Source: Collinsella aerofaciens
GTDB lineage: Bacteria > Actinomycetota > Coriobacteriia > Coriobacteriales > Coriobacteriaceae
NCBI RefSeq assembly: GCF_028206795.1
Contig: NZ_JAQLFJ010000001.1
Span: 124,001-188,000 of the forward strand
Reading direction: 5' to 3'
DNA length: 64,000 bases
Of this stretch, positions 1 through 64,000 are shown piece after piece; positions within the stretch are counted from its first letter, which is position 1, and each line of letters opens with the position of its first letter. Made by a program: the position numbers and the translations under genes. The notes under the pieces are model-generated. The model saw only the letters and a program-made list of their open reading frames with translations. It searched no databases and was not told the origin of the DNA.

Positions 1-890
1 TCACGTATGCCGAGAACTATCTGGCGCAGGGCGACCTGGCTACGGCGACGCCGCTGCTTGAGCGTCTGGTGGAGCTCGCCGAGGAGTATATCGACGCTGA
101 GTGCAAGACGGAGGAGAAGCGCCAGTACTTTAGCTTCGACAGCAAGTTTGAGCGCCTGGCCTATCGCCGCGTGGAGAAGGATCCGCGCGAGCTGGTGCAG
201 GTCGAGGTTCCCTTTGACCGCCTGTACTCCGACATGGCGTTTGCCTACATTCGCCAGCAGGATTATGTGAGTGCTCGGAATGCCCTGATGCAGGCCGTGC
301 GTTGGGATCCCATGAACTGCAACTATCGCTTGGACTTGGCCGAGCTGTTCCGCGCGCTCGAGGACAAGCAGGAGTGGGCATCGCTCTCGTTCTCGGTGCT
401 GGAGCGCGCGAGCGACGGTAAGTGCGCCGCACGCGCCTACACCAATTTGGGTCAGTACTTCTTGGAGCCCGAGACCGAGAACATTTCGGCTGCCGTGGGC
501 TGCGCGCGTCTGGCGCTGCGCCTGGCGCCCAATGATGCGCATACGACGCGCCTGCTCAACAAGATCCATACCACCTATCCGGATGCCGCGGACGAGAGTG
601 ACGACCATGTGATGGGTGAGCTCGCCCTGCAGGGCGTGCCGACCTCGCCTTCGGCCGAGATCGCCATCTGCCTGATCATGTGCGCGACCGATGCTGCAAG
701 CGACGGCGACAAGCAGGAGGCTACGCGTCTGACGGTCCGTGCCCGCGACCTGGTGGGCGAGGAGGCATGCGCGGCGATTATCAAGCTGGTGCGCGAGAGC
801 GATGCCGAGCTTAATGCCGAGCGCAGGGCAAAGCGCGAGGCTGCGGGCTCAAACGCCGATGGCGCCAAGGAGGCCGGCGATGCCCAGTAA
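1..890 (+). CDS. TPR-like repeat protein, 5' end cut by window
   Basis: The reading frame is open from base 3 to the TAA at 888-890, so the true start lies before the window; a GTG at 69 is only an internal codon. About 295 residues are visible. They are rich in Ala/Leu helices with TPR-like pairs, for example around YIRQQDYVSARNALMQA and the following LDLAELFRALEDKQEW. This suggests a helical scaffold for protein-protein contact. The C-terminus (about the last 20 residues) is charged and low in complexity. The stop overlaps the smpB start by 11 nt, which suggests co-translation with smpB. The specific role is unknown to me; no catalytic motif or signal peptide can be seen in the visible part. 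Confidence 0.6.
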   Translation, partial: TYAENYLAQGDLATATPLLERLVELAEEYIDAECKTEEKRQYFSFDSKFERLAYRRVEKDPRELVQVEVPFDRLYSDMAFAYIRQQDYVSARNALMQAVRWDPMNCNYRLDLAELFRALEDKQEWASLSFSVLERASDGKCAARAYTNLGQYFLEPETENISAAVGCARLALRLAPNDAHTTRLLNKIHTTYPDAADESDDHVMGELALQGVPTSPSAEIAICLIMCATDAASDGDKQEATRLTVRARDLVGEEACAAIIKLVRESDAELNAERRAKREAAGSNADGAKEAGDAQ

Positions 891-1350
891 GCGCGAGCGC
901 AAGCTCATTTCCAAGAATCGCTCGGCACATCACGAGTACTTTATCGATGAGACGTTTGAGTGCGGTATTGAGCTGAGCGGTACCGAGGTCAAGTCGATTC
1001 GCGAGCGCGCGTGCCAGATTACCGATACCTTCGCACTGATTCGTGGTGGGGAGTGCTGGCTCGTCGGCCTGCATATCCACCCTTATAGTCATGGTGGCGT
1101 GTGGAATCGCGATCCCGACCGTCGGCGCCGTCTGCTGCTGCACCGCAAGGAGATCGACTTTCTTGACGGCAAACTTCGCAACCGCGGCTATGCGCTGGTG
1201 CCGCTGGAGCTCTACTTTAATACCGACGGCCGCGTAAAGCTGCTGCTGGGCCTAGGCCGCGGCAAGAAGCTTTACGACAAGCGCGAGGATATGGCCAAGC
1301 GCGATGTCCAGCGCGAGATCGACCGCGCCCTCAAGGAACGCAATCGCTAG
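880..1350 (+). CDS. smpB: SsrA-binding protein SmpB
   Basis: SmpB binds tmRNA and delivers it to stalled ribosomes in trans-translation. The protein is 156 aa, the usual size. Family hallmarks are visible: an N-terminal KLISKNRSAHHEYF segment, the GIELSGTEVKSIR strand-turn region, and a basic C-terminal tail with KLYDKREDMAKRD that inserts in the decoding centre. The ATG at 880 is chosen because it starts exactly at the family N-terminus (MPSKRERK). The frame stays open upstream, but that sequence belongs to the preceding TPR gene, whose end overlaps by 11 nt. No tmRNA gene was recognised next to it; the downstream gap holds a family 2 palindrome. Confidence 0.96.
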   Translation: MPSKRERKLISKNRSAHHEYFIDETFECGIELSGTEVKSIRERACQITDTFALIRGGECWLVGLHIHPYSHGGVWNRDPDRRRRLLLHRKEIDFLDGKLRNRGYALVPLELYFNTDGRVKLLLGLGRGKKLYDKREDMAKRDVQREIDRALKERNR

Positions 1351-1362
1351 GCGTTCTGTATA

Positions 1363-1429
1363 AGTTGCGGTGGAATACGGACTGTTTTGCCTGTTTGAGG
1401 GGCTATTCAGTCCTTATTTCACCGCAACT
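1363..1429. repeat. Family 2 palindromic element, copy a
   Basis: A 67-bp imperfect inverted repeat beginning AGTTGCGGTG and ending CACCGCAACT, 13 nt after the smpB stop. The arms continue inward as GGACTG/CAGTCC. The same outer arms recur at 29368, 43526 and 54564 with exactly the same overall length and different loops. It could act as a terminator-like hairpin for smpB, but there is no clear T-run. Confidence 0.85.
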
Positions 1430-1558
1430 GCGGGCGTCTCATCTTGCTTATACTGTTTTGACACATATGTCTCAAAGGTGGTGTCCGTTGTGCGCGCCGC
1501 CTTTTTTGTGGGTACATACATCCATGAGGTTCCAACCCGCGTTAGGGGGGTGATTGTT

Positions 1559-2062
1559 ATGGACAAAACTGCGTTCTTTACCATGCCGAGCGGTCTGTAC
1601 GTGGTGAGCGCCGCGGCAGACGGGCTGCGCGCCGGCTGCGTCATCAACACTGCGGTGCAGGTGACGTCCATGCCGCCGCGCATTTCGGTTGCCGTGAACA
1701 AGGACAACGTCACCTCGGGCGTCATCGCTTCGGCCAAAGCGTTCGCGCTGACCGTGATCGATCAGACGGCCGATATGCTCTACATCGGTAACTTTGGGTT
1801 CCGCACCAGCAGCGACTATGACAAGTTTGCCAAGTACGAGACTCGCGAGACTGCTCTCGGCATGCCTTATGTGCCCGAGCACGCGGCGGCGCTGTTTAGC
1901 TGCCGTTTGATCGACACTGTGGATGTGGGCACGCATCTACTGTTTATCGGCGAGGTCGAGGATGCCGAGCGCCTAAGCGACGAGACGCCGCTCACCTACG
2001 ATTACTACCATAAGGTCCTGAAGGGCAAGACGCCTCCGAAGGCGTCCTCGTATCAAGGCTAG
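1559..2062 (+). CDS. Flavin reductase-like FMN-binding protein
   Basis: The 167-aa protein matches the FMN-binding split-barrel flavin reductase family. It has the typical N-terminal plan in which MPSGLYVVSAAADG is followed by NTAVQVTSMPPRISVAVNK, the FMN phosphate/isoalloxazine region, and then an ASAKAFALTVIDQ strand. Proteins of this type reduce or bind flavin and in anaerobes often pair with rubredoxin. The ATG at 1559 is preferred over the open frame starting at 1370 because it follows a GGGGGG Shine-Dalgarno tract at about 1545-1550 and starts at the family N-terminus. The rubredoxin gene follows 89 nt later with its own promoter. The electron donor and acceptor are inferred, not shown. 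Confidence 0.85.
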   Translation: MDKTAFFTMPSGLYVVSAAADGLRAGCVINTAVQVTSMPPRISVAVNKDNVTSGVIASAKAFALTVIDQTADMLYIGNFGFRTSSDYDKFAKYETRETALGMPYVPEHAAALFSCRLIDTVDVGTHLLFIGEVEDAERLSDETPLTYDYYHKVLKGKTPPKASSYQG

Positions 2063-2079
2063 AAATGTTTTAAAAATAC

Positions 2080-2107
2080 TTGCATTATATTATTGAGAAT
2101 CTATACT
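2080..2107 (+). promoter_or_regulatory. Sigma-70-type promoter for rubredoxin
   Basis: TTGCAT at 2080-2085 and TATACT at 2102-2107 are separated by 16 bp in an AT-rich gap after the flavin reductase stop. The rubredoxin start lies 45 nt downstream. The match is read by eye. Confidence 0.6.
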
Positions 2108-2151
2108 GATAAATGAAGTACATCACCAGTCGCGTTCGAGAGGAGAACATC

Positions 2152-2295
2152 ATGGCTGAGGAGAAGAAGACCTATAAGTTCGTGTGCGTCGTTTGCGGTT
2201 ACGAGGTTGAGGTCGATACGCCCGAGCTGCCCGAGGATTATGTGTGCCCGGTATGCGGCGTCGGTCCCGATCAGTTTGAGCTCGTCGAGGAGTAG
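2152..2295 (+). CDS. Rubredoxin
   Basis: A 47-aa one-iron electron carrier. Two CxxC knuckles are visible, CVVCGY near residue 12 and CPVCGV near residue 34, with the usual [11 protein letters not shown] context that ligates a single Fe. The ATG at 2152 is chosen because GAGAGGAG lies 6 nt upstream at about 2138-2145; an in-frame ATG at 2113 would add a 13-residue non-family extension. Rubredoxins feed electrons to superoxide reductase, rubrerythrin or flavodiiron proteins. Here it sits after a flavin reductase-like gene, and the superoxide reductase gene lies far downstream at 62.3 kb. A strong hairpin terminator follows. Confidence 0.95.
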
Positions 2296-2336
2296 CTCGC
2301 AGACACACGGCGAAAGCCGAACATAGCTCTGTCCAA

Positions 2337-2373
2337 GGGCCCCGGTCGGTCATCCCGGCCGGGGCCCTTTTCC
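2337..2373 (+). terminator. Rho-independent terminator after rubredoxin
   Basis: A GGGCCCCGG/CCGGGGCCC stem is followed by TTTTCC, 42 nt after the rubredoxin stop. The T-run merges with a half copy of another palindrome (TTTTCCTCCGTC, about 2368-2393) that is complete at 29476-29539. Confidence 0.85.
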
Positions 2374-2438
2374 TCCGTCTCCAAAGGATCACGGTTGCTG
2401 TTGACCGATCCTGTCTGTTGTGAGTCCGGCCGACCGTT

Positions 2439-2497
2439 TGTCTCAATCTGTAACATCTAGCAGTGAAAACGGGGTCTACGTGTTACAGATTGAGACA
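2439..2497. repeat. Family 1 palindromic element, copy 1
   Basis: Left arm TCTCAATCTGTAAC at 2441; right arm starts TTACAG at 2483, 42 nt later. It lies between the convergent rubredoxin and mntH genes and is followed by copy 2 at a pitch of 80 bp. Confidence 0.9.
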
Positions 2498-2518
2498 AAC
2501 GGAGCTGTCCCTCGGAAT

Positions 2519-2577
2519 AATCTCGACCTGTAACATCTAGACATCAAAAGCGGGTTTAGATGTTACAGATCGAGACG
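2519..2577. repeat. Family 1 palindromic element, copy 2
   Basis: Left arm at 2521 (TCTCGACCTGTAAC), right arm at 2563, again 42 nt apart. The inner bases ATCTA/TAGAT also pair. It ends 26 nt before the mntH stop (minus strand). Confidence 0.9.
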
Positions 2578-2603
2578 TTTGACTGGGTGGACATGCGGCC
2601 TCG

Positions 2604-3860
2604 TTACATCCCGGTCAACAGCACGGCGTCGAGCGCCGTTACGACGACACCGATCCCTACAAGCAGCGCGTTGAGCGGGCGCGAATTGGCGTATTTGCCC
2701 ATGACGCGGCGTGAACTGGTGAGCCGTATGAGCACAAAGACCGTAATCGGCAGCTGAAGCGACAGCAGCGCCTGGCTCCAGATGAGACCTTCAAAGGGAT
2801 TTGGAACGACCAGGCACGCCGCCACTGCTCCGGCAAAGCAGAGTGCCACGCCAATCGATGAGTGTCGGTCGTGGATGTCGTATTCCTCGTCGAACATGCC
2901 CGCAGTGATGGTTCCCGCCGCCATGCCCGCTGTCACGCTGCTCGAGAGGCCCGCAAACAGTAGCGCCACGGCAAAGATGGTCGCGCTTGCCGGGCCCAGA
3001 ATGGGGGAGAGCGTGGCCGCTGCGACGGCGAGGTCGTCTACGACAATGCCGTGCGCAAAGAAGGTCGTTGCGGCCAGGATGACCATGGCCGAGTTGATTG
3101 CCCAGCCCACGCCCATCGAAAAGAGCGTGTCGAAGAGCTCGTAGCGCAGACGCTCTTCGATAACCTGCTCGCCTTGGCCTTCGAAGTGCATGGATTGGAT
3201 GACCTCGGAGTGCAGAAAAAGGTTGTGGGGCATAACGACCGCACCCAGGACACTCACGATAATCGCGGCAGAGCCAGTGGGCATACTGGGCGTGATCCAG
3301 CTTGCGGCGGCCTGCGGCCAGTCGACCTTGACCAGCGCAAGCTCGGCCAAAAACGAGAGTCCTACCACGCCTACGAAGGCGATGATCCAGCGTTCGGCAC
3401 GTTTGTAGGAGTTGGTCATGAGCATCGCCATCGATACTGCCGCCACGATGACGCAGCCCGCGCGCACGGGCAGCCCAAAGAGCATTTGAAGGGCAATCGC
3501 GCCGCCCAGGACTTCGGCCATGGCGGTGGCGATGGTCGCGAGATAGGCGCTGCCGAGCACCGCGCGTCCCACGATGCGGGGGAGAAAGCGGGTCGTGGCC
3601 TCGGCAAGACAGGCGCCCGTGGCGATACCCAAGTGTGCCGCGTTGTGCTGCAGCACAATGAGCATAATCGTGGACAGCGTGACGATCCACAGCAGCGCGT
3701 AGCCAAACTGCGAGCCCGCGGCCATATTGGAGGCCCAGTTGCCCGGGTCGATAAAGCCGACGGTCACAAGCAGCCCGGGGCCGATATGCCGCGCAATATC
3801 TAGGCCTCCGTGACCACCGGTGCGTCGGGAGCCAAAGTGTTGTTTGAGATGGTTGAGCAT
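2604..3860 (-). CDS. mntH: NRAMP-family Mn2+/Fe2+ transporter
   Basis: A proton-coupled divalent metal importer in the cytoplasmic membrane, 418 aa with about eleven hydrophobic segments. The two metal-site signatures are present: DPGN at residues 38-41 in TM1 and MPHN at 210-213 in TM6, where the Asp, Asn and Met ligate Mn2+/Fe2+. The start at 3860 (MLNHLKQ) is chosen because GGAG lies 6-9 nt upstream. The frame extends 12 codons further, but without a ribosome site. It lies 75 nt downstream of gpmA on the same strand and may be co-transcribed; phosphoglycerate mutases of some bacteria need Mn, but this gpmA is the cofactor-dependent type. No Mn regulator site was recognised. Confidence 0.93.
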   Translation of the reverse strand: MLNHLKQHFGSRRTGGHGGLDIARHIGPGLLVTVGFIDPGNWASNMAAGSQFGYALLWIVTLSTIMLIVLQHNAAHLGIATGACLAEATTRFLPRIVGRAVLGSAYLATIATAMAEVLGGAIALQMLFGLPVRAGCVIVAAVSMAMLMTNSYKRAERWIIAFVGVVGLSFLAELALVKVDWPQAAASWITPSMPTGSAAIIVSVLGAVVMPHNLFLHSEVIQSMHFEGQGEQVIEERLRYELFDTLFSMGVGWAINSAMVILAATTFFAHGIVVDDLAVAAATLSPILGPASATIFAVALLFAGLSSSVTAGMAAGTITAGMFDEEYDIHDRHSSIGVALCFAGAVAACLVVPNPFEGLIWSQALLSLQLPITVFVLIRLTSSRRVMGKYANSRPLNALLVGIGVVVTALDAVLLTGM

Positions 3861-3935
3861 GGTGCGCTCCTGTGTATGGGCGGCGTGACGTCGCATCTGG
3901 GCCGTGCGGCGCCACGCGTCGGTTTTGGGTTGGGG

Positions 3936-4709
3936 CTACTTGTGTGCTTTGCCCTGATTGGCCACGGCGTCGATCTTGGCGGCGATGGTCGCCGGGTCGC
4001 CGATGTAGCGCTTGTCGAGGACGTTGAAATCGGTGTCGAAGGTGTAGACGAGCGGCACGCCGGTGGGGATGTTGACCTTGAGGATCTCCTCGGGCGTGAG
4101 GTGCTCGAGCTTCATGACGAGTGAGCGCAGGGAGTTGCCGTGTGCGGCGATGAGTACGCGCTTGCCGGCGAGCATCTGGGGGCGAATCTCGTCTTCGAAA
4201 TAAGGCCAGGCGCGGGCGATCGTGTCCTTGAGGCACTCGGTATAGGGCAGCTGATCGGGCGCGACATCACGGTATTGCTCCTGGGTGTGGGGATCGCGCG
4301 CGTCGTCCGGTTCGAGTGCCGGCGGGCAGACATCGAAGGAGCGGCGCCAGATGAGCACCTGCTCGTCGCCGTGCTCCGCTGCGGCATCGGCCTTGTTGAG
4401 ACCCTGCAACGCTCCGTAGTGGCGCTCGTTGAGCTTCCAGGATTTGATGACGGGCAACCACTCGCGATCCATTTGGTCGAGCACGATGTCGAGGGTGTGA
4501 ATTGCGCGCTTGAGACGCGAGGTGTAGCAGACGTCGAAGTCGAAGCCCGCTTCTTTGAGGGCTCGACCGCCTGCGGCGGCTTCTTCGCGGCCCGTGTCCG
4601 TGAGCTCAACATCGGTCCAGCCGGTGAACAGGTTGAGTTTGTTCCACTCGGATTCTCCGTGACGGATAAGGACAAGTTGCATTGTCTGTCGGTCTGCTCG
4701 GTGCGCCAT
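3936..4709 (-). CDS. gpmA: 2,3-bisphosphoglycerate-dependent phosphoglycerate mutase
   Basis: Interconverts 3- and 2-phosphoglycerate in glycolysis through a phosphohistidine. The protein is 257 aa, the family size. The RHGESEWN catalytic motif at residues 16-23 carries the phospho-acceptor His17, followed by [13 protein letters not shown]. Later come [12 protein letters not shown] with the acid/base Glu and AAHGNSLR with the second His. The start at 4709 follows AGGAGG by 5 nt on the minus strand. A second Met at residue 10 fits the common family N-terminus (MQLVLIRHG), but the upstream ribosome site favours 4709. It is divergent from gltB across a gap with two family 1 elements. Confidence 0.96.
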
Positions 4710-4846
4710 AGGGGCCTCCTTGATCTGGCACGGTGTGCGTGCCGTTTGCTTGACGCCGCAAAGGATACCCGTTTTAGGCTAAAAAGTTAACCAAGACTAA
4801 CAAAATTGTTGTATTTGAATGGGCTGGCGAAAGGGGGCTGCCGAAA

Positions 4847-4905
4847 TGTCTCGATCTGTAACAACTAGGGATGGAAATTGGGCCTAGCTGTTACAGATCG
4901 AGACA
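4847..4905. repeat. Family 1 palindromic element, copy 3
   Basis: Left arm TCTCGATCTGTAAC at 4849, right arm TTACAG at 4891 (42 nt). Inner CTAG is mirrored as CCTAG. It lies in the divergent gpmA-gltB gap, so it cannot simply be a terminator. Confidence 0.9.
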
Positions 4906-4926
4906 AACCAAAACCGTCCTGCAGAA

Positions 4927-4985
4927 AATCTCAATCCGTAACATCTAGGGGCCAAAATCGGCTCCTCCTGTTACAGATTGAGATG
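4927..4985. repeat. Family 1 palindromic element, copy 4
   Basis: Left arm TCTCAATCCGTAAC at 4929, right arm at 4971 (42 nt). Its left anchor is exactly 80 bp from copy 3. Confidence 0.9.
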
Positions 4986-5168
4986 TTTGAAGAGGTGAGT
5001 TTGCAGGCCGAACTTGGGGCCTATGTTGTCGCCCTTGAGGTCGGCGGTACCCACTCGTAAGGTGTGCGTTACGCGATTGTTTCGAAACGGGCGGGAAACA
5101 CAGCGGGCCGGCGATGCTCTTAGTATGCCTAGTCAACTGACTGTCTAAATATCTAGGGGAGGATCGCG

Positions 5169-8100
5169 ATGCAGGCAGATTCCGCTCAGCAGCAGGGCCT
5201 TTATCGCCCAGAATTCGACCACGATGCATGCGGCATCGGCGCGCTTGCCGATATCAATGGTGAGCGCCATCACCAGATTCTGGACGACGCGCTGTCCATT
5301 CTGGTCAACTTGGAGCACCGCGGCGGCACGGGCCTCGAGAAGAACACCGGCGATGGCGCCGGTATCCTGTTCCAGGTTCCGCATCACTTTTTTCGTAAAG
5401 AGGCTCAAAAGTGCGGCCAGATTCTGCCGGCAGAGGGCGACTATGGCGTGGCCATGCTGTTCTTCCCGCAGGACGACAAGGGCGTAGAGGATGCCCGCCG
5501 CGTGTTTGAGGAGGGCTGCGCCGAGGCCGGCGTGCCGCTGCTCTTTTGGCGCGAGGTGCCGGTCGACCCGCACGACCTGGGCGAGACGGCCCGCGCCTGC
5601 ATGCCTACTATCCTGCAGGCCTTCCTGGGCCGCCCCGACGACACGCCGGCAGGTGACGCCTTCGAGCGCCGCCTGTACGTGTGCCGCCGCACCATCGAGA
5701 AGAAGGCCGACGCCGAGTTTGCCCTGCGAGACAAGATCTTCTACGTGTGCTCCATGAGCTCGCGCACTATCGTGTACAAGGGCATGCTCGTCGCCACGCA
5801 GATGCGCCGCTTCTTCATCGACCTCAACGATGCCGCCGTCAAAACGGCCGTGGCGCTCGTCCACTCGCGCTACTCCACCAACACCACGCCCAGCTGGGAG
5901 CGTGCGCACCCCAACCGCTTTATCATCCACAACGGCGAGATTAACACCCTCAAGGGCAACGTCAACTGGGTCCGCGCCCGCGAGCCCAACCTGTACAGCC
6001 CCGTGCTGCAGCACGATCTTGAGCGCGTGATGCCCATCATCAACCGCGAGGGCTCCGATTCCGCGATTCTGGACAACGTGCTTGAGTTCCTGGTCATGAA
6101 CGGCCGTCCGCTCACGCGTGCCGCGTCTATGTTGCTGCCCGAGCCATGGGACCACAACGACAACCTGGGTGAGGAACGCCGCGCCTACGACGCTTACCAG
6201 TCCATGCTCATGGAGCCGTGGGACGGTCCTGCCGCTATCGCCTTTACCGATGGCCGTACCCTGGGCGCCGCCCTCGACCGTAACGGCCTGCGTCCCGCCC
6301 GCTATTATGTGACGCGCGACGGTCGTTTTATGCTGGCAAGCGAGGTGGGCACCATCGAGGTGAGCCCCGAGAACATCCTGACGAGCGGCTGCTTGGGACC
6401 GGGCCAGATGCTCGAGGTCGATTTTGCTCGCGGCCGCGTAATCTACAACGACGAGCTGCGCGCCCGCTATGCCAAGGAAAAGCCCTACCGCGACTGGATT
6501 GCCGAGGAGACGCTGACTATCGACGCGCTCGATGAGCCCGCCGCGCCCGCGCCCGCCGAGGATGCCGAGGTGCCCGCCGCCGTGCGCATGGCCAAGCTCG
6601 GCTATCACTGGGATGATGCTGACGAGGTCGTGCGCCCCATGGCCCAGCAGGGCAAGGCCCCGCTCGCCTCGATGGGTATCGATGCGCCGTTGGCCTGCCT
6701 GTCCAAGAAGACGCGTTCGTTCTTTGACTACTTCTATCAGCTGTTCGCTCAGGTCACGAATCCTCCGATCGATGCCCTGCGCGAGCACATGGTGACTTCG
6801 ACCACGCTCTACCTGGGCAACCACGGCAACCTGCTCGAGGATTCCCGCACGGCCTGTCAGCTGGTGCGCTTGGAGCGCCCATTGCTCAACGAGGAAGAGT
6901 TCGAGCATATCTGTGCCATCGACCGTGTTGGCTTTAAGACCCGTCGTTTCCGTGCCGTCTACCGCCGCGATGCCGGCGAGGGCGCGCTGCAGGCTGCGCT
7001 CAAACAGCTTGCCGAGGACGTTGAGGCTGCGGTCCGCGACGGCGTGAACATTGTGGTGTTGAGCGATCGTGCCGCTGCGGGCGAGGTGCCCGTGCCGTCG
7101 CTGCTCGCCGTGGGCTGCGTGCACAACCACCTGATCCGCGCCGGCGTTCGTACTTTTGCCGACATCGTGGTGGAGTGCGGTGACGCCGTGTCCCCGCACG
7201 ACTTTGCGGCACTGGTGGGCTACTCCGCGAGCGGCATCTATCCGTACAACGCACATGCGTGCATCCGCGATCTGGCGGCACGCGGCGACCTGGACGTGAC
7301 GGCCGAGCAGGGCATCGCCAACTACAACAAGGCTGCGACCGCCGGCATCGTCTCCATCATGTCCAAGATGGGCATCTCCACGGTGCAGAGCTACCATTCG
7401 GCGCAGATCTTCGAAGCCGTGGGCTTTACGCCGGAGTTCGTCAACGCGTACTTTGCCGGCACGGTGAGCCGTGTGGGCGGTATGGGTGTCGAGGACGTTG
7501 AACGCGAGCAAAACGAGCGCTACGACGCCGCGCTCGCTATCCTTAAGAGCCCGGCTCCCGATCAGCTGCCCACGCTGGGCCTGACCAAGTGGCGCCCGCT
7601 CGGCGGCGAGGAACACCTCATCGACCCCCAGACCGTCTACCTGCTGCAGACCGCCTGCCGTGAGGACAGCTACGACACCTTTAAGGAGTACAGCGCCCGC
7701 CTGCACCGCACCGGCCGTGCCGTGCGTCTGCGCGACTTGCTCGACTTTGATGCCAGCGGCCGCACGCCGGTTTCGCTCGACGAGGTCGAGCCCGCGCTCA
7801 ACATCGTCCGCCGCTTTAACACCGGCGCCATGTCGTACGGCTCCATCAGCAAGGAAGCACACGAGTGCATGGCCATCGCCATGAACCGCCTGCACGGCCG
7901 TTCCAACTCGGGCGAGGGCGGTGAGGATCCGCGTCGCGAGACCCCGCTGGCTAACGGTGATTCCAAGAACTCCGCGATCAAGCAGGTGGCAAGTGCGCGC
8001 TTTGGCGTGACGAGCCGCTACCTGTGCAGCGCCTTCGAGATTCAGATCAAGATGGCCCAGGGCGCCAAGCCCGGCGAGGGTGGCCACCTGCCCGGCAAGA

Positions 8101-9878
8101 AGGTCTACCCCTGGATTGCCGAGGTCCGTCAGTCCACGCCCGGCATCGGCCTGATCTCGCCTCCGCCGCATCACGACATCTACTCCATCGAAGACCTGGC
8201 CGAGCTGATCTTCGACCTTAAGAACGCCAACCCCGGTGCGCGCGTGTCGGTCAAGCTGGTCAGCGAGGCTGGTGTCGGCACCATCGCCACTGGTGTTGCC
8301 AAGGGTGCTGCCGACAAGATTTTGATCAGCGGCCACAATGGCGGCTCGGGTGCCGCTGCGCGCGATTCGATCTGGCACGCCGGTCTGCCGCTGGAGCTTG
8401 GCCTTGCCGAGGCTCAGCAGACGCTGCTGCAAAACGGCCTGCGCTCGCGCGTGGTGCTCGAGGCCGACGGCAAGCTCATGGACGGCACCGATGTTGCTGT
8501 CGCCTGCCTGCTGGGCGCCGAGGAGTTTGGCTTTGCGACCATGCCGCTCATCTCGATGGGTTGCCTCATGCAACGCGACTGCCAGCAGGATACCTGCCCG
8601 GCCGGCATCGCTACGCAAAACTGCCGCCTGCGTCGCGGCTTCCGCGGCAAGCCCGAGCACGTTGAGCACTTTATGCTCTTTGTTGCCGAGCAACTGCGCG
8701 AGGTCATGGCGAGCCTGGGCTTCCGCACCGTCGACGAGATGGTCGGCCATCCCGAGTGCTTGCGCCAGATTGAGGTCCCGGGCAACCGTAAGGCCAACCT
8801 GCTCGATCTGTCGCCCGTGCTGGCGAGCGCGACCTGCGAGTTCGGTGCCCATATCCCGGGTGCCGACGGTCGCCACTTCCTGCCGCAGATGGCCGCGGAC
8901 AGCGAGCTCGACAAGACGCTCGACTCCACGCTGTTCGTGCCCTATACGGCCGATGCCCGTGCCCACTTGCGTCCGATTCGCTTCCGCGCTGATATCGCCA
9001 ACGTCAACCGTTGCGTGGGCACCATCCTGGGTAACGCGGTGACCAAGGCACATCCCGAGGGCCTGCCCGCCGGCTCCATCACCATCGATTGCGATGGATC
9101 GGCCGGTCAGAGCTTTGGCGCCTTCCTGCCGCGCGGCATTACGCTCAACGTGTGCGGCGACGCCAACGACTACTTTGGCAAAGGCCTTTCGGGCGGCGAG
9201 GTGTCGGTGCGCCCCAACCCGCATGCGACCTATAAGTTCGACGAAAACATCATCGTGGGCAACGTTGCGTTCTTTGGCGCCACGAGCGGCCGTGGCTTCA
9301 TCAACGGCCTGGCCGGCCAGCGCTTTGGCGTACGCAACTCCGGTGCCACCGTGGTGGTCGAGGGCTGCGGCAACCATGGCTGCGAGTACATGACGGGCGG
9401 TCTGGCGCTTATCCTGGGTGAGGTCGGGCAGAACTTCGCCGCCGGTATGACGGGCGGCGTGGCCTATGTCTTTGACCAGTACGGCACGCTCGATGCCCGC
9501 GTGAACCACGAGAGCGTTGAGCTCAAGGCCCCGACGGCCGGCGAGCTGGCACAGATTCGCGAGCTCATCCAAGAGCACGTGGACGCGACGCAGAGCCCGC
9601 GCGGCATCAAGCTGCTCTACAGCTTTGAGACGATGAGCAAGCACTTCGTGAAGGTCATTCCGACCGAGTACGAGCGTGTGCTGGCGATTGTCGCCGCCGC
9701 CGAGGCCGTCGGCAAGACGCATGCGCAGGCAGAGGAGCTGGCGTTTGACATCGTGACCGGTCGCGCGAGCGCTGCGGATGTCGCTCGCTTCGATGCTGCG
9801 GGCGGTGCTGCGGGCGGTGCTGCGGGCGCTGCGTCCGTGGCTGCCAGCCCTGTTGCTTCGACCAAGAAGGAGGCGTAA
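5169..9878 (+). CDS. gltB: Glutamate synthase large subunit
   Basis: Makes two glutamates from glutamine and 2-oxoglutarate, the main ammonium assimilation step together with glutamine synthetase. The 1569-aa chain has the family order: an N-terminal class II amidotransferase domain with nucleophile Cys21 in DACGIG (exposed after removal of a short propeptide), a central domain, the FMN-binding synthase barrel with KPGEGGHLPGKK, and a C-terminal beta-helix (GXXGXXG-like repeats). The 3Fe-4S cysteines sit in CLMQRDCQQDTCPAG near residue 1130. The ATG at 5169 follows GGGGAGG at about 5156-5162. The last 25 residues are an Ala/Gly-rich repeat tail. The gltD start lies 5 nt after the stop, so the two subunits form one operon. 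Confidence 0.97.
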   Translation: MQADSAQQQGLYRPEFDHDACGIGALADINGERHHQILDDALSILVNLEHRGGTGLEKNTGDGAGILFQVPHHFFRKEAQKCGQILPAEGDYGVAMLFFPQDDKGVEDARRVFEEGCAEAGVPLLFWREVPVDPHDLGETARACMPTILQAFLGRPDDTPAGDAFERRLYVCRRTIEKKADAEFALRDKIFYVCSMSSRTIVYKGMLVATQMRRFFIDLNDAAVKTAVALVHSRYSTNTTPSWERAHPNRFIIHNGEINTLKGNVNWVRAREPNLYSPVLQHDLERVMPIINREGSDSAILDNVLEFLVMNGRPLTRAASMLLPEPWDHNDNLGEERRAYDAYQSMLMEPWDGPAAIAFTDGRTLGAALDRNGLRPARYYVTRDGRFMLASEVGTIEVSPENILTSGCLGPGQMLEVDFARGRVIYNDELRARYAKEKPYRDWIAEETLTIDALDEPAAPAPAEDAEVPAAVRMAKLGYHWDDADEVVRPMAQQGKAPLASMGIDAPLACLSKKTRSFFDYFYQLFAQVTNPPIDALREHMVTSTTLYLGNHGNLLEDSRTACQLVRLERPLLNEEEFEHICAIDRVGFKTRRFRAVYRRDAGEGALQAALKQLAEDVEAAVRDGVNIVVLSDRAAAGEVPVPSLLAVGCVHNHLIRAGVRTFADIVVECGDAVSPHDFAALVGYSASGIYPYNAHACIRDLAARGDLDVTAEQGIANYNKAATAGIVSIMSKMGISTVQSYHSAQIFEAVGFTPEFVNAYFAGTVSRVGGMGVEDVEREQNERYDAALAILKSPAPDQLPTLGLTKWRPLGGEEHLIDPQTVYLLQTACREDSYDTFKEYSARLHRTGRAVRLRDLLDFDASGRTPVSLDEVEPALNIVRRFNTGAMSYGSISKEAHECMAIAMNRLHGRSNSGEGGEDPRRETPLANGDSKNSAIKQVASARFGVTSRYLCSAFEIQIKMAQGAKPGEGGHLPGKKVYPWIAEVRQSTPGIGLISPPPHHDIYSIEDLAELIFDLKNANPGARVSVKLVSEAGVGTIATGVAKGAADKILISGHNGGSGAAARDSIWHAGLPLELGLAEAQQTLLQNGLRSRVVLEADGKLMDGTDVAVACLLGAEEFGFATMPLISMGCLMQRDCQQDTCPAGIATQNCRLRRGFRGKPEHVEHFMLFVAEQLREVMASLGFRTVDEMVGHPECLRQIEVPGNRKANLLDLSPVLASATCEFGAHIPGADGRHFLPQMAADSELDKTLDSTLFVPYTADARAHLRPIRFRADIANVNRCVGTILGNAVTKAHPEGLPAGSITIDCDGSAGQSFGAFLPRGITLNVCGDANDYFGKGLSGGEVSVRPNPHATYKFDENIIVGNVAFFGATSGRGFINGLAGQRFGVRNSGATVVVEGCGNHGCEYMTGGLALILGEVGQNFAAGMTGGVAYVFDQYGTLDARVNHESVELKAPTAGELAQIRELIQEHVDATQSPRGIKLLYSFETMSKHFVKVIPTEYERVLAIVAAAEAVGKTHAQAEELAFDIVTGRASAADVARFDAAGGAAGGAAGAASVAASPVASTKKEA

Positions 9879-9883
9879 GTGCC

Positions 9884-11365
<1,482 letters not shown>

Positions 11366-11789
11366 AGTAGTCACGGAGATATTCAACAATCGAATCGGCA
11401 AGGGCTGTCCCTAACTGCCGGCACAAAAGGAACGTCCCTAAGTGCCGACAGTTAGGGACGTTCCTTTTGTGCCGGCATTCGGGGACACTCCTTGCGGATT
11501 TGCGAGCAGTTTGCGCGTTTGTCGACGTGCGGGTGTTCATTTGTCGACTTCTTGGGCTGTGGTCACCTGTTGTTTCTGTGGTGGCTGCAGGCATCTGGCT
11601 CAAAAGGGCGGGTTGGCCGTCTATGTTTGCCTGCGGTTTTGTTGCGGTGCACATTTTCGGTCAAGCTTTTCGTCAAGTGTTTGGTCAGCATCTGGTTTGC
11701 AGTCGGAGGCCTATTTTGCCCGCGCTGGTCGTGGCTGCCCACCCTCCTCGTAAGCTCAAATTGAGGTCCATCAGTTTGAGGAGGATGCC
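11366..11789. other. 424-bp gap with long perfect hairpin
   Basis: The first part holds the 26-bp inverted repeat at 11416-11477. The rest (11478-11789) is T-rich and has open frames of up to 108 codons in overlapping frames. None has a good ribosome site, family resemblance or consistent codon use, so no gene is called. The ribosome site GAGGAGG for the next gene is at about 11776-11782. Confidence 0.6.
11416..11477. repeat. Perfect 26-bp inverted repeat
   Basis: Arms 11416-11441 and 11452-11477 are exact reverse complements with a 10-nt loop. Outer bases are TGCCGGCAC, inner bases AACGTCCCTAA. The loop itself partly repeats the arm sequence. It lies 50 nt after gltD and could stop transcription, although no T-run follows. 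Confidence 0.9.
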
Positions 11790-12497
11790 ATGACTGACCA
11801 CGCTTTTGACCGAGCAGAGCTGGCTGAAGCCGTCGGCAACGATATTGCCGACATGGCTCACTTTTGGATGCTGCGGAAGTTTCAATTCCTGGAGCCGGCG
11901 CGCGAACAGTTCGAAGTCATTGTCGACCCGTGGCTCAGCTATTGCGAGGGGCCTTCTCAAAACGAAATCATGGCCTACAACATGGCGTTTACCGATTGGC
12001 TGCTCTTCGAGCGCCCCTATCGCCATGGCAAAACGCTGCTCGAGCTATATGTTGACGAGCCGCCGGCATCGCTTTCGCCTGCCTCGCTCAAGCGGCTCGA
12101 GCAGGTACGCGACACGCAGTATTTCTCGCGCTTTGGCATTTTGGACAAGAATCCTGCGTCCGGCATGGTCGTGCTGAAGGACACGCGCACCGATCATCGC
12201 TTTGATGTCTACGACCCGCATATCGTGCGGAAGGAGCATTGGAACGACGGCGCGATTGCGGTGCGCCTCGCCTGCGTCGACGATGTCTGGCTTACGGCGG
12301 GACAGCTCTACCTGTATGACATCGCGCGCCTGAACGACACGGCGGTCGACGGGCCGGGTGCGGTGCATCCCGAGGACCTGCAGGACGGCTTTGACACCTC
12401 GTGCATCAGCTTCTTCTTGCGTCTGGTCCGCGACATCATGGGCGCCCAGGGGCGTTACGTAAAGTCGCTCAATATTTACGAGCAAGAATGGGAGTAG
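11790..12497 (+). CDS. Hypothetical protein, 235 aa
   Basis: I do not recognise this family. The gene is real: GAGGAGG lies 7 nt before the ATG, codon use matches neighbouring genes, and the frame is long and uninterrupted. The product is soluble and acidic, with no signal peptide or membrane segment. Aromatic and charged stretches such as DMAHFWMLRKFQFLEPAR and NEIMAYNMAFTDWLLFERP suggest a compact alpha-rich N-terminal half, followed by a beta-rich middle (VVLKDTRTDHRFDVYDPH). A DUF-type domain is likely, but I can name none. It is followed by three tandem family 1 elements that separate it from the nuclease-like gene. Confidence 0.7.
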   Translation: MTDHAFDRAELAEAVGNDIADMAHFWMLRKFQFLEPAREQFEVIVDPWLSYCEGPSQNEIMAYNMAFTDWLLFERPYRHGKTLLELYVDEPPASLSPASLKRLEQVRDTQYFSRFGILDKNPASGMVVLKDTRTDHRFDVYDPHIVRKEHWNDGAIAVRLACVDDVWLTAGQLYLYDIARLNDTAVDGPGAVHPEDLQDGFDTSCISFFLRLVRDIMGAQGRYVKSLNIYEQEWE

Positions 12498-12536
12498 GGG
12501 ATGGGCGGTTGTCGCCTGCCTCGCCTTCTGCCTTTA

Positions 12537-12595
12537 TGTCTCGATCTGTAACGTTTGGGGACAAAAAACCGGTCTACCTGTTACGGATCGAGACG
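12537..12595. repeat. Family 1 palindromic element, copy 5
   Basis: Left anchor 12539, right anchor 12581 (42 nt). The first of three tandem copies; the right arm reads TTACGGATCGAGAC and the left arm carries GTAACG instead of GTAACA. Confidence 0.9.
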
Positions 12596-12616
12596 AATGC
12601 TTGGGCGCCGCTGGTT

Positions 12617-12675
12617 TGTCTCAATCTGTAACGTTTAGGGGTCTGGAGAACGTCTTACTGTTACGGATCGAGACG
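12617..12675. repeat. Family 1 palindromic element, copy 6
   Basis: Left anchor 12619, right anchor 12661 (42 nt), exactly 80 bp after copy 5. The loop is unrelated to its neighbours apart from length. Confidence 0.9.
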
Positions 12676-12696
12676 TTTGTCACCTGGCTGGGGGAA

Positions 12697-12755
12697 TGTC
12701 TCAATCTGTAACATCTACAGTCCAAAAATCGGTCTTCTTGTTACAGATCAAGACG
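12697..12755. repeat. Family 1 palindromic element, copy 7
   Basis: Left anchor 12699, right anchor 12741 (42 nt), exactly 80 bp after copy 6. It ends about 20 nt before the start of the nuclease-like gene, inside its likely promoter or leader. Confidence 0.9.
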
Positions 12756-12774
12756 TTTGTCGGCGGAGGCAACG

Positions 12775-13899
12775 GTGACGATGGTCCATTTGTCCGATGT
12801 GGTGGTGATGGAAGTGCCTAATACCGTTTTCAAGCACAAGCATACGACTCGCAACACGTTGGCGCGGAATAGGATGCTCGCGCGACTCACGGAGGCGACC
12901 GAGCAAGGTGCGCTGCTCGCAACGCATGACAATGCCGAGCTCATGTGGCTACGGCGTCATGTGGGAACCGATGATATTGCGGAGCCCGAGCCGTATTTGT
13001 TCTGCTTTCAACATGATTGGGGTGTACTGACGCCGGCGGAGCGAGCGCTGCGTACCATCAAAGGGCTTGCAGAGTTTCATCCCGATTGGGCGTTTTGGGG
13101 TTATGACGCGGCACTTTTGTGGGGTCTGGAGGTGCCGAATGATCTGCTTGGGCCACGATATCTTGTTATGACAGGTTGCTCGGTGCCGCTGAGTGCAGGA
13201 TGTCGGCTGTTGCGTCCGCAGGCGGCGGGCGCACTTGAACAAGTCGACGGCGTGCAGGCGACGTCGTTTTGGCGCACGGTGGAGGATTGCTTGCTGCGTG
13301 CGCCGTTCTCCTACGGGTTGGCGATTGCCGATTCTGCATTGAGGGCAAGGGGCGTATCGCGCGATGACCTGTGCGAGTGTCTCCGCTCCGATTGCGAGGG
13401 CAGGCGCGGGTATCGCAGGGCGCAAGTGATTGCGTCATATGCGGACGGCTTGTCCGAAAACGGCGGCGAGTCTCGCTTTCGGGCGTTCTTTATTGCATAC
13501 GGTTTTCCGGTGCCAGAGTTGCAGGTGGAGTTTCGCGACCCGCTTGATCAGAGCCAAGTGTTTCGCGTCGACTATTTTTGGCGGCTCGAGGACGGGACAT
13601 GTGTCATCGGCGAGCTCGACGGAAAGGGGAAGTACACCTTGCAGAACAGCGAGGGTCGGGAGTCGGTCGACCCATTCGTGGCAGAGCGTCAGCGGGAATC
13701 TCATCTGACAATGCTCGGGCATAAGGTGCTTCGGTTTACGTTTGATGAACTCAAAGACCCGGGGAAGCTGGTCGAGAAAATGAGGCTGGCGGGTATTCCT
13801 CGGCAGGTTGAATTGGCTGAGGAGTGGAGATGCCAGTGGTATGGGCGCCGAGAGGTTTTGTCTCGATCCGTAACGGTTAGAGGCTGTTTGAGCTCGTAA
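12775..13899 (+). CDS. Protein with DUF559/Vsr-like nuclease-fold C-terminus
   Basis: A 374-aa protein. The C-terminal third resembles the PD-(D/E)XK-type DUF559/Vsr-like domain: FRVDYFW places an Asp at residue 266, GELDGKGKY gives E280/D282/K284, and a later HKVLRFTFDEL strand-helix is typical. The N-terminal two thirds may be a helical or winged-helix module, as in AbiEi-like proteins; this is a guess. GTG 12775 is chosen because GGAGG at 12765-12769 lies 5 nt upstream; ATG 12781 is an alternative. Three family 1 elements precede the gene. A fourth begins at 13859, so the last 13 or so codons (after about residue 361) are made of repeat DNA. This suggests the original C-terminus was replaced or extended. 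The gene could encode a defence or toxin-type nuclease; its substrate is unknown. Confidence 0.6.
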   Translation: MTMVHLSDVVVMEVPNTVFKHKHTTRNTLARNRMLARLTEATEQGALLATHDNAELMWLRRHVGTDDIAEPEPYLFCFQHDWGVLTPAERALRTIKGLAEFHPDWAFWGYDAALLWGLEVPNDLLGPRYLVMTGCSVPLSAGCRLLRPQAAGALEQVDGVQATSFWRTVEDCLLRAPFSYGLAIADSALRARGVSRDDLCECLRSDCEGRRGYRRAQVIASYADGLSENGGESRFRAFFIAYGFPVPELQVEFRDPLDQSQVFRVDYFWRLEDGTCVIGELDGKGKYTLQNSEGRESVDPFVAERQRESHLTMLGHKVLRFTFDELKDPGKLVEKMRLAGIPRQVELAEEWRCQWYGRREVLSRSVTVRGCLSS

Positions 13900-13917
13900 T
13901 TGTTACAGATCGAGACA
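13859..13917. repeat. Family 1 palindromic element, copy 8
   Basis: Left anchor 13861, right anchor 13903 (42 nt). The left arm and most of the loop are translated as the end of the upstream gene, whose TAA at 13897-13899 is inside the element. Confidence 0.9.
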
Positions 13918-13939
13918 AACCGGCGAAACGTCGACCGAA

Positions 13940-13998
13940 TGTCTTGATCTGTAGCATCAAGGGGCCCAATAACCCTGTACTTGTTACAGATCGAGACA
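13940..13998. repeat. Family 1 palindromic element, copy 9
   Basis: Left anchor 13942 (TCTTGATCTGTAGC), right anchor 13984 (42 nt), 81 bp after copy 8. The left arm is slightly degenerate. Confidence 0.85.
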
Positions 13999-14147
13999 TT
14001 TCCCTGGTGTCGCCGGGGTGGGACTGCAACGTATTCCGTCCCCCCACATCCCCTCTTCCTTCCGTTAACCGATGCGTCTGCGGCAATCCGGCGGGACTGG
14101 GCGATAATGGACAAATGTTCAAGTTAATCGTGAGGGAGGAGCTCGAT

Positions 14148-15518
14148 ATGGCATCTGCCGATCGTTCCACGTTGTTTATCAATGCGACCATTCTGGATGG
14201 TTCGGAACATATGGAGCCGCAACCCGATATGGCCGTGACTGTTGAGCGCGGCGTCATCACCTGGATGGGGCCGAGTGCTGTGGCGCAGGCGCCTGCAGGT
14301 GCCGAGGTTATCGACCTGGGTGGTGCGTATCTCATGCCCGGTCTCATCAATATGCACGTGCACCTGTGCGGCTCGGGCAAGCCTGTCTCGGCCGGCGATG
14401 CGGGAGCGCTGATGAAGAAACTCGATAATCCCGTGGGCCGTGCCATCGTCTGCCGCATCCTCAAGGGCAGTGCCCAGCAGCAGCTGGCAAGCGGCGTGAC
14501 CACGGTGCGCGGCGCGGGCGACCCGTTGTTTGCCGACATTGCCGTGCGCGACGCTATCGACGCCGGCAAGTATCAGGGTCCGCGCCTGGTGGCGCCGGGA
14601 ACGGGCGTCACGGTGCCGGGCGGCCATGGCGCGGGCTTGTTCGCCCAGGTGGCCAACAGCCCCGTCGAGGCAGCCGAGCAGGTGCGAGACCTGTATGCGC
14701 GCGGCGCCGACGTCATTAAGCTGTTCGTAACGGGCGGTGTGTTCGATGCGACCGAGGTGGGCGAGCCGGGCGTGCTGCGTATGCCGGTGGAGGTTGCCGC
14801 GGCGGCGTGCAAGGCGGCGCACGAGGTGGGCCTGCCGGTTATGGCTCATGTCGAGAGCACCGAGGGCGTGAAGGCCGCGCTTGAGGCCGGGGTCGACACG
14901 ATCGAGCACGGTGCCCCGATGACGCCCGAGATCCTGGAGCTGTACCGTGGCGCCGCGGGCACGCAGCTCGAGGGACGTGCGCCCAGCGTTACCTGCACTA
15001 TCAGCCCGGCGCTGCCGTTTGTGTTGCTCGATCCGGAGAAGACCCATTCGACTGACACGCAAAAGAAGAACGGCGACATCGTGTGCTCGGGCATTATCGA
15101 GAGTGCTCGTGCGGCGCTGGATGCCGGCGTTAAGGTGGGCTTGGGCACGGACTCAAGCTGCCCGTTCGTGACGCAGTACGACATGTGGCGCGAGGTGGCC
15201 TATTTTGCCAAGTACGTGGGCGTGAGCAACGCCTTTGCGCTGCATACGGCCACGCAGGTCAATGCCGAGCTCCTGGGGCTGGGCGGCGAGACCGGTACGA
15301 TCGAGTGCGGCAAGGCCGCCGATATCCTGGTGACGCGCAAGAATCCGCTCGATGACCTGTGCACTCTGCGTGAGCCGACGCATGTGATGTGTCGCGGTGA
15401 TCTGGTACGCAAGCTCAAGGTGAAGCGTATTCCCGAGGTGGACGCCGAGCTCGACGCGATTATGGCCATGCCTGCCGAAGCGCTGGCTGAGGAGCTGGCC
15501 CGCGACGGCGTGGCGTAG
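14148..15518 (+). CDS. Imidazolonepropionase-like amidohydrolase
   Basis: A metal-dependent hydrolase of the amidohydrolase superfamily, 456 aa. Visible hallmarks are the HxH metal motif MHVHLCG (H70, H72), a likely carbamylated or bridging Lys in DVIKLFVTGG, His in MAHVEST and IEHGAP, and the catalytic Asp in GLGTDSSCP near residue 335. The C-terminal GKAADILVTRKNPL is the usual end of the composite beta-sandwich. The substrate could be an imidazolone, a cyclic dipeptide or another amide; sequence alone does not decide. ATG 14148 follows GGGAGGAG at 14133-14140; the frame is open upstream into repeat copy 9, but no ribosome site supports that. A bidirectional terminator follows. Confidence 0.88.
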   Translation: MASADRSTLFINATILDGSEHMEPQPDMAVTVERGVITWMGPSAVAQAPAGAEVIDLGGAYLMPGLINMHVHLCGSGKPVSAGDAGALMKKLDNPVGRAIVCRILKGSAQQQLASGVTTVRGAGDPLFADIAVRDAIDAGKYQGPRLVAPGTGVTVPGGHGAGLFAQVANSPVEAAEQVRDLYARGADVIKLFVTGGVFDATEVGEPGVLRMPVEVAAAACKAAHEVGLPVMAHVESTEGVKAALEAGVDTIEHGAPMTPEILELYRGAAGTQLEGRAPSVTCTISPALPFVLLDPEKTHSTDTQKKNGDIVCSGIIESARAALDAGVKVGLGTDSSCPFVTQYDMWREVAYFAKYVGVSNAFALHTATQVNAELLGLGGETGTIECGKAADILVTRKNPLDDLCTLREPTHVMCRGDLVRKLKVKRIPEVDAELDAIMAMPAEALAEELARDGVA

Positions 15519-15551
15519 GTGTGACAAAGGTGCAGCTCCGTTGCCGCATAC

Positions 15552-15588
15552 AAAAAGCCGAGGTCTCAACACGAGGCCTCGGCTTTTT
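15552..15588. terminator. Bidirectional terminator
   Basis: AAAAAGCCGAGG and CCTCGGCTTTTT form a perfect 12-bp stem with a 13-nt loop between two convergent genes. The A-tract and T-tract allow it to work on both strands. Confidence 0.9.
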
Positions 15589-15651
15589 AATCGAACAAAT
15601 ACTTAAGATTTGGGACAAACAAACCTGATTAATTTGTCCCGCGTGCGGGCG

Positions 15652-16125
15652 CTAGGAGCGGGTTTCCATCTTGGCGTGGCACTTGGGGCAGGTGACGCGG
15701 ATCTTGCCTTTGCCCTTGGGGACGGAGAGCATCTGGCCGCAGTTGGGGCACTTGAGGTATGCCGTGGTCTTGCGACCCTTCCACATCTTCTTGGCCGTGC
15801 GCTTGGCACGCTCAAAGTCTTCCTTACTGGTGCCGGCTGCGCGTGAGGTGCTGGCCGCTGCAGTTCCACCGCCCAAGCTGGCGACGAACTTGCCCAAGCC
15901 GGGGACGTTCGCGGTCGCGGCGACAAAGGCCTCGTTCTCCTTGCGACGTGCGTCGATGTTTTTGGACAGGCCGCGCAGCACGCCAATCACGATGACGGCG
16001 ATGGCGATCCAGCTGAGCCACTGGATGCGGGCGATCGATCCGATCATCGCGATGATGATGCCAGCAAAACCCATTACGATGGTGAGCTCGTCAGCGCCAT
16101 TGCGACCCTTCATAAAGTCATTCAT
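15652..16125 (-). CDS. Membrane protein with C-terminal zinc ribbon
   Basis: A 157-aa protein. Two hydrophobic segments near residues 13-31 and 34-51 (ELTIVMGFAGIIIAMIG and SWIAIAVIVIGVLRGL) anchor it in the membrane. A basic, Ala/Ser-rich cytoplasmic linker leads to a C-terminal zinc ribbon with CPNCGQ and CPKCHAK knuckles. The function is unknown; such small zinc-ribbon membrane proteins are common in Coriobacteriia and Firmicutes. The start at 16125 (MNDFMKG) is preferred over the TTG-type extension because AAGG lies about 10 nt upstream and the extension is not family-like. It is convergent with the amidohydrolase and shares its terminator. Confidence 0.75.
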   Translation of the reverse strand: MNDFMKGRNGADELTIVMGFAGIIIAMIGSIARIQWLSWIAIAVIVIGVLRGLSKNIDARRKENEAFVAATANVPGLGKFVASLGGGTAAASTSRAAGTSKEDFERAKRTAKKMWKGRKTTAYLKCPNCGQMLSVPKGKGKIRVTCPKCHAKMETRS

Positions 16126-16180
16126 GCAAATTGCCTTTCGTTCGATATGCTGCACGCCTTTATACCCGATTTAGAGCAAG

Positions 16181-16227
16181 GGGGACAGGTTAATCTGCAC
16201 CAAGGTGGTGCAAACGTACCTGTCCCC
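16181..16227. repeat. Nested inverted repeat, GGGGACAGGT family
   Basis: GGGGACAGGT (16181-16190) pairs with ACCTGTCCCC (16218-16227), and inside it TGCACCA pairs with TGGTGCA across 3 nt. The same words occur at 29337-29360 and 29443-29449, where a family 2 element sits between the TGCACCA/TGGTGCA pair. It lies between csoR and the zinc-ribbon gene. Confidence 0.75.
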
Positions 16228-16272
16228 GATACACCAAGATGGTGCAAAGCAGTCTGCCCCCAATGCCCCCAA

Positions 16273-16545
16273 TTACTTGGAGAGCTTGTCGACGACGCGT
16301 TCGATCTCGGCGAGCTTGGCGGCTTTGAGGTCTTCGTCGCCCGATTCGATTGCCGAGGTCACGCAACCCTCGATATGCGCCTTGAGCACGTCGGCGTTGA
16401 TGCGCGCAATGAGCGCCTGCGTTGCCATGAGCTGCGTGGAAATATCGACGCAGTAGCGGTCCTCCTCGACCATCCGCAGGATGCCGTCGATCTGACCGCG
16501 TGCCGTCTTGAGCATGCGGGTCACCGATTTATGGTCTGCCATCAT
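16273..16545 (-). CDS. csoR: CsoR-family copper-sensing repressor
   Basis: A 90-aa all-helical DNA-binding repressor of the DUF156/CsoR family. Copper(I) ligands are visible as the C-H-C triad: Cys32 in YCVDIS, His57 and Cys61 in AHIEGC. The N-terminal basic RMLKTARGQIDGI helix is typical. Copper binding releases the protein from the promoter of the copper efflux genes. The start at 16545 (MMADHK) follows GAGGA by 6 nt; the longer open frame upstream overlaps copZ and is a shadow. It is the third gene of the minus-strand copA-copZ-csoR operon, and the operator lies before copA at 19345-19368, so the operon is probably autoregulated. Confidence 0.92.
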   Translation of the reverse strand: MMADHKSVTRMLKTARGQIDGILRMVEEDRYCVDISTQLMATQALIARINADVLKAHIEGCVTSAIESGDEDLKAAKLAEIERVVDKLSK

Positions 16546-16583
16546 GGCGGGTCCTCGTTTCTGGTCGGGGTGCGCGTGGGTCG

Positions 16584-16805
16584 TTACGCGGCGGTTACGG
16601 ACAGGGCGTGGAACTTCTCGCCGGCGCCCTCGACGGCGGCGGCGAGCTGCTCGGCGGTCACGGTGTCGGCGCACTCCACCTGGACGGTCTGGGTTTCGTG
16701 ATCGGCGTCGGCGTCGGTCACGCCGGCCACGTTGAGCAACGCCGTCTCGACGGTGGCGTCGCAGTGGCCGCACATAAGGCCGGAAGTCTTAATTGTGAAA
16801 CGCAT
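16584..16805 (-). CDS. copZ: Copper chaperone, HMA domain
   Basis: A 73-aa heavy-metal-associated domain. The copper site is LMCGHCD with Cys12 and Cys15, followed by the ferredoxin-like fold pattern (VETALLNVAGVTDADAD, EQLAAAVEGAG). It is expected to carry Cu(I) to CopA. The start at 16805 (MRFTIKT) follows GAGAGGAA by 6 nt. The open frame continues upstream for 37 codons through a large hairpin and is not coding. The gene lies between copA and csoR on the same strand. Confidence 0.92.
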   Translation of the reverse strand: MRFTIKTSGLMCGHCDATVETALLNVAGVTDADADHETQTVQVECADTVTAEQLAAAVEGAGEKFHALSVTAA

Positions 16806-16837
16806 GGATATTCCTCTCTGTTGTGTCGGCTTTCCTA

Positions 16838-16917
16838 GGCACCCGACCTTGACCTTCAAACCGTCGCTCGCGTACCAAAGTACGCGTCGCTCCTCTTTCA
16901 GGTCAATCTCGGGCACC
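16838..16917. repeat. 80-nt imperfect hairpin between copA and copZ
   Basis: GGCACCCGACCTTGACCT on the left pairs imperfectly with AGGTCAATCTCGGGCACC on the right, and an inner CGCGTAC/GTACGCG stem has a 4-nt loop (CAAA). It sits in the copA-copZ spacer of the minus-strand operon and could tune the relative copZ/csoR expression by stabilising or ending the transcript. There is no T-run. Confidence 0.7.
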
Positions 16918-16952
16918 TGGAAAACCCGTTCTAAATGGACTTAATGGTGAGC

Positions 16953-19292
16953 CTATTTTGCCACTTTGGATCTAAAAGTTCGCAGGCGCAGGGCATTGCT
17001 TACGACGCACACGCTCGACAGGCTCATGGCCGCGGCGCCGAACATCGGCGAGAGCTGCCAACCGGTGAGGGGGAAGAACACGCCCGCCGCCAGCGGAATG
17101 CCGATGCCGTTGTAGAACAGCGCCCAGAACAGGTCCTGCTTGATGTTGCGGATTGTGGCACGTGACAGCTCGATGGCACGGGCGACGTCCATGAGATCGC
17201 TGCGCATGAGTACCACGTCGGCGCCCTCCTTGGCGATGTCGGCGCCGGTGCCGATAGCAAGGCCCACGTCGGCGCGCGCCAGGGCGGGGGAGTCGTTGAT
17301 GCCGTCGCCCACCATGGCGACCTTGCTGCCCGCATCCTGCAGTTCGCGCACGTGGCGCTCCTTGTCGGCGGGGAGGACGTCGGCGATGACCTGTTCGCTG
17401 CTCAGCCCCACGCGGCGGGCGATGGCCTCGGCCGTCACGCGGTTGTCGCCGGTGAGCATGCGCACGTCGACGCCGAGCGAACGCAGCGCGGCGATGGCCT
17501 CGGCGCTCGTCTCTTTGACCTCGTCAGCCACGGCGATGGTACCGACAAGCTCGCTGTTCTTGGCAAAGAACAGCGGTGTCTTGCCTTCGGCGGCGAGCTG
17601 TTCGGCAAGGCCCGCGGGCACGGTAACGCCCAGCTCGTCCATCAGACGCACGTTGCCGGCTGCGATGACATTTTGTCCCTCGCGCGCCGTAACGCCACGA
17701 CCGGGCACGGCGGCAAAGTCCTCGACCATGCGCGCGACAATTCCGCGCGCCTCGCACTCGGCCATAATCGCCTCGGCCAGCGGGTGCTCGCTTGAGCGCT
17801 CCAACGCGGCGGCCAGCTTGAGCAGCGCCTTTTCGCTCATGGCGCGCGAGCCGTCAGCACGCGTGGCTACCACGATATCGGTCACGGCAGGCTTGCCGCG
17901 GGTGACCGTGCCCGTCTTATCGAGCACCACCGTGCCCACGCTGCGCAGATTCTCCAGCGCTTCGGCGCTCTTAAACAGAATGCCCATCTCGGCGCCCTTG
18001 CCGGTGCCCACCATAATGGCGACGGGCGTGGCTAGGCCGAGTGCACACGGACAGCTGATCACCAGCACAGCGACGGCGGAGGTGAGCGCTTCGTTGACGC
18101 TTCCGGTCAGTGTCATCCACGCCAAGAAGGTCACGGTCGAGATCACGAACACCACGGGCACGAACACGCCGGCGACCTTGTCGGCCATGCGGGCGATGGG
18201 CGCCTTGGTGGCGTTGGCGTCCTCGACAAGCTTGATGATCTTGGCGAGCGATGTCTCGGCACCCACACGCGTGGCGCGGAAGGTAAACGAGCCGGTGCGG
18301 TTGACGGTGGCGGCGTTGACGGTGTCACCGGCGGTCTTTTCCACGGGGATGGACTCGCCGGTCAGCGCGCTCTCGTCCACGGCCGAGCTGCCCTCGAGCA
18401 CCACGCCATCGACGGGGATGGACTCGCCGGGGCGTACGCGCAGGATCTGGCCGGGAAGGATGCTGTCGACGTCGACGGTGGTCTCGCTGCCGTCCTCTGC
18501 CACGACGGTCGCGGTCTTGGGCGCCAGGTCGATCAGCGCCTCGATAGCGCCGCCGGTTTTGGACTTGCTGCGCGTCTCGAGGTATTTGCCCACGGTGACG
18601 AGCGACAGGATCGTGCCTGCGCTCTCAAAATACAGATTGTCCATGCCCGTCATCATGGCCTCGTGGACCTGACCCGCGGCTAACTGGTCGGCCATGATGA
18701 ACATGGCGTAGAGCGACCGGGCGATGGAGGCGGTGGCGCCCACGGCGATGAGGGCGTCCATGGTGGGCGCGCCGTGCGCGAGCGATTTAAACCCGTTGAT
18801 AAAGTACGCGTCGTTGACATAGACGATGGGGATGAGCAGGACGAGCTCGGTGAGGGCGAGCGTCATGCTGTGGGTATGGTCGGTGAAGACGCCGGGCAGC
18901 GGCCAGCCAAGCATGTGCCCCATGCCTATGTAGAACAGCGGGATGAGGAATACGATTGAGACGATGAGACGAGTGCGCATGGCAGAGGCGGCGGCCTCCA
19001 GTTTTTTGGTGGGCGACTCCATATGGGCGGCGCCGGACCTGGCTTGCGTACTGCTGCTTTGGGCGGCGTCGGTGCCCGTGCTGACGGGTGAGGCCGAGTA
19101 GCCAGCGCGATCGACGGCGGTGCAGATGTCGTCGGGAGTGACCTGCGCGGGGTCATAGTCGACCATCATGGAGCCGGCGAGCAGATTGACCGCGACGCTC
19201 TCGACGCCGTCGAGCTTGCTCACGGCGCGGTCTACGTGCGCCTGGCAAGCGGCACACGTCATGCCGCCCACATCGAATTTATCTTGAGCCAT
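16953..19292 (-). CDS. copA: Copper-exporting P1B-type ATPase
   Basis: Pumps Cu(I) out of the cytoplasm. The protein is 779 aa with one N-terminal HMA domain (GMTCAAC, Cys13 and Cys16), a Ser/Ala linker, eight predicted membrane segments, the CPC transport motif at 414-416, the phosphorylation motif DKTGT (Asp458) and a C-terminal [10 protein letters not shown] hinge. The start at 19292 (MAQDKFD) follows AGGAG by about 6 nt; an in-frame GTG farther upstream lies in the promoter-operator and is rejected. It is the first gene of the copA-copZ-csoR operon. The promoter spans a CsoR-type palindrome. Confidence 0.97.
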
Positions 19293-19339
19293 GGCTTCTC
19301 CTTTCTGTGACGTAGTGTCGGAAATGTTAACCAACCGAT

Positions 19340-19370
19340 ACTATACACCCATACCCCCTGGGGGTGTCCA
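19340..19370 (-). promoter_or_regulatory. copA promoter with CsoR-type operator
   Basis: On the minus strand TGGACA (19365-19370) and TATAGT (19340-19345) flank a 19-bp spacer. The spacer and -35 contain ACCCCCTGGGGGT, the GC-rich palindrome typical of CsoR operators (19353-19365 core). Repressor bound here would block the promoter directly. Confidence 0.75.
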
Positions 19371-19441
19371 GTGCAGAAAAATATATGAGATTTCATTACA
19401 GATGAAGATGGATGGTTGGCCGATGGACCGTCCCTGCCAAA

Positions 19442-19498
19442 CATCTCGATCTGTAACATCTGGACCGGTTTGCCTGCTAGATGTTACAGATCGAGACA
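19442..19498. repeat. Family 1 palindromic element, copy 10
   Basis: Left anchor 19444, right anchor 19484. This is the only copy with a 40-nt instead of 42-nt anchor distance. The arms extend further than usual (ATCT/AGAT pair). Confidence 0.9.
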
Positions 19499-19626
19499 AT
19501 CTCGGAGCAGATGCCCCGGCCATACAACGTAAAACGCCGGGGCGCCCGTGTGGTAAACGTCCCGGCGCATGTTAGGCAGGGTTTGCGAAGCGGTGGGAGG
19601 GAGGAGAAGCCGTCCTCCCGAAATCC

Positions 19627-22600
19627 TTACTCCTGACGACGCTTCTTGTCAGTCAGAAAGACGCCGGCGGCTACGAGCACGACACCTCCGATGACAAACG
19701 TCTCACCGGCGAGCGCAGCATTGTCGCCTGTGGTGGGAAGTGTCGAGTTGGCGGCCGTCTTGGCGTTGCCGGCAGGCGGCTTTCCAGTAACCGGCTTAGC
19801 GGCAGCCTGTGTGATCTTGGCCTGCTCGACCTTCGCCGCCTCTTGCTCCTGGCGGGCGATCTCGTCCTTCAGGGCTTGCTCGGCGGCTACGCGTTTTGCC
19901 TTCGCCTCGTTGTAACCGTTGAGAGCCGCGGTGTAGGCTGGCGTCGCAGCATCAAGGTCTGCCTGAGCGGCATCAAGTGCGGCCTTTGCGTTATGTTCTG
20001 CCTGCTTGGCGGCGACGCACTTGGCAAAGAGGGCATTGAGCGTATCGTTCGCGTTTGCGTCAGAGCCAGTAGCAATGCCGTTTTCGACGTTGATGGACTT
20101 GAGCTTTCCGAGAGTAGCAGCAGCGGCGTCCGATGCGGCCTGAGAATTCTCGACCGCCTGCTCGGCGTTCGCGATGGCATCATTTGCCGTGCTAAGGGCG
20201 ACTCCGGCATCGGTAACTGCTGCGTCGGCCTCCTTCTTGGCCGCCTCGGCGGTGGCAAGATTATCGGCTGCATTGCTCAGGGCGTCGGCACGGGCCTTCT
20301 TTGAAGCAAAGTCGTTTTTCGCCGTGGTCAGATCGCTCGCAGCGTGCCCCGCGGTCGCCGCCTTGGCCTCGGCGTTGTCCTTCGCGGTGTCGAGGGCCTG
20401 CTTTTTGGCAGCCTCGTCGAGCTTCGCCTTTTCGAGAGCGCTCTGGGCAGACGTCTGGGCTGCCGTGGCTTCATCAAGCGCCTGATGGGCCTTGTCGGCT
20501 TTCTCCTGAGCCGCAGCAACATCGGCTGAATACTTGGCAAGTTCCTTCTTTGCATCTTGCAGAGCCTGCTGCTTTACGAGAGTCTCTGCCTTGGCGTCAT
20601 CAACCTTCTTCTGACTCTGAGCGGCTTGCTCTTTCGATGCCTTAAGCTCGGCGCGCTTCTGGTTGACGACCTGCTCTGCGGTCGCCACGTTGCTTTGGGC
20701 GGCTTTGACCTGGTCTTCGGCTTCGGCAACTTTTCCGTTTGCCTTGGCGAGATTCTGCCTTGCTAGGGCAACAGCGGCGGCGGCACTTGCTGTGCTGTCG
20801 TTCTTGGCGGCAAGGTCGCTATTCGCGGCAACAATGCCTTTCTGCTTTTGAGCGACGAGGGTTTCAGCTGCCTTTACGGCATCGGCTTTCGATGCCGCCG
20901 TGCTGCGATTTTGCTCGAGATTTGCTTTCGCGGCGGCAAGGTTGTCGCTGGCCTTGGAGAGGTTTAGCTGATACTGATCAAAGAGATTCTCGAGTTCATC
21001 GATCGAGTATTCTTTCTCGTACGAACCGTAATTGTTGTCGATCTCCAAGACGAACACATACGGCCAAAGGGTTCCGCGCGAGTTGATGCCGTATCCCATG
21101 GTTTTGGCGTCAGGCTGTACGATATTCAAATAGTGGCCGATGGTGCCAAAACCCACGCCTTGGGCTCCGAATTCGGTACCGTGACTCCAGAAAGTCTTCC
21201 AAGCATCTTTGGGGGCAACGTTGCCAAGGCCGGCTTTCGCTGCAGCATCGTCAAATATTTTCTTTTCGCCATCAACCCATTGGTGCGCGATGTTTTCTTT
21301 AGTGCTGAAGTTCCAAGCGGCATTTTCAAATCCGGCATAGTCTGAGTGCCCCTTCGTTGCGTCGGAGTAATTGGAATCAGACTGAGCGATTGCCATTTGC
21401 TCTGCCGTCACCTTAAGCTCGCTAAGGCCGACGCTTTTGCGATATTCATTAATTTCGCGCAGCTTGCCAAACGAAAGCTTGGCGTTGTCGAGTGACGTGC
21501 CGTCTTTTTTATCGCCAATGGTCGTTGGGTTTTTATCGCTCTGCCTATAGATGATGTTTGCAGCGTCATTGGCACCGATGAACTGGTAGAAGCCGATGAC
21601 GCTCTGCGCCTCCGCCGTCGTTGCCTTATCGGTTGCTGCCTTGCACGTATCGTATGCTTTCTGTGCATCGACAACGGCTTGATCGGCGGCCGCCTGGTTT
21701 GCCTTGGCAGTTTCGAGCGCCTTGTCTGCCTGCTCCTTCTCGGCTTTTGCCTGGTCGACTTGTTTCTGAGCGGCCTTTGCCTTCTCCAGTTCGGTAGCAT
21801 GTGCCTGCTTTGCCGAGGTCAACTCCGATTGCGCCGCATCGGCTTTCGTCTGGGCTGCCGTTACATCATTTTCGGCTGCTGCGACTGTCTGCTTCTTGGC
21901 TTCGAGCTCGCTTTCGGCACCGGTGAGGGCGTCCTGCTTGGATGCAACGTCGCTATTTGCCTTAGAAAGGCCTGCTTCGGCAGCCGCCTGCTGCTGCTTC
22001 GCCTGGTCGAGTGCGCTTTGGGCAGCATCGACCTTTGCTTGGGCGGCGTCATACTCCGGGCCCTCGGCGCCTGCCTTTGCGGCCGCCAAATCGGCTTGTG
22101 CGCTGTCATGCGCTGTCTGTGCTGCGACTACCTTACCATCCGCGGCGGTCTTTTCCTGCTGAGCGGAAGCCAGCGTACCTGCCGCTTCGTCGTAAGCGCT
22201 CTGCGCGGCGCTCTGAGCCTGCTGAGCGTCGGCGAGCGCGGAATCGGCAGTGGCCTTCGCAGCCTTTGCTTGGTCCAGAGCGGCCTGCGCATCTGCGGCA
22301 GCCTGCTCGGCGACCTTGATTTCCTCCGGCGTTGCGTTGACGGCTGCCTTCTGGGCTGCCTCGAGCTTTGCCTGCGCATCAGCTGCCGCCTGCTTCGCGG
22401 CATCAAGGGCCTTCGACTTGTCCTCGGCATCGGTCTTGGCTGCATCGAGCTTTCCTTGGGCATCCTTCAGCGTGGCACTGGCGCTGTCGGCCGCCTTGAC
22501 GCTTTCATCGAGCTGGCGAGCATATTCGGCACGCGCGGCGGCCTCTGCCTGCGAATTATCGGAGGCGGAGGCGTCATAGGTGCTTTGTGTGTTGTCGCGG

Positions 22601-22962
22601 GCCGCCTGCTTTTCGGTATAGGGGGCAGCTGCCGTGTCGTAGTCGGATTTGGCGTCTGCCTCGGCAGCCTTTGCGGCGTCGATTGCAGCCTGCAAGTCGG
22701 CAATCTTCTGGGCGTTTGTCTTTACTGCGGAACCTGCCGCCTCGCCGGCGTGGACAGCAAGCGGGGACATGATCGCGTCCTGTGCCGTGGTGTCACTCGC
22801 ATCGTTGGCAAATGCCGAGAACGGCGCGAGCAGCGACGAGCCAGTCATAGCGATGGTGGTTGCCGCGGTGACGGCGAGTCGTGTTGCCTTGTGGCCCGAG
22901 AATGTGGGGCGAGGCTCGGCGACGCCTGAGACTTCCAAGTGTTTAGGTGCGTACTTTGCCAT
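19627..22962 (-). CDS. LPXTG-anchored coiled-coil surface protein with CAP domain
   Basis: A 1111-aa cell-wall protein. Order: a basic N-terminus with a signal-like hydrophobic segment near residues 28-50 (AATTIAMTGSSLLAPFSAFA), a long Ala/Lys/Glu/Asp heptad-rich coiled coil (about 75-440), a globular CAP/SCP-like domain (about 465-640), a second long coiled coil (about 660-1030), a Pro/Ala linker, the sortase motif LPTTGD at 1075-1080, a membrane segment and a KKRRQE tail. CAP features are visible: His in GHSDYAG, Glu in KENIAHQW and His in GHYLNI. The ATG at 22962 follows GGAGA by about 4 nt; a TTG four codons upstream overlaps the ribosome site. Adhesion or cell-wall spacing is plausible; no ligand is known. 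Confidence 0.9.
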   Translation of the reverse strand: MAKYAPKHLEVSGVAEPRPTFSGHKATRLAVTAATTIAMTGSSLLAPFSAFANDASDTTAQDAIMSPLAVHAGEAAGSAVKTNAQKIADLQAAIDAAKAAEADAKSDYDTAAAPYTEKQAARDNTQSTYDASASDNSQAEAAARAEYARQLDESVKAADSASATLKDAQGKLDAAKTDAEDKSKALDAAKQAAADAQAKLEAAQKAAVNATPEEIKVAEQAAADAQAALDQAKAAKATADSALADAQQAQSAAQSAYDEAAGTLASAQQEKTAADGKVVAAQTAHDSAQADLAAAKAGAEGPEYDAAQAKVDAAQSALDQAKQQQAAAEAGLSKANSDVASKQDALTGAESELEAKKQTVAAAENDVTAAQTKADAAQSELTSAKQAHATELEKAKAAQKQVDQAKAEKEQADKALETAKANQAAADQAVVDAQKAYDTCKAATDKATTAEAQSVIGFYQFIGANDAANIIYRQSDKNPTTIGDKKDGTSLDNAKLSFGKLREINEYRKSVGLSELKVTAEQMAIAQSDSNYSDATKGHSDYAGFENAAWNFSTKENIAHQWVDGEKKIFDDAAAKAGLGNVAPKDAWKTFWSHGTEFGAQGVGFGTIGHYLNIVQPDAKTMGYGINSRGTLWPYVFVLEIDNNYGSYEKEYSIDELENLFDQYQLNLSKASDNLAAAKANLEQNRSTAASKADAVKAAETLVAQKQKGIVAANSDLAAKNDSTASAAAAVALARQNLAKANGKVAEAEDQVKAAQSNVATAEQVVNQKRAELKASKEQAAQSQKKVDDAKAETLVKQQALQDAKKELAKYSADVAAAQEKADKAHQALDEATAAQTSAQSALEKAKLDEAAKKQALDTAKDNAEAKAATAGHAASDLTTAKNDFASKKARADALSNAADNLATAEAAKKEADAAVTDAGVALSTANDAIANAEQAVENSQAASDAAAATLGKLKSINVENGIATGSDANANDTLNALFAKCVAAKQAEHNAKAALDAAQADLDAATPAYTAALNGYNEAKAKRVAAEQALKDEIARQEQEAAKVEQAKITQAAAKPVTGKPPAGNAKTAANSTLPTTGDNAALAGETFVIGGVVLVAAGVFLTDKKRRQE

Positions 22963-23028
22963 TTCTTCTCCCAATCGTTGAAGGGGTACCTATGACAATT
23001 TGTACGTTACAACCGCCGAAAGGGTTCC

Positions 23029-23040
23029 TGTTGCGCAACA
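23029..23040. promoter_or_regulatory. Palindrome upstream of surface protein gene
   Basis: TGTTGCGCAACA is a perfect 12-bp palindrome 67 bp before the surface protein start (minus strand). It may be a regulator site; no known consensus is claimed. Confidence 0.35.
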
Positions 23041-23102
23041 TTGGCAAGGAAATGTCGACACACTTGAGTCACATTTATGAGGCGAAGTTCTCGGCAAGCT
23101 AA

Positions 23103-23161
23103 TGTCTCGTTCTGTAACATCTAGGCCTGTATCTGCCGAGCTAATGTTACAGATCGAGACA
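23103..23161. repeat. Family 1 palindromic element, copy 11
   Basis: Left anchor 23105 (TCTCGTTCTGTAAC), right anchor 23147 (42 nt). A single copy between the surface protein gene and the kinase gene, both on the minus strand. Confidence 0.9.
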
Positions 23162-23202
23162 ATTGCCGGGGAGGGGTCCCGTCACGGCAAGACGCCCGCC
23201 GC

Positions 23203-25287
23203 CTAGATACAGAACCCGGGGATCACACAGGTTCGCTTATTTGGCTTGTCCGCAGGCGTTGCGTACGTAAAGACGTCGCCGTCGTGTCCCACACGATTCA
23301 AATAGAGTGTGCCTCCACTCTCCGATGTGTCAGGGCTCACCGTGCGCTCCCACCAGCAGGTGTCCTTGCCCTTCCACTGGCGGACCATCGTCTCGTTCGT
23401 GGAATACGGGCTCACCTTGAGCTCGCGGAAGAGCTGATACTCCTTGCCCTCGCCGTTGTAGATGTCTGCCAGGTAGTGATAGCCCTCGGCAAACGAATCG
23501 GGCGGTTGCGTACCGCACAGCTCGACCATGGCGGGCAGCCAAAGGGTTGCGGGCAACTCGCTCAGACACGATGCACTGTTGGCGGCGCCCACATTGTTCG
23601 AGACCTTCTTGACCCCTTTAATGAGCGCGCGCAACTCGTTGGGCAGCAGCTTAAGGCCGTCGCCGTCGAGCCATTCCCGCAGCTCGCAATCTGCCCAGCC
23701 GGCGCTCGGCGGTTCAGTCGCAGCATCGCGCTCGGCAATACCCGCGTCGAACATAAACGTCAGCCCGGCCTTGCCCGTCCCGTCCAGAAGCTCATCGTGG
23801 CGGATGCCCACAAGCTGAGCGCCGACCTCCAGCCCGTTGGCGAGCTTCACACGCTTGGTGCACGGATAGGGGATATGCCCATCAACGTCGAGCAGGTGGT
23901 AGCGCTTGGCAATCTCGTGTGCCTCGCTACGGGTCTCGGCGGCCTTAATCTTGAGCGAAATCTCCTGCAGCTGAGCCCAGGTGTAGTCGTCAAGCGAACC
24001 GCGGATGCCGTCCAGGTAGTCGGGGATGCCAAAGCCATGGGTTGCCGCCCCGATAACGCCGAGCCCCGCAACGGCTGCAACGACGCCGCCGATGACAAAG
24101 CGACGGCGTGTCATGGCGTCGTGCCGGGCCTGCTCCAAAATCTCTCGCGCGCGCTCGCCGGCGACGTCGACCTTAAGGTGCGCGCCAGAATCGATATCAA
24201 TTGCGGCCTCGTCTCCTGCACCCTCGTGGTCCTCAGATTCTGCAGCGGGGAGGTATGTCGAGAGCACCTCGAGCATCTGCTGCTCGGTAGGGCGATCGCC
24301 CTGTTCGACCGAGATGCCTTTCATGATGATCTGGACAAGCGCTTTGTCGCCCTCGCAGCGCGGCTCGAGCGGCGCCGGTTTGGTCTTGGTCTTTATGAGG
24401 TAGAACGAGCCGGTCGCCGCGGCACCCGTCGACTCGACATCGAACGGTTTGCGACCGCTGTAGAGCTGGTACAGAATGCTCGAAAGCGCATAGACGTCGA
24501 TCGCGGGCGAGCGGCGAAGGGCCGCGATGCCTTCGATATCCTGCGTGAGCATTTCGGGCGCGGCGTATGCGGGCGTGGCAAAGCGCCAGATGTCGGCGCG
24601 CCGGGTGATCGTGTCGTCGCCGAGGGCCATGGTCGCGGAGCCCATGTCGATGAGACAGGGGTCAAAGGAGCAATCGGCAATCTGCTGCTCGAGCGTTCGG
24701 CTGGTGGTGCGGAACATGATATTGGCAGGCGACAGGTCGCGATGGACGACCGGATTCACAAGGCCTTGGGTCATCAAGAGCGCGCGAAGCACAGCGTTTC
24801 CGACGGCGGCGACCATCTGGGTGGTCAGCCCGCCCGAGGCGTCGTGCGGAAGCAAGGGCAGCGCCTGTTTGAGCGAGGTGCCCTCGACCCACTCCATGAG
24901 GATAAGCGGGTCGTCCTCGCACGATCCGTAGCCATAGACGCGCGGAAATCCGCGCAGGTGCGAGACGGTACACAGATGACGGTACTCCTCGAACAGTGCG
25001 GCGGTGTTGGCCAGGTGCGCGGCCGATTGCTCGGCGGAGCGGTCGGGGGCTTGGCCGGAAAGGATGGCGTTGTCCTTGAGTAGCTTGACGGCAAAAACCT
25101 CGCCGCTTGTGTTGGTCGCGCGAAGCACATGTCCGATATTGCCGCTGTCGCGGTATGCCGTCTGAAGAATAAGCGTCATAAACCGGCGTCTGGCGTCGTC
25201 CTCGGCACTGGGGTCGACTGCCACGGCGGTATCGAACGTATCGAGACGGATGAGTTTGTCGCCATAGGCGCTATCGGTAGTATCCAT
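23203..25287 (-). CDS. Transmembrane Ser/Thr kinase with C-terminal sensor-like domain
   Basis: A 694-aa Hanks-type kinase. The ATP-binding Lys is K68 in FAVKLLKD, the catalytic loop is HRDLSPANIMF with Asp184, and the metal motif is DMGS (in place of DFG), followed by an APE-like YAAPEM. A hydrophobic segment near 390-412 (FVIGGVVAAVAGLGVIGAA) leaves about 280 residues outside the cell. That part resembles DUF6273-type domains (WADCELREWLDGDG, SSNNVGAANSAS-like region). The start at 25287 (MDTTDSAYG) follows AAGGAA; upstream codons lie in a palindrome. The FHA gene lies 171 nt upstream on the same strand. DMG instead of DFG is common in some kinases and does not mean inactivity. Substrates are unknown. 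Confidence 0.88.
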   Translation of the reverse strand: MDTTDSAYGDKLIRLDTFDTAVAVDPSAEDDARRRFMTLILQTAYRDSGNIGHVLRATNTSGEVFAVKLLKDNAILSGQAPDRSAEQSAAHLANTAALFEEYRHLCTVSHLRGFPRVYGYGSCEDDPLILMEWVEGTSLKQALPLLPHDASGGLTTQMVAAVGNAVLRALLMTQGLVNPVVHRDLSPANIMFRTTSRTLEQQIADCSFDPCLIDMGSATMALGDDTITRRADIWRFATPAYAAPEMLTQDIEGIAALRRSPAIDVYALSSILYQLYSGRKPFDVESTGAAATGSFYLIKTKTKPAPLEPRCEGDKALVQIIMKGISVEQGDRPTEQQMLEVLSTYLPAAESEDHEGAGDEAAIDIDSGAHLKVDVAGERAREILEQARHDAMTRRRFVIGGVVAAVAGLGVIGAATHGFGIPDYLDGIRGSLDDYTWAQLQEISLKIKAAETRSEAHEIAKRYHLLDVDGHIPYPCTKRVKLANGLEVGAQLVGIRHDELLDGTGKAGLTFMFDAGIAERDAATEPPSAGWADCELREWLDGDGLKLLPNELRALIKGVKKVSNNVGAANSASCLSELPATLWLPAMVELCGTQPPDSFAEGYHYLADIYNGEGKEYQLFRELKVSPYSTNETMVRQWKGKDTCWWERTVSPDTSESGGTLYLNRVGHDGDVFTYATPADKPNKRTCVIPGFCI

Positions 25288-25319
25288 GGCGTTCCTTTGT
25301 CTGGCATGGGTTGCCGCGC

Positions 25320-25380
25320 GTATACGTGGGCAGTGCGGATATCGGTAAAGTACTATGATAGCCGCACTGCCCACGTATAC
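25320..25380. repeat. Perfect 19-bp inverted repeat between FHA and kinase genes
   Basis: Arms 25320-25338 (GTATACGTGGGCAGTGCGG) and 25362-25380 are exact reverse complements around a 23-nt AT-rich centre containing TACTATGATAG. It sits 33 nt upstream of the kinase start, so it may be an operator or an RNA hairpin in the kinase leader. Confidence 0.85.
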
Positions 25381-25426
25381 CGCTGGGTATTGTCGTTTAC
25401 GACGCAGAAGGTAGAAGACAAAAGAC

Positions 25427-25455
25427 GGGCGGTGACCGTCTTTCGATCACCGCCC
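25427..25455 (-). terminator. Terminator after FHA gene
   Basis: On the minus strand GGGCGGTGA/TCACCGCCC forms a 9-bp stem, followed by TCTTTTGTCTTC. It begins 3 nt after the FHA stop. Confidence 0.75.
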
Positions 25456-25458
25456 GCG

Positions 25459-26421
25459 CTAGTCCACAATGACAAGGAATGTCGTGTAGAGACCCAGATG
25501 GAGCCTGTCGCTGTTTTCGATTTCCACCGGGGGATAGATCTTGCCGGGTTCGCGTTGGTCGCGCGGCGGCTCAATCACAATATCGCCGTCGCCCGCGCCC
25601 GATTCGAGCACTGTGCCGTTGGTCGATCCAAGGCCCTGGGCGTACCAGCGTCCACCTTCGAGCCAAATGCGGAGATGCTCGCGCGATGCATCGGTGCCTA
25701 CATCGGTGATGCTGGGCGAGGTTTTGGGCAAGGACCCAATTACCGTGCCGCGCGGATCGCGTGTGAGGGGATGGATTTGCATGTCGGCGCAGTTGTCGGC
25801 ATGGGTTCTGAGCAGACCGAGGTTGGGGGCGACAGTGCGCGGCTGCTCCAGGCTGCTCATAAAGCCACGTCCGACGGTAGTTTCGGTGGTGCCAAAGTGC
25901 CCGCCTGTCTTGCTGTCGCAAAAGCGCTCGACGGTGGCCACGCCTTGGATGGGGTCAGCGAGCGCCCCCGTTGCCACAAAGAGCATAAGGTAAAGCGTAC
26001 TCTTCTCGCGCACGGCATTGCCGTCAAAGTTGTCGATGCGATTGAGGGCATTTGCATATAGGCAGCTGTCCAACTTGTAGCTGGCGAGAGCCGACATCAT
26101 TTCGTTGGCGGCCGGGCCGCGATAGTGCTCGGCGATTGCCTGATAGGCGGACTCGCCGCTGCCGAGCTTGCTGCAGATTGCCGCGGAAAGATTGAGCGTG
26201 GTGATGGCAAAGTCGCTGTAGATGGCGGGCGCGCACTGGTCAGGCTCGCGATGGACGATGTAACGGGTGAGATACGAGCGGTTGGAAGAGCATTTCTCGA
26301 GCAGGGTACTGCCGAGATAAGAGTTTCCATTGATGAGCATTCGGGCGATCTCGAGATGTTTAAGACCGCCGAACGAGCGAATATCGTTATAGAGGACCGA
26401 GCAAGGCGTCTCTGCTGCCAC
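25459..26421 (-). CDS. FHA-domain protein
   Basis: A 320-aa protein with a forkhead-associated domain at the C-terminus (about 225-315), which binds phosphothreonine peptides. The core residues are visible: SREH near residue 243 and GSTNGTVLES near 263. The N-terminal 200 residues are helical and of unknown family. The start is GTG 26421 because AGGAGG lies 5 nt upstream; the TTG-initiated longer frame at 26451 would span that ribosome site. It is followed by a terminator, a 19-bp palindrome and the transmembrane kinase gene, which suggests a phospho-signal reader paired with its writer. Confidence 0.88.
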   Translation of the reverse strand: MAAETPCSVLYNDIRSFGGLKHLEIARMLINGNSYLGSTLLEKCSSNRSYLTRYIVHREPDQCAPAIYSDFAITTLNLSAAICSKLGSGESAYQAIAEHYRGPAANEMMSALASYKLDSCLYANALNRIDNFDGNAVREKSTLYLMLFVATGALADPIQGVATVERFCDSKTGGHFGTTETTVGRGFMSSLEQPRTVAPNLGLLRTHADNCADMQIHPLTRDPRGTVIGSLPKTSPSITDVGTDASREHLRIWLEGGRWYAQGLGSTNGTVLESGAGDGDIVIEPPRDQREPGKIYPPVEIENSDRLHLGLYTTFLVIVD

Positions 26422-26599
26422 GGATACCTCCTTTGATTGCTTCCTAGCCAATATGGCGATAGGAATTAATGGCCCCCGGTGGGCGACGTATTAAATGGCT
26501 GCGCAATATATAGCGTAACCAAAGCAACATTATAGGCCACATGTTCGAAATTGCAGGAAGACTGAGAGATTTGGTTTGGACTGGACGGAAATTCCTCTC

Positions 26600-26658
26600 T
26601 GTCTTGATCTATAACAATTAGGGCCGATTTTACTCGTTAACTGTTACAGATTGAGACG
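26600..26658. repeat. Family 1 palindromic element, copy 12
   Basis: Left anchor 26602 (TCTTGATCTATAAC), right anchor 26644 (42 nt). Inner bases AATTA and TTAACT partly pair. Confidence 0.88.
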
Positions 26659-26680
26659 TTTGTGAGCCGTGTCGACCGTT

Positions 26681-26739
26681 TGTCTCGATCTGTAACACGT
26701 AGAGGAAGATTTGCCCTGTAGATGTTACAGACCGAGACA
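26681..26739. repeat. Family 1 palindromic element, copy 13
   Basis: Left anchor 26683, right anchor 26725 (42 nt), 81 bp after copy 12. Confidence 0.9.
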
Positions 26740-27009
26740 ATCAGCCGGGCTCACCTCGTCCGCCTCGTCATCTGTGGTTTACGTGGGGGCATACGGAGTA
26801 CGGGTATACTAACCGGCGGCGAATCTGCTCCATCGCTTAGAGCTGCTGCGTCTGGACGGCGCGTGATAGGGCTGCCAAAGCGATCGCCAGCGTGCTGAGC
26901 AACGTCCTCTCTGTGCGCACCTGTTTTTGTATGTATTAGCGCACTACCAAGCACGCCCGCGCGGCCGCATGCCGTGCCCATTGCGCGTGCAGATAAGGAA
27001 CAACAACAT

Positions 27010-29259
<2,250 letters not shown>

Positions 29260-29293
29260 CATACGCGTCGCGCTCTAAGTCGAGGCGACCAGA

Positions 29294-29328
29294 GGGCTCC
29301 GGGCATGTTTTTGCTCGGAGCCCTTTTT
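29294..29328 (+). terminator. Terminator after DEAD-box helicase
   Basis: GGGCTCCG and CGGAGCCC form the stem, extended by GC pairs, followed by TTTTT. It lies 34 nt after the stop codon. Confidence 0.9.
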
Positions 29329-29367
29329 GGTGCAAGGGGGACAGGTTCATATGCACCAACGTCTTGA

Positions 29368-29434
29368 AGTTGCGGTGGAATACGAACTGTTTTGGCCTTT
29401 TGAGCGGCTTTTCAGTCCCTATTTCACCGCAACT
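29368..29434. repeat. Family 2 palindromic element, copy b
   Basis: Same outer arms and same 67-bp length as copy a (TTGCGGTG at 29370, CACCGCAA ending 29432). It lies inside a TGCACCA (29354-29360)/TGGTGCA (29443-29449) pair, as though inserted in another palindrome. Confidence 0.88.
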
Positions 29435-29475
29435 CATGATTGGTGCATGGTGGCCTGACTCCTTTGTTCCAAAAA

Positions 29476-29539
29476 TGATCCGTTTTCCTCCGTCCCCAAG
29501 GGATCATGTGATCCGAAGAGGACGGAGGAAAACGGATCA
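29476..29539. repeat. Perfect 20-bp inverted repeat, ATCCGTTTTCC type
   Basis: Arms 29476-29495 and 29520-29539 are exact reverse complements; the loop contains GGATCATGTGATCC, itself a palindrome. Half copies occur at about 2368-2393 and 35862-35893. Confidence 0.88.
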
Positions 29540-29582
29540 AAAGGAAAAAAGTAAGGCGTTCCTTTCCACATTGGATATTGCT

Positions 29583-29606
29583 ATTTGGTAACGCGTTTTA
29601 TCAAAT
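29583..29606. promoter_or_regulatory. Candidate operator for hydrogenase operon
   Basis: ATTTGGTAA and TTATCAAAT form a 9-bp repeat with one mismatch across 6 nt. The form recalls redox-repressor (Rex-type) palindromes, which often control hydrogen and NADH genes, but spacing and sequence are not a clean match. Confidence 0.35.
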
Positions 29607-29766
29607 ATGGCATTTATCTGCGGTAATGTTCTATTTCACCGCTGAGGACGACGTTTCATACCGCCTGCCGAACCGTGTTGCTGCCAAACAACTTTATAGG
29701 TCAGTGTGTTGCGTGTAGCAATTTCGCCCGGCCTCGCCTCCGGGCTGCCATGTGAGAGGGGATCTT

Positions 29767-31599
29767 ATGGCTCGACTGCATGTAATGGAACGCAGCCACG
29801 CTCAGGCCGTCATGGACGACCTGCACGATGCGCTCGGACGTCGTCTGGCGGTGAGTTCGCTCGCTCCGTGTCCCGTTGAGTTTACGGCAGCGCTCGTCAA
29901 CCTGTGCTCCACCCAGAGCTGCGGCAAGTGCACGCCCTGCCGCGTGGGCCTGAGCGCGCTGAGCGACCTGCTCGCCGATGTGCTCGAAGGGCGCGCCGAT
30001 GAGTCCACGCTCAACCTTATTGAGCGCACGGCCCGCACCATCTACCTTTCGAGCGACTGCGCCATCGGCTACGAGGCCGGCGCCATGGCGCTCACGGCCA
30101 TTCGCGGCTTCCGCGACGACTTTGAGCACCACATCCGTGAGCACTCCTGCGGCTTTGACCGCGAGGCCCGTGTCCCGTGCGTCTCAGGCTGCCCGGCGCA
30201 CGTCGACATTCCCGGGTACATTTCGCTCGTTGAGGCCGGCCGCTATGCCGATGCCGTCAAGGTCATCCGCAAGAACAATCCGCTTCCGCTCGTCTGCGGC
30301 CTGGTGTGCGAGCATCCCTGCGAGATGCACTGTCGCCGTGGCATGGTCGACGACCCCATGAACATCCTTGCCCTCAAGCGGTTTGCCGTTGAGCATAGCG
30401 ACCTCAAAGACCACAAGCCACATGTAGTGGACAACACTGGTAAGCGCGTCGCCGTGATCGGCGGCGGCCCGGCCGGTCTTTCTTGCGCCTACTACCTGGC
30501 CGTGATGGGCCACAAGGTGACCATTTTTGAGCAGCGCCACCACCTGGGTGGCATGCTGCGCTACGGAATCCCCAGCTATCGTCTGCCACGCGAGCGCCTG
30601 CAGGCCGAGATCGACTGGATCATGAGCGCCGACATCGATGTGGAACTCGACCACTCCGTGAACGGCGAGGAGCTCGCCCGTCTACGCGACGAGTTCGATG
30701 CCGTCTACCTGGCCATCGGTGCCCATAACGACAAGAAGCTCGGCCTTCCGGGCGAAGAGGCGCCCGGCGTGGAGTCGGCCGTCAAGATGCTGCGTGCCAT
30801 CGGTGACGACGAGCTGCCCGACCTGAGCGGCCAGCGCGTGTGCGTCATCGGCGGCGGCAACGTGGCCATGGACGTGGCGCGCTCTGCCGTGCGCTGCGGT
30901 GCCGAAAAGGTAAGCATCGTCTACCGCCGTCGCATCTGCGATATGACGGCTCAGGACGCCGAGATTGCCGGCGCCCAGGCCGAGGGTTGCGAGGTTCTGG
31001 AACTCACGGCGCCGTTCGCCATCGAGACGGGCGAAGATGGTCGCGTGAGTGGCCTGCGCGTGCAGCCGCAGATTATCGGCGAGCCCCGTCGTGGGCGTCC
31101 GGCTCCGCGTGCCGCCGCCACGCCCGAGCGCGTCATTCCCTGCGAGCGCGTGTTCGTGGCCATTGGCCAGGACATCGATTCCAAGCCGTTTGAGGACATG
31201 GGCATTGCCTGTAAGTGGGGCTGCGTGGTCACCGATTCGGATGGCGCCGTGCCTAACTTCGATGGCCTCTTTAGCGGCGGCGACTGCCAGACCGGCCCCG
31301 CCACCGTCATCCGGGCCATCAACGCCGGCCGCGTTGCTTCGGCAAATATCGACCGCTACCTGGGCTTTGACCACAAGATTAAGCTCGACGTGGAGCTGCC
31401 GACCGTCCAGTTTAAGGGCAAGCACGAGTGCGGCCGCTGCGAGCTGGGTGAGCGCGAGGCCGGCGAGCGTATTCACGATTGGAATCTGGTCGAGCAGGGC
31501 CTTACCGAGGAGGAGGCGCGCCAGGAGGCAAGCCGCTGCCTGCGTTGCGACCACTTTGGCTTTGGCGCGTTCCGCGGAGGGAGGAACTTGGAATGGTAG
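29767..31599 (+). CDS. GltD-like flavoprotein with N-terminal NuoF-type Fe-S module
   Basis: A 610-aa electron-transfer protein. The N-terminal 110 residues match only the C-terminal 4Fe-4S part of NuoF/HydB (SCGKCTPCRVG, C52/C55/C58); the FMN/NADH part of NuoF is missing. Next comes a GltD-like Fe-S region (CVSGCPAH, VCGLVCEHPCEMHC), the FAD Rossmann motif VIGGGPAGLSC near 229 and the NAD(P) motif VIGGGNVAMDVAR near 355. C-terminal CGRC and CLRCDHFG pairs may hold another cluster. It probably passes electrons between NAD(P)H and the adjoining hydrogenase. ATG 29767 follows GAGAGGGG at about 29753-29760. The stop overlaps the hydrogenase start by 7 nt, so the pair is translationally coupled. 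Confidence 0.88.
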   Translation: MARLHVMERSHAQAVMDDLHDALGRRLAVSSLAPCPVEFTAALVNLCSTQSCGKCTPCRVGLSALSDLLADVLEGRADESTLNLIERTARTIYLSSDCAIGYEAGAMALTAIRGFRDDFEHHIREHSCGFDREARVPCVSGCPAHVDIPGYISLVEAGRYADAVKVIRKNNPLPLVCGLVCEHPCEMHCRRGMVDDPMNILALKRFAVEHSDLKDHKPHVVDNTGKRVAVIGGGPAGLSCAYYLAVMGHKVTIFEQRHHLGGMLRYGIPSYRLPRERLQAEIDWIMSADIDVELDHSVNGEELARLRDEFDAVYLAIGAHNDKKLGLPGEEAPGVESAVKMLRAIGDDELPDLSGQRVCVIGGGNVAMDVARSAVRCGAEKVSIVYRRRICDMTAQDAEIAGAQAEGCEVLELTAPFAIETGEDGRVSGLRVQPQIIGEPRRGRPAPRAAATPERVIPCERVFVAIGQDIDSKPFEDMGIACKWGCVVTDSDGAVPNFDGLFSGGDCQTGPATVIRAINAGRVASANIDRYLGFDHKIKLDVELPTVQFKGKHECGRCELGEREAGERIHDWNLVEQGLTEEEARQEASRCLRCDHFGFGAFRGGRNLEW

Positions 31600-33404
31600 A
31601 GCTCAACAACCCCACTGTCAGCGACAACACCGAAAGCGGAGCACTCAATATGGTCAAGCTCACTATCGATAATTGCGAGGTCGTGGTACCCGAGCACACC
31701 ACGATCCTGGACGCGGCCAAGTCCGTCGGTATCCAGATTCCCACCCTGTGCTACCTGCGCGATCTGAACGAGATCGGCGGCTGCCGCGTGTGCGTGGTCG
31801 AGGTTGAGGGCTGCGACCAGCTGGTTGCCGCCTGCAACAACTACGTGCTCGATGGCATGGTGGTCCACACCAACAGCCCCAAGGCCCGCGAGGCCCGTCG
31901 CACCAACGTGCAGCTGCTGCTGTCCCAGCACGATTCGCAGTGCACGAGCTGCGTGCGCAGCGGCAACTGCAACCTACAGACCATCGCCAACGACCTGGGC
32001 ATTTTCTATCTGCCGTATCAAAGGCATTTGGCGGGCGAGGGCTGGGACTTCGATTTTCCCATCATCCGCGAAAACGACAAGTGCATTAAATGTATGCGCT
32101 GCATCAAGGTGTGCGAGAGCGTGCAGGGCCTGGGGATTTGGGACCTGACCAACCGCGCCACGCATACCGCCGTGGGTACCCGCGGGCGCGCGCCGATCGG
32201 CAAGACCGATTGCGTCGCGTGCGGCCAGTGCATTACGCATTGCCCGACGGGCGCACTGCGCGAGCGCGACGATACCGAGACCGTGTTTGACGCGCTCGCT
32301 AATCCTGACAAGATCGTGCTGGTGCAGATTGCGCCGGCCGTGCGCAGCGCCTGGGGCGAGGAGCTCGGCATTCCGCGCGAGGAGGCTACCGTCGAGCGCC
32401 TGGCTTGCGCTCTGCGCCGCGTGGGCTTTGAGTACGTGTTCGACACCGACTTCTCGGCCGATCTCACCATTATGGAGGAGGGCTCCGAGCTGCTCGAGCG
32501 CCTGGGTAAGGCCGCCAAGGACGAGGGCGACAGTCGCGGCTGGCCCATGTTCACGAGCTGCTGCCCGGGCTGGGTGCGCTTCGTGAAGGCACGTTACCCC
32601 GAGTTTGTCGACGGCCTGTCCACGTCAAAGTCGCCGCAGCAGATGTTCGGCGCCATCGCCAAGACCTACTACGCCAAGGTGCTGGGCGTGGAGCTCGAAC
32701 GCCTGTTTGTGGTGTCCGTGATGCCGTGCACGGCCAAGAAGGCCGAGTGCGCGCTGCCGAGCATGGTGGGCGAGGACGGCACGCCCGATGTGGACGTTGC
32801 GCTGACGGTGCGCGAGATGGTGCGCATGATTCGCGCGAGCCACGTGAGCGTCGACACGCTGGTTGAGGAGCCGCTCGACACGCCGCTGGGCTTTGGCACG
32901 GGCGCGGGTGTGATCTTTGGCGCCACGGGCGGCGTGATGGAGGCCGCCGTGCGCTCGGCCTATTACCTGGTGACGGGCAAGAACCCCGACGCCGATTTCT
33001 TTACCGACGTGCGCGGCCTGGACGGCTGGAAGGAAGCCGTCGCCGATATCGATGGCACCAAGGTGCGCGTCGCCGTGGCACACGGGCTGGGCAATGCCGC
33101 CCGCCTGCTCGACGCAATTCGCGACGGCCGTGTGAGCTATGACTTTGTCGAGGTCATGGCGTGCCCCGGCGGCTGCGTCGGTGGTGGCGGTCAGCCCATC
33201 CACGACGGTTGCGAGCTGGCTGCCGAGCGTGGCCAGGTGCTCTGGGGCCTCGATGCGAACGCCGAGATTCGCTTCTCGCACGAGAATCCCGATGTCCAGG
33301 CGTGCTATCGCGAGTTCTTGGGCGAGCCGCTCTCGCCGCTGGCCGAGGAGTTGCTGCATACCGACCATCACGCATGGACGATGCCTAACGAGGGGACGTG
33401 CTAG
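31593..33404 (+). CDS. [FeFe]-hydrogenase, group A type
   Basis: Catalyses reversible H2 formation or uptake. The 603-aa cytoplasmic protein has an N-terminal 2Fe-2S domain (C53, C64, C67), the His/Cys cluster segment HDSQCTSCVRSGNC, two 4Fe-4S motifs (CIKCMRCIKVC and CVACGQCITHC) and all three H-cluster signatures: TSCCPGW near 321, MPCTAKKAE near 376 and ACPGGCVGGGGQP near 521. ATG 31593 follows GGAGGGAGG and overlaps the previous stop as ATGGTAG. A GltD-like partner suggests the glutamate-synthase-linked A2 type, which is an inference. No maturation genes (hydE, hydF, hydG) are in the window. Confidence 0.96.
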   Translation: MVELNNPTVSDNTESGALNMVKLTIDNCEVVVPEHTTILDAAKSVGIQIPTLCYLRDLNEIGGCRVCVVEVEGCDQLVAACNNYVLDGMVVHTNSPKAREARRTNVQLLLSQHDSQCTSCVRSGNCNLQTIANDLGIFYLPYQRHLAGEGWDFDFPIIRENDKCIKCMRCIKVCESVQGLGIWDLTNRATHTAVGTRGRAPIGKTDCVACGQCITHCPTGALRERDDTETVFDALANPDKIVLVQIAPAVRSAWGEELGIPREEATVERLACALRRVGFEYVFDTDFSADLTIMEEGSELLERLGKAAKDEGDSRGWPMFTSCCPGWVRFVKARYPEFVDGLSTSKSPQQMFGAIAKTYYAKVLGVELERLFVVSVMPCTAKKAECALPSMVGEDGTPDVDVALTVREMVRMIRASHVSVDTLVEEPLDTPLGFGTGAGVIFGATGGVMEAAVRSAYYLVTGKNPDADFFTDVRGLDGWKEAVADIDGTKVRVAVAHGLGNAARLLDAIRDGRVSYDFVEVMACPGGCVGGGGQPIHDGCELAAERGQVLWGLDANAEIRFSHENPDVQACYREFLGEPLSPLAEELLHTDHHAWTMPNEGTC

Positions 33405-33406
33405 CG

Positions 33407-34462
33407 ATGCGCGCGTTTGATGTTGAGATGTCGCGCCGGGGGTTTGCCTCGGCGCTTGCCGCGGGCGCGCTGTCGCTTGCGCTCGCGGGCTGTGGCGGCG
33501 GGGCCGCGGGGGCCGGGTCTGCTGCAGGCTCGGCTGCCGCGGACGGCGTCAGTGCCGCCGCAGAGCCGGTCGAGGTGCATGTCGCCTCGCTCAAGGGGCC
33601 GACGTCGATCGGTCTGGTGCGGTTTATGGATCAGGCGGCCGATGGCGAGACGGACAATGAGTTCGACTTTGCGATCAACACTGCCGCCGACGAGATCGTG
33701 CCCAAGGTCATTCAGGGCGATGTCGATATCGCCCTAGTGCCCGCCAACGTGGCGAGCGTGCTCTACAACAAGACCGAGGGCGCGGTGCAGGTCATCGACA
33801 TCAACACGCTGGGCGTGCTGAACGTTGTGACGGGCGACGCGAGTGTGGCCTCGTTTGGCGATCTGGCGGGCCATACTGTCTATATGACGGGCAAGGGCGC
33901 CACGCCGGAGTACGCCATGAACTACCTGCTGGAGCGCGCGGGCTTGGCCGGTCAGGTGACGCTCGTGTTTAAGAGCGAGCCTACCGAGGTGCTCTCGGCT
34001 CTGCTTGCCGACCCGACTGCCGTGGGCGTGCTACCCGAGCCGTTCAAGACGGCGGCCATCGCCAAGAGCGAGGGCAAGCTGTCGGCACCGGTGAGCCTGA
34101 CCGATGTGTGGGACGAGCTGGCAGGAGACACGGGCTCGCGCTTGCTGACGGGTGTGACCGTGGTGCGCCGTGCCTTTGCCGAGGAGCATCCCGAGGCCGT
34201 GGCGGAATTCCTGAGCTGCCATGCTGCGAGCGTTGAGGCCGTGAACGCGGCGCCGGCGGACTGGGCGCAGGCCGTGGTCGATGCGGGCATCGTGGATAAC
34301 GCCAAGATCGCCGAGAAGGCGATTCCCGGGTGCATGCTTGTCTGCCAGACAGGGAAGGATATGAAGGCCGCGCTCGGTGGGTACCTGAAGGTGCTGGCCG
34401 ATGCGGACGCGAGCGCCGTGGGCGGCAAGCTCCCGGCTGATGATTTCTACTACATGGAGTAA
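33407..34462 (+). CDS. Substrate-binding lipoprotein of ABC importer
   Basis: A 351-aa lipoprotein. A lipobox LALAGC with Cys29 follows an SRRGF segment, so lipid anchoring (possibly by Tat export) is likely. The mature part resembles NMT1/SsuA-type solute-binding proteins: DIALVPANVASVLYNK, AGHTVYMTGKGATPEYAMNYLL and VGVLPEPF. The start ATG 33407 is 2 nt after the hydrogenase stop with AGGGGA upstream; ATG 33428 is another option. It is followed after 3 nt by the one-chain permease-ATPase. The ligand is unknown. Its position in a hydrogenase operon suggests a nutrient or cofactor precursor needed by that system. Confidence 0.85.
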   Translation: MRAFDVEMSRRGFASALAAGALSLALAGCGGGAAGAGSAAGSAAADGVSAAAEPVEVHVASLKGPTSIGLVRFMDQAADGETDNEFDFAINTAADEIVPKVIQGDVDIALVPANVASVLYNKTEGAVQVIDINTLGVLNVVTGDASVASFGDLAGHTVYMTGKGATPEYAMNYLLERAGLAGQVTLVFKSEPTEVLSALLADPTAVGVLPEPFKTAAIAKSEGKLSAPVSLTDVWDELAGDTGSRLLTGVTVVRRAFAEEHPEAVAEFLSCHAASVEAVNAAPADWAQAVVDAGIVDNAKIAEKAIPGCMLVCQTGKDMKAALGGYLKVLADADASAVGGKLPADDFYYME

Positions 34463-34465
34463 CCC

Positions 34466-35845
34466 GTGCGTGCGTTTGCTCGACAAATGATAGAGCGTAT
34501 GAAGGCGGTGGCGGCAGCAGGTGCCGTTGCCGCCTTTTGGCTTGCCGTGTGGGTCTTCGTGGCGGCGCTGGTGGCACAGCCGCTGATTTTGCCGGGTCCG
34601 GGTGCTGTTGTGGTGGCGTTGCTGCGGCTGGTATGCGATGCCGGCACGTGGGCGATTCTGGCGGGCTCGGGTGTGCGGATTCTAGGCGGTTTGGCGCTTG
34701 CCGCGGTGTGCGGTGGTTTGCTGGCCGGAATTTCGTCGCGCTCGCGGGCGTTTGCCCGCTTGGTGGCTCCGGCGCTTTCGTTTGTTAAGGCGACGCCGGT
34801 TGCCTGCGTGGTGGTCCTGCTGCTCATTTGGCTGGGGTCGGCGCGCGTAAGCATTGCGGCGGTCTTTTTGATGGCGCTGCCGGGAGTGTATTTTTCGCTG
34901 GTCGAGGGCTTGACGCAAGCGGATAAACCGCTGGAGCAGATGTTTCGTCTGCATGGCGTGCGGGGTTGGCGACTGTTTTGTGCCCACACCTGGCGCGAAG
35001 TCCTGCCGTTTGTGCTTTCGTGCGCCCGCGCCGTGATTGGCATGAGCTGGAAGGCCGGCGTGGCGGCGGAGCTGATCGGCATGGCGGTGGGCACCGTGGG
35101 TGAGCGCATCTATCAGGCGAAGCTGCTCATCGAGACGGCTGACCTGCTGGCGTGGACCGTGTTGGTCGTGGCGGCATCGTGGGCATGCGAGCGCGTGCTG
35201 GTGTGGCTGCTGCGGGCTTCGGGGCCCGCAGCATGGCGTGCTGCTGTGCGGGCGCATGGGCGTTGTCCTCGCGGACGTGCAGGCGGCTCTGCTGGCGGCA
35301 GGGCTGCTGCGGAGCTTGCGCTCGCCGTGGGCGATCGCGCTCTCTGGGCTCCGGCGCTCGACGGACTGGTGCTTCGTGTGCCCGCCGGTGGGCGCGCCTG
35401 CGTGATGGGCACCTCGGGCGTGGGCAAGTCGACGCTGCTTGCGCTGGCGGCGGGGGAGTGCGCGCCGTGCTCCATGGTGTTTCAGGATGTGCGCCTGGTA
35501 GAGGGCGCCTCGGCTTTGGATAACGTGCTGGTGTGCGCCGACGCGCGCGTGGACGCCTCGAGTGCCGCGGCCCTGTTGCGCCTGCTGGTGCCGGGGGTCG
35601 ATGTGCATGCTCGTGTGGCCGAGCTCTCGGGCGGGCAGCGCCGTCGCGTCGAGATTGCCCGAGCCCTGCTGTGTCCGGGCGGCGCAGTGATTCTGGACGA
35701 GCCCTTTACCGGCCTAGATACCGCTGCGCGCGACGCATGCGCCGAGGTCGTGCTCGACTTGCTCGACGGCCGCATGCTGTTGCTTGCTACGCACGATGCC
35801 GTCGACGCTCAGGCCCTCAATATCTCGGACATCATCACGCTCTAA
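34466..35845 (+). CDS. Fused ABC importer permease-ATPase
   Basis: A single 459-aa chain contains both usual parts of an SsuBC/TauBC-type importer. Residues about 1-255 are a permease with about six membrane segments and the EAA-like loop near LTQADKPLEQMFRLHGV. An Arg/Ala/Gly-rich linker (about 256-285) leads to an ATPase with Walker A GTSGVGKST near 314, Q-loop MVFQD, signature LSGGQRRR near 388, Walker B VILDEPF near 410 and the switch His in ATHD. The ATPase is short: Walker A to signature is about 74 residues, compared with roughly 95 in usual members. The GTG start at 34466 has GGAG 6 nt upstream. The frame is unbroken, so no frameshift is seen here. Confidence 0.85.
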   Translation: MRAFARQMIERMKAVAAAGAVAAFWLAVWVFVAALVAQPLILPGPGAVVVALLRLVCDAGTWAILAGSGVRILGGLALAAVCGGLLAGISSRSRAFARLVAPALSFVKATPVACVVVLLLIWLGSARVSIAAVFLMALPGVYFSLVEGLTQADKPLEQMFRLHGVRGWRLFCAHTWREVLPFVLSCARAVIGMSWKAGVAAELIGMAVGTVGERIYQAKLLIETADLLAWTVLVVAASWACERVLVWLLRASGPAAWRAAVRAHGRCPRGRAGGSAGGRAAAELALAVGDRALWAPALDGLVLRVPAGGRACVMGTSGVGKSTLLALAAGECAPCSMVFQDVRLVEGASALDNVLVCADARVDASSAAALLRLLVPGVDVHARVAELSGGQRRRVEIARALLCPGGAVILDEPFTGLDTAARDACAEVVLDLLDGRMLLLATHDAVDAQALNISDIITL

Positions 35846-36062
35846 ATACTTACTCAGCAACAAAATGATCCGTTTTTTCTCCGTCCCCATAGGGTTGGGT
35901 ATGGTATTCTATCTGCGTTGGTAATACTTAGGATTACTAAGTATTACCAACGCAGTAGAAACAAACTCCAGATGCGGGCCAATCGGGTTGCCTTCACAGC
36001 CCGTCGCCCAGCCGCGTGGCCCGCATCTATCCGCACCACCGTCGTTTCAAAAAGGAAGCGCC
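35846..36062. other. Leader region of antitoxin-like gene
   Basis: It contains a half copy of the ATCCGTTTT-type palindrome (35862-35893), a perfect 19-bp inverted repeat (35913-35955) and a second perfect 12-bp repeat (35970-35981 with 36017-36028) that would fold the leader RNA. AT-rich TATGGTATTCTATCT near 35900-35913 may be a promoter. Confidence 0.6.
35913..35955. promoter_or_regulatory. Perfect 19-bp inverted repeat, probable operator
   Basis: Arms 35913-35931 and 35937-35955 are exact reverse complements around a 5-nt centre (GATTA); the core is GGTAATACTTAG. The position 107 nt before the RelB/DinJ-like gene fits autoregulation by a ribbon-helix-helix antitoxin. Confidence 0.7.
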
Positions 36063-36284
36063 ATGGCAGAACACATGACCCCGGTTGTCGCGAAGGTCTT
36101 GCCCGAGGAAAAGGCGGCCTTCGCGGCGGCAACCCAACTCGTAGGCACCACGCCGTCCAACGCCATCCGCATGTTCATCGCCGCCTTCAATCGCTGCGGC
36201 ACCTTTCCGTTCGACATTTCGCCCAGCGGGGCCTTTGGCAAAGACTGTCCCCAACAGCTAGTCGTTGAAGAACGTCCCCAATGA
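36063..36284 (+). CDS. Orphan RelB/DinJ-like antitoxin
   Basis: A 73-aa protein whose N-terminal 50 residues resemble RelB/DinJ ribbon-helix-helix antitoxins: a strand (VVAKVLPEEKAAFAAAT) followed by helices in GTTPSNAIRMFIAAF, then the usual LPFDI-like FPFDIS. AAGGAAG lies 4 nt before the ATG. The last 15 or so codons are a degenerate direct repeat (GTCCCCAA...CTAGTCGTTG, twice, pitch 27 bp), so the toxin-binding C-terminus is probably lost or replaced. No RelE/YafQ-like toxin follows; instead a CPBP protease starts at 36308. It may be a remnant or a stand-alone regulator. Confidence 0.6.
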   Translation: MAEHMTPVVAKVLPEEKAAFAAATQLVGTTPSNAIRMFIAAFNRCGTFPFDISPSGAFGKDCPQQLVVEERPQ

Positions 36285-36307
36285 CTAGTCGTTGGGAGGA
36301 GGTCGGC

Positions 36308-37216
36308 ATGCTCAATGCGCTGGTTTGGGCGCTTGCCTGTTTTGGCGTCGTCGCTGCCGATATTGTCCTGAGCATGGTTTTGTTCTCCGTGCTGGACATC
36401 GTGTCGGCGCTGACGGGTTTCCCGATCGACAACCTCGATATTCAATGGTTTCAAGCCGTCGCTCAGACGGCGTCGTTTTTGATGGCGCTGCTATGGTGGC
36501 GTTATTTGTGGCCGCGGTCGTTTATCGCGCGCTGGCAAGGTGAGCGTCCGCTTGGCGGGGGAGTGCGTAGCGCGTGGAAGCGCATTGCCTGCGTTATCGT
36601 GATCGGCTTGGCACTGCAGGTGGTCGTTGGCTACGTGACCGACGCCGTACTGTCATTGTTGCCCGAGGTCGCGGCCGATTACAGTGAACTTGTCGAGGAA
36701 ACAGGCATGGGCGACACCAGCTATCTCGCCGTCCTGACCACGGTGCTCGGCGCTCCGTTTTGCGAGGAGTTGCTGGTGCGCGGCATTATTTTTGAGTTTT
36801 CGCTCCGAGCGTTTAACCCGCAGTGCCGCCCACTTTGGAAGCGCCGACGTCTCGTGCGACCGCAAGACGGCGCCATGGTGCCCTGGGCGGCCCCGAGTAA
36901 CTGTGGTATCGCCGCGGCGATTGTGCTGCAGGCGGCGATCTTCGGCTTTATGCACATGAACTGGGTGCAGGGTTGCTATGCGGGCGCTGCCGGCCTCATT
37001 TTTGGTTGGGTGCTCGTGACGACCGGAAAGCTTCGCTACACGATCCTGCTGCACTTTGCCTTTAATGCCGGGTCGTATCTCATGACGTTGCTCTGGTTTG
37101 TGAACACACCGCTCGACGTGGCGGTCACGGTTGCCATCGCCGGCTTTGTGCTGGTAGAGGCGATGCGGTCGCTCAAACTGACGTGCCAGACGGATCGTCC
37201 CTACCAGCAAGCGTGA
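36308..37216 (+). CDS. CPBP-family intramembrane metalloprotease
   Basis: A 302-aa membrane protein with about eight hydrophobic segments. The three CPBP/Abi signatures are present: EELLVRG (E153, E154, R158), the FMHMNW segment with the metal His, and HFAFN near the end. Such proteins cleave membrane-anchored substrates or mature peptides; in Gram-positives they also relate to bacteriocin immunity. ATG 36308 follows GGAGGAGG by 5 nt; the longer frame from 36281 overlaps the antitoxin end. The stop codon lies inside the first of three tandem CTAG-centred palindromes (37209-37238). Substrate unknown. Confidence 0.85.
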   Translation: MLNALVWALACFGVVAADIVLSMVLFSVLDIVSALTGFPIDNLDIQWFQAVAQTASFLMALLWWRYLWPRSFIARWQGERPLGGGVRSAWKRIACVIVIGLALQVVVGYVTDAVLSLLPEVAADYSELVEETGMGDTSYLAVLTTVLGAPFCEELLVRGIIFEFSLRAFNPQCRPLWKRRRLVRPQDGAMVPWAAPSNCGIAAAIVLQAAIFGFMHMNWVQGCYAGAAGLIFGWVLVTTGKLRYTILLHFAFNAGSYLMTLLWFVNTPLDVAVTVAIAGFVLVEAMRSLKLTCQTDRPYQQA

Positions 37217-37319
37217 TTCCCCTAAGGAAAACACGGCTAGGCGTGTCTGAGCGTGTTCCCCCTAGGGAAATCACGACTGGAGACAGCCCAAGCGTGTTTC
37301 CCCTAGGGAAAACACGCTT
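37209..37319. repeat. Three tandem CTAG-centred 30-bp palindromes
   Basis: Units at 37209-37238, 37249-37278 and 37290-37319 start 40 and 41 bp apart. The third is nearly perfect (AAGCGTGTTTCCC, then CTAG, GGAAAACACGCTT); the first two carry substitutions in either arm. The first unit contains the stop codon of the CPBP gene. They lie between convergent genes. Confidence 0.85.
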
Positions 37320-37372
37320 GGCCGATGAGGAGACGCCGACTGGCCAAGAGACACCGGCCGGCCCTCGCCACG

Positions 37373-39523
37373 CTAGTTGCGGCGTCCGCCGCCGTTGGCG
37401 CCCTGACGTCCCTGGGCCGCGCGGTTGCGTCCGGCAGTGTTCTGCGCGCGCGACATGCCACCGTGGCCCTTGCTGCCTTTGGGTCCCTTGCCGGCGGCGC
37501 CACCGTGGGCCTTGCCGCCCTTCTTGCCGGTGCCATGGCCACCGCCAGCAGACGTCTCGCCCGGGCGCGGGGGCACGGGACGAATCAGGCAATGCTTGGT
37601 GTAGCCGATCAGATCGCGGCGGCCGGCCTTTTCCAGCGCCTCGCGCACCAGCTTATAGTTTTCGGGCTTGCGATACTGGATGAGCGCGCGCTGCATGGCT
37701 TTCTCGTGCGGGTCGCGCGCCACATAGATCGGCTCCATGGTGCGCGGATCCACGCCGGTGTAGTACATGCACGTCGACATGGTGGACGGCGTGGGGTAGA
37801 AGTCCTGCACCTGCTCGGGCATGTAGCCCATGTCTCTCACGGCCTCGGCAAGGTCCACAGCTTCCTTCATGGTTGAACCGGGGTGGCTCGAGATCAGATA
37901 CGGCACCACGTACTGCTTGAGTCCGTATTCGCGGTTCAAGCGTTCAAATTTACGGCAGAATGCGTCGTAGACGGCGCGGCTCGGCTTGCCCATCACAGAC
38001 AGCACGGCGTCGCTCACGTGCTCGGGCGCTACGCGCAGCTGGCCCGAGACGTGATGCTCCAGCAGCTCGCGCAAAAACTCGTCCGAGGCATCGGCCATGG
38101 TGTAGTCAAAACGGATGCCGCTGCGGACGAAGACCTTCTTGACGCCCGGCAGTTGGCGCAGGTCGCGCAACAGTTGCGTGTAGCCGCTTTCGTCGACCAC
38201 CATGTTCTTGCACACGCTCGGCCACAGGCAGCGCTTGTTCTTGCACACGCCGTGCTTGAGCTGCTTGTCGCAGGCGGGACGGCTAAAGTTGGCCGTCGGT
38301 CCACCCACGTCGTTGATGTAGCCCTTAAACTCGGGATCGCGCGTGAGCAGCTCGGCCTCGCGCATGATCGAGTCGTGGCTGCGCATCTGCAGCACGCGGC
38401 CCTGGTGGAAGGTCAGCGCACAAAACGAGCACTCACCAAAGCACCCGCGGTTGGAGCTGATTGAAAACTTGATCTCGGCAAAGGCCGGCACGCCGCCCGC
38501 TGCGTCGTAATCGGGATGCCAATCGCGTGCGTAGGGGAGTTCGGCCACCTCGTCCATCTCGTCGGTGGTGAGCGTGGCCGACGGTGGGTTCTGCACCACA
38601 TAGACGCTGTTGGGGTAGGGCTCTACCAGACGATGCCCGGTGATGGGGTCCATATTTTGCTGCTGCACGTTAAAGCTGCGGGCGTAGTTGAGCTTGTCAG
38701 CGGCAAGGTCGTCCCAGCTGGGCAGCAGGTCGTAGTCGTAGACCTCGTCGAGCGAACCCGTGCGGTAAACGGTGCCGTTGATATAGGTGATCTGATCGAC
38801 GGGCAGCCCCGCGTCGAGCGCGTCGGCGATCTCGACAATCGCGTGCTCGCCCATGCCGTAGATGAGGATGTCGGCGCCCGAGTCGAGCAGCACCGAGCGC
38901 TTGAGCTTGTCCTGCCAGTAGTCGTAGTGGGCCAGGCGGCGCAGGCTTGCCTCGATGCCGCCGATAATGATGGGAGCGTCCTTAAACGTCTGACGGATGA
39001 GATTGCCGTAGACCGTGACGGCACGGTTGGGGCGGTGACCTTCCTCGCCGCCGGGGGTATAGGCGTCGGTGTGGCGGCGGTGCTTGGTTACCGAATAGTG
39101 GTTGACCATGGAGTCCATGTTGCCGGCGCTGACGAGAAACCCCAGGCGCGGCTCGCCGAGCACAGTGATGCTGGCGGGGTCGGTCCAGTCGGGCTGGCAG
39201 ATGATGCCCACTTTGTAGCCGTGCGCGTCGAGTACGCGGCTGATGATAGCCATGCCAAAGCTCGGATGGTCCACGTAGGCATCACCGCAGATATAGACGA
39301 AGTCGCACTGGTCCCAGCGGCGCGCATCCATGTCGGCGCGGCTGACGGGGAGGAACTTATCGCGGCCCGGGCGCCAGGGACGGGCGGGCGCAGCCGGGGC
39401 GTGCGCGACCCGGGTGGCGGGGGAGACCGTGGCCTGCGCCTTGTCGCCGCGCTTTTGCTGCTGGCCGCGCTGGGCATGCTTGCCGTGCTGGTTGTGCTGA
39501 GCGTCCTGGGGCTTTTTTGCCAC
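37373..39523 (-). CDS. YgiQ-family radical SAM protein
   Basis: A 716-aa protein of the YgiQ family (UPF0313). The radical SAM cluster motif CFGECSFC is near residue 359, followed by SHDSIMREAE and a family pattern with GVCKNKRCLWP. Family features also include KFLPVSRADMDARRWDQCDFVYICGD, split here: KFLPVSRADM starts the domain and DFVYICGDAYVDHP follows. The N-terminal 50 and C-terminal 65 residues are Gly/Lys/Gln-rich and disordered. The start is GTG 39523, with GGGAGGG 4 nt upstream; the longer frame to 39694 passes through a palindrome. The substrate is unknown in general for this family. Confidence 0.9.
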   Translation of the reverse strand: MAKKPQDAQHNQHGKHAQRGQQQKRGDKAQATVSPATRVAHAPAAPARPWRPGRDKFLPVSRADMDARRWDQCDFVYICGDAYVDHPSFGMAIISRVLDAHGYKVGIICQPDWTDPASITVLGEPRLGFLVSAGNMDSMVNHYSVTKHRRHTDAYTPGGEEGHRPNRAVTVYGNLIRQTFKDAPIIIGGIEASLRRLAHYDYWQDKLKRSVLLDSGADILIYGMGEHAIVEIADALDAGLPVDQITYINGTVYRTGSLDEVYDYDLLPSWDDLAADKLNYARSFNVQQQNMDPITGHRLVEPYPNSVYVVQNPPSATLTTDEMDEVAELPYARDWHPDYDAAGGVPAFAEIKFSISSNRGCFGECSFCALTFHQGRVLQMRSHDSIMREAELLTRDPEFKGYINDVGGPTANFSRPACDKQLKHGVCKNKRCLWPSVCKNMVVDESGYTQLLRDLRQLPGVKKVFVRSGIRFDYTMADASDEFLRELLEHHVSGQLRVAPEHVSDAVLSVMGKPSRAVYDAFCRKFERLNREYGLKQYVVPYLISSHPGSTMKEAVDLAEAVRDMGYMPEQVQDFYPTPSTMSTCMYYTGVDPRTMEPIYVARDPHEKAMQRALIQYRKPENYKLVREALEKAGRRDLIGYTKHCLIRPVPPRPGETSAGGGHGTGKKGGKAHGGAAGKGPKGSKGHGGMSRAQNTAGRNRAAQGRQGANGGGRRN

Positions 39524-39561
39524 GATCCCTCCCGGTGTTTGTATGCTGCACGTAATTGTAA

Positions 39562-39594
39562 CCAGTCTTTTTGGGACGGGGCTAAAAAGACTGG
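39562..39594. repeat. Short perfect hairpin upstream of YgiQ gene
   Basis: CCAGTCTTTTT and AAAAAGACTGG form an 11-bp perfect stem with the loop GGGACGGGGCT, a word shared with the long repeat at 58548-58672. It lies between divergent YgiQ and DUF1275 genes. Confidence 0.75.
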
Positions 39595-39776
39595 TGGAGT
39601 ACATGGGCTGGCGGATCGGCGTGTCGATGCGGGTGCCGTTTGTTTCCAGACTGTGTATCCCCGTGTCGAAGGAGCCGTCTCGCGCGCACGCCATGTTGTC
39701 AATGGGTTACAGTATGAACGGCGGCTATGTTTCCGCCAACGCACGAGAGGGTCGTCAACAAGGAGGATGCACGACG

Positions 39777-40493
39777 ATGCAGCGTGCCAAACAGATATCG
39801 GAGTCCATCGAACTGGGCATTATCCTGGCGCTCGCCGGCGGCTTTATGGATGTGTATTCGTACATTGGGCGCGACCATGTTTTCGCTAACGCGCAGACGG
39901 GCAACATCTTGCTGGTGGGCGTGAGCATCTCGGAGGGCAATTGGGCACTTGCGGGGCGCTACTTCTTCCCTGTGGTGTCGTTTGCCGTGGGCATTATGCT
40001 TGCCGATCTGGTACACGAGCGGTTTGGCAGCGTGATCCACTGGCGTCAGGTGACGGTGTTCTTTGAAGCCGTCATCTTGCTGGGCGTGAGCTTTATCCCC
40101 GGTGGCGGTTACAACCTGCTCGCCAACTGCCTCACTTCGTTTGCCTGCGGCATGCAGGTCGAGAGCTTCCGCAAGATCCACGGTCACGGCATCGCTACGA
40201 CCATGTGCATCGGCAACTTGCGCAACGCGCTGCAAAACGTGGACGATTACATCATCACCCACAGGCGCGGCTTTTTGGAAAACGGCCTGCTGTACTTTGG
40301 CGTGATCTTTACCTTTGTGTTTGGCGCCGTGTTGGGCAACTGGTGTATTGAGCGCATGGGCCTGCACGCCATCGTCGTGGCGAGCTTGCTGCTGTTTGTC
40401 GCGTTTGCCATCATGTTCATCGACCGCGAGCGCGACTTGCGCTTACGCTGGAAGGTTGCGGCCGAGGCTTGGAAAGAGGGCTGCCGAAAGTAA
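39777..40493 (+). CDS. DUF1275 (YoaK-type) membrane protein
   Basis: A 238-aa membrane protein of the DUF1275 family. Six hydrophobic segments are visible, with family landmarks GGFMDVYSYIGRDHVFANAQTGN near residues 21-43 (the conserved Asp and TGN turn) and a central NCLTSFACGMQ. Function in the family is unproved. ATG 39777 is chosen because AGGAGG lies 10 nt upstream and the product starts at the family N-terminus; the frame is open a further 78 codons upstream without support. A terminator follows at once. Confidence 0.85.
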   Translation: MQRAKQISESIELGIILALAGGFMDVYSYIGRDHVFANAQTGNILLVGVSISEGNWALAGRYFFPVVSFAVGIMLADLVHERFGSVIHWRQVTVFFEAVILLGVSFIPGGGYNLLANCLTSFACGMQVESFRKIHGHGIATTMCIGNLRNALQNVDDYIITHRRGFLENGLLYFGVIFTFVFGAVLGNWCIERMGLHAIVVASLLLFVAFAIMFIDRERDLRLRWKVAAEAWKEGCRK

Positions 40494-40499
40494 CCGAAT

Positions 40500-40535
40500 G
40501 CGGCAAAGGGGCTGTCCCTTTGCCGCTTTATTTTT
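40500..40535 (+). terminator. Terminator after DUF1275 gene
   Basis: GCGGCAAAGGG and CCCTTTGCCGC form an 11-bp perfect stem with the loop GCTGT, followed by TTTATTTTTC, 6 nt after the stop codon. Confidence 0.9.
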
Positions 40536-40542
40536 CATCATC

Positions 40543-40560
40543 TGTTGAAACGCTTTAACA
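40543..40560. promoter_or_regulatory. LacI/cre-like operator upstream of fucO
   Basis: TGTTGAAACGCTTTAACA is an 18-bp near-palindrome around CG of the TGNAANCGNTTNCA type bound by LacI-family regulators. A partial mirror copy (AAAAGCGTTA) follows at about 40591-40600. It lies about 100 nt before fucO. Confidence 0.5.
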
Positions 40561-40658
40561 ATTTTGACGTTCTCACGTGCTTTTCGTTTCAAAAGCGTTA
40601 GGATGGGACTTATAGCGTGGGGCGTAATGGGCGCCCCGCACACGATGGGAGGCTATCA

Positions 40659-41825
40659 ATGGCTAATCGTTTCGTTCTCAATACCATCTCTTATCATGGT
40701 TCCGGCGCCATCAAGGAGATCCCCGGCGAGCTCCAGCGTCGCGGCTACAAGAAGATCTTCGTCTGCTCCGACCCCGATCTGGTCAAGTTTGGCGTTACCG
40801 CTAAGGTGACCGACGAGCTCGACGCCGCCGGCATCGCTTGGAGCCTCTACTCCGAGATCAAGCCCAACCCCACCATCCAGAACGTCAAGGACGGCGTCGA
40901 GGCCTTCAAGGCCGCCGAGGCTGACGCTATCGTGACCATCGGTGGCGGCTCCTCCATGGACACCGCTAAGGCCATCGGCATCATCATCAACAACCCCGAG
41001 TTTGCCGATGTCCGCAGCCTCGAGGGCGTTGCTCCGACTAAGAACCACGCCGTGTTCACCATCGCCGTGCCGACGACCGCCGGTACCGCTGCTGAGGTGA
41101 CCATCAACTACGTCATCACCGACCCCGAGAAGGTCCGCAAATTCGTGTGCGTCGACACCAACGACGCCCCCGAGGTCGCCGTCGTCGATCCTGACATGAT
41201 GGCTTCTATGCCTGCCGGCCTGACCGCTTCCACCGGCATGGACGCTCTGACCCACGCCATCGAGGGCTACACCACCAAGGGCGCCTGGGAGCTCTCCGAC
41301 ATGTTCCACTTTGAGGCCATTAAGCTGATCAGCGAGAACCTGCGCGACTCCGTCGCCGAGGCCAAGTCCGGTCAGCCCGGCTCCGGCCGCGAGGGCATGG
41401 CTCTTGGCCAGTATGTCGCCGGCATGGGCTTCTCCAATGTTGGCCTGGGCATCGACCACGCCATGGCTCACACCCTGTCCGCTCACTACGACACCCCGCA
41501 CGGCGTCGCCTGCGCCATGCTGCTGCCGATCGCCATGGAGTTCAACAAGCCGGTTTGCGCCGAGCGCCTGGCCAAGGTCGCCGTCGCCATGGGCGTTGAC
41601 ACCACGGGCATGAGCACTGACGAGGCCGCTGACGCTGCCATCGCCGCCGTCAAGCAGCTCTCCGCTGACGTGAACATTCCGCACGTCTGCGAGGCCATGA
41701 AGGCTGACGAGATCGAGGTCCTGGCCAAGGACGCCATGGCCGACGCCTGCTTCCCGGGCAACCCGCGCGAGGCGACGCTCGACGACGTCATCGAGCTCTT
41801 CAAGAAGATCTGCCCGGCTGCTTAG
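40659..41825 (+). CDS. fucO: Lactaldehyde reductase-type iron alcohol dehydrogenase
   Basis: Reduces lactaldehyde (from fucose or rhamnose breakdown) to 1,2-propanediol with NADH. The protein is 388 aa, the family size. The NAD motif GGGSSMDTAKAIG lies near residues 98-110 and the iron ligands lie in the HAMAHTLSAHYDTPHG segment near 265-280, plus an earlier Asp/His (TGMDALTHAIEG). ATG 40659 follows GGGAGG by 6 nt. Codon use is unusually strongly biased toward GCC, ATC, ACC and CTG-type codons compared with its neighbours, which suggests high expression. A strong terminator follows. Other alcohols could be the substrate. Confidence 0.88.
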   Translation: MANRFVLNTISYHGSGAIKEIPGELQRRGYKKIFVCSDPDLVKFGVTAKVTDELDAAGIAWSLYSEIKPNPTIQNVKDGVEAFKAAEADAIVTIGGGSSMDTAKAIGIIINNPEFADVRSLEGVAPTKNHAVFTIAVPTTAGTAAEVTINYVITDPEKVRKFVCVDTNDAPEVAVVDPDMMASMPAGLTASTGMDALTHAIEGYTTKGAWELSDMFHFEAIKLISENLRDSVAEAKSGQPGSGREGMALGQYVAGMGFSNVGLGIDHAMAHTLSAHYDTPHGVACAMLLPIAMEFNKPVCAERLAKVAVAMGVDTTGMSTDEAADAAIAAVKQLSADVNIPHVCEAMKADEIEVLAKDAMADACFPGNPREATLDDVIELFKKICPAA

Positions 41826-42428
41826 CCCAGTTTGGTGGTCCCTCGCCCGTAGGCGTATGGTCTATTGACTTGCCGCTGGCCCCGCCGCGCTACGCGCGGC
41901 GGGGCTTTTTGTGTTGCGTCGATGCCCGGAGACGGGCAAAACCAAGGCATACTGCCCGCTGCGGATAGGTGGTGCACTTCCCAGCGTGCATTTTTGGGAG
42001 TATTCAGCAAGCTCTTAAAAATGCATAACGTTGTGAATAGGCCGTAGTGGCTCGCTGACGCCCATCGACAGCCATTGTGGGCGGGCTATCGATGAATGGA
42101 GGGGGTTGTTGCTGAGTTTCTGCTTTGAGACAACCTTCAACACTGCTGTAACGTGTCGTTTTGTCGTTCGTGATGGGGCCGTTGGGGTCCACGGTGCTGA
42201 ATACTCCGTTTTTTGCACGGTCCAAGGTGGGGTACCCCGAGACAAAGCAAATAGATGTCTCATTTCTATGCAGATACCGATAGGATTTATGCAAGATTGG
42301 GATTGTAAGCCGTGCGTGTGCGCAAAATCGGCGCGAGGACGTCTGGAGGTGGCTCGGCTCCCAGGGCCTTGCACGTGCGGAACGGTTAAAATCGGGACTC
42401 GGTCTTAGTTTTGATTGGAAGGATGCAC
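41826..42428. other. 603-bp gap with mirror-image repeats
   Basis: After the fucO terminator the sequence is AT-richer and carries a hairpin (TGCATTTTTGGGAG at 41987-42000 with CTCTTAAAAATGCA at 42012-42025). The loop end GGAGTATTCAGCA (41997-42009) occurs inverted at 42195-42207 as TGCTGAATACTCC. Open frames of up to 119 codons were seen on both strands but have no ribosome site or family likeness. A non-coding RNA or gene remnant is possible. Confidence 0.5.
41879..41910 (+). terminator. Strong terminator after fucO
   Basis: GCCCCGCCGCGC and GCGCGGCGGGGC form a perfect 12-bp stem with a 3-nt loop, followed by TTTTT. Confidence 0.95.
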
Positions 42429-43472
42429 ATGGCTTCTGTAATCGATGCTTCTCTAGAGGAGACGCTCTCCTATATCGCGGGGCAGCTTAAGACGCTGACT
42501 TCTATTGCTTCGCCTACGGGCTATACCCGTGCGGCGACTGATTATCTGATGGAGACCCTGCGCGATATGGGGTTTGGGCCTGAGCGTTCTAATAAGGGTA
42601 ACGTGCTCGTTGAGCTTGGTGGCGAGGGTGAGCCGCTCGTACTGGCGAGCCATGTCGATACTCTGGGCGCCATGGTGCGCTCCATCAAGGACAATGGTCG
42701 TCTGCGTCCCACGACGCTTGGCGGGCATCAGTGGTCTACGGCCGATGGCGAGAACTGCGCCGTTTACACGCGCGACGGCAAAGTCTTTACGGGTGTGGTT
42801 CTCAACACCGAGCCTTCGGCGCATGTGGCCGATGAGCCGGTCAAGACCATCGAGAAGAACATGGAGATCTTGCTCGACGAGAACGTCGATAGCAAGGATG
42901 ATGTGCTCGAGCTGGGTATTCAGACGGGCGATATCATTGCCATGGATCCGCGTACCACGGTGACGGAGAGCGGCTACATCAAGAGCCGCTTCTTGGACGA
43001 CAAGCTGTCGGCCGCCATTTTGCTGGGCTTGGCGCGTGCCGTCGCCGCTGGCGAGGTGACGCTTTCGCGCAAGGTGTCGCTGCTCTTTACCGTGTACGAG
43101 GAGGTCGGACACGGCGGCGCCTTCGTGCCGGCCGACACGCGCGAGATGATCAGCGTGGACATGGGTTGCGTGGGCGACGACCTAGGCTGCACCGAGCGCA
43201 TGGTTTCGATCTGCGCCAAGGATTCGGGTGGCCCATACAACTACGATCTGGTGACCACGCTGTCCAACATCGCCCGCGAGCTTGAGCTCGACTACGCGAT
43301 CGATGTGTACCCGCACTACGGCTCCGACGTCGAGGCTACGCTTTCGGCTGGCTACGACATTCGTCACGGCCTGATCGGTCCCGGCGTGTACGCGAGTCAC
43401 AACTACGAGCGCAGCCACATTGACGGCGTGCGCAACACCTTTGAGCTGGTTCGCGCCTACGTCCAGCGCTAA
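42429..43472 (+). CDS. M42-family aminopeptidase
   Basis: A co-catalytic metallopeptidase of the M42 family (glutamyl aminopeptidase/deblocking type), 347 aa. Visible metal and catalytic residues: ASHVDTLG near 73-80, DDKLSAA near 191, YEEVGHGG near 223 with the catalytic Glu pair, SVDMG near 240, and a C-terminal His in ASHNYERSHIDG. It should act on peptides in the cytoplasm. ATG 42429 is chosen because GGAAGG ends 6 nt upstream; ATG 42423 is possible. The gene is convergent with mnmA across a family 2 palindrome. Confidence 0.9.
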   Translation: MASVIDASLEETLSYIAGQLKTLTSIASPTGYTRAATDYLMETLRDMGFGPERSNKGNVLVELGGEGEPLVLASHVDTLGAMVRSIKDNGRLRPTTLGGHQWSTADGENCAVYTRDGKVFTGVVLNTEPSAHVADEPVKTIEKNMEILLDENVDSKDDVLELGIQTGDIIAMDPRTTVTESGYIKSRFLDDKLSAAILLGLARAVAAGEVTLSRKVSLLFTVYEEVGHGGAFVPADTREMISVDMGCVGDDLGCTERMVSICAKDSGGPYNYDLVTTLSNIARELELDYAIDVYPHYGSDVEATLSAGYDIRHGLIGPGVYASHNYERSHIDGVRNTFELVRAYVQR

Positions 43473-43525
43473 CGATGTAGCGGCCTCGGCTGACACAGCA
43501 GTGCCGACCGAGGCCGTCCTCTCTA

Positions 43526-43592
43526 AGTTGCGGTGAAATAGGGGCTGTTTAGCGGCCTGAAACGCTTAAACAGTCCCTATTTCACCGCAACT
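43526..43592. repeat. Family 2 palindromic element, copy c
   Basis: 67 bp with the same outer arms; TTGCGGTG at 43528, CACCGCAA ends 43590. The arms are the best paired of the four (GAAATAGGG/CCCTATTTC). Lies between convergent genes. Confidence 0.9.
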
Positions 43593-43608
43593 TATGAAGG
43601 GGATGGGA

Positions 43609-44709
43609 CTACTTGATAGCTGCCGTAACGGTGCCGCCGCCGAGGACGACGTCGCCGCGGTAGACGACGACAGCCTGGCCGGGGGCGATGGCGCGCTGCG
43701 GCTCGTCAAAAGTTAGCAGCATTTGCCCGTCTTCGCCGCGCGTAAGGGTTGCTGCCTGGTCTTTCTGACGGTAGCGGTACTTGGCGCCCACGCGAATGCC
43801 GCCGGCATCGAGTTCTGCCTCCATGCGGTCGGCAGGGGCGCTCCAGATCCAGTCGTCGGCCGTGAGTGCTGTGGCCGTTAGGTCCTCGGCCTCGCCCAGA
43901 TGCACGGTGTTGTTGGCGGCGTCGACGCCCGTCACATACACGGGATGCGCCATCGCGACGCCCAAGCCCTTGCGCTGGCCGATGGTATAGCGCAACGCAC
44001 CGTTATGGCGTCCGACCACGCTGCCGTCGCGCCATACAATATCGCCCGGCTCGGCGGCATGTCCGCAGCGGCGCTCGATATAGCCCGCGTAGTCGCCGTC
44101 CGCGATAAAGCAGATGTCCTCGCTCTCGGCCTTCTTGGCGTTGATGAAGCCCTGCTCGGCGGCAATGCGGCGCACGTCGCGCTCTTTGTCCAGCCCGGCC
44201 AGCGGAAAGATTGTGCGCGACAGCCGCTCCTGCGTGAGCGAATACAAAAAGTAGCTCTGGTCCTTCTTGGGGTCTTCGCCGCGATGCAGCTGCCAGGTGC
44301 CGTCGGACGCCTGGCTTGTTTTGGCGTAGTGACCTGTGGCGATGTAGTCGCAGCCCATATCCAGCGCCGCATCCAGCAATGCGCCAAACTTAATGTGGCG
44401 GTTGCAGATGATGCATGGGTTGGGCGTCAGCCCCTCCTGATAGGCGGTCACGAAGCGCTCGATAACATTGCGGTCGAAGGTCTGCTGCAGGTTAAGTACA
44501 TGGTGGGGTATCCCCAGGCGCTCGGCGACGGCCTTTGCATCGGCGATGTCGCGGTCGACCTTACTCGTGCTCGTGACGGGATCGGGCGCGGGGCAGGTGA
44601 GGCGCATGGTGGCGCCGACACATTCGTAACCCTGGCTTTTGAGCAGATACGCGGTCACGCTGGAATCGACGCCGCCACTCATGGCGACGAGCACGCGCTT
44701 GTTGTGCAT
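43609..44709 (-). CDS. mnmA: tRNA-specific 2-thiouridylase
   Basis: Adds sulfur to U34 of Lys, Glu and Gln tRNAs. The protein is 366 aa. The PP-loop SGGVDSS at residues 11-17 binds ATP. The two catalytic cysteines lie in NPCIICN near residue 98 and SEDICF near 200. The [13 protein letters not shown] segment leads into the beta-barrel tail. The ATG at 44709 is preceded by AAGGAGA on the minus strand. It lies 183 nt downstream of cysK, and sulfur for this reaction usually comes from a cysteine desulfurase, so the neighbourhood fits sulfur metabolism. A cysK terminator separates the two. Confidence 0.95.
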
Positions 44710-44735
44710 GGGGAGGTTCTCCTTGGTGGCATGTG

Positions 44736-44776
44736 GCCAAAAAAGAAAAGCGGCGCGGGAGGCTGGTTCCGCGCCG
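44736..44776 (-). terminator. Terminator after cysK
   Basis: On the minus strand GCGGCGCGG/CCGCGCCGC forms a 9-bp stem with a 10-nt loop followed by TTTTCTTTTTT. It lies between cysK and mnmA. Confidence 0.85.
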
Positions 44777-44891
44777 CAGACATTGTAGCAAGTTCGGGCG
44801 TCCTGTGGGACGCCCTAATGAGATGGGCTCAGACTGCCGGGAGAGAGAGGAGACCGGCTCGTCCGTGGGCTCAACCTATGGGCGACAGGCT

Positions 44892-45830
44892 CTAGTCCTG
44901 GAACAGTGCCGTGGACAGGTAGCGCTCACCGGTATCGGCGAGCAGGGCCACGATGGTCTTGCCCTCGTTCTCGGGGCGCTTGGCCAGCTGCAGCGCGGCC
45001 CACACGGCGGCGCCGGACGAAATGCCCACGAGCACGCCCTCCTTGTGGCCCACGGCGCGGCCGGTCGCAAAGGCGTCGTCGTTCTCGACGGGGATAATCT
45101 CGTCATAGACCTGGGTGTCGAGGACGTCGGGCACAAAGCCGGCACCGATACCCTGGATCTTGTGCGGGCCGGCCTGGCCCTTAGAGAGCACCGGGGAGGT
45201 AGCGGGCTCGACGGCGACGATCTGAATCTCGGGGTTCTGCTCCTTGAGGAACTCGCCCACGCCGGTCACGGTGCCGCCGGTGCCGACGCCGGCGACGAAG
45301 ATGTCGACCTTGCCGTCGGTGTCATCCCAGATCTCGGGGCCGGTCGTGGCCTTGTGGATGGCAGGGTTGGCGGGGTTTACAAACTGACCGGCGATAATGC
45401 TGTTGGGTGTCTCCTTCTGCAGCTCCTCGGCCTTGGCGATGGCGCCCTTCATGCCCTTGGAGCCGTCGGTGAGCACGAGCTGTGCGCCGTATGCCTGCAT
45501 AAGTTTGCGGCGCTCGACGGACATAGTCTCGGGCATGGTGATGATCACCTTGTAGCCGCGAGCTGCCGCCACCGAGGCGATGCCGACGCCGGTATTGCCG
45601 CTCGTGGGCTCGATGATGGTGTAGTCGCCGCCGCGCACGAGCTTGCCGGCCTTCTCGGCCTCGTCGATCATGTTCTTGGCGACGCGGTCTTTGACGGACC
45701 CGGCGGGGTTGAAGTATTCCAGCTTGACGAGCACGCGGGCCTTGAGGTCCTCATCGGCCTCAAAGTGAGTGAGCTCCAGAAGCGGGGTGTGGCCGATAAG
45801 CTGATCGATGGACGTATAAACATTGCTCAT
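44892..45830 (-). CDS. cysK: Cysteine synthase A
   Basis: Makes cysteine from O-acetylserine and sulfide using PLP. The protein is 312 aa, with the PLP Lys47 in [10 protein letters not shown], the substrate loop PTSGNTG, the phosphate-binding GTGGTVTG and the C-terminal [13 protein letters not shown]. The ATG at 45830 is preceded by GGAGG. A promoter is visible about 110 nt upstream on the minus strand. It is divergent from an Rrf2 regulator gene, so that regulator probably controls it, as CymR does in Bacillus; this is an inference from gene order. Confidence 0.96.
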
Positions 45831-45937
45831 GGTGAACCTCCAAAGTGTTCAAATGACTGGATGCCGTGTGGTTTTACGGTGTGTGTAGCAGCGAAACCCA
45901 CAAACCTTATAGGTTGTTCGTTTTGCTGTTGGCAAGC

Positions 45938-45966
45938 ATAGTAGACGCTAAAGCCTAGTAACGCAA
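45938..45966 (-). promoter_or_regulatory. cysK promoter
   Basis: On the minus strand TTGCGT (45961-45966) and TACTAT (45938-45943) lie 17 bp apart. The start of transcription would be near 45930, giving a leader of about 100 nt. Confidence 0.6.
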
Positions 45967-46083
45967 TAGGAAATATAAGATTATGACGAGTCGATTAACC
46001 ATCTTGACGGGAATGGGTATTTTCAAAACCAATTTTTCGGCTAGAATTTCTACGGACTAAATGACCGAAAGGCAGCACTATAC

Positions 46084-46512
46084 ATGTTGGTTTCTACTAA
46101 GGGCAGATATGCCCTGCGCGTTATGGTCGACCTGGCCGAGCACCAGGCAGCCGGTCGCATCCCGCTCAAAGAGATCGCGGCGCGACAGGGGATTTCCGAG
46201 AAATATCTCGAGAACATCTTGGCTACGCTTGTGCGCGCCAACATGCTCTCGGGCATGCGTGGCAAGGGCGGCGGCTACGTGCTTACGCGCCCGCCCGAGC
46301 AGTACACGGTGGGCGAGATCCTGCGCCTGACCGAGGGCAGTCTGGCGCCGGTCGCCTGCCTGGATGGCGACTGCAAGGGCTGCTCGCGTTCGGATGAGTG
46401 TCCCACGCTCGACGTGTGGAAGAACCTGGACAAGCTCATCAACGACTACCTCGACGGTGTGACGCTCGATCAACTTGTCGCTCCCAACCATGGCTACGAC
46501 TACGTCATCTAA
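46084..46512 (+). CDS. Rrf2-family regulator (IscR/CymR type)
   Basis: A 142-aa winged-helix repressor of the Rrf2 family. The DNA-binding part is MLVSTKGRYALRVMVDLAEH and the wing GMRGKGGGYVL. Four cysteines occur at C92, C97, C100 and C106 (ACLDGDCKGCSRSDEC), in the region that holds the 2Fe-2S cluster of IscR, so a cluster is possible; CymR lacks one. It is divergent from cysK, which suggests control of cysteine synthesis. The ATG at 46084 has AAGG about 13 nt upstream, a long spacing. TAGAAT at about 46043 may be its -10 box. Confidence 0.88.
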   Translation: MLVSTKGRYALRVMVDLAEHQAAGRIPLKEIAARQGISEKYLENILATLVRANMLSGMRGKGGGYVLTRPPEQYTVGEILRLTEGSLAPVACLDGDCKGCSRSDECPTLDVWKNLDKLINDYLDGVTLDQLVAPNHGYDYVI

Positions 46513-46581
46513 CCCACACCTGCATTTGGGGACGGGGTAGAAATGGTAGATCCTCTCGTCCTTTGAGACTTGGCAAATAAG

Positions 46582-46613
46582 AAGGCCGCCCATTTTTGCG
46601 ATGGGCGGCCTTT
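46582..46613. terminator. Bidirectional terminator, Rrf2/YvlD genes
   Basis: AAGGCCGCCCAT and ATGGGCGGCCTT form a 12-bp perfect stem with a 7-nt loop between convergent genes. T-tracts on each strand are short. Confidence 0.8.
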
Positions 46614-46649
46614 GTCTTGGGTCGATATGACGGTTCGTATTGAACAGTT

Positions 46650-47015
46650 CTAGCCCTCGGCGATGCTGTCGAGAATGCTGCGCATGATGGATACCAGGAT
46701 GCTGCCCATAAAGGCCGATCCAAAGCCGGCAATGGAGATACCCGCGCCCAGCAGATTGACCGACAGGTAGCTGGCCAGCTCGAGCATGAAGCTGTTGACT
46801 ACGAGCTGAAAAATACCAAGCGTGATAATAGTGAGCGGCAGCGAGATGACCGTCAGGAACGGCTTGACGAGCGAGTCGACGATGTTGAGGAACAGTCCCA
46901 CGAAGGCAAAGCAGACCCAAGCCTCGGCAAAGCCGAAGGGTTGGATACCGGGGACGAGGAACGTGGCGATCGCGATGGCGATCGAGGTGAAGAGCCAGTT
47001 AAGCATAAAGCGCAT
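46650..47015 (-). CDS. YvlD/phage holin-4_2-like membrane protein
   Basis: A 121-aa protein with four hydrophobic segments (for example SIAIAIATFLVPGIQP and VISLPLTIITLGIFQLVVNS), matching the YvlD/holin 4_2-like family. The NxxDSLVKPFL and LPLTIITLG landmarks are typical. Function is unproved; relatives are induced by envelope stress. There is no phage gene nearby, so the holin name is only a family label. The ATG at 47015 has AAGGA about 10 nt upstream. Confidence 0.8.
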   Translation of the reverse strand: MRFMLNWLFTSIAIAIATFLVPGIQPFGFAEAWVCFAFVGLFLNIVDSLVKPFLTVISLPLTIITLGIFQLVVNSFMLELASYLSVNLLGAGISIAGFGSAFMGSILVSIMRSILDSIAEG

Positions 47016-47339
47016 GGCGTGAATCCTTTCTTGCGCCGGGGTTGCTGGCGTCGCGTGAAGCGGCTTGCGGCGGCGACCTGGATGGTTGCGCGGGCGCGCC
47101 GCGGTGTTTGGGCGCCCATTGTCTCAAATATTCGTGGAGCTTACGTGCGCATATGGTTTCTAAACGGCGTTCGTCCTGAAAAACGCGCCGCTGGCAGAGA
47201 GTCTTGTCGCTTTAGTTTGGTGGTGTGCTACACTGCTACGGGCAAAAGCCACAGGCGTTGCCCTATTGCATAGAACGGGCGAACGATGCCCGATGTCAGT
47301 ATCAACTTCGATGCCTTTTGGCGGGTTTGGCGGTGATCG

Positions 47340-47639
47340 ATGAATATCGAGAACATGTTTGACAAGCCTGATGTCAAGCAGCTGGTCCACGCATTTAGCC
47401 TTTTGGACGACGAGAAGGATATCCAAGCGTTTTTGACCGATATCTGCACGCCGCGCGAGATTTGCGACCTTTCTCAGCGTTTGCAGGTTGCGCGCTATTT
47501 GGACGAGGGCGAGCCTTATGTTGAGGTTCAGGCCCGTACCGGCGCTTCGTCCACCACGGTGAGCCGCGTTTCAAAGGCGCTGAACGGCGAGTACGGTGGC
47601 TACCGCAAGATCCTCATTAAGCTGGAGGATGGCGAGTAG
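47340..47639 (+). CDS. YerC/YecD TrpR-family regulator
   Basis: A 99-aa helix-turn-helix protein of the TrpR-like YerC/YecD family. The conserved TPREICDLSQRLQVARYL and the TGASSTTVSRVSKAL recognition helix are visible. Ligand and targets are unknown. No good ribosome site is seen before the ATG at 47340, but the family N-terminus fits. A possible promoter TTGTCG/TACACT with a 19-bp spacer lies at 47204-47234. Confidence 0.88.
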   Translation: MNIENMFDKPDVKQLVHAFSLLDDEKDIQAFLTDICTPREICDLSQRLQVARYLDEGEPYVEVQARTGASSTTVSRVSKALNGEYGGYRKILIKLEDGE

Positions 47640-47663
47640 GCCGCGGCAAAACCAATTGTTCAA

Positions 47664-47688
47664 AACCGCTCCTCCGGGGGCGGTTTTT
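47664..47688 (+). terminator. Terminator after YerC-like gene
   Basis: AACCGC and GCGGTT pair around a CC/GG-rich centre, followed by TTTTAT. It lies 24 nt after the stop. Confidence 0.75.
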
Positions 47689-47821
47689 ATATGCCCGCAA
47701 TCGGCTGGTGCGTTGGGGCCAGGTTGCTTTGTACCAAAAGATGGAGCTGCGGTGGCAATGTGTCCGCTTGGGCGGGTAGGATGGATGCATTGATTATTGC
47801 GAACAGTTTGAGCGGAGGACC

Positions 47822-50800
47822 ATGCCTGTTCGAATCTATACCACGGATGCCGGCACGGATTTGAGTGATGCCGAGTCGGCGCTGCTTGCCGACCTTGTTG
47901 ACTGCCACGGACGTGCCGTGCTGCTGGCACCTACGTTTGCCGAGCTCGACCTGTGCCGTCATGATGCGGCGGAAGCCGGGATTTCGCTGGGTATTGACTA
48001 CAAGACGCCTACATCGTGGCTTCGCTCGCTTTGGGAGCTTTTGGGCGACGGGCGCGGTTTCGTCGACAACCTGCAGCGCCAGATGCTGTTCTCGGACATG
48101 GTCACGCGTCTCGACGATGCCGACCTGCAGCCGCTTTCGCGCAGCCAGGGCACAGTGCGCATGCTCGCGCGCATGGCCCGCGACGTGTTGCCGGGCGTTG
48201 CGGGGACGGGTGCCGAACGATGCCGTGGCGACAACTGCCAGCCTGAGCCAAAAAGCGATGCCGAGGCTCGTGTGTTCGAGCTTTTGCGTGCCTACGCGGG
48301 CGATTTGGACCGTCGAGATATGGTCGAGCCCTGCGAGGCGGCTGACATTATGGCCGGTGCCCTGGCCGATAGCCTGCCGACGTGCACCCGCGCCGTATGC
48401 GTGCGCGGTATCACGTCGTTTACGTACGCACTGCTCGAGCTACTGTCTGCCGTGGCGAACAATGGGGGAGAGGTCGTCGTGCTGCTTGCCCGCGAGCAGG
48501 CGGCGATGCGCGAGGAGCTTGCCGTGGCATTTGATGCCCGCGGTGTGCTGTTTGAGGTCGCGCCGCTGGGGGAGGACGCCGTCGCGTCTGATGCCGCTTG
48601 CGGGACCGCCGCTCAGCCTGCCTTTATTGAGGTCGCTGGCCCCCATGCCCGTGCTCATGCTTATGCGGACGCAATTGATGATCTGGTAAAAACGTGCCGG
48701 GGTTCCGAGGTCGACGGCGTCGCGACGCCTGCCGACCCTGTGCGCGTGCTCGTTGTTTCTGCCCGGGCACCCCAGCTGTTCGTTGAGCTCGCCTCTCGTC
48801 TGGCGGCTCGTCATATCGCTTCCGAGACAACTGAGTTCACGGCGTTTTCCCAGTCCATCGCGGGCAGGCAGTTTACGGCGCTCGCCGGCCTGATCGAGCG
48901 CATGAAGGCCGCCGATGAGGGCATGGCGTCAAAGACCGAGTGGTGGCCCGCGCCGGAGCTTACCGACTGGATCTACAGTCCGCTTTCGGGTGCCGACGCC
49001 GCGAGCGCTCGCGGCTTCGACAAGAACATGCGCCTGTCGCGCAGCAAGACCGCTGCGGGCGTCAAGAGCCTGCTGCAGAGCGTGCAGGGCCAGGTGAGGG
49101 GCGCCCGCAAGGCCGCCAGCGACGATAATTGGTTTAAGAATGTGCCGTGCGTGGTCTCGGACGTGTTTCAGGCGCTGTGGCGCGACAAACCCGTGACGGC
49201 GCTCAAGGCCATGCTCGCCGTTGCAGAGGCGCTGCCCGATCGCGCTCTAGGCGGTCTTGACGGCCAGGCCCGTCGTCAGGCAGAGACGGCTTTGCTGCGC
49301 CATGCCATCGACATCCTTATGAACGATGCTCGCGCGCTCGACGTGTCGCAGGCCGCGACCGTGCCGGTTCTCGACGGCGTTCGAACTAAGGTGGACAAGC
49401 GCAGCACCGCCTACGATTACGAGACCTACGAGGTCGATCGCACGCCACGGGCGCAAGTGCGCTTCGTGTCGCTTGCCGATGCGTCGGTTTTGCGTCCTGG
49501 CGGCTACGATGCCGTGCTGTTTGCCGATGTCGACCTGGACAGCTATCCGCTTTCGCACGAAGAGGGCCCGCTTGCCACGTTGATGGCCGAGCTGCGCCGC
49601 GACGGCGTGTCTTTGGAGCCCGCCGCCCTGCTGCGCGTGCGCTTTGGCCGTGCAATGCAGGCGACGAGCGGTCCGGTCGCGCTTGCCCGCGTGACACACG
49701 ATCGCCAGGCGCGAGAGTGCTACCCGGCAGCCGTATGGACCGAGCTGCGGGCACATGCCGAGGCCGCTGGCGCTGCCAAGTCCACGTGCGTGGGCGAGGG
49801 CGATATCATCGCCGACTTTGATCCCGCGGCAGGTGAAGGCCTCAAGCGCGAGCGCGTGACCTGCGAAGCCCCTCAGCACCTGAGCGATGAAGCCATTCCG
49901 TATCTGGTTCTGCGCCGTCGCGATGGCGAGGGCGAGAACGCGCCGCTCGTGCCGCGTCTGACGTCCGCCTCGCAGATCGAGGCCTATTCTACCTGTCCAC
50001 TGTGCTGGTTCGTGTCGTATCGCGTCAAGCCCCAGTCTATCGACGCGGGCTTTGACAACATGGAGAAGGGCAACTTTGTCCACGACGTGCTGGAGCATCT
50101 GCATGCCCGTCTGCCCCAAGAAGGCATGGAGCGCGTGACGCCCGAGAATCTGCCGCGTGCACAGGAGCTGCTGCACGAGGTCTTTGACGAGACGTTGGCC
50201 GAGCACGCTGGCAAGCGCGGCACGGAGGGCCCGCTGGTGCCGCTCTCCCCGGTGGAGGAGCGCCAGGTGGCCGAGATCTTGCCGCAGCTGGAGGGTGTGC
50301 TTGCCTACGAGTCCGAGGCACTTGCCCCCTTTGCCCCGCGCTACCTGGAGTTCGCCTTCAACGAGCTCAAGGTCGAGTATGCCGGTTGGCCGCTTGGCGG
50401 GCGCATCGACCGCGTGGACGTGGACGCCGAGAATCGTGCCGTGGTGATCGACTACAAGCATCGCACGGGCGTTGAGGAGTTTAAGCTCGCCGACCCTACG
50501 GTGCGCGACGAGGAATCGGGCACGGCACCCATCGACGATCCGCGCTGGTTGCCACCACATACCCAAACGCTTATTTACGCCCAGGCCATGCGCCGGGCGC
50601 TGGATTTGGACACCCGCGCGGCGCTCTACTTTTCGACCAAGGGCGGCAAGCCGGCGTTGCGCGGTGCCGCGAGCGCCGAGCTGCTCGAGGAAGAGCGCGG
50701 CGACGGCCGCATCCCGGGCCTTAAGAAAGGTTTCCCCGGCGAGGGTGGCAGCATGGACTTCGACGCCCTGCTCGATCGCGTGGAGGCCGGCATCGCCGAG

Positions 50801-50917
50801 CGCTTGCGCGAACTCGAGGCGGGCAACGTCGCTGCTGTCGACCCGGCGTCGACGCAGGCCGCGCATGCCCGCTGCTCGTATAACCACGAAGGAACGTTTG
50901 TAAGGAGGGACGTGTAG
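47822..50917 (+). CDS. addB: AddB-like nuclease subunit of AddAB
   Basis: Partner of AddA in end resection for recombinational repair. The 1031-aa protein has a poorly conserved N-terminal half and a C-terminal PD-(D/E)XK nuclease. The catalytic stretch VVIDYKHRTG is near residue 875, after GGRIDRVDV. Cysteines in STCPLCW near 725 and HARCSY near the end may bind a 4Fe-4S cluster as in AddB; only three of the four expected Cys are clear. No Walker A motif is seen near the N-terminus (GRAVLLAPT stands in its place), as in RexB-type subunits. ATG 47822 follows GGAGG. The stop is 3 nt before addA, so the genes form an operon. Confidence 0.85.
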   Translation: MPVRIYTTDAGTDLSDAESALLADLVDCHGRAVLLAPTFAELDLCRHDAAEAGISLGIDYKTPTSWLRSLWELLGDGRGFVDNLQRQMLFSDMVTRLDDADLQPLSRSQGTVRMLARMARDVLPGVAGTGAERCRGDNCQPEPKSDAEARVFELLRAYAGDLDRRDMVEPCEAADIMAGALADSLPTCTRAVCVRGITSFTYALLELLSAVANNGGEVVVLLAREQAAMREELAVAFDARGVLFEVAPLGEDAVASDAACGTAAQPAFIEVAGPHARAHAYADAIDDLVKTCRGSEVDGVATPADPVRVLVVSARAPQLFVELASRLAARHIASETTEFTAFSQSIAGRQFTALAGLIERMKAADEGMASKTEWWPAPELTDWIYSPLSGADAASARGFDKNMRLSRSKTAAGVKSLLQSVQGQVRGARKAASDDNWFKNVPCVVSDVFQALWRDKPVTALKAMLAVAEALPDRALGGLDGQARRQAETALLRHAIDILMNDARALDVSQAATVPVLDGVRTKVDKRSTAYDYETYEVDRTPRAQVRFVSLADASVLRPGGYDAVLFADVDLDSYPLSHEEGPLATLMAELRRDGVSLEPAALLRVRFGRAMQATSGPVALARVTHDRQARECYPAAVWTELRAHAEAAGAAKSTCVGEGDIIADFDPAAGEGLKRERVTCEAPQHLSDEAIPYLVLRRRDGEGENAPLVPRLTSASQIEAYSTCPLCWFVSYRVKPQSIDAGFDNMEKGNFVHDVLEHLHARLPQEGMERVTPENLPRAQELLHEVFDETLAEHAGKRGTEGPLVPLSPVEERQVAEILPQLEGVLAYESEALAPFAPRYLEFAFNELKVEYAGWPLGGRIDRVDVDAENRAVVIDYKHRTGVEEFKLADPTVRDEESGTAPIDDPRWLPPHTQTLIYAQAMRRALDLDTRAALYFSTKGGKPALRGAASAELLEEERGDGRIPGLKKGFPGEGGSMDFDALLDRVEAGIAERLRELEAGNVAAVDPASTQAAHARCSYNHEGTFVRRDV

Positions 50918-50920
50918 ACC

Positions 50921-53900
50921 ATGGATCTTTCGACTTTGATGCCGCAACAGCTGCAGATTGTCAAAACGCTCGACCGCCCGCTGTTTGTCTCGGCGGGCGC
51001 CGGTTCGGGTAAGACCTTTACCCTCACGCGCCGCATCGTCTATGCGCTCTCGCCCGAATCCGGTCCGTTCGTCGAGCATCTGGACCAGGTACTCGCCATC
51101 ACCTTTACCAAGGATGCCGCGGCCGAGATCCGCGACCGCGTGCGCCGTGCGCTTATCGACGAGGGTATGGACGAGGAAGCACTGACCGTCGACGACGCGT
51201 GGATTTCGACCATTCACGGCATGTGCTCGCGTATCCTGCGCGCGCACGCGCTGGAGCTGGGCATCGACCCCGAGTTCACGGTGCTCACCGATACCGACGA
51301 GCTCATGGATCAGGCTGTTGAGCATGTGCTGGGTCGCGCGACGGCACCCGATGCCGCCCCCGAGCTCGCGGCATCGCTCAAGGCCCTCTATGCCTGGTAT
51401 CCCATGGCGGGCGAGGGCGGTTCCTTTGGCGGCGGTACGACCATCAAGGGTCTGGTGCGCGACCTGCTGGAGCTGTCGAGCCAGTTGCCGGGCGGTATGG
51501 ACGACGTGCGCGTGGCGCGCGGCCAGGCCGATACCTCGGCACTCGCCGATGCCTATCGCGCGGCGCTGGGTGCGAGCAAGGCCTCGACCGAGAAGGCGCA
51601 GGCGGCGCTCGATGCCATCGACGCGTTCGAGGCGAGCGGCAAGACCATGGCCGATGCGGCGCGACTCATGATGTCGTGCACCATGCCGCGCGCGAGCAAG
51701 GCATTCCCTAAGGAGCAAGCCGAGCTGCTCAAGGCCGAGGCCGCCGATGCGTTTATCAATATCGTGCTTGCCTGCGGTGGCCCGGCGCTCGATGCGCTGG
51801 TGGGCCTGGCCCGTTCCGTGGAGGCGGAGTACCGTGCGCTCAAGGCCGACCAGTCCGCGCTCGACAATAACGATCTGCTGCGCATGGCATATGAGGCGCT
51901 GCGCGATTATCCCGCCATCCGAGCCGCCTACGAGGGCCGCTTTAAGATGGTCATGATCGACGAGTTCCAGGATACCGACCAGATGCAGGTCGACCTGATC
52001 CGTTACCTGACCGGCGCGGGGGAGCGTGCGCTTTGTACCGTGGGCGATGCGCAGCAGTCGATCTACCGCTTCCGCGGCGCCGAGGTCGAGGTCTTCCGTC
52101 GCCAGGAGCGCAAGGTGGGCTCGTCTACCGCGCCCGAGGCGACTGCCGCGGCCGACGCCCCTGCTGGCGAGCTCGTTAAGCTCGTGCGCAACTTCCGCAG
52201 CCATGACGAGGTGCTGCGTTACGTGGCGCGCGTCTTTGATGGCGACGATGGCGGCCTGATGCAGGGCTTTTTGGATCTTGAGGCGAGCGACGGCCGCAAG
52301 GACACGCTGGTGGCGGACGCCTCGCGTCGCCAGGCCCTCTTTGTTGCCGGCGGCAGTACGCAGGAGCGCACGCAGGCCAAGGCCCGTGCGATCGCCGAAC
52401 GCTTCCGCGCACTTGCCGATGCCGGCCAGCCCCAGGGCGGCATGGTGCTGCTGCTGGGCCGCATGACCAACGCAGATGTCTACGCGCAGGCTTTCCGCGA
52501 TCAGGGGCTCGACTGCGTCATCGCGGGCGGCTCGGTCTTTGCCCAGGCTGCCGAGGTGCAGACGGTGCGTGCCCTGGTCTGCGCGCTCGCCAATCCGGCC
52601 GATACGGCGCAGGGCCTTATGCCGCTGCTCGCCTCGCCGATGTTTGCGCTCGGCGCCCAGGAGTTCCTGGCGCTGGCGACCAAACTCGACGAGCAGACGG
52701 GCGAGACGTCGCGCCGCAACATCGATGTGGGCATCATGAGTGATTTCGACGTGCCGGGTTTGCAAGACTTGCCGCTGGTGACGCGCGCCCGCGAGGTGCT
52801 GCGGTATGCGCTTCGTCGCGTGGGCCGCGATTCGTTCGCCGCCATCGCGCGCGACGTGGTCAACGCCTCCGGCTGGTTTGTGCGTCTGGCACAGCGCGGT
52901 CCCGAAGGCAAGGCCATTGCCGCCAACGTGCTCAAGGCGCTCGACGCCGTGGCCGAGGCGGAGGCCGAGTTCGGTAACTCGCCGCGTTCCATCGCGCTGG
53001 CCTTCGACCGCTTCTTGGCGGGCAAGGAAGCCCCGGGTGCCCTCAACGAGGAGGGCGACGGCGCGGTGCGCATCATGACGGTTCACGCCTCTAAGGGTCT
53101 GGAATATCCGGTCGTGGCGGTCGCCGAGTGCTTTGGCGTGCGTAAGCCCTCGGGTGCGGCACAGATGGGTCGCGTCGAGGGAGGAGCGCAGGTCGTGGCG
53201 CTGCCGGCACGCTTCGACGGCGTTAAGCTCACCGACGGAACCTTTGTGAAGGGCGACGACGTCAAAAAGCAGTTTGAGCACGCGTTTAAGGGCAAGGGCA
53301 CGTCGCTGTGGCTACCGCCGGAGCTCATGGAGGATGTCTGCGCGACGGGTTCTCCCGCCGAGGCATTCGTTCGCCTGCGCAACGACGACCTGCAGCTTTC
53401 GCTCGAGGAGCGGGCTCGTCTGCTCTATGTCGCCATGACGCGTGCGCGCGAGCTGGTGATCTTGGCGATGGATGCCGGCGTGAGCCGCGGCAAGGTGGCG
53501 GCGCCGACCTTCGATGTCGAGACGGATCTGACCTACGATGTCCTGCGCCGCATTCTGCCGACGGACGCTCTGGACATGCCGCAGCTCGATAGCGACCGTT
53601 TGGTGTTCGACAACTCCAAGCCGGGCGACTACGAGCTCATCTCGCTCGCGGGCTTTACCTTTGGCGAGCAGGCGTTTGAGGCCAACGCTTCGCTGGATGT
53701 CGAGGGCAGGCTTGTCCGCGGCGATGCCGATGCAGATGCTGCCGACGATTCGGCCAGTACAATCGTCCCTGGTCCTGCCGACCCCAAGCCCGATTCGTTT
53801 GAGCTTGTGTATCCCCAGGCAGTGGGCGTGCGCATGGGCATCTGTCCATTTCCGGTGCGTGACTCGTATAGCTACTCGTCAATCGCCGCGGCGCTCCATG

Positions 53901-54553
53901 CCGAGACAGAAGACCGTGCCGCCGAGGCGCGTGTGCCCATGGACGAGGCTGGCGATGATGCGGAGTCGGATGGTTCCGAGATGACGGATGCGGACGTGGC
54001 CGCTGTCGAGCCCGCCGGCAACCCCATGGCGCTGGGCTCGGCGTTCCATGCCGCCTGCCAGTGGCTGATCGAGATGGGTTCCGATGCGCTGCCCGCTGAG
54101 CGTGCCGATGCTCTGGCGCGCCTGTGGCGCCTGACGCCGGAGCAGCGCGAACGCTTCGACGTTGCCCTGAACCGCTGGCTCAAGTCGGCTGTTCGTGCCG
54201 ATCTGCTCGCGTGGCCGTGCGTTCGCGCCGAGGTGCCGTTCTTTTCGCTGGGCTGCGAGGACGAGGACATCGCTCGCTACGGTGCCTATGCCGAGGGCGC
54301 CATCGATGCACTGGCCACCGACCCGGCCGATCCGTCGCGCGCCCTGGTCATTGATTACAAGACGGGCGGCACGCCGGACGAGACGCCGGACCAGCTGCTC
54401 GAGAAGCACGCCCTGCAGGCGCGCGTTTACGCCGACGTGTTGCACAAGGCGGGCTTTGAGGCCGTGACCGTCAAGTTCGTCCGCGTGGAGCAGCCGGATC
54501 CGACCCTCTTCGTCGAACCCGCCGAACCTCAAGTGGTCACCTACAACTTCTAG
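50921..54553 (+). CDS. addA: AddA helicase-nuclease subunit
   Basis: The 1210-aa UvrD/RecB-type helicase. Motifs in order: Q motif MPQQLQIV, Walker A SAGAGSGKTFTL near 24-35, AITFTKDAAAEIRDR, STIHGMC, Walker B MIDEFQDTD near 346, GDAQQSIYRFRGAE, TVHASKGLEYP near 723 and YVAMTRARELV near 838. The C-terminal nuclease has ALVIDYKTGG near 1141. With AddB it unwinds and cuts DNA at breaks and responds to Chi-like sites. ATG 50921 follows AAGGAGGGA at 50902-50910 inside addB. A family 2 palindrome follows the stop by about 10 nt. Confidence 0.95.
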   Translation: MDLSTLMPQQLQIVKTLDRPLFVSAGAGSGKTFTLTRRIVYALSPESGPFVEHLDQVLAITFTKDAAAEIRDRVRRALIDEGMDEEALTVDDAWISTIHGMCSRILRAHALELGIDPEFTVLTDTDELMDQAVEHVLGRATAPDAAPELAASLKALYAWYPMAGEGGSFGGGTTIKGLVRDLLELSSQLPGGMDDVRVARGQADTSALADAYRAALGASKASTEKAQAALDAIDAFEASGKTMADAARLMMSCTMPRASKAFPKEQAELLKAEAADAFINIVLACGGPALDALVGLARSVEAEYRALKADQSALDNNDLLRMAYEALRDYPAIRAAYEGRFKMVMIDEFQDTDQMQVDLIRYLTGAGERALCTVGDAQQSIYRFRGAEVEVFRRQERKVGSSTAPEATAAADAPAGELVKLVRNFRSHDEVLRYVARVFDGDDGGLMQGFLDLEASDGRKDTLVADASRRQALFVAGGSTQERTQAKARAIAERFRALADAGQPQGGMVLLLGRMTNADVYAQAFRDQGLDCVIAGGSVFAQAAEVQTVRALVCALANPADTAQGLMPLLASPMFALGAQEFLALATKLDEQTGETSRRNIDVGIMSDFDVPGLQDLPLVTRAREVLRYALRRVGRDSFAAIARDVVNASGWFVRLAQRGPEGKAIAANVLKALDAVAEAEAEFGNSPRSIALAFDRFLAGKEAPGALNEEGDGAVRIMTVHASKGLEYPVVAVAECFGVRKPSGAAQMGRVEGGAQVVALPARFDGVKLTDGTFVKGDDVKKQFEHAFKGKGTSLWLPPELMEDVCATGSPAEAFVRLRNDDLQLSLEERARLLYVAMTRARELVILAMDAGVSRGKVAAPTFDVETDLTYDVLRRILPTDALDMPQLDSDRLVFDNSKPGDYELISLAGFTFGEQAFEANASLDVEGRLVRGDADADAADDSASTIVPGPADPKPDSFELVYPQAVGVRMGICPFPVRDSYSYSSIAAALHAETEDRAAEARVPMDEAGDDAESDGSEMTDADVAAVEPAGNPMALGSAFHAACQWLIEMGSDALPAERADALARLWRLTPEQRERFDVALNRWLKSAVRADLLAWPCVRAEVPFFSLGCEDEDIARYGAYAEGAIDALATDPADPSRALVIDYKTGGTPDETPDQLLEKHALQARVYADVLHKAGFEAVTVKFVRVEQPDPTLFVEPAEPQVVTYNF

Positions 54554-54563
54554 CCCTCAGATA

Positions 54564-54630
54564 ACTTGCGGTGGAATACGGACTGTTTTGGCCAAAAAAG
54601 CCGCCAAACAGTCCGTATTTCAACGCAACT
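54564..54630. repeat. Family 2 palindromic element, copy d
   Basis: 67 bp with TTGCGGTG at 54566 and CGCAA ending 54628; the right arm carries CAACGCAA instead of CACCGCAA, one change. It starts 11 nt after the addA stop, with an inner GGC/GCC pair around an A-rich loop. Confidence 0.88.
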
Positions 54631-54729
54631 GCAAGAGGAGCCGTGTGGGTTTGGCTAGGTTCGGGTGCCGTCCGCGCCGTGCGGTAAAATCGTTCAGTCA
54701 GAACACGAACCCGCATCGGAGCTCATCAC

Positions 54730-57700
54730 ATGGCATTCGTCCATCTGCACAATCACACTGTTTTCTCCATGCTCGACGGCGCAACCCGTATCCAGGATAT
54801 GGTCAATCGTGCCGTTGAACTTGGCATGCCCGCCGTGGCCATTACCGACCACGGCTACATGTATGGCGTGCCCGACCTGTCGCTGGCCTGCGACGCCGTC
54901 AATCACAACACGCCCGAGTACAAAACCTGGAGCCACGACAAGGCCTTCTTGGAAAAGGACCGCCGCGACGAGCTGGTGGAGCCCGACCCCGAGGCAAACC
55001 CGCGCGAGCATGCCCAGTACGTCAAAGACATGGCCATGTGGGACGAGAAGGGCAACATCGACGAGCTCAAACCGCCCCTGGTCATCAAGCCCATCTTTGG
55101 CTGCGAGGTCTACTTTACGCCGGACGAGACCCTTGCCCGCGACCACAAGCCCGAGCTCTACCACATGATCCTTCTGGCCAAGGATCAGGAGGGCTACGTC
55201 AACCTAATGCAGACGGTCTCCGAGGCCGCCGTGCAGGGCTTTTACTACAAGCCGCGCGTGACGCTCGACAACCTGCGCCGCCATGCCAAGGGCATGATCT
55301 GCACGAGCGCCTGTATCGCGGGCATCATCCCCAAATACATCGACCGCGGCGACATGGAAGGCGCCATCAAGTGGGCCGAGACCTTCCGTGATACCTTCGA
55401 GCCCGGTGACTTCTACATCGAGATCCAGGAACACGGCATCACCACCGACAACGGCCTGACTGACGAGCAGATGGACCGCACGCTCATCGACATCGCCAAG
55501 CAGGTGGGCGTCAAGGTCATCGCCACCAACGACTTCCACTACCTGCGCCGCGAGGATGCGCCCGTGCAGGACGTCATCATGTGTATTGGCATGAACGCCA
55601 AGGTCGATGACCCCAACCGCATGCGCATGACCGGCTCGGAGTTTTACATGAAGACCGAGGAGGAGATGCGGGCGATGTTCCCGTATTGCCCCGAGGCCTG
55701 CGACAACACGCTCGAGATCGCCGACAAGTGCTACGTTGAGCTGGACTGGGACTCTATCATCCTGCCGCGCTTTCCGTTGCTCGATCCCGGCGAGACGCAC
55801 GAGAGCCAGTTCCGCCGCGAGTGCGAGAAGGGCCTGCGCCAGCACTATGGCGACGACTGGGCCACGCGCGAGATCGGTGGCGTCAACATCAAAGAGCGCT
55901 TTGAGTACGAATACAAGGTCATCTGCGACAAGGGCTTTGCCGCCTACTTTTTGATCGTTGCCGAGTACGTGCAATGGGCTAAGGACAACGGCATCGGCGT
56001 CGGCCCCGGCCGTGGCTCGGCCGCCGGCGCTATCGTCGCCTACGCCATGAACATCACCGCGTTCGACCCGCTCGAGAACGGCCTGATGTTCGAGAGGTTC
56101 CTGTCCCCGCAACGTACCGAGATGCCCGATATCGATATGGACTTCGACGATGAGCGACGCCTCGAGGTCGTGGAGCACGTTCGTCAGCTCTACGGCCCCG
56201 AGAAGGTCACCCACGTCATCACCTACTCGACCATCAAGGCCAAGCAGGCCATCAACGACGCCGCGCGCGTCCTGGACTACCCGGTCTACATGGGCCAGCG
56301 CCTGTCCAAGATGGTCTCGAGCGACCCCAAGGTCAAGCTCAAGCAGGTGCTCGAAAAGCAACCCGGCAAAGAGGATCTGTTTAACCCCGATTTTGCCGAG
56401 GCCTATAAAAAGGACGACGACGCCCGTCGCATCATCGACACGGCGCTCTCGATCGAGGGCCTCACCCGTGGCGAGGGCGTGCACGCGTGCGCCGTTCTGA
56501 TCTGCCGTGACCCCGTCAACGAGCACGTGCCCACCAAGCTCGATACCAAGGGCGGCGTCGAGATTACCCAGTACGAGGGCCATACCGTCGCCGACATGGG
56601 CCTGCTCAAGATGGACTTCCTGGGCCTGCGCACGCTGACGGTTATCTCCAAGGCCAAGGCCAACATCAAAAAGAACTTCGGTATCGACATCAAAGAGGAA
56701 GAGATCCCCTTTGACGATCCCGAGATCTTTAAGCTCATGGGCTCCGGCCACACCGCCGGCGTCTTCCAGGTCGAGTCCGCCGGCATGACGGCCACGATCA
56801 AGAACATGAAGCCCACCGAGTACAAGCACGTCGTAGCATTGATCGCCCTGTACCGCCCGGGCCCGTTGGGCGCCGGCATGGTCTCGTCCTACATCAACCG
56901 TATGAATGGCAAGGAGCCGGCGGTCTCCTACGACGACCGCCTGGACGACATCCTGGGCGAAACCTACGGCACCATGGTCTACCAGGAGCAGGTTATGCTC
57001 ATCTCCGTCGAGATGTGTGGCTTCTCCAAGGGCGAATCGGACTCGCGTATCCGTAAGCCCGTGGCTAAGAAGAAAATCAAGCTGCTCACGTCGACGGTGC
57101 TCCACTGGGAGGATGGCTCGGACGAGACCACCTACGACCACTGGATGAACGGCGCCATCAAGAACAACTACACGCGCGAGGTCGCCCAGAAGATTTGGGA
57201 CGATGTTCTTGAGTTCGCGTCCTACGCCTTTAACAAGTCGCACTCCGCCGGCTACGCCATTTTGGTTATGCAGACGGCGTGGCTCAAGGCGCATTATCCG
57301 CACGAGTACATGGCGGCCGTTCTGACGTCCTACACGGGCAAGACCGACAAGATCGTTCACTACGTCTCGGCATGCCGTCACGACGGCATCCCCGTGCTTT
57401 CGCCAGATGTCAACGAGTCCGGTACCGAGTTCACGGCTACCAAGGAGGGCGTGCGCTTTGGTCTGGCCGGCATCCGCGGCGTGGGCACCGGCGTGGCGCA
57501 GGCGATTATCGCCGAACGCGAGGCGGGCGGTCCGTTTAAGACGCTGCACGACTTTGTCGAGCGCGTGGACTCGAGCCAGGCCAACCGCCGCGTGATCGAA
57601 TCGCTGATCAAGGCAGGCGCCTTCGACTCCACGGGGTATCCGCGTCGCCAGATGATGCACTTTGTGGACAAGAACAACCCCGAGAACATCATCGATGCCG

Positions 57701-58533
57701 CGGTAAAGCGCCAGAAAGATCGCGCGAGCGGCCAGACGTCGTTCTTCGATATGTTTGGCGACGTTGAGGGCTCGGGCTTTGAGGTGAGCGTGCCCGATCC
57801 GGATGGCCAGGAGTGGGACCGCCACCTTAAGCTGAGCCAGGAGAAGGAAGTTCTGGGCATCTATGTCTCGGACCACCCGCTGCGCCCGTTTGAGTATGCA
57901 CTTAGCAAAGCGCGCGACTTCTCGTTCTCGCAGATCGACACCGGCTACGAAGTTCAGAATCCTACAGGCGGCACCATCAACCAGGAGATTCCCGAGGGCA
58001 AGGCGCTGTGGTGGGCCGGCATGGTCTCGAGCGTGTCCAAGCGCGTGACCAAAAACGGCGACCCCATGGGCATCGTGCAGCTCGAGGACATGGAAGGCGA
58101 GGCCACGGTCGTGGTGTTCCCCAAGACCTACAAGGAGGCCGAGGGGTATCTGTACGGCGAGGTCGATCCCGAGACCGGCGCGCAGCTGTCCGACGCGTTT
58201 GTGCGCATTAAGGGCAAGCTCGAGCGCTCGGACCGCGGCGACCAGATCATCGCGCAGGAGATTGTGCCGCTGGAGCTTAGCGAGGAGAAAAACAAGCCCA
58301 AGGTCTTTGAGGTCATGGTGCCCAACAGCCGATTTAGCCAGGGCAATATGGCGCGCCTGGCCACGGTGCTCACCACCAACCCGGGCGGCGACCGCGTGGA
58401 GATCTTTATTGAGCAAGTCGACGGGCGTGTGCTGCGTGCCGAGGTGCCGGCCAAGGTCAATGCACGCTCGATTCCGCTGCTGGCAGAGGCAAAGGCCATC
58501 GTCGGCAACCAAGGCCGCGTGACGGTTATCTAA
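54730..58533 (+). CDS. dnaE: DNA polymerase III alpha subunit DnaE
   Basis: The 1267-aa replicative polymerase. The PHP domain is intact at the N-terminus (HLHNHTVFSMLDG, ITDHGYMYG). The catalytic core has the PDIDMDFDDERR motif near residue 467 with the three Asp. C-terminal helix-hairpin-helix (GIRGVGTGVAQAI) and OB-fold parts follow. The ATG at 54730 has GGAG about 9 nt upstream. It follows addAB in the same direction but behind a palindrome and a 176-nt gap. It lacks the C-terminal 3'-5' exonuclease of PolC, so it is the DnaE1 type. Confidence 0.96.
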   Translation: MAFVHLHNHTVFSMLDGATRIQDMVNRAVELGMPAVAITDHGYMYGVPDLSLACDAVNHNTPEYKTWSHDKAFLEKDRRDELVEPDPEANPREHAQYVKDMAMWDEKGNIDELKPPLVIKPIFGCEVYFTPDETLARDHKPELYHMILLAKDQEGYVNLMQTVSEAAVQGFYYKPRVTLDNLRRHAKGMICTSACIAGIIPKYIDRGDMEGAIKWAETFRDTFEPGDFYIEIQEHGITTDNGLTDEQMDRTLIDIAKQVGVKVIATNDFHYLRREDAPVQDVIMCIGMNAKVDDPNRMRMTGSEFYMKTEEEMRAMFPYCPEACDNTLEIADKCYVELDWDSIILPRFPLLDPGETHESQFRRECEKGLRQHYGDDWATREIGGVNIKERFEYEYKVICDKGFAAYFLIVAEYVQWAKDNGIGVGPGRGSAAGAIVAYAMNITAFDPLENGLMFERFLSPQRTEMPDIDMDFDDERRLEVVEHVRQLYGPEKVTHVITYSTIKAKQAINDAARVLDYPVYMGQRLSKMVSSDPKVKLKQVLEKQPGKEDLFNPDFAEAYKKDDDARRIIDTALSIEGLTRGEGVHACAVLICRDPVNEHVPTKLDTKGGVEITQYEGHTVADMGLLKMDFLGLRTLTVISKAKANIKKNFGIDIKEEEIPFDDPEIFKLMGSGHTAGVFQVESAGMTATIKNMKPTEYKHVVALIALYRPGPLGAGMVSSYINRMNGKEPAVSYDDRLDDILGETYGTMVYQEQVMLISVEMCGFSKGESDSRIRKPVAKKKIKLLTSTVLHWEDGSDETTYDHWMNGAIKNNYTREVAQKIWDDVLEFASYAFNKSHSAGYAILVMQTAWLKAHYPHEYMAAVLTSYTGKTDKIVHYVSACRHDGIPVLSPDVNESGTEFTATKEGVRFGLAGIRGVGTGVAQAIIAEREAGGPFKTLHDFVERVDSSQANRRVIESLIKAGAFDSTGYPRRQMMHFVDKNNPENIIDAAVKRQKDRASGQTSFFDMFGDVEGSGFEVSVPDPDGQEWDRHLKLSQEKEVLGIYVSDHPLRPFEYALSKARDFSFSQIDTGYEVQNPTGGTINQEIPEGKALWWAGMVSSVSKRVTKNGDPMGIVQLEDMEGEATVVVFPKTYKEAEGYLYGEVDPETGAQLSDAFVRIKGKLERSDRGDQIIAQEIVPLELSEEKNKPKVFEVMVPNSRFSQGNMARLATVLTTNPGGDRVEIFIEQVDGRVLRAEVPAKVNARSIPLLAEAKAIVGNQGRVTVI

Positions 58534-58547
58534 AATGATTTTGCCGG

Positions 58548-58672
58548 GGTAGCTAATTTGGGACGGGGCTATTTTAGCTACCCTTTGACTGATGGCGAAT
58601 GAGTCGGGGTCGGAATACATCTCAACCGATGTATGGGGGTAGCTAAAATAGCCCCGTCCCAAATTAGCTACC
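58548..58672. repeat. Perfect 35-bp inverted repeat with palindromic arms
   Basis: Arms 58548-58582 and 58638-58672 are exact reverse complements with a 55-nt centre. Each arm begins GGTAGCTAA and ends TTAGCTACC, so each can fold on itself, and carries GGGACGGGGC. It fills the gap between dnaE and the SNF2 gene. Confidence 0.92.
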
Positions 58673-58693
58673 TTGTGTGGATTGGAGGAAGTG

Positions 58694-61600
58694 ATGGCGC
58701 AGGGGACGTTTGTGCGGGCGCTTCGCAAAGAGGCGGCGTTGAGCGGCACCTTTATGAAGGGGCGTTCGCTCATGCTCAACGGCGCCGTGCTGTCGATCGA
58801 GGACAGCGGCTCGCGCTTCTCCAAAAACGTGACGGTTGAGGGCTCGGTGCGCGGTTCGCGCGGCGACCTGTACAAGACGCACGTGGCGCTCGACATGGAC
58901 GAGCACGAGGTGATCGACTATGACTGCGATTGCCCCGCTGCCTATCGCTACCCCGGTATGTGCAAGCACGCCATTGCCACGGCTCTGGCGTATTTGGATT
59001 CCAGCGGCGCCGAGCCCGTCGAAGGTTTGCGCACGCCGGTCCGCACGTTTGCGGCTCAGCCCAAACAGTCCGCGCGTCCCGCGCCTACAACGCCCACGGT
59101 CAACCCCAACTTTCCCTTCCCAGCACCTGTCCCCACGAGTCCCAGCCTCATGGCGGCGCTCTCCGATCTTTCGGACGCGCGCATGGATGAGCTGGCGAGC
59201 ATGCGCCGCAAGCTTGCCGGTGCCGTTGGTCCCGACGCCCCCAAAGCGGCGTTGGAGCCCTCGTTGGTGCCGTACTACAATCCGCTGTTCGCCGACCGCT
59301 TTAGCTGGGCGCTCGAGTTCCGCATTCGCTGCGGTTCGGTGTCCTACGTGGTCAAGGATATCGACGGCATGGCCGATGCCTACGTGCGCGGCGGCACCTT
59401 CTCGTACGGCAAGAAGCTCACGTTTGTCCATACGCCCGAAGCCTTCGAAGATGTGTCGACAAAGCTGCTCAGCCTTGTCTTGACGACAGTTGCCTATCTC
59501 GATGACATCACAAGCTCGCGTTCGGCGTCGTACGACTTTGCCCGCAGCGGTTTTGTCGCCGAGCGTCAGTTGCCGCTGTCCGAGCATAGCATCGTATATG
59601 TGCTGGACCTGCTGCGCGGCCAGACCATCTCTTTTGAGCCCGCCTGGTCGCGGGGGACGACGACGCATCGCACCTATGACGTGGCGGTTGAGATGCCTCC
59701 GGAAGGGGAGGACGAGGGTCTGTCTAAGCGCCCACCGCTCCTTGCCGCCAAAATCGCGCCGGCGGCTGGTGGTAGCTACGATCTGCGCCTGCCGGCCGAT
59801 GCATACTGCTTTGCTTCGGGCGACGTAGCTTATCTGGTCGACACCCGCCGTGCGCGCCGCACCGATGTAGCGTTTGCCCAGCATGCGGCGCCGTTCCTAT
59901 CGCGCTTGCTGCCCTGTCGCACGCCAGTCCATATCGCTGCCGACCAGGTGGGGGAGTTCTGTCGTATGGCTCTGCCCATTTTGCGCGACTATACCGACCT
60001 TACCGCGCCCGCTGCGCTCGATACCGTGGCGCCCGAGCCGAGCTTTGCTATGGCAATCGGCGTCGACGATGGGCTCGTGACCTGCAAAATTACGGTTACC
60101 TACGGCGACTGGTCGGCAGACCTCTTTAGTCTGGGCGCTCCGGGCAGCCCCTTCGAAGAGCAGCGCCCGGGCGTGCCGCCCCGCGACGAGGTGGCGGAGT
60201 TTCGCGTTATGGACACGGCGGCCCTGTACTTCGATTTCTACGAGGGCGGTCTGGCGTTTGAGGAGCGCGATGACGAGAGCTTGTTCTGCCTGCTGACCGA
60301 GGGCCTATCCGCCCTGTCCAAGCTTGGTGAGGTCATGCTCAGCGACCGTCTGCGCCAGATTTCGGTCCGCCCCGCGCCCAAGCTTTCGGTGCGTGCGACC
60401 GTCAAGAGTAACCTGCTCGACGTCGAACTGAGCGCGAGCGGGCTTTCGGCGGCAGACCTTGCCATCTATCTGGACTCCTACAAGCGTCACCAGACGTTTG
60501 CGCGCCTTACGTCCGGCGACATCATTCGCCTGGACGAGGGCGCCCGAGCCGCGTTTGGCCTCGCCGAGGATCTGGGCGTCGATGCCGTCGACCTGCTCGA
60601 CGGCGTGTTGCTTCCCGCATCGAGCACCCTGTTCGTCGATAGCATGCTCGCGCGCACGCCCGCGCTCGAGGCCGATCGCGACGCTGCGTTCCGCCGTACC
60701 GTCGAGCGTCTGGATACGCTCGGCAAGATGGACTTTACGGTGCCCGCCACGCTCAAGGCCACGCTTCGAGGCTACCAGGTCGATGGCTACCAGTGGCTCG
60801 GCTCGCTCGAACACCTGGGCCTTGGCGGCATCCTGGCCGACGACATGGGCCTGGGCAAAACGCTCCAGATGATCGCGCATATCCTGGCGCGCGTGGAGGC
60901 GGGGGACACCAAGCCCACGCTCGTGGTATGCCCGGCCTCACTCGTGTACAACTGGACTGCCGAGCTGGAGCGCTTTGCGCCCTCGCTCGATGTGTGCGCC
61001 ATCGTGGGCGCCAAGGCGCAGCGTCGCGTACAGATTGCCGGCGTGGCCGAGCATAACGTGGTCGTGACGTCGTATGACCTTATGCGGCGCGATATCGACG
61101 AGTACGCCGAGCAGGACTTTGCCCGTGCGGTGCTCGATGAGGCCCAGTACATTAAAAACCCGCTCACCCAGGTGGCGCGCGCCGCAAAGCGCTTGCCTGC
61201 CGGCGTGCGCTTTGCCCTGACGGGCACGCCCATCGAAAACCGCCTATCCGAGCTCTGGAGCATCTTCGACTTTTTAATACCGGGCCTGCTCGGCACGCGC
61301 GAGTCGTTTGCCAAGCGCTTCGAAAGCCCGGTCGAGCATGCCGAGGGCGACAGTGCCGCTCGCCTGCAGGCGCTCGTGTCGCCGTTTGTGCTGCGCCGTG
61401 TCAAGGAGGACGTGGTGGCCGACCTGCCCGAGAAGATCGAGGATACGGTCATGGCGCAGCTCACCGGCGAGCAGCGCAAGCTCTACCTGGCCAACCAGGA
61501 CCGCATCGCCCAGCAGGTGCAGCACCGCGAGTCATCCGAGTTTAAGAAAGACAAGCTCAAGGTGCTCGCTGAGCTCACCAAGCTGCGCCAGATCTGCTGC

Positions 61601-62158
61601 GACCCGCGTCTACACTACGAGGATTACAAGGCGGGGAGCGCCAAACTCGATACGTGCATGGAGCTCGTGCACGGCGCACTCGACGGCGGACATCGCATCC
61701 TGTTGTTCAGCCAGTTTACGGGTATGCTCGATATCATCGGCAAGCGCTTGGCCAAGGAGGACATCGCCTTCCTTAAGCTCACGGGCGCTTCGTCTAAGGA
61801 GAGCCGCGCCAAGATGGTCGCGCAGTTCCAAGCGGGCGAGGTTCCAGTCTTTTTGATTTCGCTCAAGGCGGGCGGCGTGGGCCTTAACCTGACGGCGGCC
61901 GACGTGGTCATCCACTACGACCCGTGGTGGAACGTGGCGGCGCAGGACCAAGCGACCGACCGTGCGCATCGTATTGGCCAGCAACATACCGTGACCGTGT
62001 ACAAGCTCATCGCCAAGGACACGATTGAGGAACGCATTATGCAGATGCAGGAGTCCAAGCGCGACCTGGTCAACAGCGTGCTCGGCGGCGACGGCATCTC
62101 GTCGGCGCTGTTTACCCGCGAGGATGTTCTGGCGCTGCTCGGCGGCGACGGGCGCTAG
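58694..62158 (+). CDS. SWIM-SNF2 family helicase-like ATPase
   Basis: A 1154-aa DNA translocase of the SNF2 superfamily. An N-terminal SWIM zinc finger is visible (CDCPAAYRYPGMCKH, about residues 78-92). A long middle part of unknown fold follows. The ATPase has LADDMGLGKTLQ near 715, DEAQYIKN near 815 in place of DEAH, SLKAGGVGLNLTAAD and QATDRAHRIGQ near the end. Bacterial members are thought to remodel protein-DNA complexes or take part in repair; the role here is unknown. ATG 58694 follows GGAGG by 5 nt; GTG 58691 is less likely. It starts 22 nt after the 35-bp inverted repeat. Confidence 0.9.
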   Translation: MAQGTFVRALRKEAALSGTFMKGRSLMLNGAVLSIEDSGSRFSKNVTVEGSVRGSRGDLYKTHVALDMDEHEVIDYDCDCPAAYRYPGMCKHAIATALAYLDSSGAEPVEGLRTPVRTFAAQPKQSARPAPTTPTVNPNFPFPAPVPTSPSLMAALSDLSDARMDELASMRRKLAGAVGPDAPKAALEPSLVPYYNPLFADRFSWALEFRIRCGSVSYVVKDIDGMADAYVRGGTFSYGKKLTFVHTPEAFEDVSTKLLSLVLTTVAYLDDITSSRSASYDFARSGFVAERQLPLSEHSIVYVLDLLRGQTISFEPAWSRGTTTHRTYDVAVEMPPEGEDEGLSKRPPLLAAKIAPAAGGSYDLRLPADAYCFASGDVAYLVDTRRARRTDVAFAQHAAPFLSRLLPCRTPVHIAADQVGEFCRMALPILRDYTDLTAPAALDTVAPEPSFAMAIGVDDGLVTCKITVTYGDWSADLFSLGAPGSPFEEQRPGVPPRDEVAEFRVMDTAALYFDFYEGGLAFEERDDESLFCLLTEGLSALSKLGEVMLSDRLRQISVRPAPKLSVRATVKSNLLDVELSASGLSAADLAIYLDSYKRHQTFARLTSGDIIRLDEGARAAFGLAEDLGVDAVDLLDGVLLPASSTLFVDSMLARTPALEADRDAAFRRTVERLDTLGKMDFTVPATLKATLRGYQVDGYQWLGSLEHLGLGGILADDMGLGKTLQMIAHILARVEAGDTKPTLVVCPASLVYNWTAELERFAPSLDVCAIVGAKAQRRVQIAGVAEHNVVVTSYDLMRRDIDEYAEQDFARAVLDEAQYIKNPLTQVARAAKRLPAGVRFALTGTPIENRLSELWSIFDFLIPGLLGTRESFAKRFESPVEHAEGDSAARLQALVSPFVLRRVKEDVVADLPEKIEDTVMAQLTGEQRKLYLANQDRIAQQVQHRESSEFKKDKLKVLAELTKLRQICCDPRLHYEDYKAGSAKLDTCMELVHGALDGGHRILLFSQFTGMLDIIGKRLAKEDIAFLKLTGASSKESRAKMVAQFQAGEVPVFLISLKAGGVGLNLTAADVVIHYDPWWNVAAQDQATDRAHRIGQQHTVTVYKLIAKDTIEERIMQMQESKRDLVNSVLGGDGISSALFTREDVLALLGGDGR

Positions 62159-62323
62159 CCGCGCGCGGGGTGGGACTGCTGGAATGGGCAGGACGGTCGA
62201 CGCATTTTGGCCCGACCGCTTGCCTGATCCGTTATGTGTTCATTTGCAATGCCGTGGATGGTTTGTCTGCCTTTGGGCATAAGAACCATCAAGAACATTG
62301 GCACATCAGCAAAGGAGAACATC

Positions 62324-62686
62324 ATGGCGAAATTCTTTAAGGACCCTGACGGCAAGCTCATCGCTGCCCTTGGCGACGGCGTTGCGACCCCTGCCGGTTG
62401 CACGGAACTGACTGCAAACACTGAGGACGCGGCGCACGAGAAACACGTGCCTGTTGTCGAGACCGAGCGCGACGGTCACGTGATTCGCGCACGCGTTGGC
62501 TCGGTCGAGCACCCCAGCCTGCCCGAGCACTACATTGAGTGGATCGCGCTTGAGGCCGAGGGCCGCTTAGAGGTCCATTACCTTGAGCCCGGCATGAAAC
62601 CCGCGACGTTTTTCGCGGGCGGCTCCAAGACCGGTACCGTCTATGCCTACTGCAACCTGCACGGGCTGTGGTCCGCGACATTCTAG
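62324..62686 (+). CDS. Superoxide reductase, neelaredoxin-like
   Basis: Reduces superoxide to hydrogen peroxide without making O2, using electrons from rubredoxin. The 120-aa protein has the single iron site with four His and one Cys: His41 (EKHVP), His63 (VEHP), His69 (PEHY), Cys110 and His113 (YCNLHG). The four-Cys desulforedoxin domain of class I is absent; a lone Cys26 remains in its place, so this is class II. ATG 62324 follows AAAGGAG by 7 nt; the open frame reaches further up without support. It fits with the rubredoxin at 2.2 kb as an oxygen defence pair. Confidence 0.93.
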   Translation: MAKFFKDPDGKLIAALGDGVATPAGCTELTANTEDAAHEKHVPVVETERDGHVIRARVGSVEHPSLPEHYIEWIALEAEGRLEVHYLEPGMKPATFFAGGSKTGTVYAYCNLHGLWSATF

Positions 62687-62731
62687 GAGCGCGCCCCCGC
62701 TCGGGGTATCATAGCTAGCATATGCACATGC

Positions 62732-62764
62732 AAGCGCCGGCTGCATTATGCGGCCGGCGCTTTT
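62732..62764 (+). terminator. Terminator after superoxide reductase
   Basis: AAGCGCCGGC and GCCGGCGCTT form a 10-bp stem with an inner GCA/TGC pair, followed by TT. It lies 46 nt after the stop. Confidence 0.85.
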
Positions 62765-62803
62765 ACTACGATTTCGATGGTTTACGACGGAAAGGGCTGA
62801 GCC

Positions 62804-64000
62804 ATGAAGCTCGCGCTTGCGCAGATCGATATGCGCCTTGGGGATATTGAGGGCATTTGCGGCCGCATCGAGGACCAGGCTCGTCTGGCCCACGAGCGCG
62901 GGGCGCGCGTGCTGTGCGTTCCGGCTCCGCTCTTTATGGGCGCCATGCCCGGTGGCCTGGTGGGCGCTGCCGACTTTGAGCACGACGTGCTTGCCGGTTT
63001 GACTGGTGTCGCCGAGCGTATCCAGGAGCTTGACATGATCTGCATCGTGCCCGCGGCGGTTTCGTTTGAGGGCCAGCCGCTGCTCGACTACATGATGCTC
63101 AAGGACGGTCATGTGGTGCCGGCGCGTTCGAGCATTGCCCTGCAGCGTGGCGAGAACAACGACACGCGTTGGGCGCCGCCGGTGTTCGACGTGGACGGCG
63201 TGCGCATCGCCGTGATTTTTGACTTGGACCGCGAGCTCGAGATGTTGCCGACCGGCGTCGACCTCATCGCGTATTTCCAATTCAACGCGTTTGACATGAC
63301 CGACCGCGAGACTGCCGCCATTGCCGCCGTTCGCAGCGGCGCCTACCGCAAGATCGCATCCAAGCGCAGCGTGTGGTTTGCCTGCATGGCGCCGGTCGGT
63401 GCCTATGACGAGTCGGTGTATACCGGCGGTTCGTTTGTGCTCGACGACTGCGGTCGCGTGGTGGCCCAGGCGCCGTGTTTTGAGGAGAGCCTGCTGGTTC
63501 AGGAGATTCAGCGCGGCGTGATGCTCGATGCCCTGGAAGATCACGAACTGCCCGAGTTCCGTTCCGAGGAGTGGTTGTGGCAGGCGCTGGTGCTCGCCGT
63601 GCGCGACAACGCTCGGGCCCACGGTGCGTCGCGTGCCGTGGTGGCACTCGAGGGTGACCTGCCGTCATCCCTGCTGGCGGCGCTGGCCGTTGACGCTCTG
63701 GGTCCGCGTAACGTAATTGGCCTGGTGCTGGGGCGCAACCGTATCTTTACGCCGGCGCAGGAGGAGGCCGAGGCTGCCCGCTGTGCCGCCGTCCGTGCCA
63801 TCGCCGAGCGTTTGCACATTCGCACTGTCGAGCGCGATGCACCGGATGCGGCGCGTGTGCTCGATCGCGACGTGTCGGCGGGCGATGCCGAGCGTCTGCG
63901 CTTGCGCACGCTGGGCCTCATGCTGGAGGACACGGCGCTCGAGCTGGGTGCGATGGCGCTGAGCCCGCTGTCCAAAACCGAGTACGCGCTGGCGGCGCCG
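62804..64000 (+). CDS. NadE-like protein with degenerate active sites, 3' end cut
   Basis: The frame runs from ATG 62804 (AAGGG 7 nt upstream) to the window edge, giving about 399 residues. The layout matches glutamine-dependent NAD+ synthetase: an N-terminal nitrilase-like domain (MKLALAQIDMRLGDI, RVLCVPAPLFMG) then an NAD synthase-like domain (SLLAALAVDALGPRNVIGLVLG). Yet key residues differ. The nitrilase Glu is Ala (VPAPLF, residue 41, where PEL is usual). The nucleophile Cys is replaced (VIFDLD near 137, where ICEDxW is usual). The PP-loop SGGxDSS reads EGDLPSS near 282. It may be an inactive paralogue with a regulatory role, or a decaying copy. The functional NadE would be elsewhere. 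Confidence 0.75.
   Translation, partial: MKLALAQIDMRLGDIEGICGRIEDQARLAHERGARVLCVPAPLFMGAMPGGLVGAADFEHDVLAGLTGVAERIQELDMICIVPAAVSFEGQPLLDYMMLKDGHVVPARSSIALQRGENNDTRWAPPVFDVDGVRIAVIFDLDRELEMLPTGVDLIAYFQFNAFDMTDRETAAIAAVRSGAYRKIASKRSVWFACMAPVGAYDESVYTGGSFVLDDCGRVVAQAPCFEESLLVQEIQRGVMLDALEDHELPEFRSEEWLWQALVLAVRDNARAHGASRAVVALEGDLPSSLLAALAVDALGPRNVIGLVLGRNRIFTPAQEEAEAARCAAVRAIAERLHIRTVERDAPDAARVLDRDVSAGDAERLRLRTLGLMLEDTALELGAMALSPLSKTEYALAAP

What the first reader, a model, noticed from the sequence alone, without database searches (positions are those of the whole stretch)
2439..26739. Family 1 palindromes: 13 copies with fixed 42-nt geometry but variable loops
Thirteen intergenic elements share arms TCTCGATCTGTAAC and TTACAGATCGAGA. 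The distance from the left anchor (TCTC) to the right anchor (TTAC) is exactly 42 nt in 12 copies and 40 nt in one, while the inner 20 or so bases differ greatly. They occur in convergent, divergent and co-directional gaps, so termination alone does not explain them. Constant length with free loop sequence suggests a folded RNA or DNA hairpin, or a mobile element held by a size-measuring protein. I know of no described family with this consensus, but I could not search.
Basis: seen in the sequence. Interest (0 to 1): 0.85.

Follow-up and report, generated by a model that had tools for sequence, protein, structure and literature searches.

The report
Fixed-geometry palindrome arrays in Collinsella
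One group of human-gut Collinsella bacteria carries a few dozen copies of a 55-letter palindrome between its genes, often in evenly spaced rows, which look like docking sites for an unidentified DNA-binding protein and tend to lie where strains have gained or lost genes.

Summary
Observation confirmed; interpretation partly. Window: 13 copies, 12 of 55 bp and one of 53 bp.

Of 597 units collected, 585 are 55 bp. Of 43 held genomes of the genus, 22 have 24-62 copies and 21 have 0 or 1; order-wide 24 of 395 genomes match, one outside the genus, with a single match. Named records are Collinsella (80 of 80 listed).

The inner bases do not covary as a stem; one pair is rather avoided. Between orthologous units arms change at 0.04, loops 0.087, flanks 0.10: constraint on the arms as double-stranded DNA. 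None of seven RAYT/IS200 loci examined carries the repeat. Units come and go in 80/81-bp steps, and arrays coincide with synteny breaks (9 of 10 array gaps against 33 of 138).

Best reading (0.5): BIME-like docking arrays for a clade-specific protein, with recombination at arms as a consequence. The protein was not found.

The parts
2441..2495 (.). F1 unit, 55 bp (first of a 2-unit array, spacer 25 bp)
   Evidence: in G059 only a right arm remains at this place
2521..2575 (.). F1 unit, 55 bp (second of the array)
4849..4903 (.). F1 unit, 55 bp (first of a 2-unit array, spacer 25 bp)
4929..4983 (.). F1 unit, 55 bp
12539..12593 (.). F1 unit, 55 bp (first of a 3-unit array, spacers 25 and 25 bp)
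12619..12673 (.). F1 unit, 55 bp
12699..12753 (.). F1 unit, 55 bp
12781..13899 (+). ORF without Pfam match lying between two arrays; other upstream sequence stands there in L260, L264 and L265; its stop codon is lost in this window and it reads 13 codons into the next unit
13861..13915 (.). F1 unit, 55 bp (first of a 2-unit array, spacer 26 bp)
   Evidence: the same locus has 1, 2, 3, 4 or 5 units in 22 other genomes
13942..13996 (.). F1 unit, 55 bp
19444..19496 (.). F1 unit, 53 bp, the only short one in the window
   Evidence: corresponds to the third unit of a 3-unit array in G059
19497..23104 (-). 3.6-kb segment with one CAP-domain gene (ORF 19627-22974) between two F1 units; absent at this place in G059, where the flanking units belong to one 3-unit array
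23105..23159 (.). F1 unit, 55 bp
26602..26656 (.). F1 unit, 55 bp (first of a 2-unit array, spacer 26 bp)
26683..26737 (.). F1 unit, 55 bp; the edge of a synteny break with G059 lies 6 bp from it

Best explanation
Each unit is a double-stranded DNA docking site: two 14-bp arms in opposite orientation held 41 bp apart around a central A-tract, repeated at 80/81 bp so that arms of alternating orientation follow every 39-41 bp. A sequence-specific protein, not identified here and probably acquired or invented in the ancestor of the Collinsella aerofaciens group, is inferred to bind the arms and to assemble across the fixed spacings, in the manner of BIME arrays in enterobacteria (protein-bound elements between transcription units). 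Arrays grow and shrink by whole units because crossovers between arms keep the register; the same crossovers join different arrays, so genes between arrays are lost or swapped. Shown: the geometry, the clade restriction, the constraint on the arms in orthologous units, the unit-wise gain and loss, the coincidence with synteny breaks. Inferred: the protein, its assembly, the boundary function, and that recombination at arms causes the breaks.
For: Length 55 bp in 585 of 597 units; spacers between neighbours 25 bp in 160, 26 in 109, 24 in 8, 23 in 1 and 180 in 1 of 279. Loops of paralogous units in G059 differ at a median of 13 of 27 positions, while noncoding DNA of this clade has about one gap opening per 13 mismatches (447 for 5,811), so constant length is not what drift gives. 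In 604 orthologous pairs mismatch is 0.040 and 0.037 in the arms (largely at positions 4, 5, 51 and 52), 0.087 in the loop, 0.10 in the flanking 25 bp, with A15, T18, A27-29, A38 and T41 at 0.01-0.03. Clade: 22 of 43 genomes with 24-62 copies, 21 with 0 or 1; 24 of 395 in the order. Convergent gaps hold 7 of 18 arrays in G059 against 78 of 568 gaps of 200 bp or more (Fisher P 0.009). Unit-wise change. Breaks at arrays: 8 of 10 arrays in a 400-kb stretch of G014 (null mean 1.5, largest of 2,000 draws 6), 8 of 9 in the matching stretch of G059 (null mean 1.7, largest 7); by gaps, 9 of 10 against 33 of 138, P 5e-5, and 6 of 7 against 23 of 79 for gaps of 250-1,500 bp, P 0.005. Two other palindrome families are not enriched there: F2 0 of 7 and 2 of 9, F3 0 of 1 and 1 of 3.
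Against: No binding protein was found: no second ParB/Noc-type protein goes with the clade (one strong ParB in 42 of 43 genomes, with and without F1; weak extra matches scattered over both). The helical argument is weak: no significant 10-bp periodicity of A/T along the unit (permutation P 0.99). Bias towards the origin (P 0.078) and the empty terminus region (P 0.056) do not reach significance. Constraint on arms could in part be arm-to-arm gene conversion. Most breaks are not at these repeats: 13 of 44 G014-G059 breaks have F1, F2 or F3 at an edge. The window-G059 comparison is less clear: arrays are at 2 of its 6 breaks of 300 bp or more, and three others lie at F2 palindromes.
Confidence: 0.5

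Rival explanations
1. A miniature mobile element of REPIN type: the two inverted arms at fixed distance are the replicative unit, moved by a transposase acting on the hairpin formed in single-stranded DNA; arrays are BIME-like by-products.
For: Architecture is that of REPINs: two invariant inverted oligomers at fixed distance with a poorly conserved spacer (PMC3116915, passages read). Strong single-strand folding (8 of 8 units folded out of the 13, z -5.2 to -8.4). One array stands in G014 at a site where G059 has none. PF01797 proteins are present in the clade.
Against: No compensatory changes in the inner part, whereas the REPIN paper calls them common. No RAYT or IS200 gene examined has F1 arms nearby: two RAYT-like genes in G059 (exact 9-base cores within 3 kb), one in G001 and four IS200-type loci; one G059 RAYT-like gene has another inverted repeat on both sides. 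PF01797 proteins also occur in 9 of 11 genomes without F1. Loops are conserved per locus between species instead of being shared by recent copies: the closest loop pair within G059 differs at 5 of 27. No clean insertion with target duplication was seen at the two sites inspected.
Confidence: 0.22
2. Recombination sites of a cassette-exchange system: a recombinase acts on the arms (as double strand or folded single strand, in the manner of integron attC sites) and swaps accessory genes between arrays.
For: Synteny breaks coincide with arrays; in the window a 3.6-kb gene segment is bounded within 2 bp by two units that belong to one array in G059; single-unit alleles L256 and L259 are fusions at the units.
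Against: No dedicated tyrosine recombinase: all ten genomes have the same two strong PF00589 matches (Xer-like by size, recalled); beyond these G001 has only a weak partial match and G012 one further protein, and F1-bearing and F1-lacking genomes do not differ in kind. Serine and other recombinases were not searched. Tandem units without any cargo are common. Arm ends do not fit the recalled attC consensus RYYYAAC/GTTRRRY. Whether cargo genes sit between arrays at different chromosomal places could not be tested.
Confidence: 0.12
3. RNA hairpins: bidirectional terminators or stabilisers at the ends of transcription units.
For: Stems of about 14-15 bp, convergent gaps enriched.
Against: A T-run follows only 10 of 88 unit ends in G059; no Rfam family reaches its cut-off in the window and only two unrelated sub-threshold hits, outside the units, appear at 12400-14150; arrays also stand between divergent genes (33 of 107 arrays with two called neighbours, from the incomplete list; 4 of 18 in G059); one window array and its G059 remnant lie downstream of an ordinary GC-rich terminator-like hairpin with a T-run (by eye); no covariation inside the loop.
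Confidence: 0.1

Closest known systems
REPIN (REP doublet forming hairpin) with RAYT transposase, Pseudomonas fluorescens SBW25 (PMC3116915; abstract and passages seen)
   Same: Two inverted conserved oligomers (16-mers there, 14-mers here) at a fixed distance (71 bp for the GI type there, 41 bp here), variable inner sequence, extragenic, hairpin potential.
   Different: No compensatory inner changes, no linked RAYT found, arms not themselves hairpins, copies mostly in arrays of a fixed second spacing, loops conserved per locus between species.
BIME (bacterial interspersed mosaic element) of enterobacteria (PMC2817692; abstract and passages seen)
   Same: Regularly spaced repeats in alternating orientation between genes, length polymorphism between strains; BIMEs bind IHF and gyrase.
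   Different: Arms are not REPs (no internal hairpin, no REP tag), no cognate RAYT found, loops and spacers have fixed length but little common sequence; protein partner unknown.
GTAG- and CGTC-tagged REP superfamilies (PMC3733652; abstract and passages seen)
   Same: Dispersed short palindromes, some without a dedicated transposase (CGTC).
   Different: Those are 20-40 bp with short stems, loops of 2-20 bp and an unpaired GTAG or CGTC end; F1 has neither tag. The term Collinsella does not occur in the text held.
Integron attC sites (recalled, no paper read)
   Same: Inverted arms with variable inner sequence, association with gene gain and loss.
   Different: No integrase found, tandem sites without cargo, no R-box consensus.

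Membership tests
REPIN / REP-RAYT | two inverted conserved oligomers at a fixed distance with variable spacer | tested here: met
   585 of 597 units 55 bp
REPIN / REP-RAYT | compensatory changes within the spacer hairpin | tested here: not met
   inner Watson-Crick pairs 206 against 250 expected; pair 16-40 depleted and none of ten pairs enriched at P below 0.05 with 73 representatives
REPIN / REP-RAYT | each REP is itself an imperfect palindrome with a GTAG or CGTC end | tested here: not met
   by inspection of the arm; in 8 of 8 folds the arm pairs with the opposite arm
REPIN / REP-RAYT | a cognate RAYT gene flanked by the repeat | tested here: not met
   no F1 core within 3 kb of two RAYT-like genes in G059, nor F1 arms in the 3-kb G001 stretch and four IS200-type loci; RAYTs of other genomes not examined
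REPIN / REP-RAYT | presence of RAYT goes with abundance of the repeat | tested here: not met
   PF01797 in 13 of 13 genomes with F1 and 9 of 11 without; the search does not separate RAYT subfamilies
BIME | regularly spaced repeats in alternating orientation, extragenic | tested here: met
BIME | built from REP sequences | tested here: not met
   as for REPIN, by inspection
BIME | binds IHF or gyrase | not testable with these tools
   needs biochemistry
Integron attC | dedicated integrase | tested here: not met
   PF00589 in ten genomes, six with F1 and four without or nearly so
Integron attC | RYYYAAC / GTTRRRY boxes (recalled) | tested here: not met
   arm ends read CTGTAAC / GTTACAG
Intrinsic terminator | stem followed by a T-run | tested here: not met
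   10 of 88 unit ends
Noc / ParB binding sites | a second ParB-family protein in genomes with the sites | tested here: not met
   single strong ParB with and without F1; weak extra matches in some of both
Rfam RNA family | covariance-model match | tested here: not met

The most novel reading that the evidence does not exclude
The arrays are standard sockets for gene exchange: because every unit has the same register and arms, any two arrays can be joined at their arms, by a dedicated clade-specific enzyme or by host recombination, so that accessory genes are swapped between array-marked sites without an integron integrase or a transposon. Arrays would then be kept because they make the gene repertoire modular.
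Probability: 0.1. Interest if true: 0.85.

Novelty: new variant of a known kind. Interest (0 to 1): 0.6.

Why it matters
If the reading holds, an abundant human-gut bacterial group has a chromosomal docking system with exact two-step spacing and no known protein. Its nearly sequence-free loops make it a clean case for asking what fixed geometry is for. It also gives a testable account of where these gut strains gain and lose genes, and handy typing markers, since the number of units changes between strains.

Tried and rejected
Folded RNA or DNA stem: tested by mutual information and pair counts, rejected for the inner part. Loop inversion between the arms (phase variation): 258 pairs kept and 45 seemed to change orientation, but the 10 of 45 that were listed are pairs in which both orientations match poorly (12-15 differences of 27 at best), mostly different units of one array, so no inversion was shown. 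REPIN/RAYT. Dedicated tyrosine integrase. ParB/Noc. Wrapping with 10-bp A/T phasing: I expected it from the base profile; the test failed (P 0.99). Avoidance of the terminus: suggested by G059 and G014 positions; not significant. Orientation of the central A-tract relative to codirectional genes: 26 against 16, not significant by my estimate. Virus carriage: 5 viral contigs match; only L307 has the 27-bp spacing, and it is Collinsella DNA beside a prophage; the other four have a 28-bp gap, no match to the Collinsella sequences held, and look like chance matches; two of the four carry the same sequence. Empty sites in genomes without F1: at the amidohydrolase locus the upstream DNA is not homologous by eye, so no insertion boundary could be read. 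Cassette test with the CAP gene: homologues found but their flanks could not be cut out, so whether the gene sits between arrays at other loci is open.

Results to discount: one search's neighbour spacings and one search's contexts rest on an incomplete element list (248 units found by a fuzzy regular expression; a full scan of the same kind of loci gave 451). The gap-level table is void because of a bug in my script; one search replaces it. One search contains false small differences where a second unit lay in the flank. My gene calls are home-made; start positions are rough. Genome counts come from exact patterns, so degenerate copies are missed.

Rows dropped: alignments under 200 bp, units not of 55 bp or within 60 bp of a locus end, near-identical loops collapsed to 55, 73 or 29 representatives.
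Full report
WHAT IS THERE. The 13 copies are real and at the stated places. A unit is TCTCGATCTGTAAC, 27 bases, GTTACAGATCGAGA: 55 bp; 12 copies have this length and one (19444) has 53. Left-arm matches with up to three mismatches number 31 in the window against a mean of 2.85 in shuffles. Eleven of the 13 copies form five arrays with spacers of exactly 25 or 26 bp. In the loci scanned, 444 of 451 units are 55 bp and the spacers between neighbours are 25 (160), 26 (109), 24 (8), 23 (1) and 180 (1). With later loci, 585 of 597 units are 55 bp. So 14-bp arms of alternating orientation follow each other at 41 and 39-40 bp. Arrays have mostly 1-4 units (26, 66, 69 and 27 of 192), three have five and one has eight (orthologous arrays counted repeatedly, some cut by locus ends).

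WHERE IT OCCURS. In the held genomes of the genus, 22 of 43 have 24-62 exact-core copies and 21 have 0 or 1 (19 and 2), with 0 for the reversed control in all 43. A stricter pattern in 395 genomes of the order finds 24 with a match: the 22 rich ones, one single match in another genome of the genus and one single match in another family; the two single matches are about what chance gives by my estimate. At the amidohydrolase locus the 22 rich genomes are 90-99% identical to the window in the gene, and the seven next best 71-76%, so the repeat marks one clade.

WHAT IS CONSERVED. Arms are nearly invariant except at positions 4, 5, 51 and 52, which contain the CpG of the arm and its partner. The loop has a weak pattern: A15, T18, often AG, GC-rich, A/T tract at 26-30, GC-rich, CT, A38, T41. 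Outside, each unit is bordered by WWW-R on the left and Y-WWW on the right, and the spacer centre is GC-rich. Between orthologous units (604 pairs, in register on both sides) mismatch is 0.040 and 0.037 in the arms, 0.087 in the loop, 0.102 and 0.097 in the flanking 25 bp. Requiring similar loops biases the loop rate downward, so the contrast is conservative; flanks were also required to be similar. Paralogous loops in G059 differ at a median of 13 of 27 positions. Noncoding DNA between G014 and G059 shows 447 gap openings for 5,811 mismatches; loops of constant length at such divergence are therefore held by constraint. Half-loops recur more than shuffled columns allow (111 pairs with at most 3 of 13 differences against 54.6), so half-units may be exchanged.

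NOT A FOLDED STEM INSIDE. Single units fold strongly on their own (8 of 8 folded, z -5.2 to -8.4), which follows from the arms. Inner positions show no covariation: 206 Watson-Crick pairs against 250 expected for positions 16-27 over 55 representatives. With 73 representatives pair 16-40 has 12 against 22.4 in permutations (none of 500 as low), and 23-33 is also low; with 29 stricter representatives only 23-33 stays low. The outer pair 5-51 is slightly above expectation but not significant (43 against 36.9, P 0.10). This fits double-stranded recognition, with perhaps some avoidance of long perfect palindromes.

GENE CONTEXT. In G059 (2,306,349 bp) there are 44 units in 18 arrays; convergent gaps hold 7, divergent 4 and codirectional 7 arrays, against 78, 143 and 347 of 568 gaps of at least 200 bp (convergent P 0.009). 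Distances to called stops go down to 14 bp, distances to called starts are at least 100 bp. Ten of the neighbouring genes were compared with Pfam; they include EF-Tu, deoxyxylulose-phosphate synthase, a LacI-family regulator and an iron alcohol dehydrogenase. In the annotated record NZ_OY725717.1 none of the 13 units found overlaps a listed gene (that gene table is incomplete by its own description). Origin bias (P 0.078), the array-free stretch around the terminus (P 0.056) and 10-bp A/T phasing (P 0.99) are not supported.

DYNAMICS. At the locus before the amidohydrolase gene, the 22 rich genomes have 1 (6), 2 (8), 3 (1), 4 (6) or 5 (1) units (counted). Two one-unit alleles read as fusions: L256 keeps the first loop followed by the flank of the second unit, L259 keeps the flank of the first unit followed by the second loop. 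L271 has two neighbouring units whose loops differ at 2 of 27 and whose spacers differ at 2 of 26 positions, a recent tandem duplication. Among 974 flank pairings, 224 show no length difference, and the commonest other differences are 79-82 bp (211) and 159-162 bp (80); the rest includes false small values and larger insertions.

SYNTENY BREAKS. Window against G059: the CAP-domain gene segment 19498-23103 is absent from G059 at this place, where the bordering units belong to one three-unit array; another break has its edge 6 bp from the unit at 26683. That makes 2 of 6 breaks of at least 300 bp and 3 of the 7 arrays or single units of the window. G031 also carries the CAP gene between F1 copies. 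In 400 kb of G014 against G059 there are 44 breaks of at least 300 bp; 8 of 10 G014 arrays have a break edge inside or within 60 bp (null mean 1.5, largest 6 of 2,000) and 8 of 9 G059 arrays (null mean 1.7). By intergenic gaps, 9 of 10 with arrays against 33 of 138 without contain a break edge (P 5e-5), and 6 of 7 against 23 of 79 among gaps of 250-1,500 bp (P 0.005). Part of the exact coincidence may arise because diverged loops end the alignment at the array; the gap-level test is less exposed to this. Conversely, only 13 of the 44 breaks have F1, F2 or F3 at an edge. The F2 palindromes, an internal control, are not enriched (0 of 7 and 2 of 9), nor is F3 (0 of 1 and 1 of 3), although three of the six breaks between window and G059 lie at F2 copies.

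WHICH PROTEIN. Not found. PF01797 proteins: 13 of 13 genomes with and 9 of 11 without F1; two RAYT-like genes in G059 have no exact F1, F2 or F3 core within 3 kb, and one of them is bordered on both sides by another inverted repeat; the G001 RAYT stretch and four IS200-type loci have no arm. PF00589: two strong matches in each of ten genomes and no further kind specific to the clade. ParB: one strong match with and without F1. Serine recombinases, other transposases and other DNA-binding families were not searched.

COMPARISON WITH THE KNOWN. By architecture F1 stands between REPINs and BIMEs. A passage of the REPIN paper names length and hairpin capacity as the features of the intervening sequence and calls compensatory changes common (PMC3116915, passages); F1 has the fixed length and lacks the compensatory changes. 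The RAYT paper describes BIMEs as regularly spaced REPs in alternating orientation that bind IHF and gyrase, and REPs as binding Pol I (PMC2817692, passages). F1 arrays look and perhaps work like BIMEs but fail the REP and RAYT tests. No description of this family was seen in the search listings (open-licence PubMed Central text only) or in the passages seen of PMC8040213, PMC3733652 and PMC7771070; the last lists Collinsella among the ten genera that hold most of its metagenomic horizontal-transfer insertion sites (5.89%), and the passages seen describe no Collinsella repeat. Supplementary tables were not searched.

VERDICT. A real, clade-specific, constrained repeat system with an exact two-step geometry, undescribed as far as I could search, with mechanism inferred by analogy. 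Confidence 0.5 in docking arrays; 0.22 mobile element; 0.12 recombination sites; 0.1 RNA.

Noticed in passing
window 1363-1429, 29368-29434, 43526-43592, 54564-54630; 28 copies in G059: A second fixed-length palindrome family (F2): arms AGTTGCGGTGAAATA with 37 bases between (26 of 28 G059 copies exactly 67 bp), whose inner stems vary together by eye (GGGAC, CGGAC or GTTCC with their complements), so REPIN-like in that respect.
   Followed up: partly
G059 (L140-L255), 11 copies, none found in the window: A third family (F3): GAGAGTGGATAATCTCCC with 28 bases between, 64 bp in all 11 copies, some with paired changes in both arms.
   Followed up: no
G059 about 759600-760660: A RAYT-like gene with CATTGGGGACAGACTTA-type inverted repeats on both sides, possibly the cognate REP of this RAYT.
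   Followed up: partly
window 37208-37316: Tandem repeat of a 41-bp unit, 2.7 copies, containing its own palindrome, between convergent genes.
   Followed up: no
L307 1-2289: A contig filed as viral: DNA matching the Collinsella chromosome, with a two-unit F1 array, runs to about base 1118, and an ORF that reads like a tyrosine integrase (1162-2289, minus; by eye, no family search) follows at once, so a prophage seems to begin about 75 bp from an array.
   Followed up: partly
window 13845-13899: The ORF before the array at 13861 has a changed stop codon compared with relatives and reads 13 codons into the repeat.
   Followed up: yes
F1 arms, positions 4-5 and 51-52: The CpG of the arm and its partner are the most variable arm positions (0.17-0.22 at three of the four, above the flank mean of 0.10), as expected if the cytosine were methylated.
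   Followed up: no
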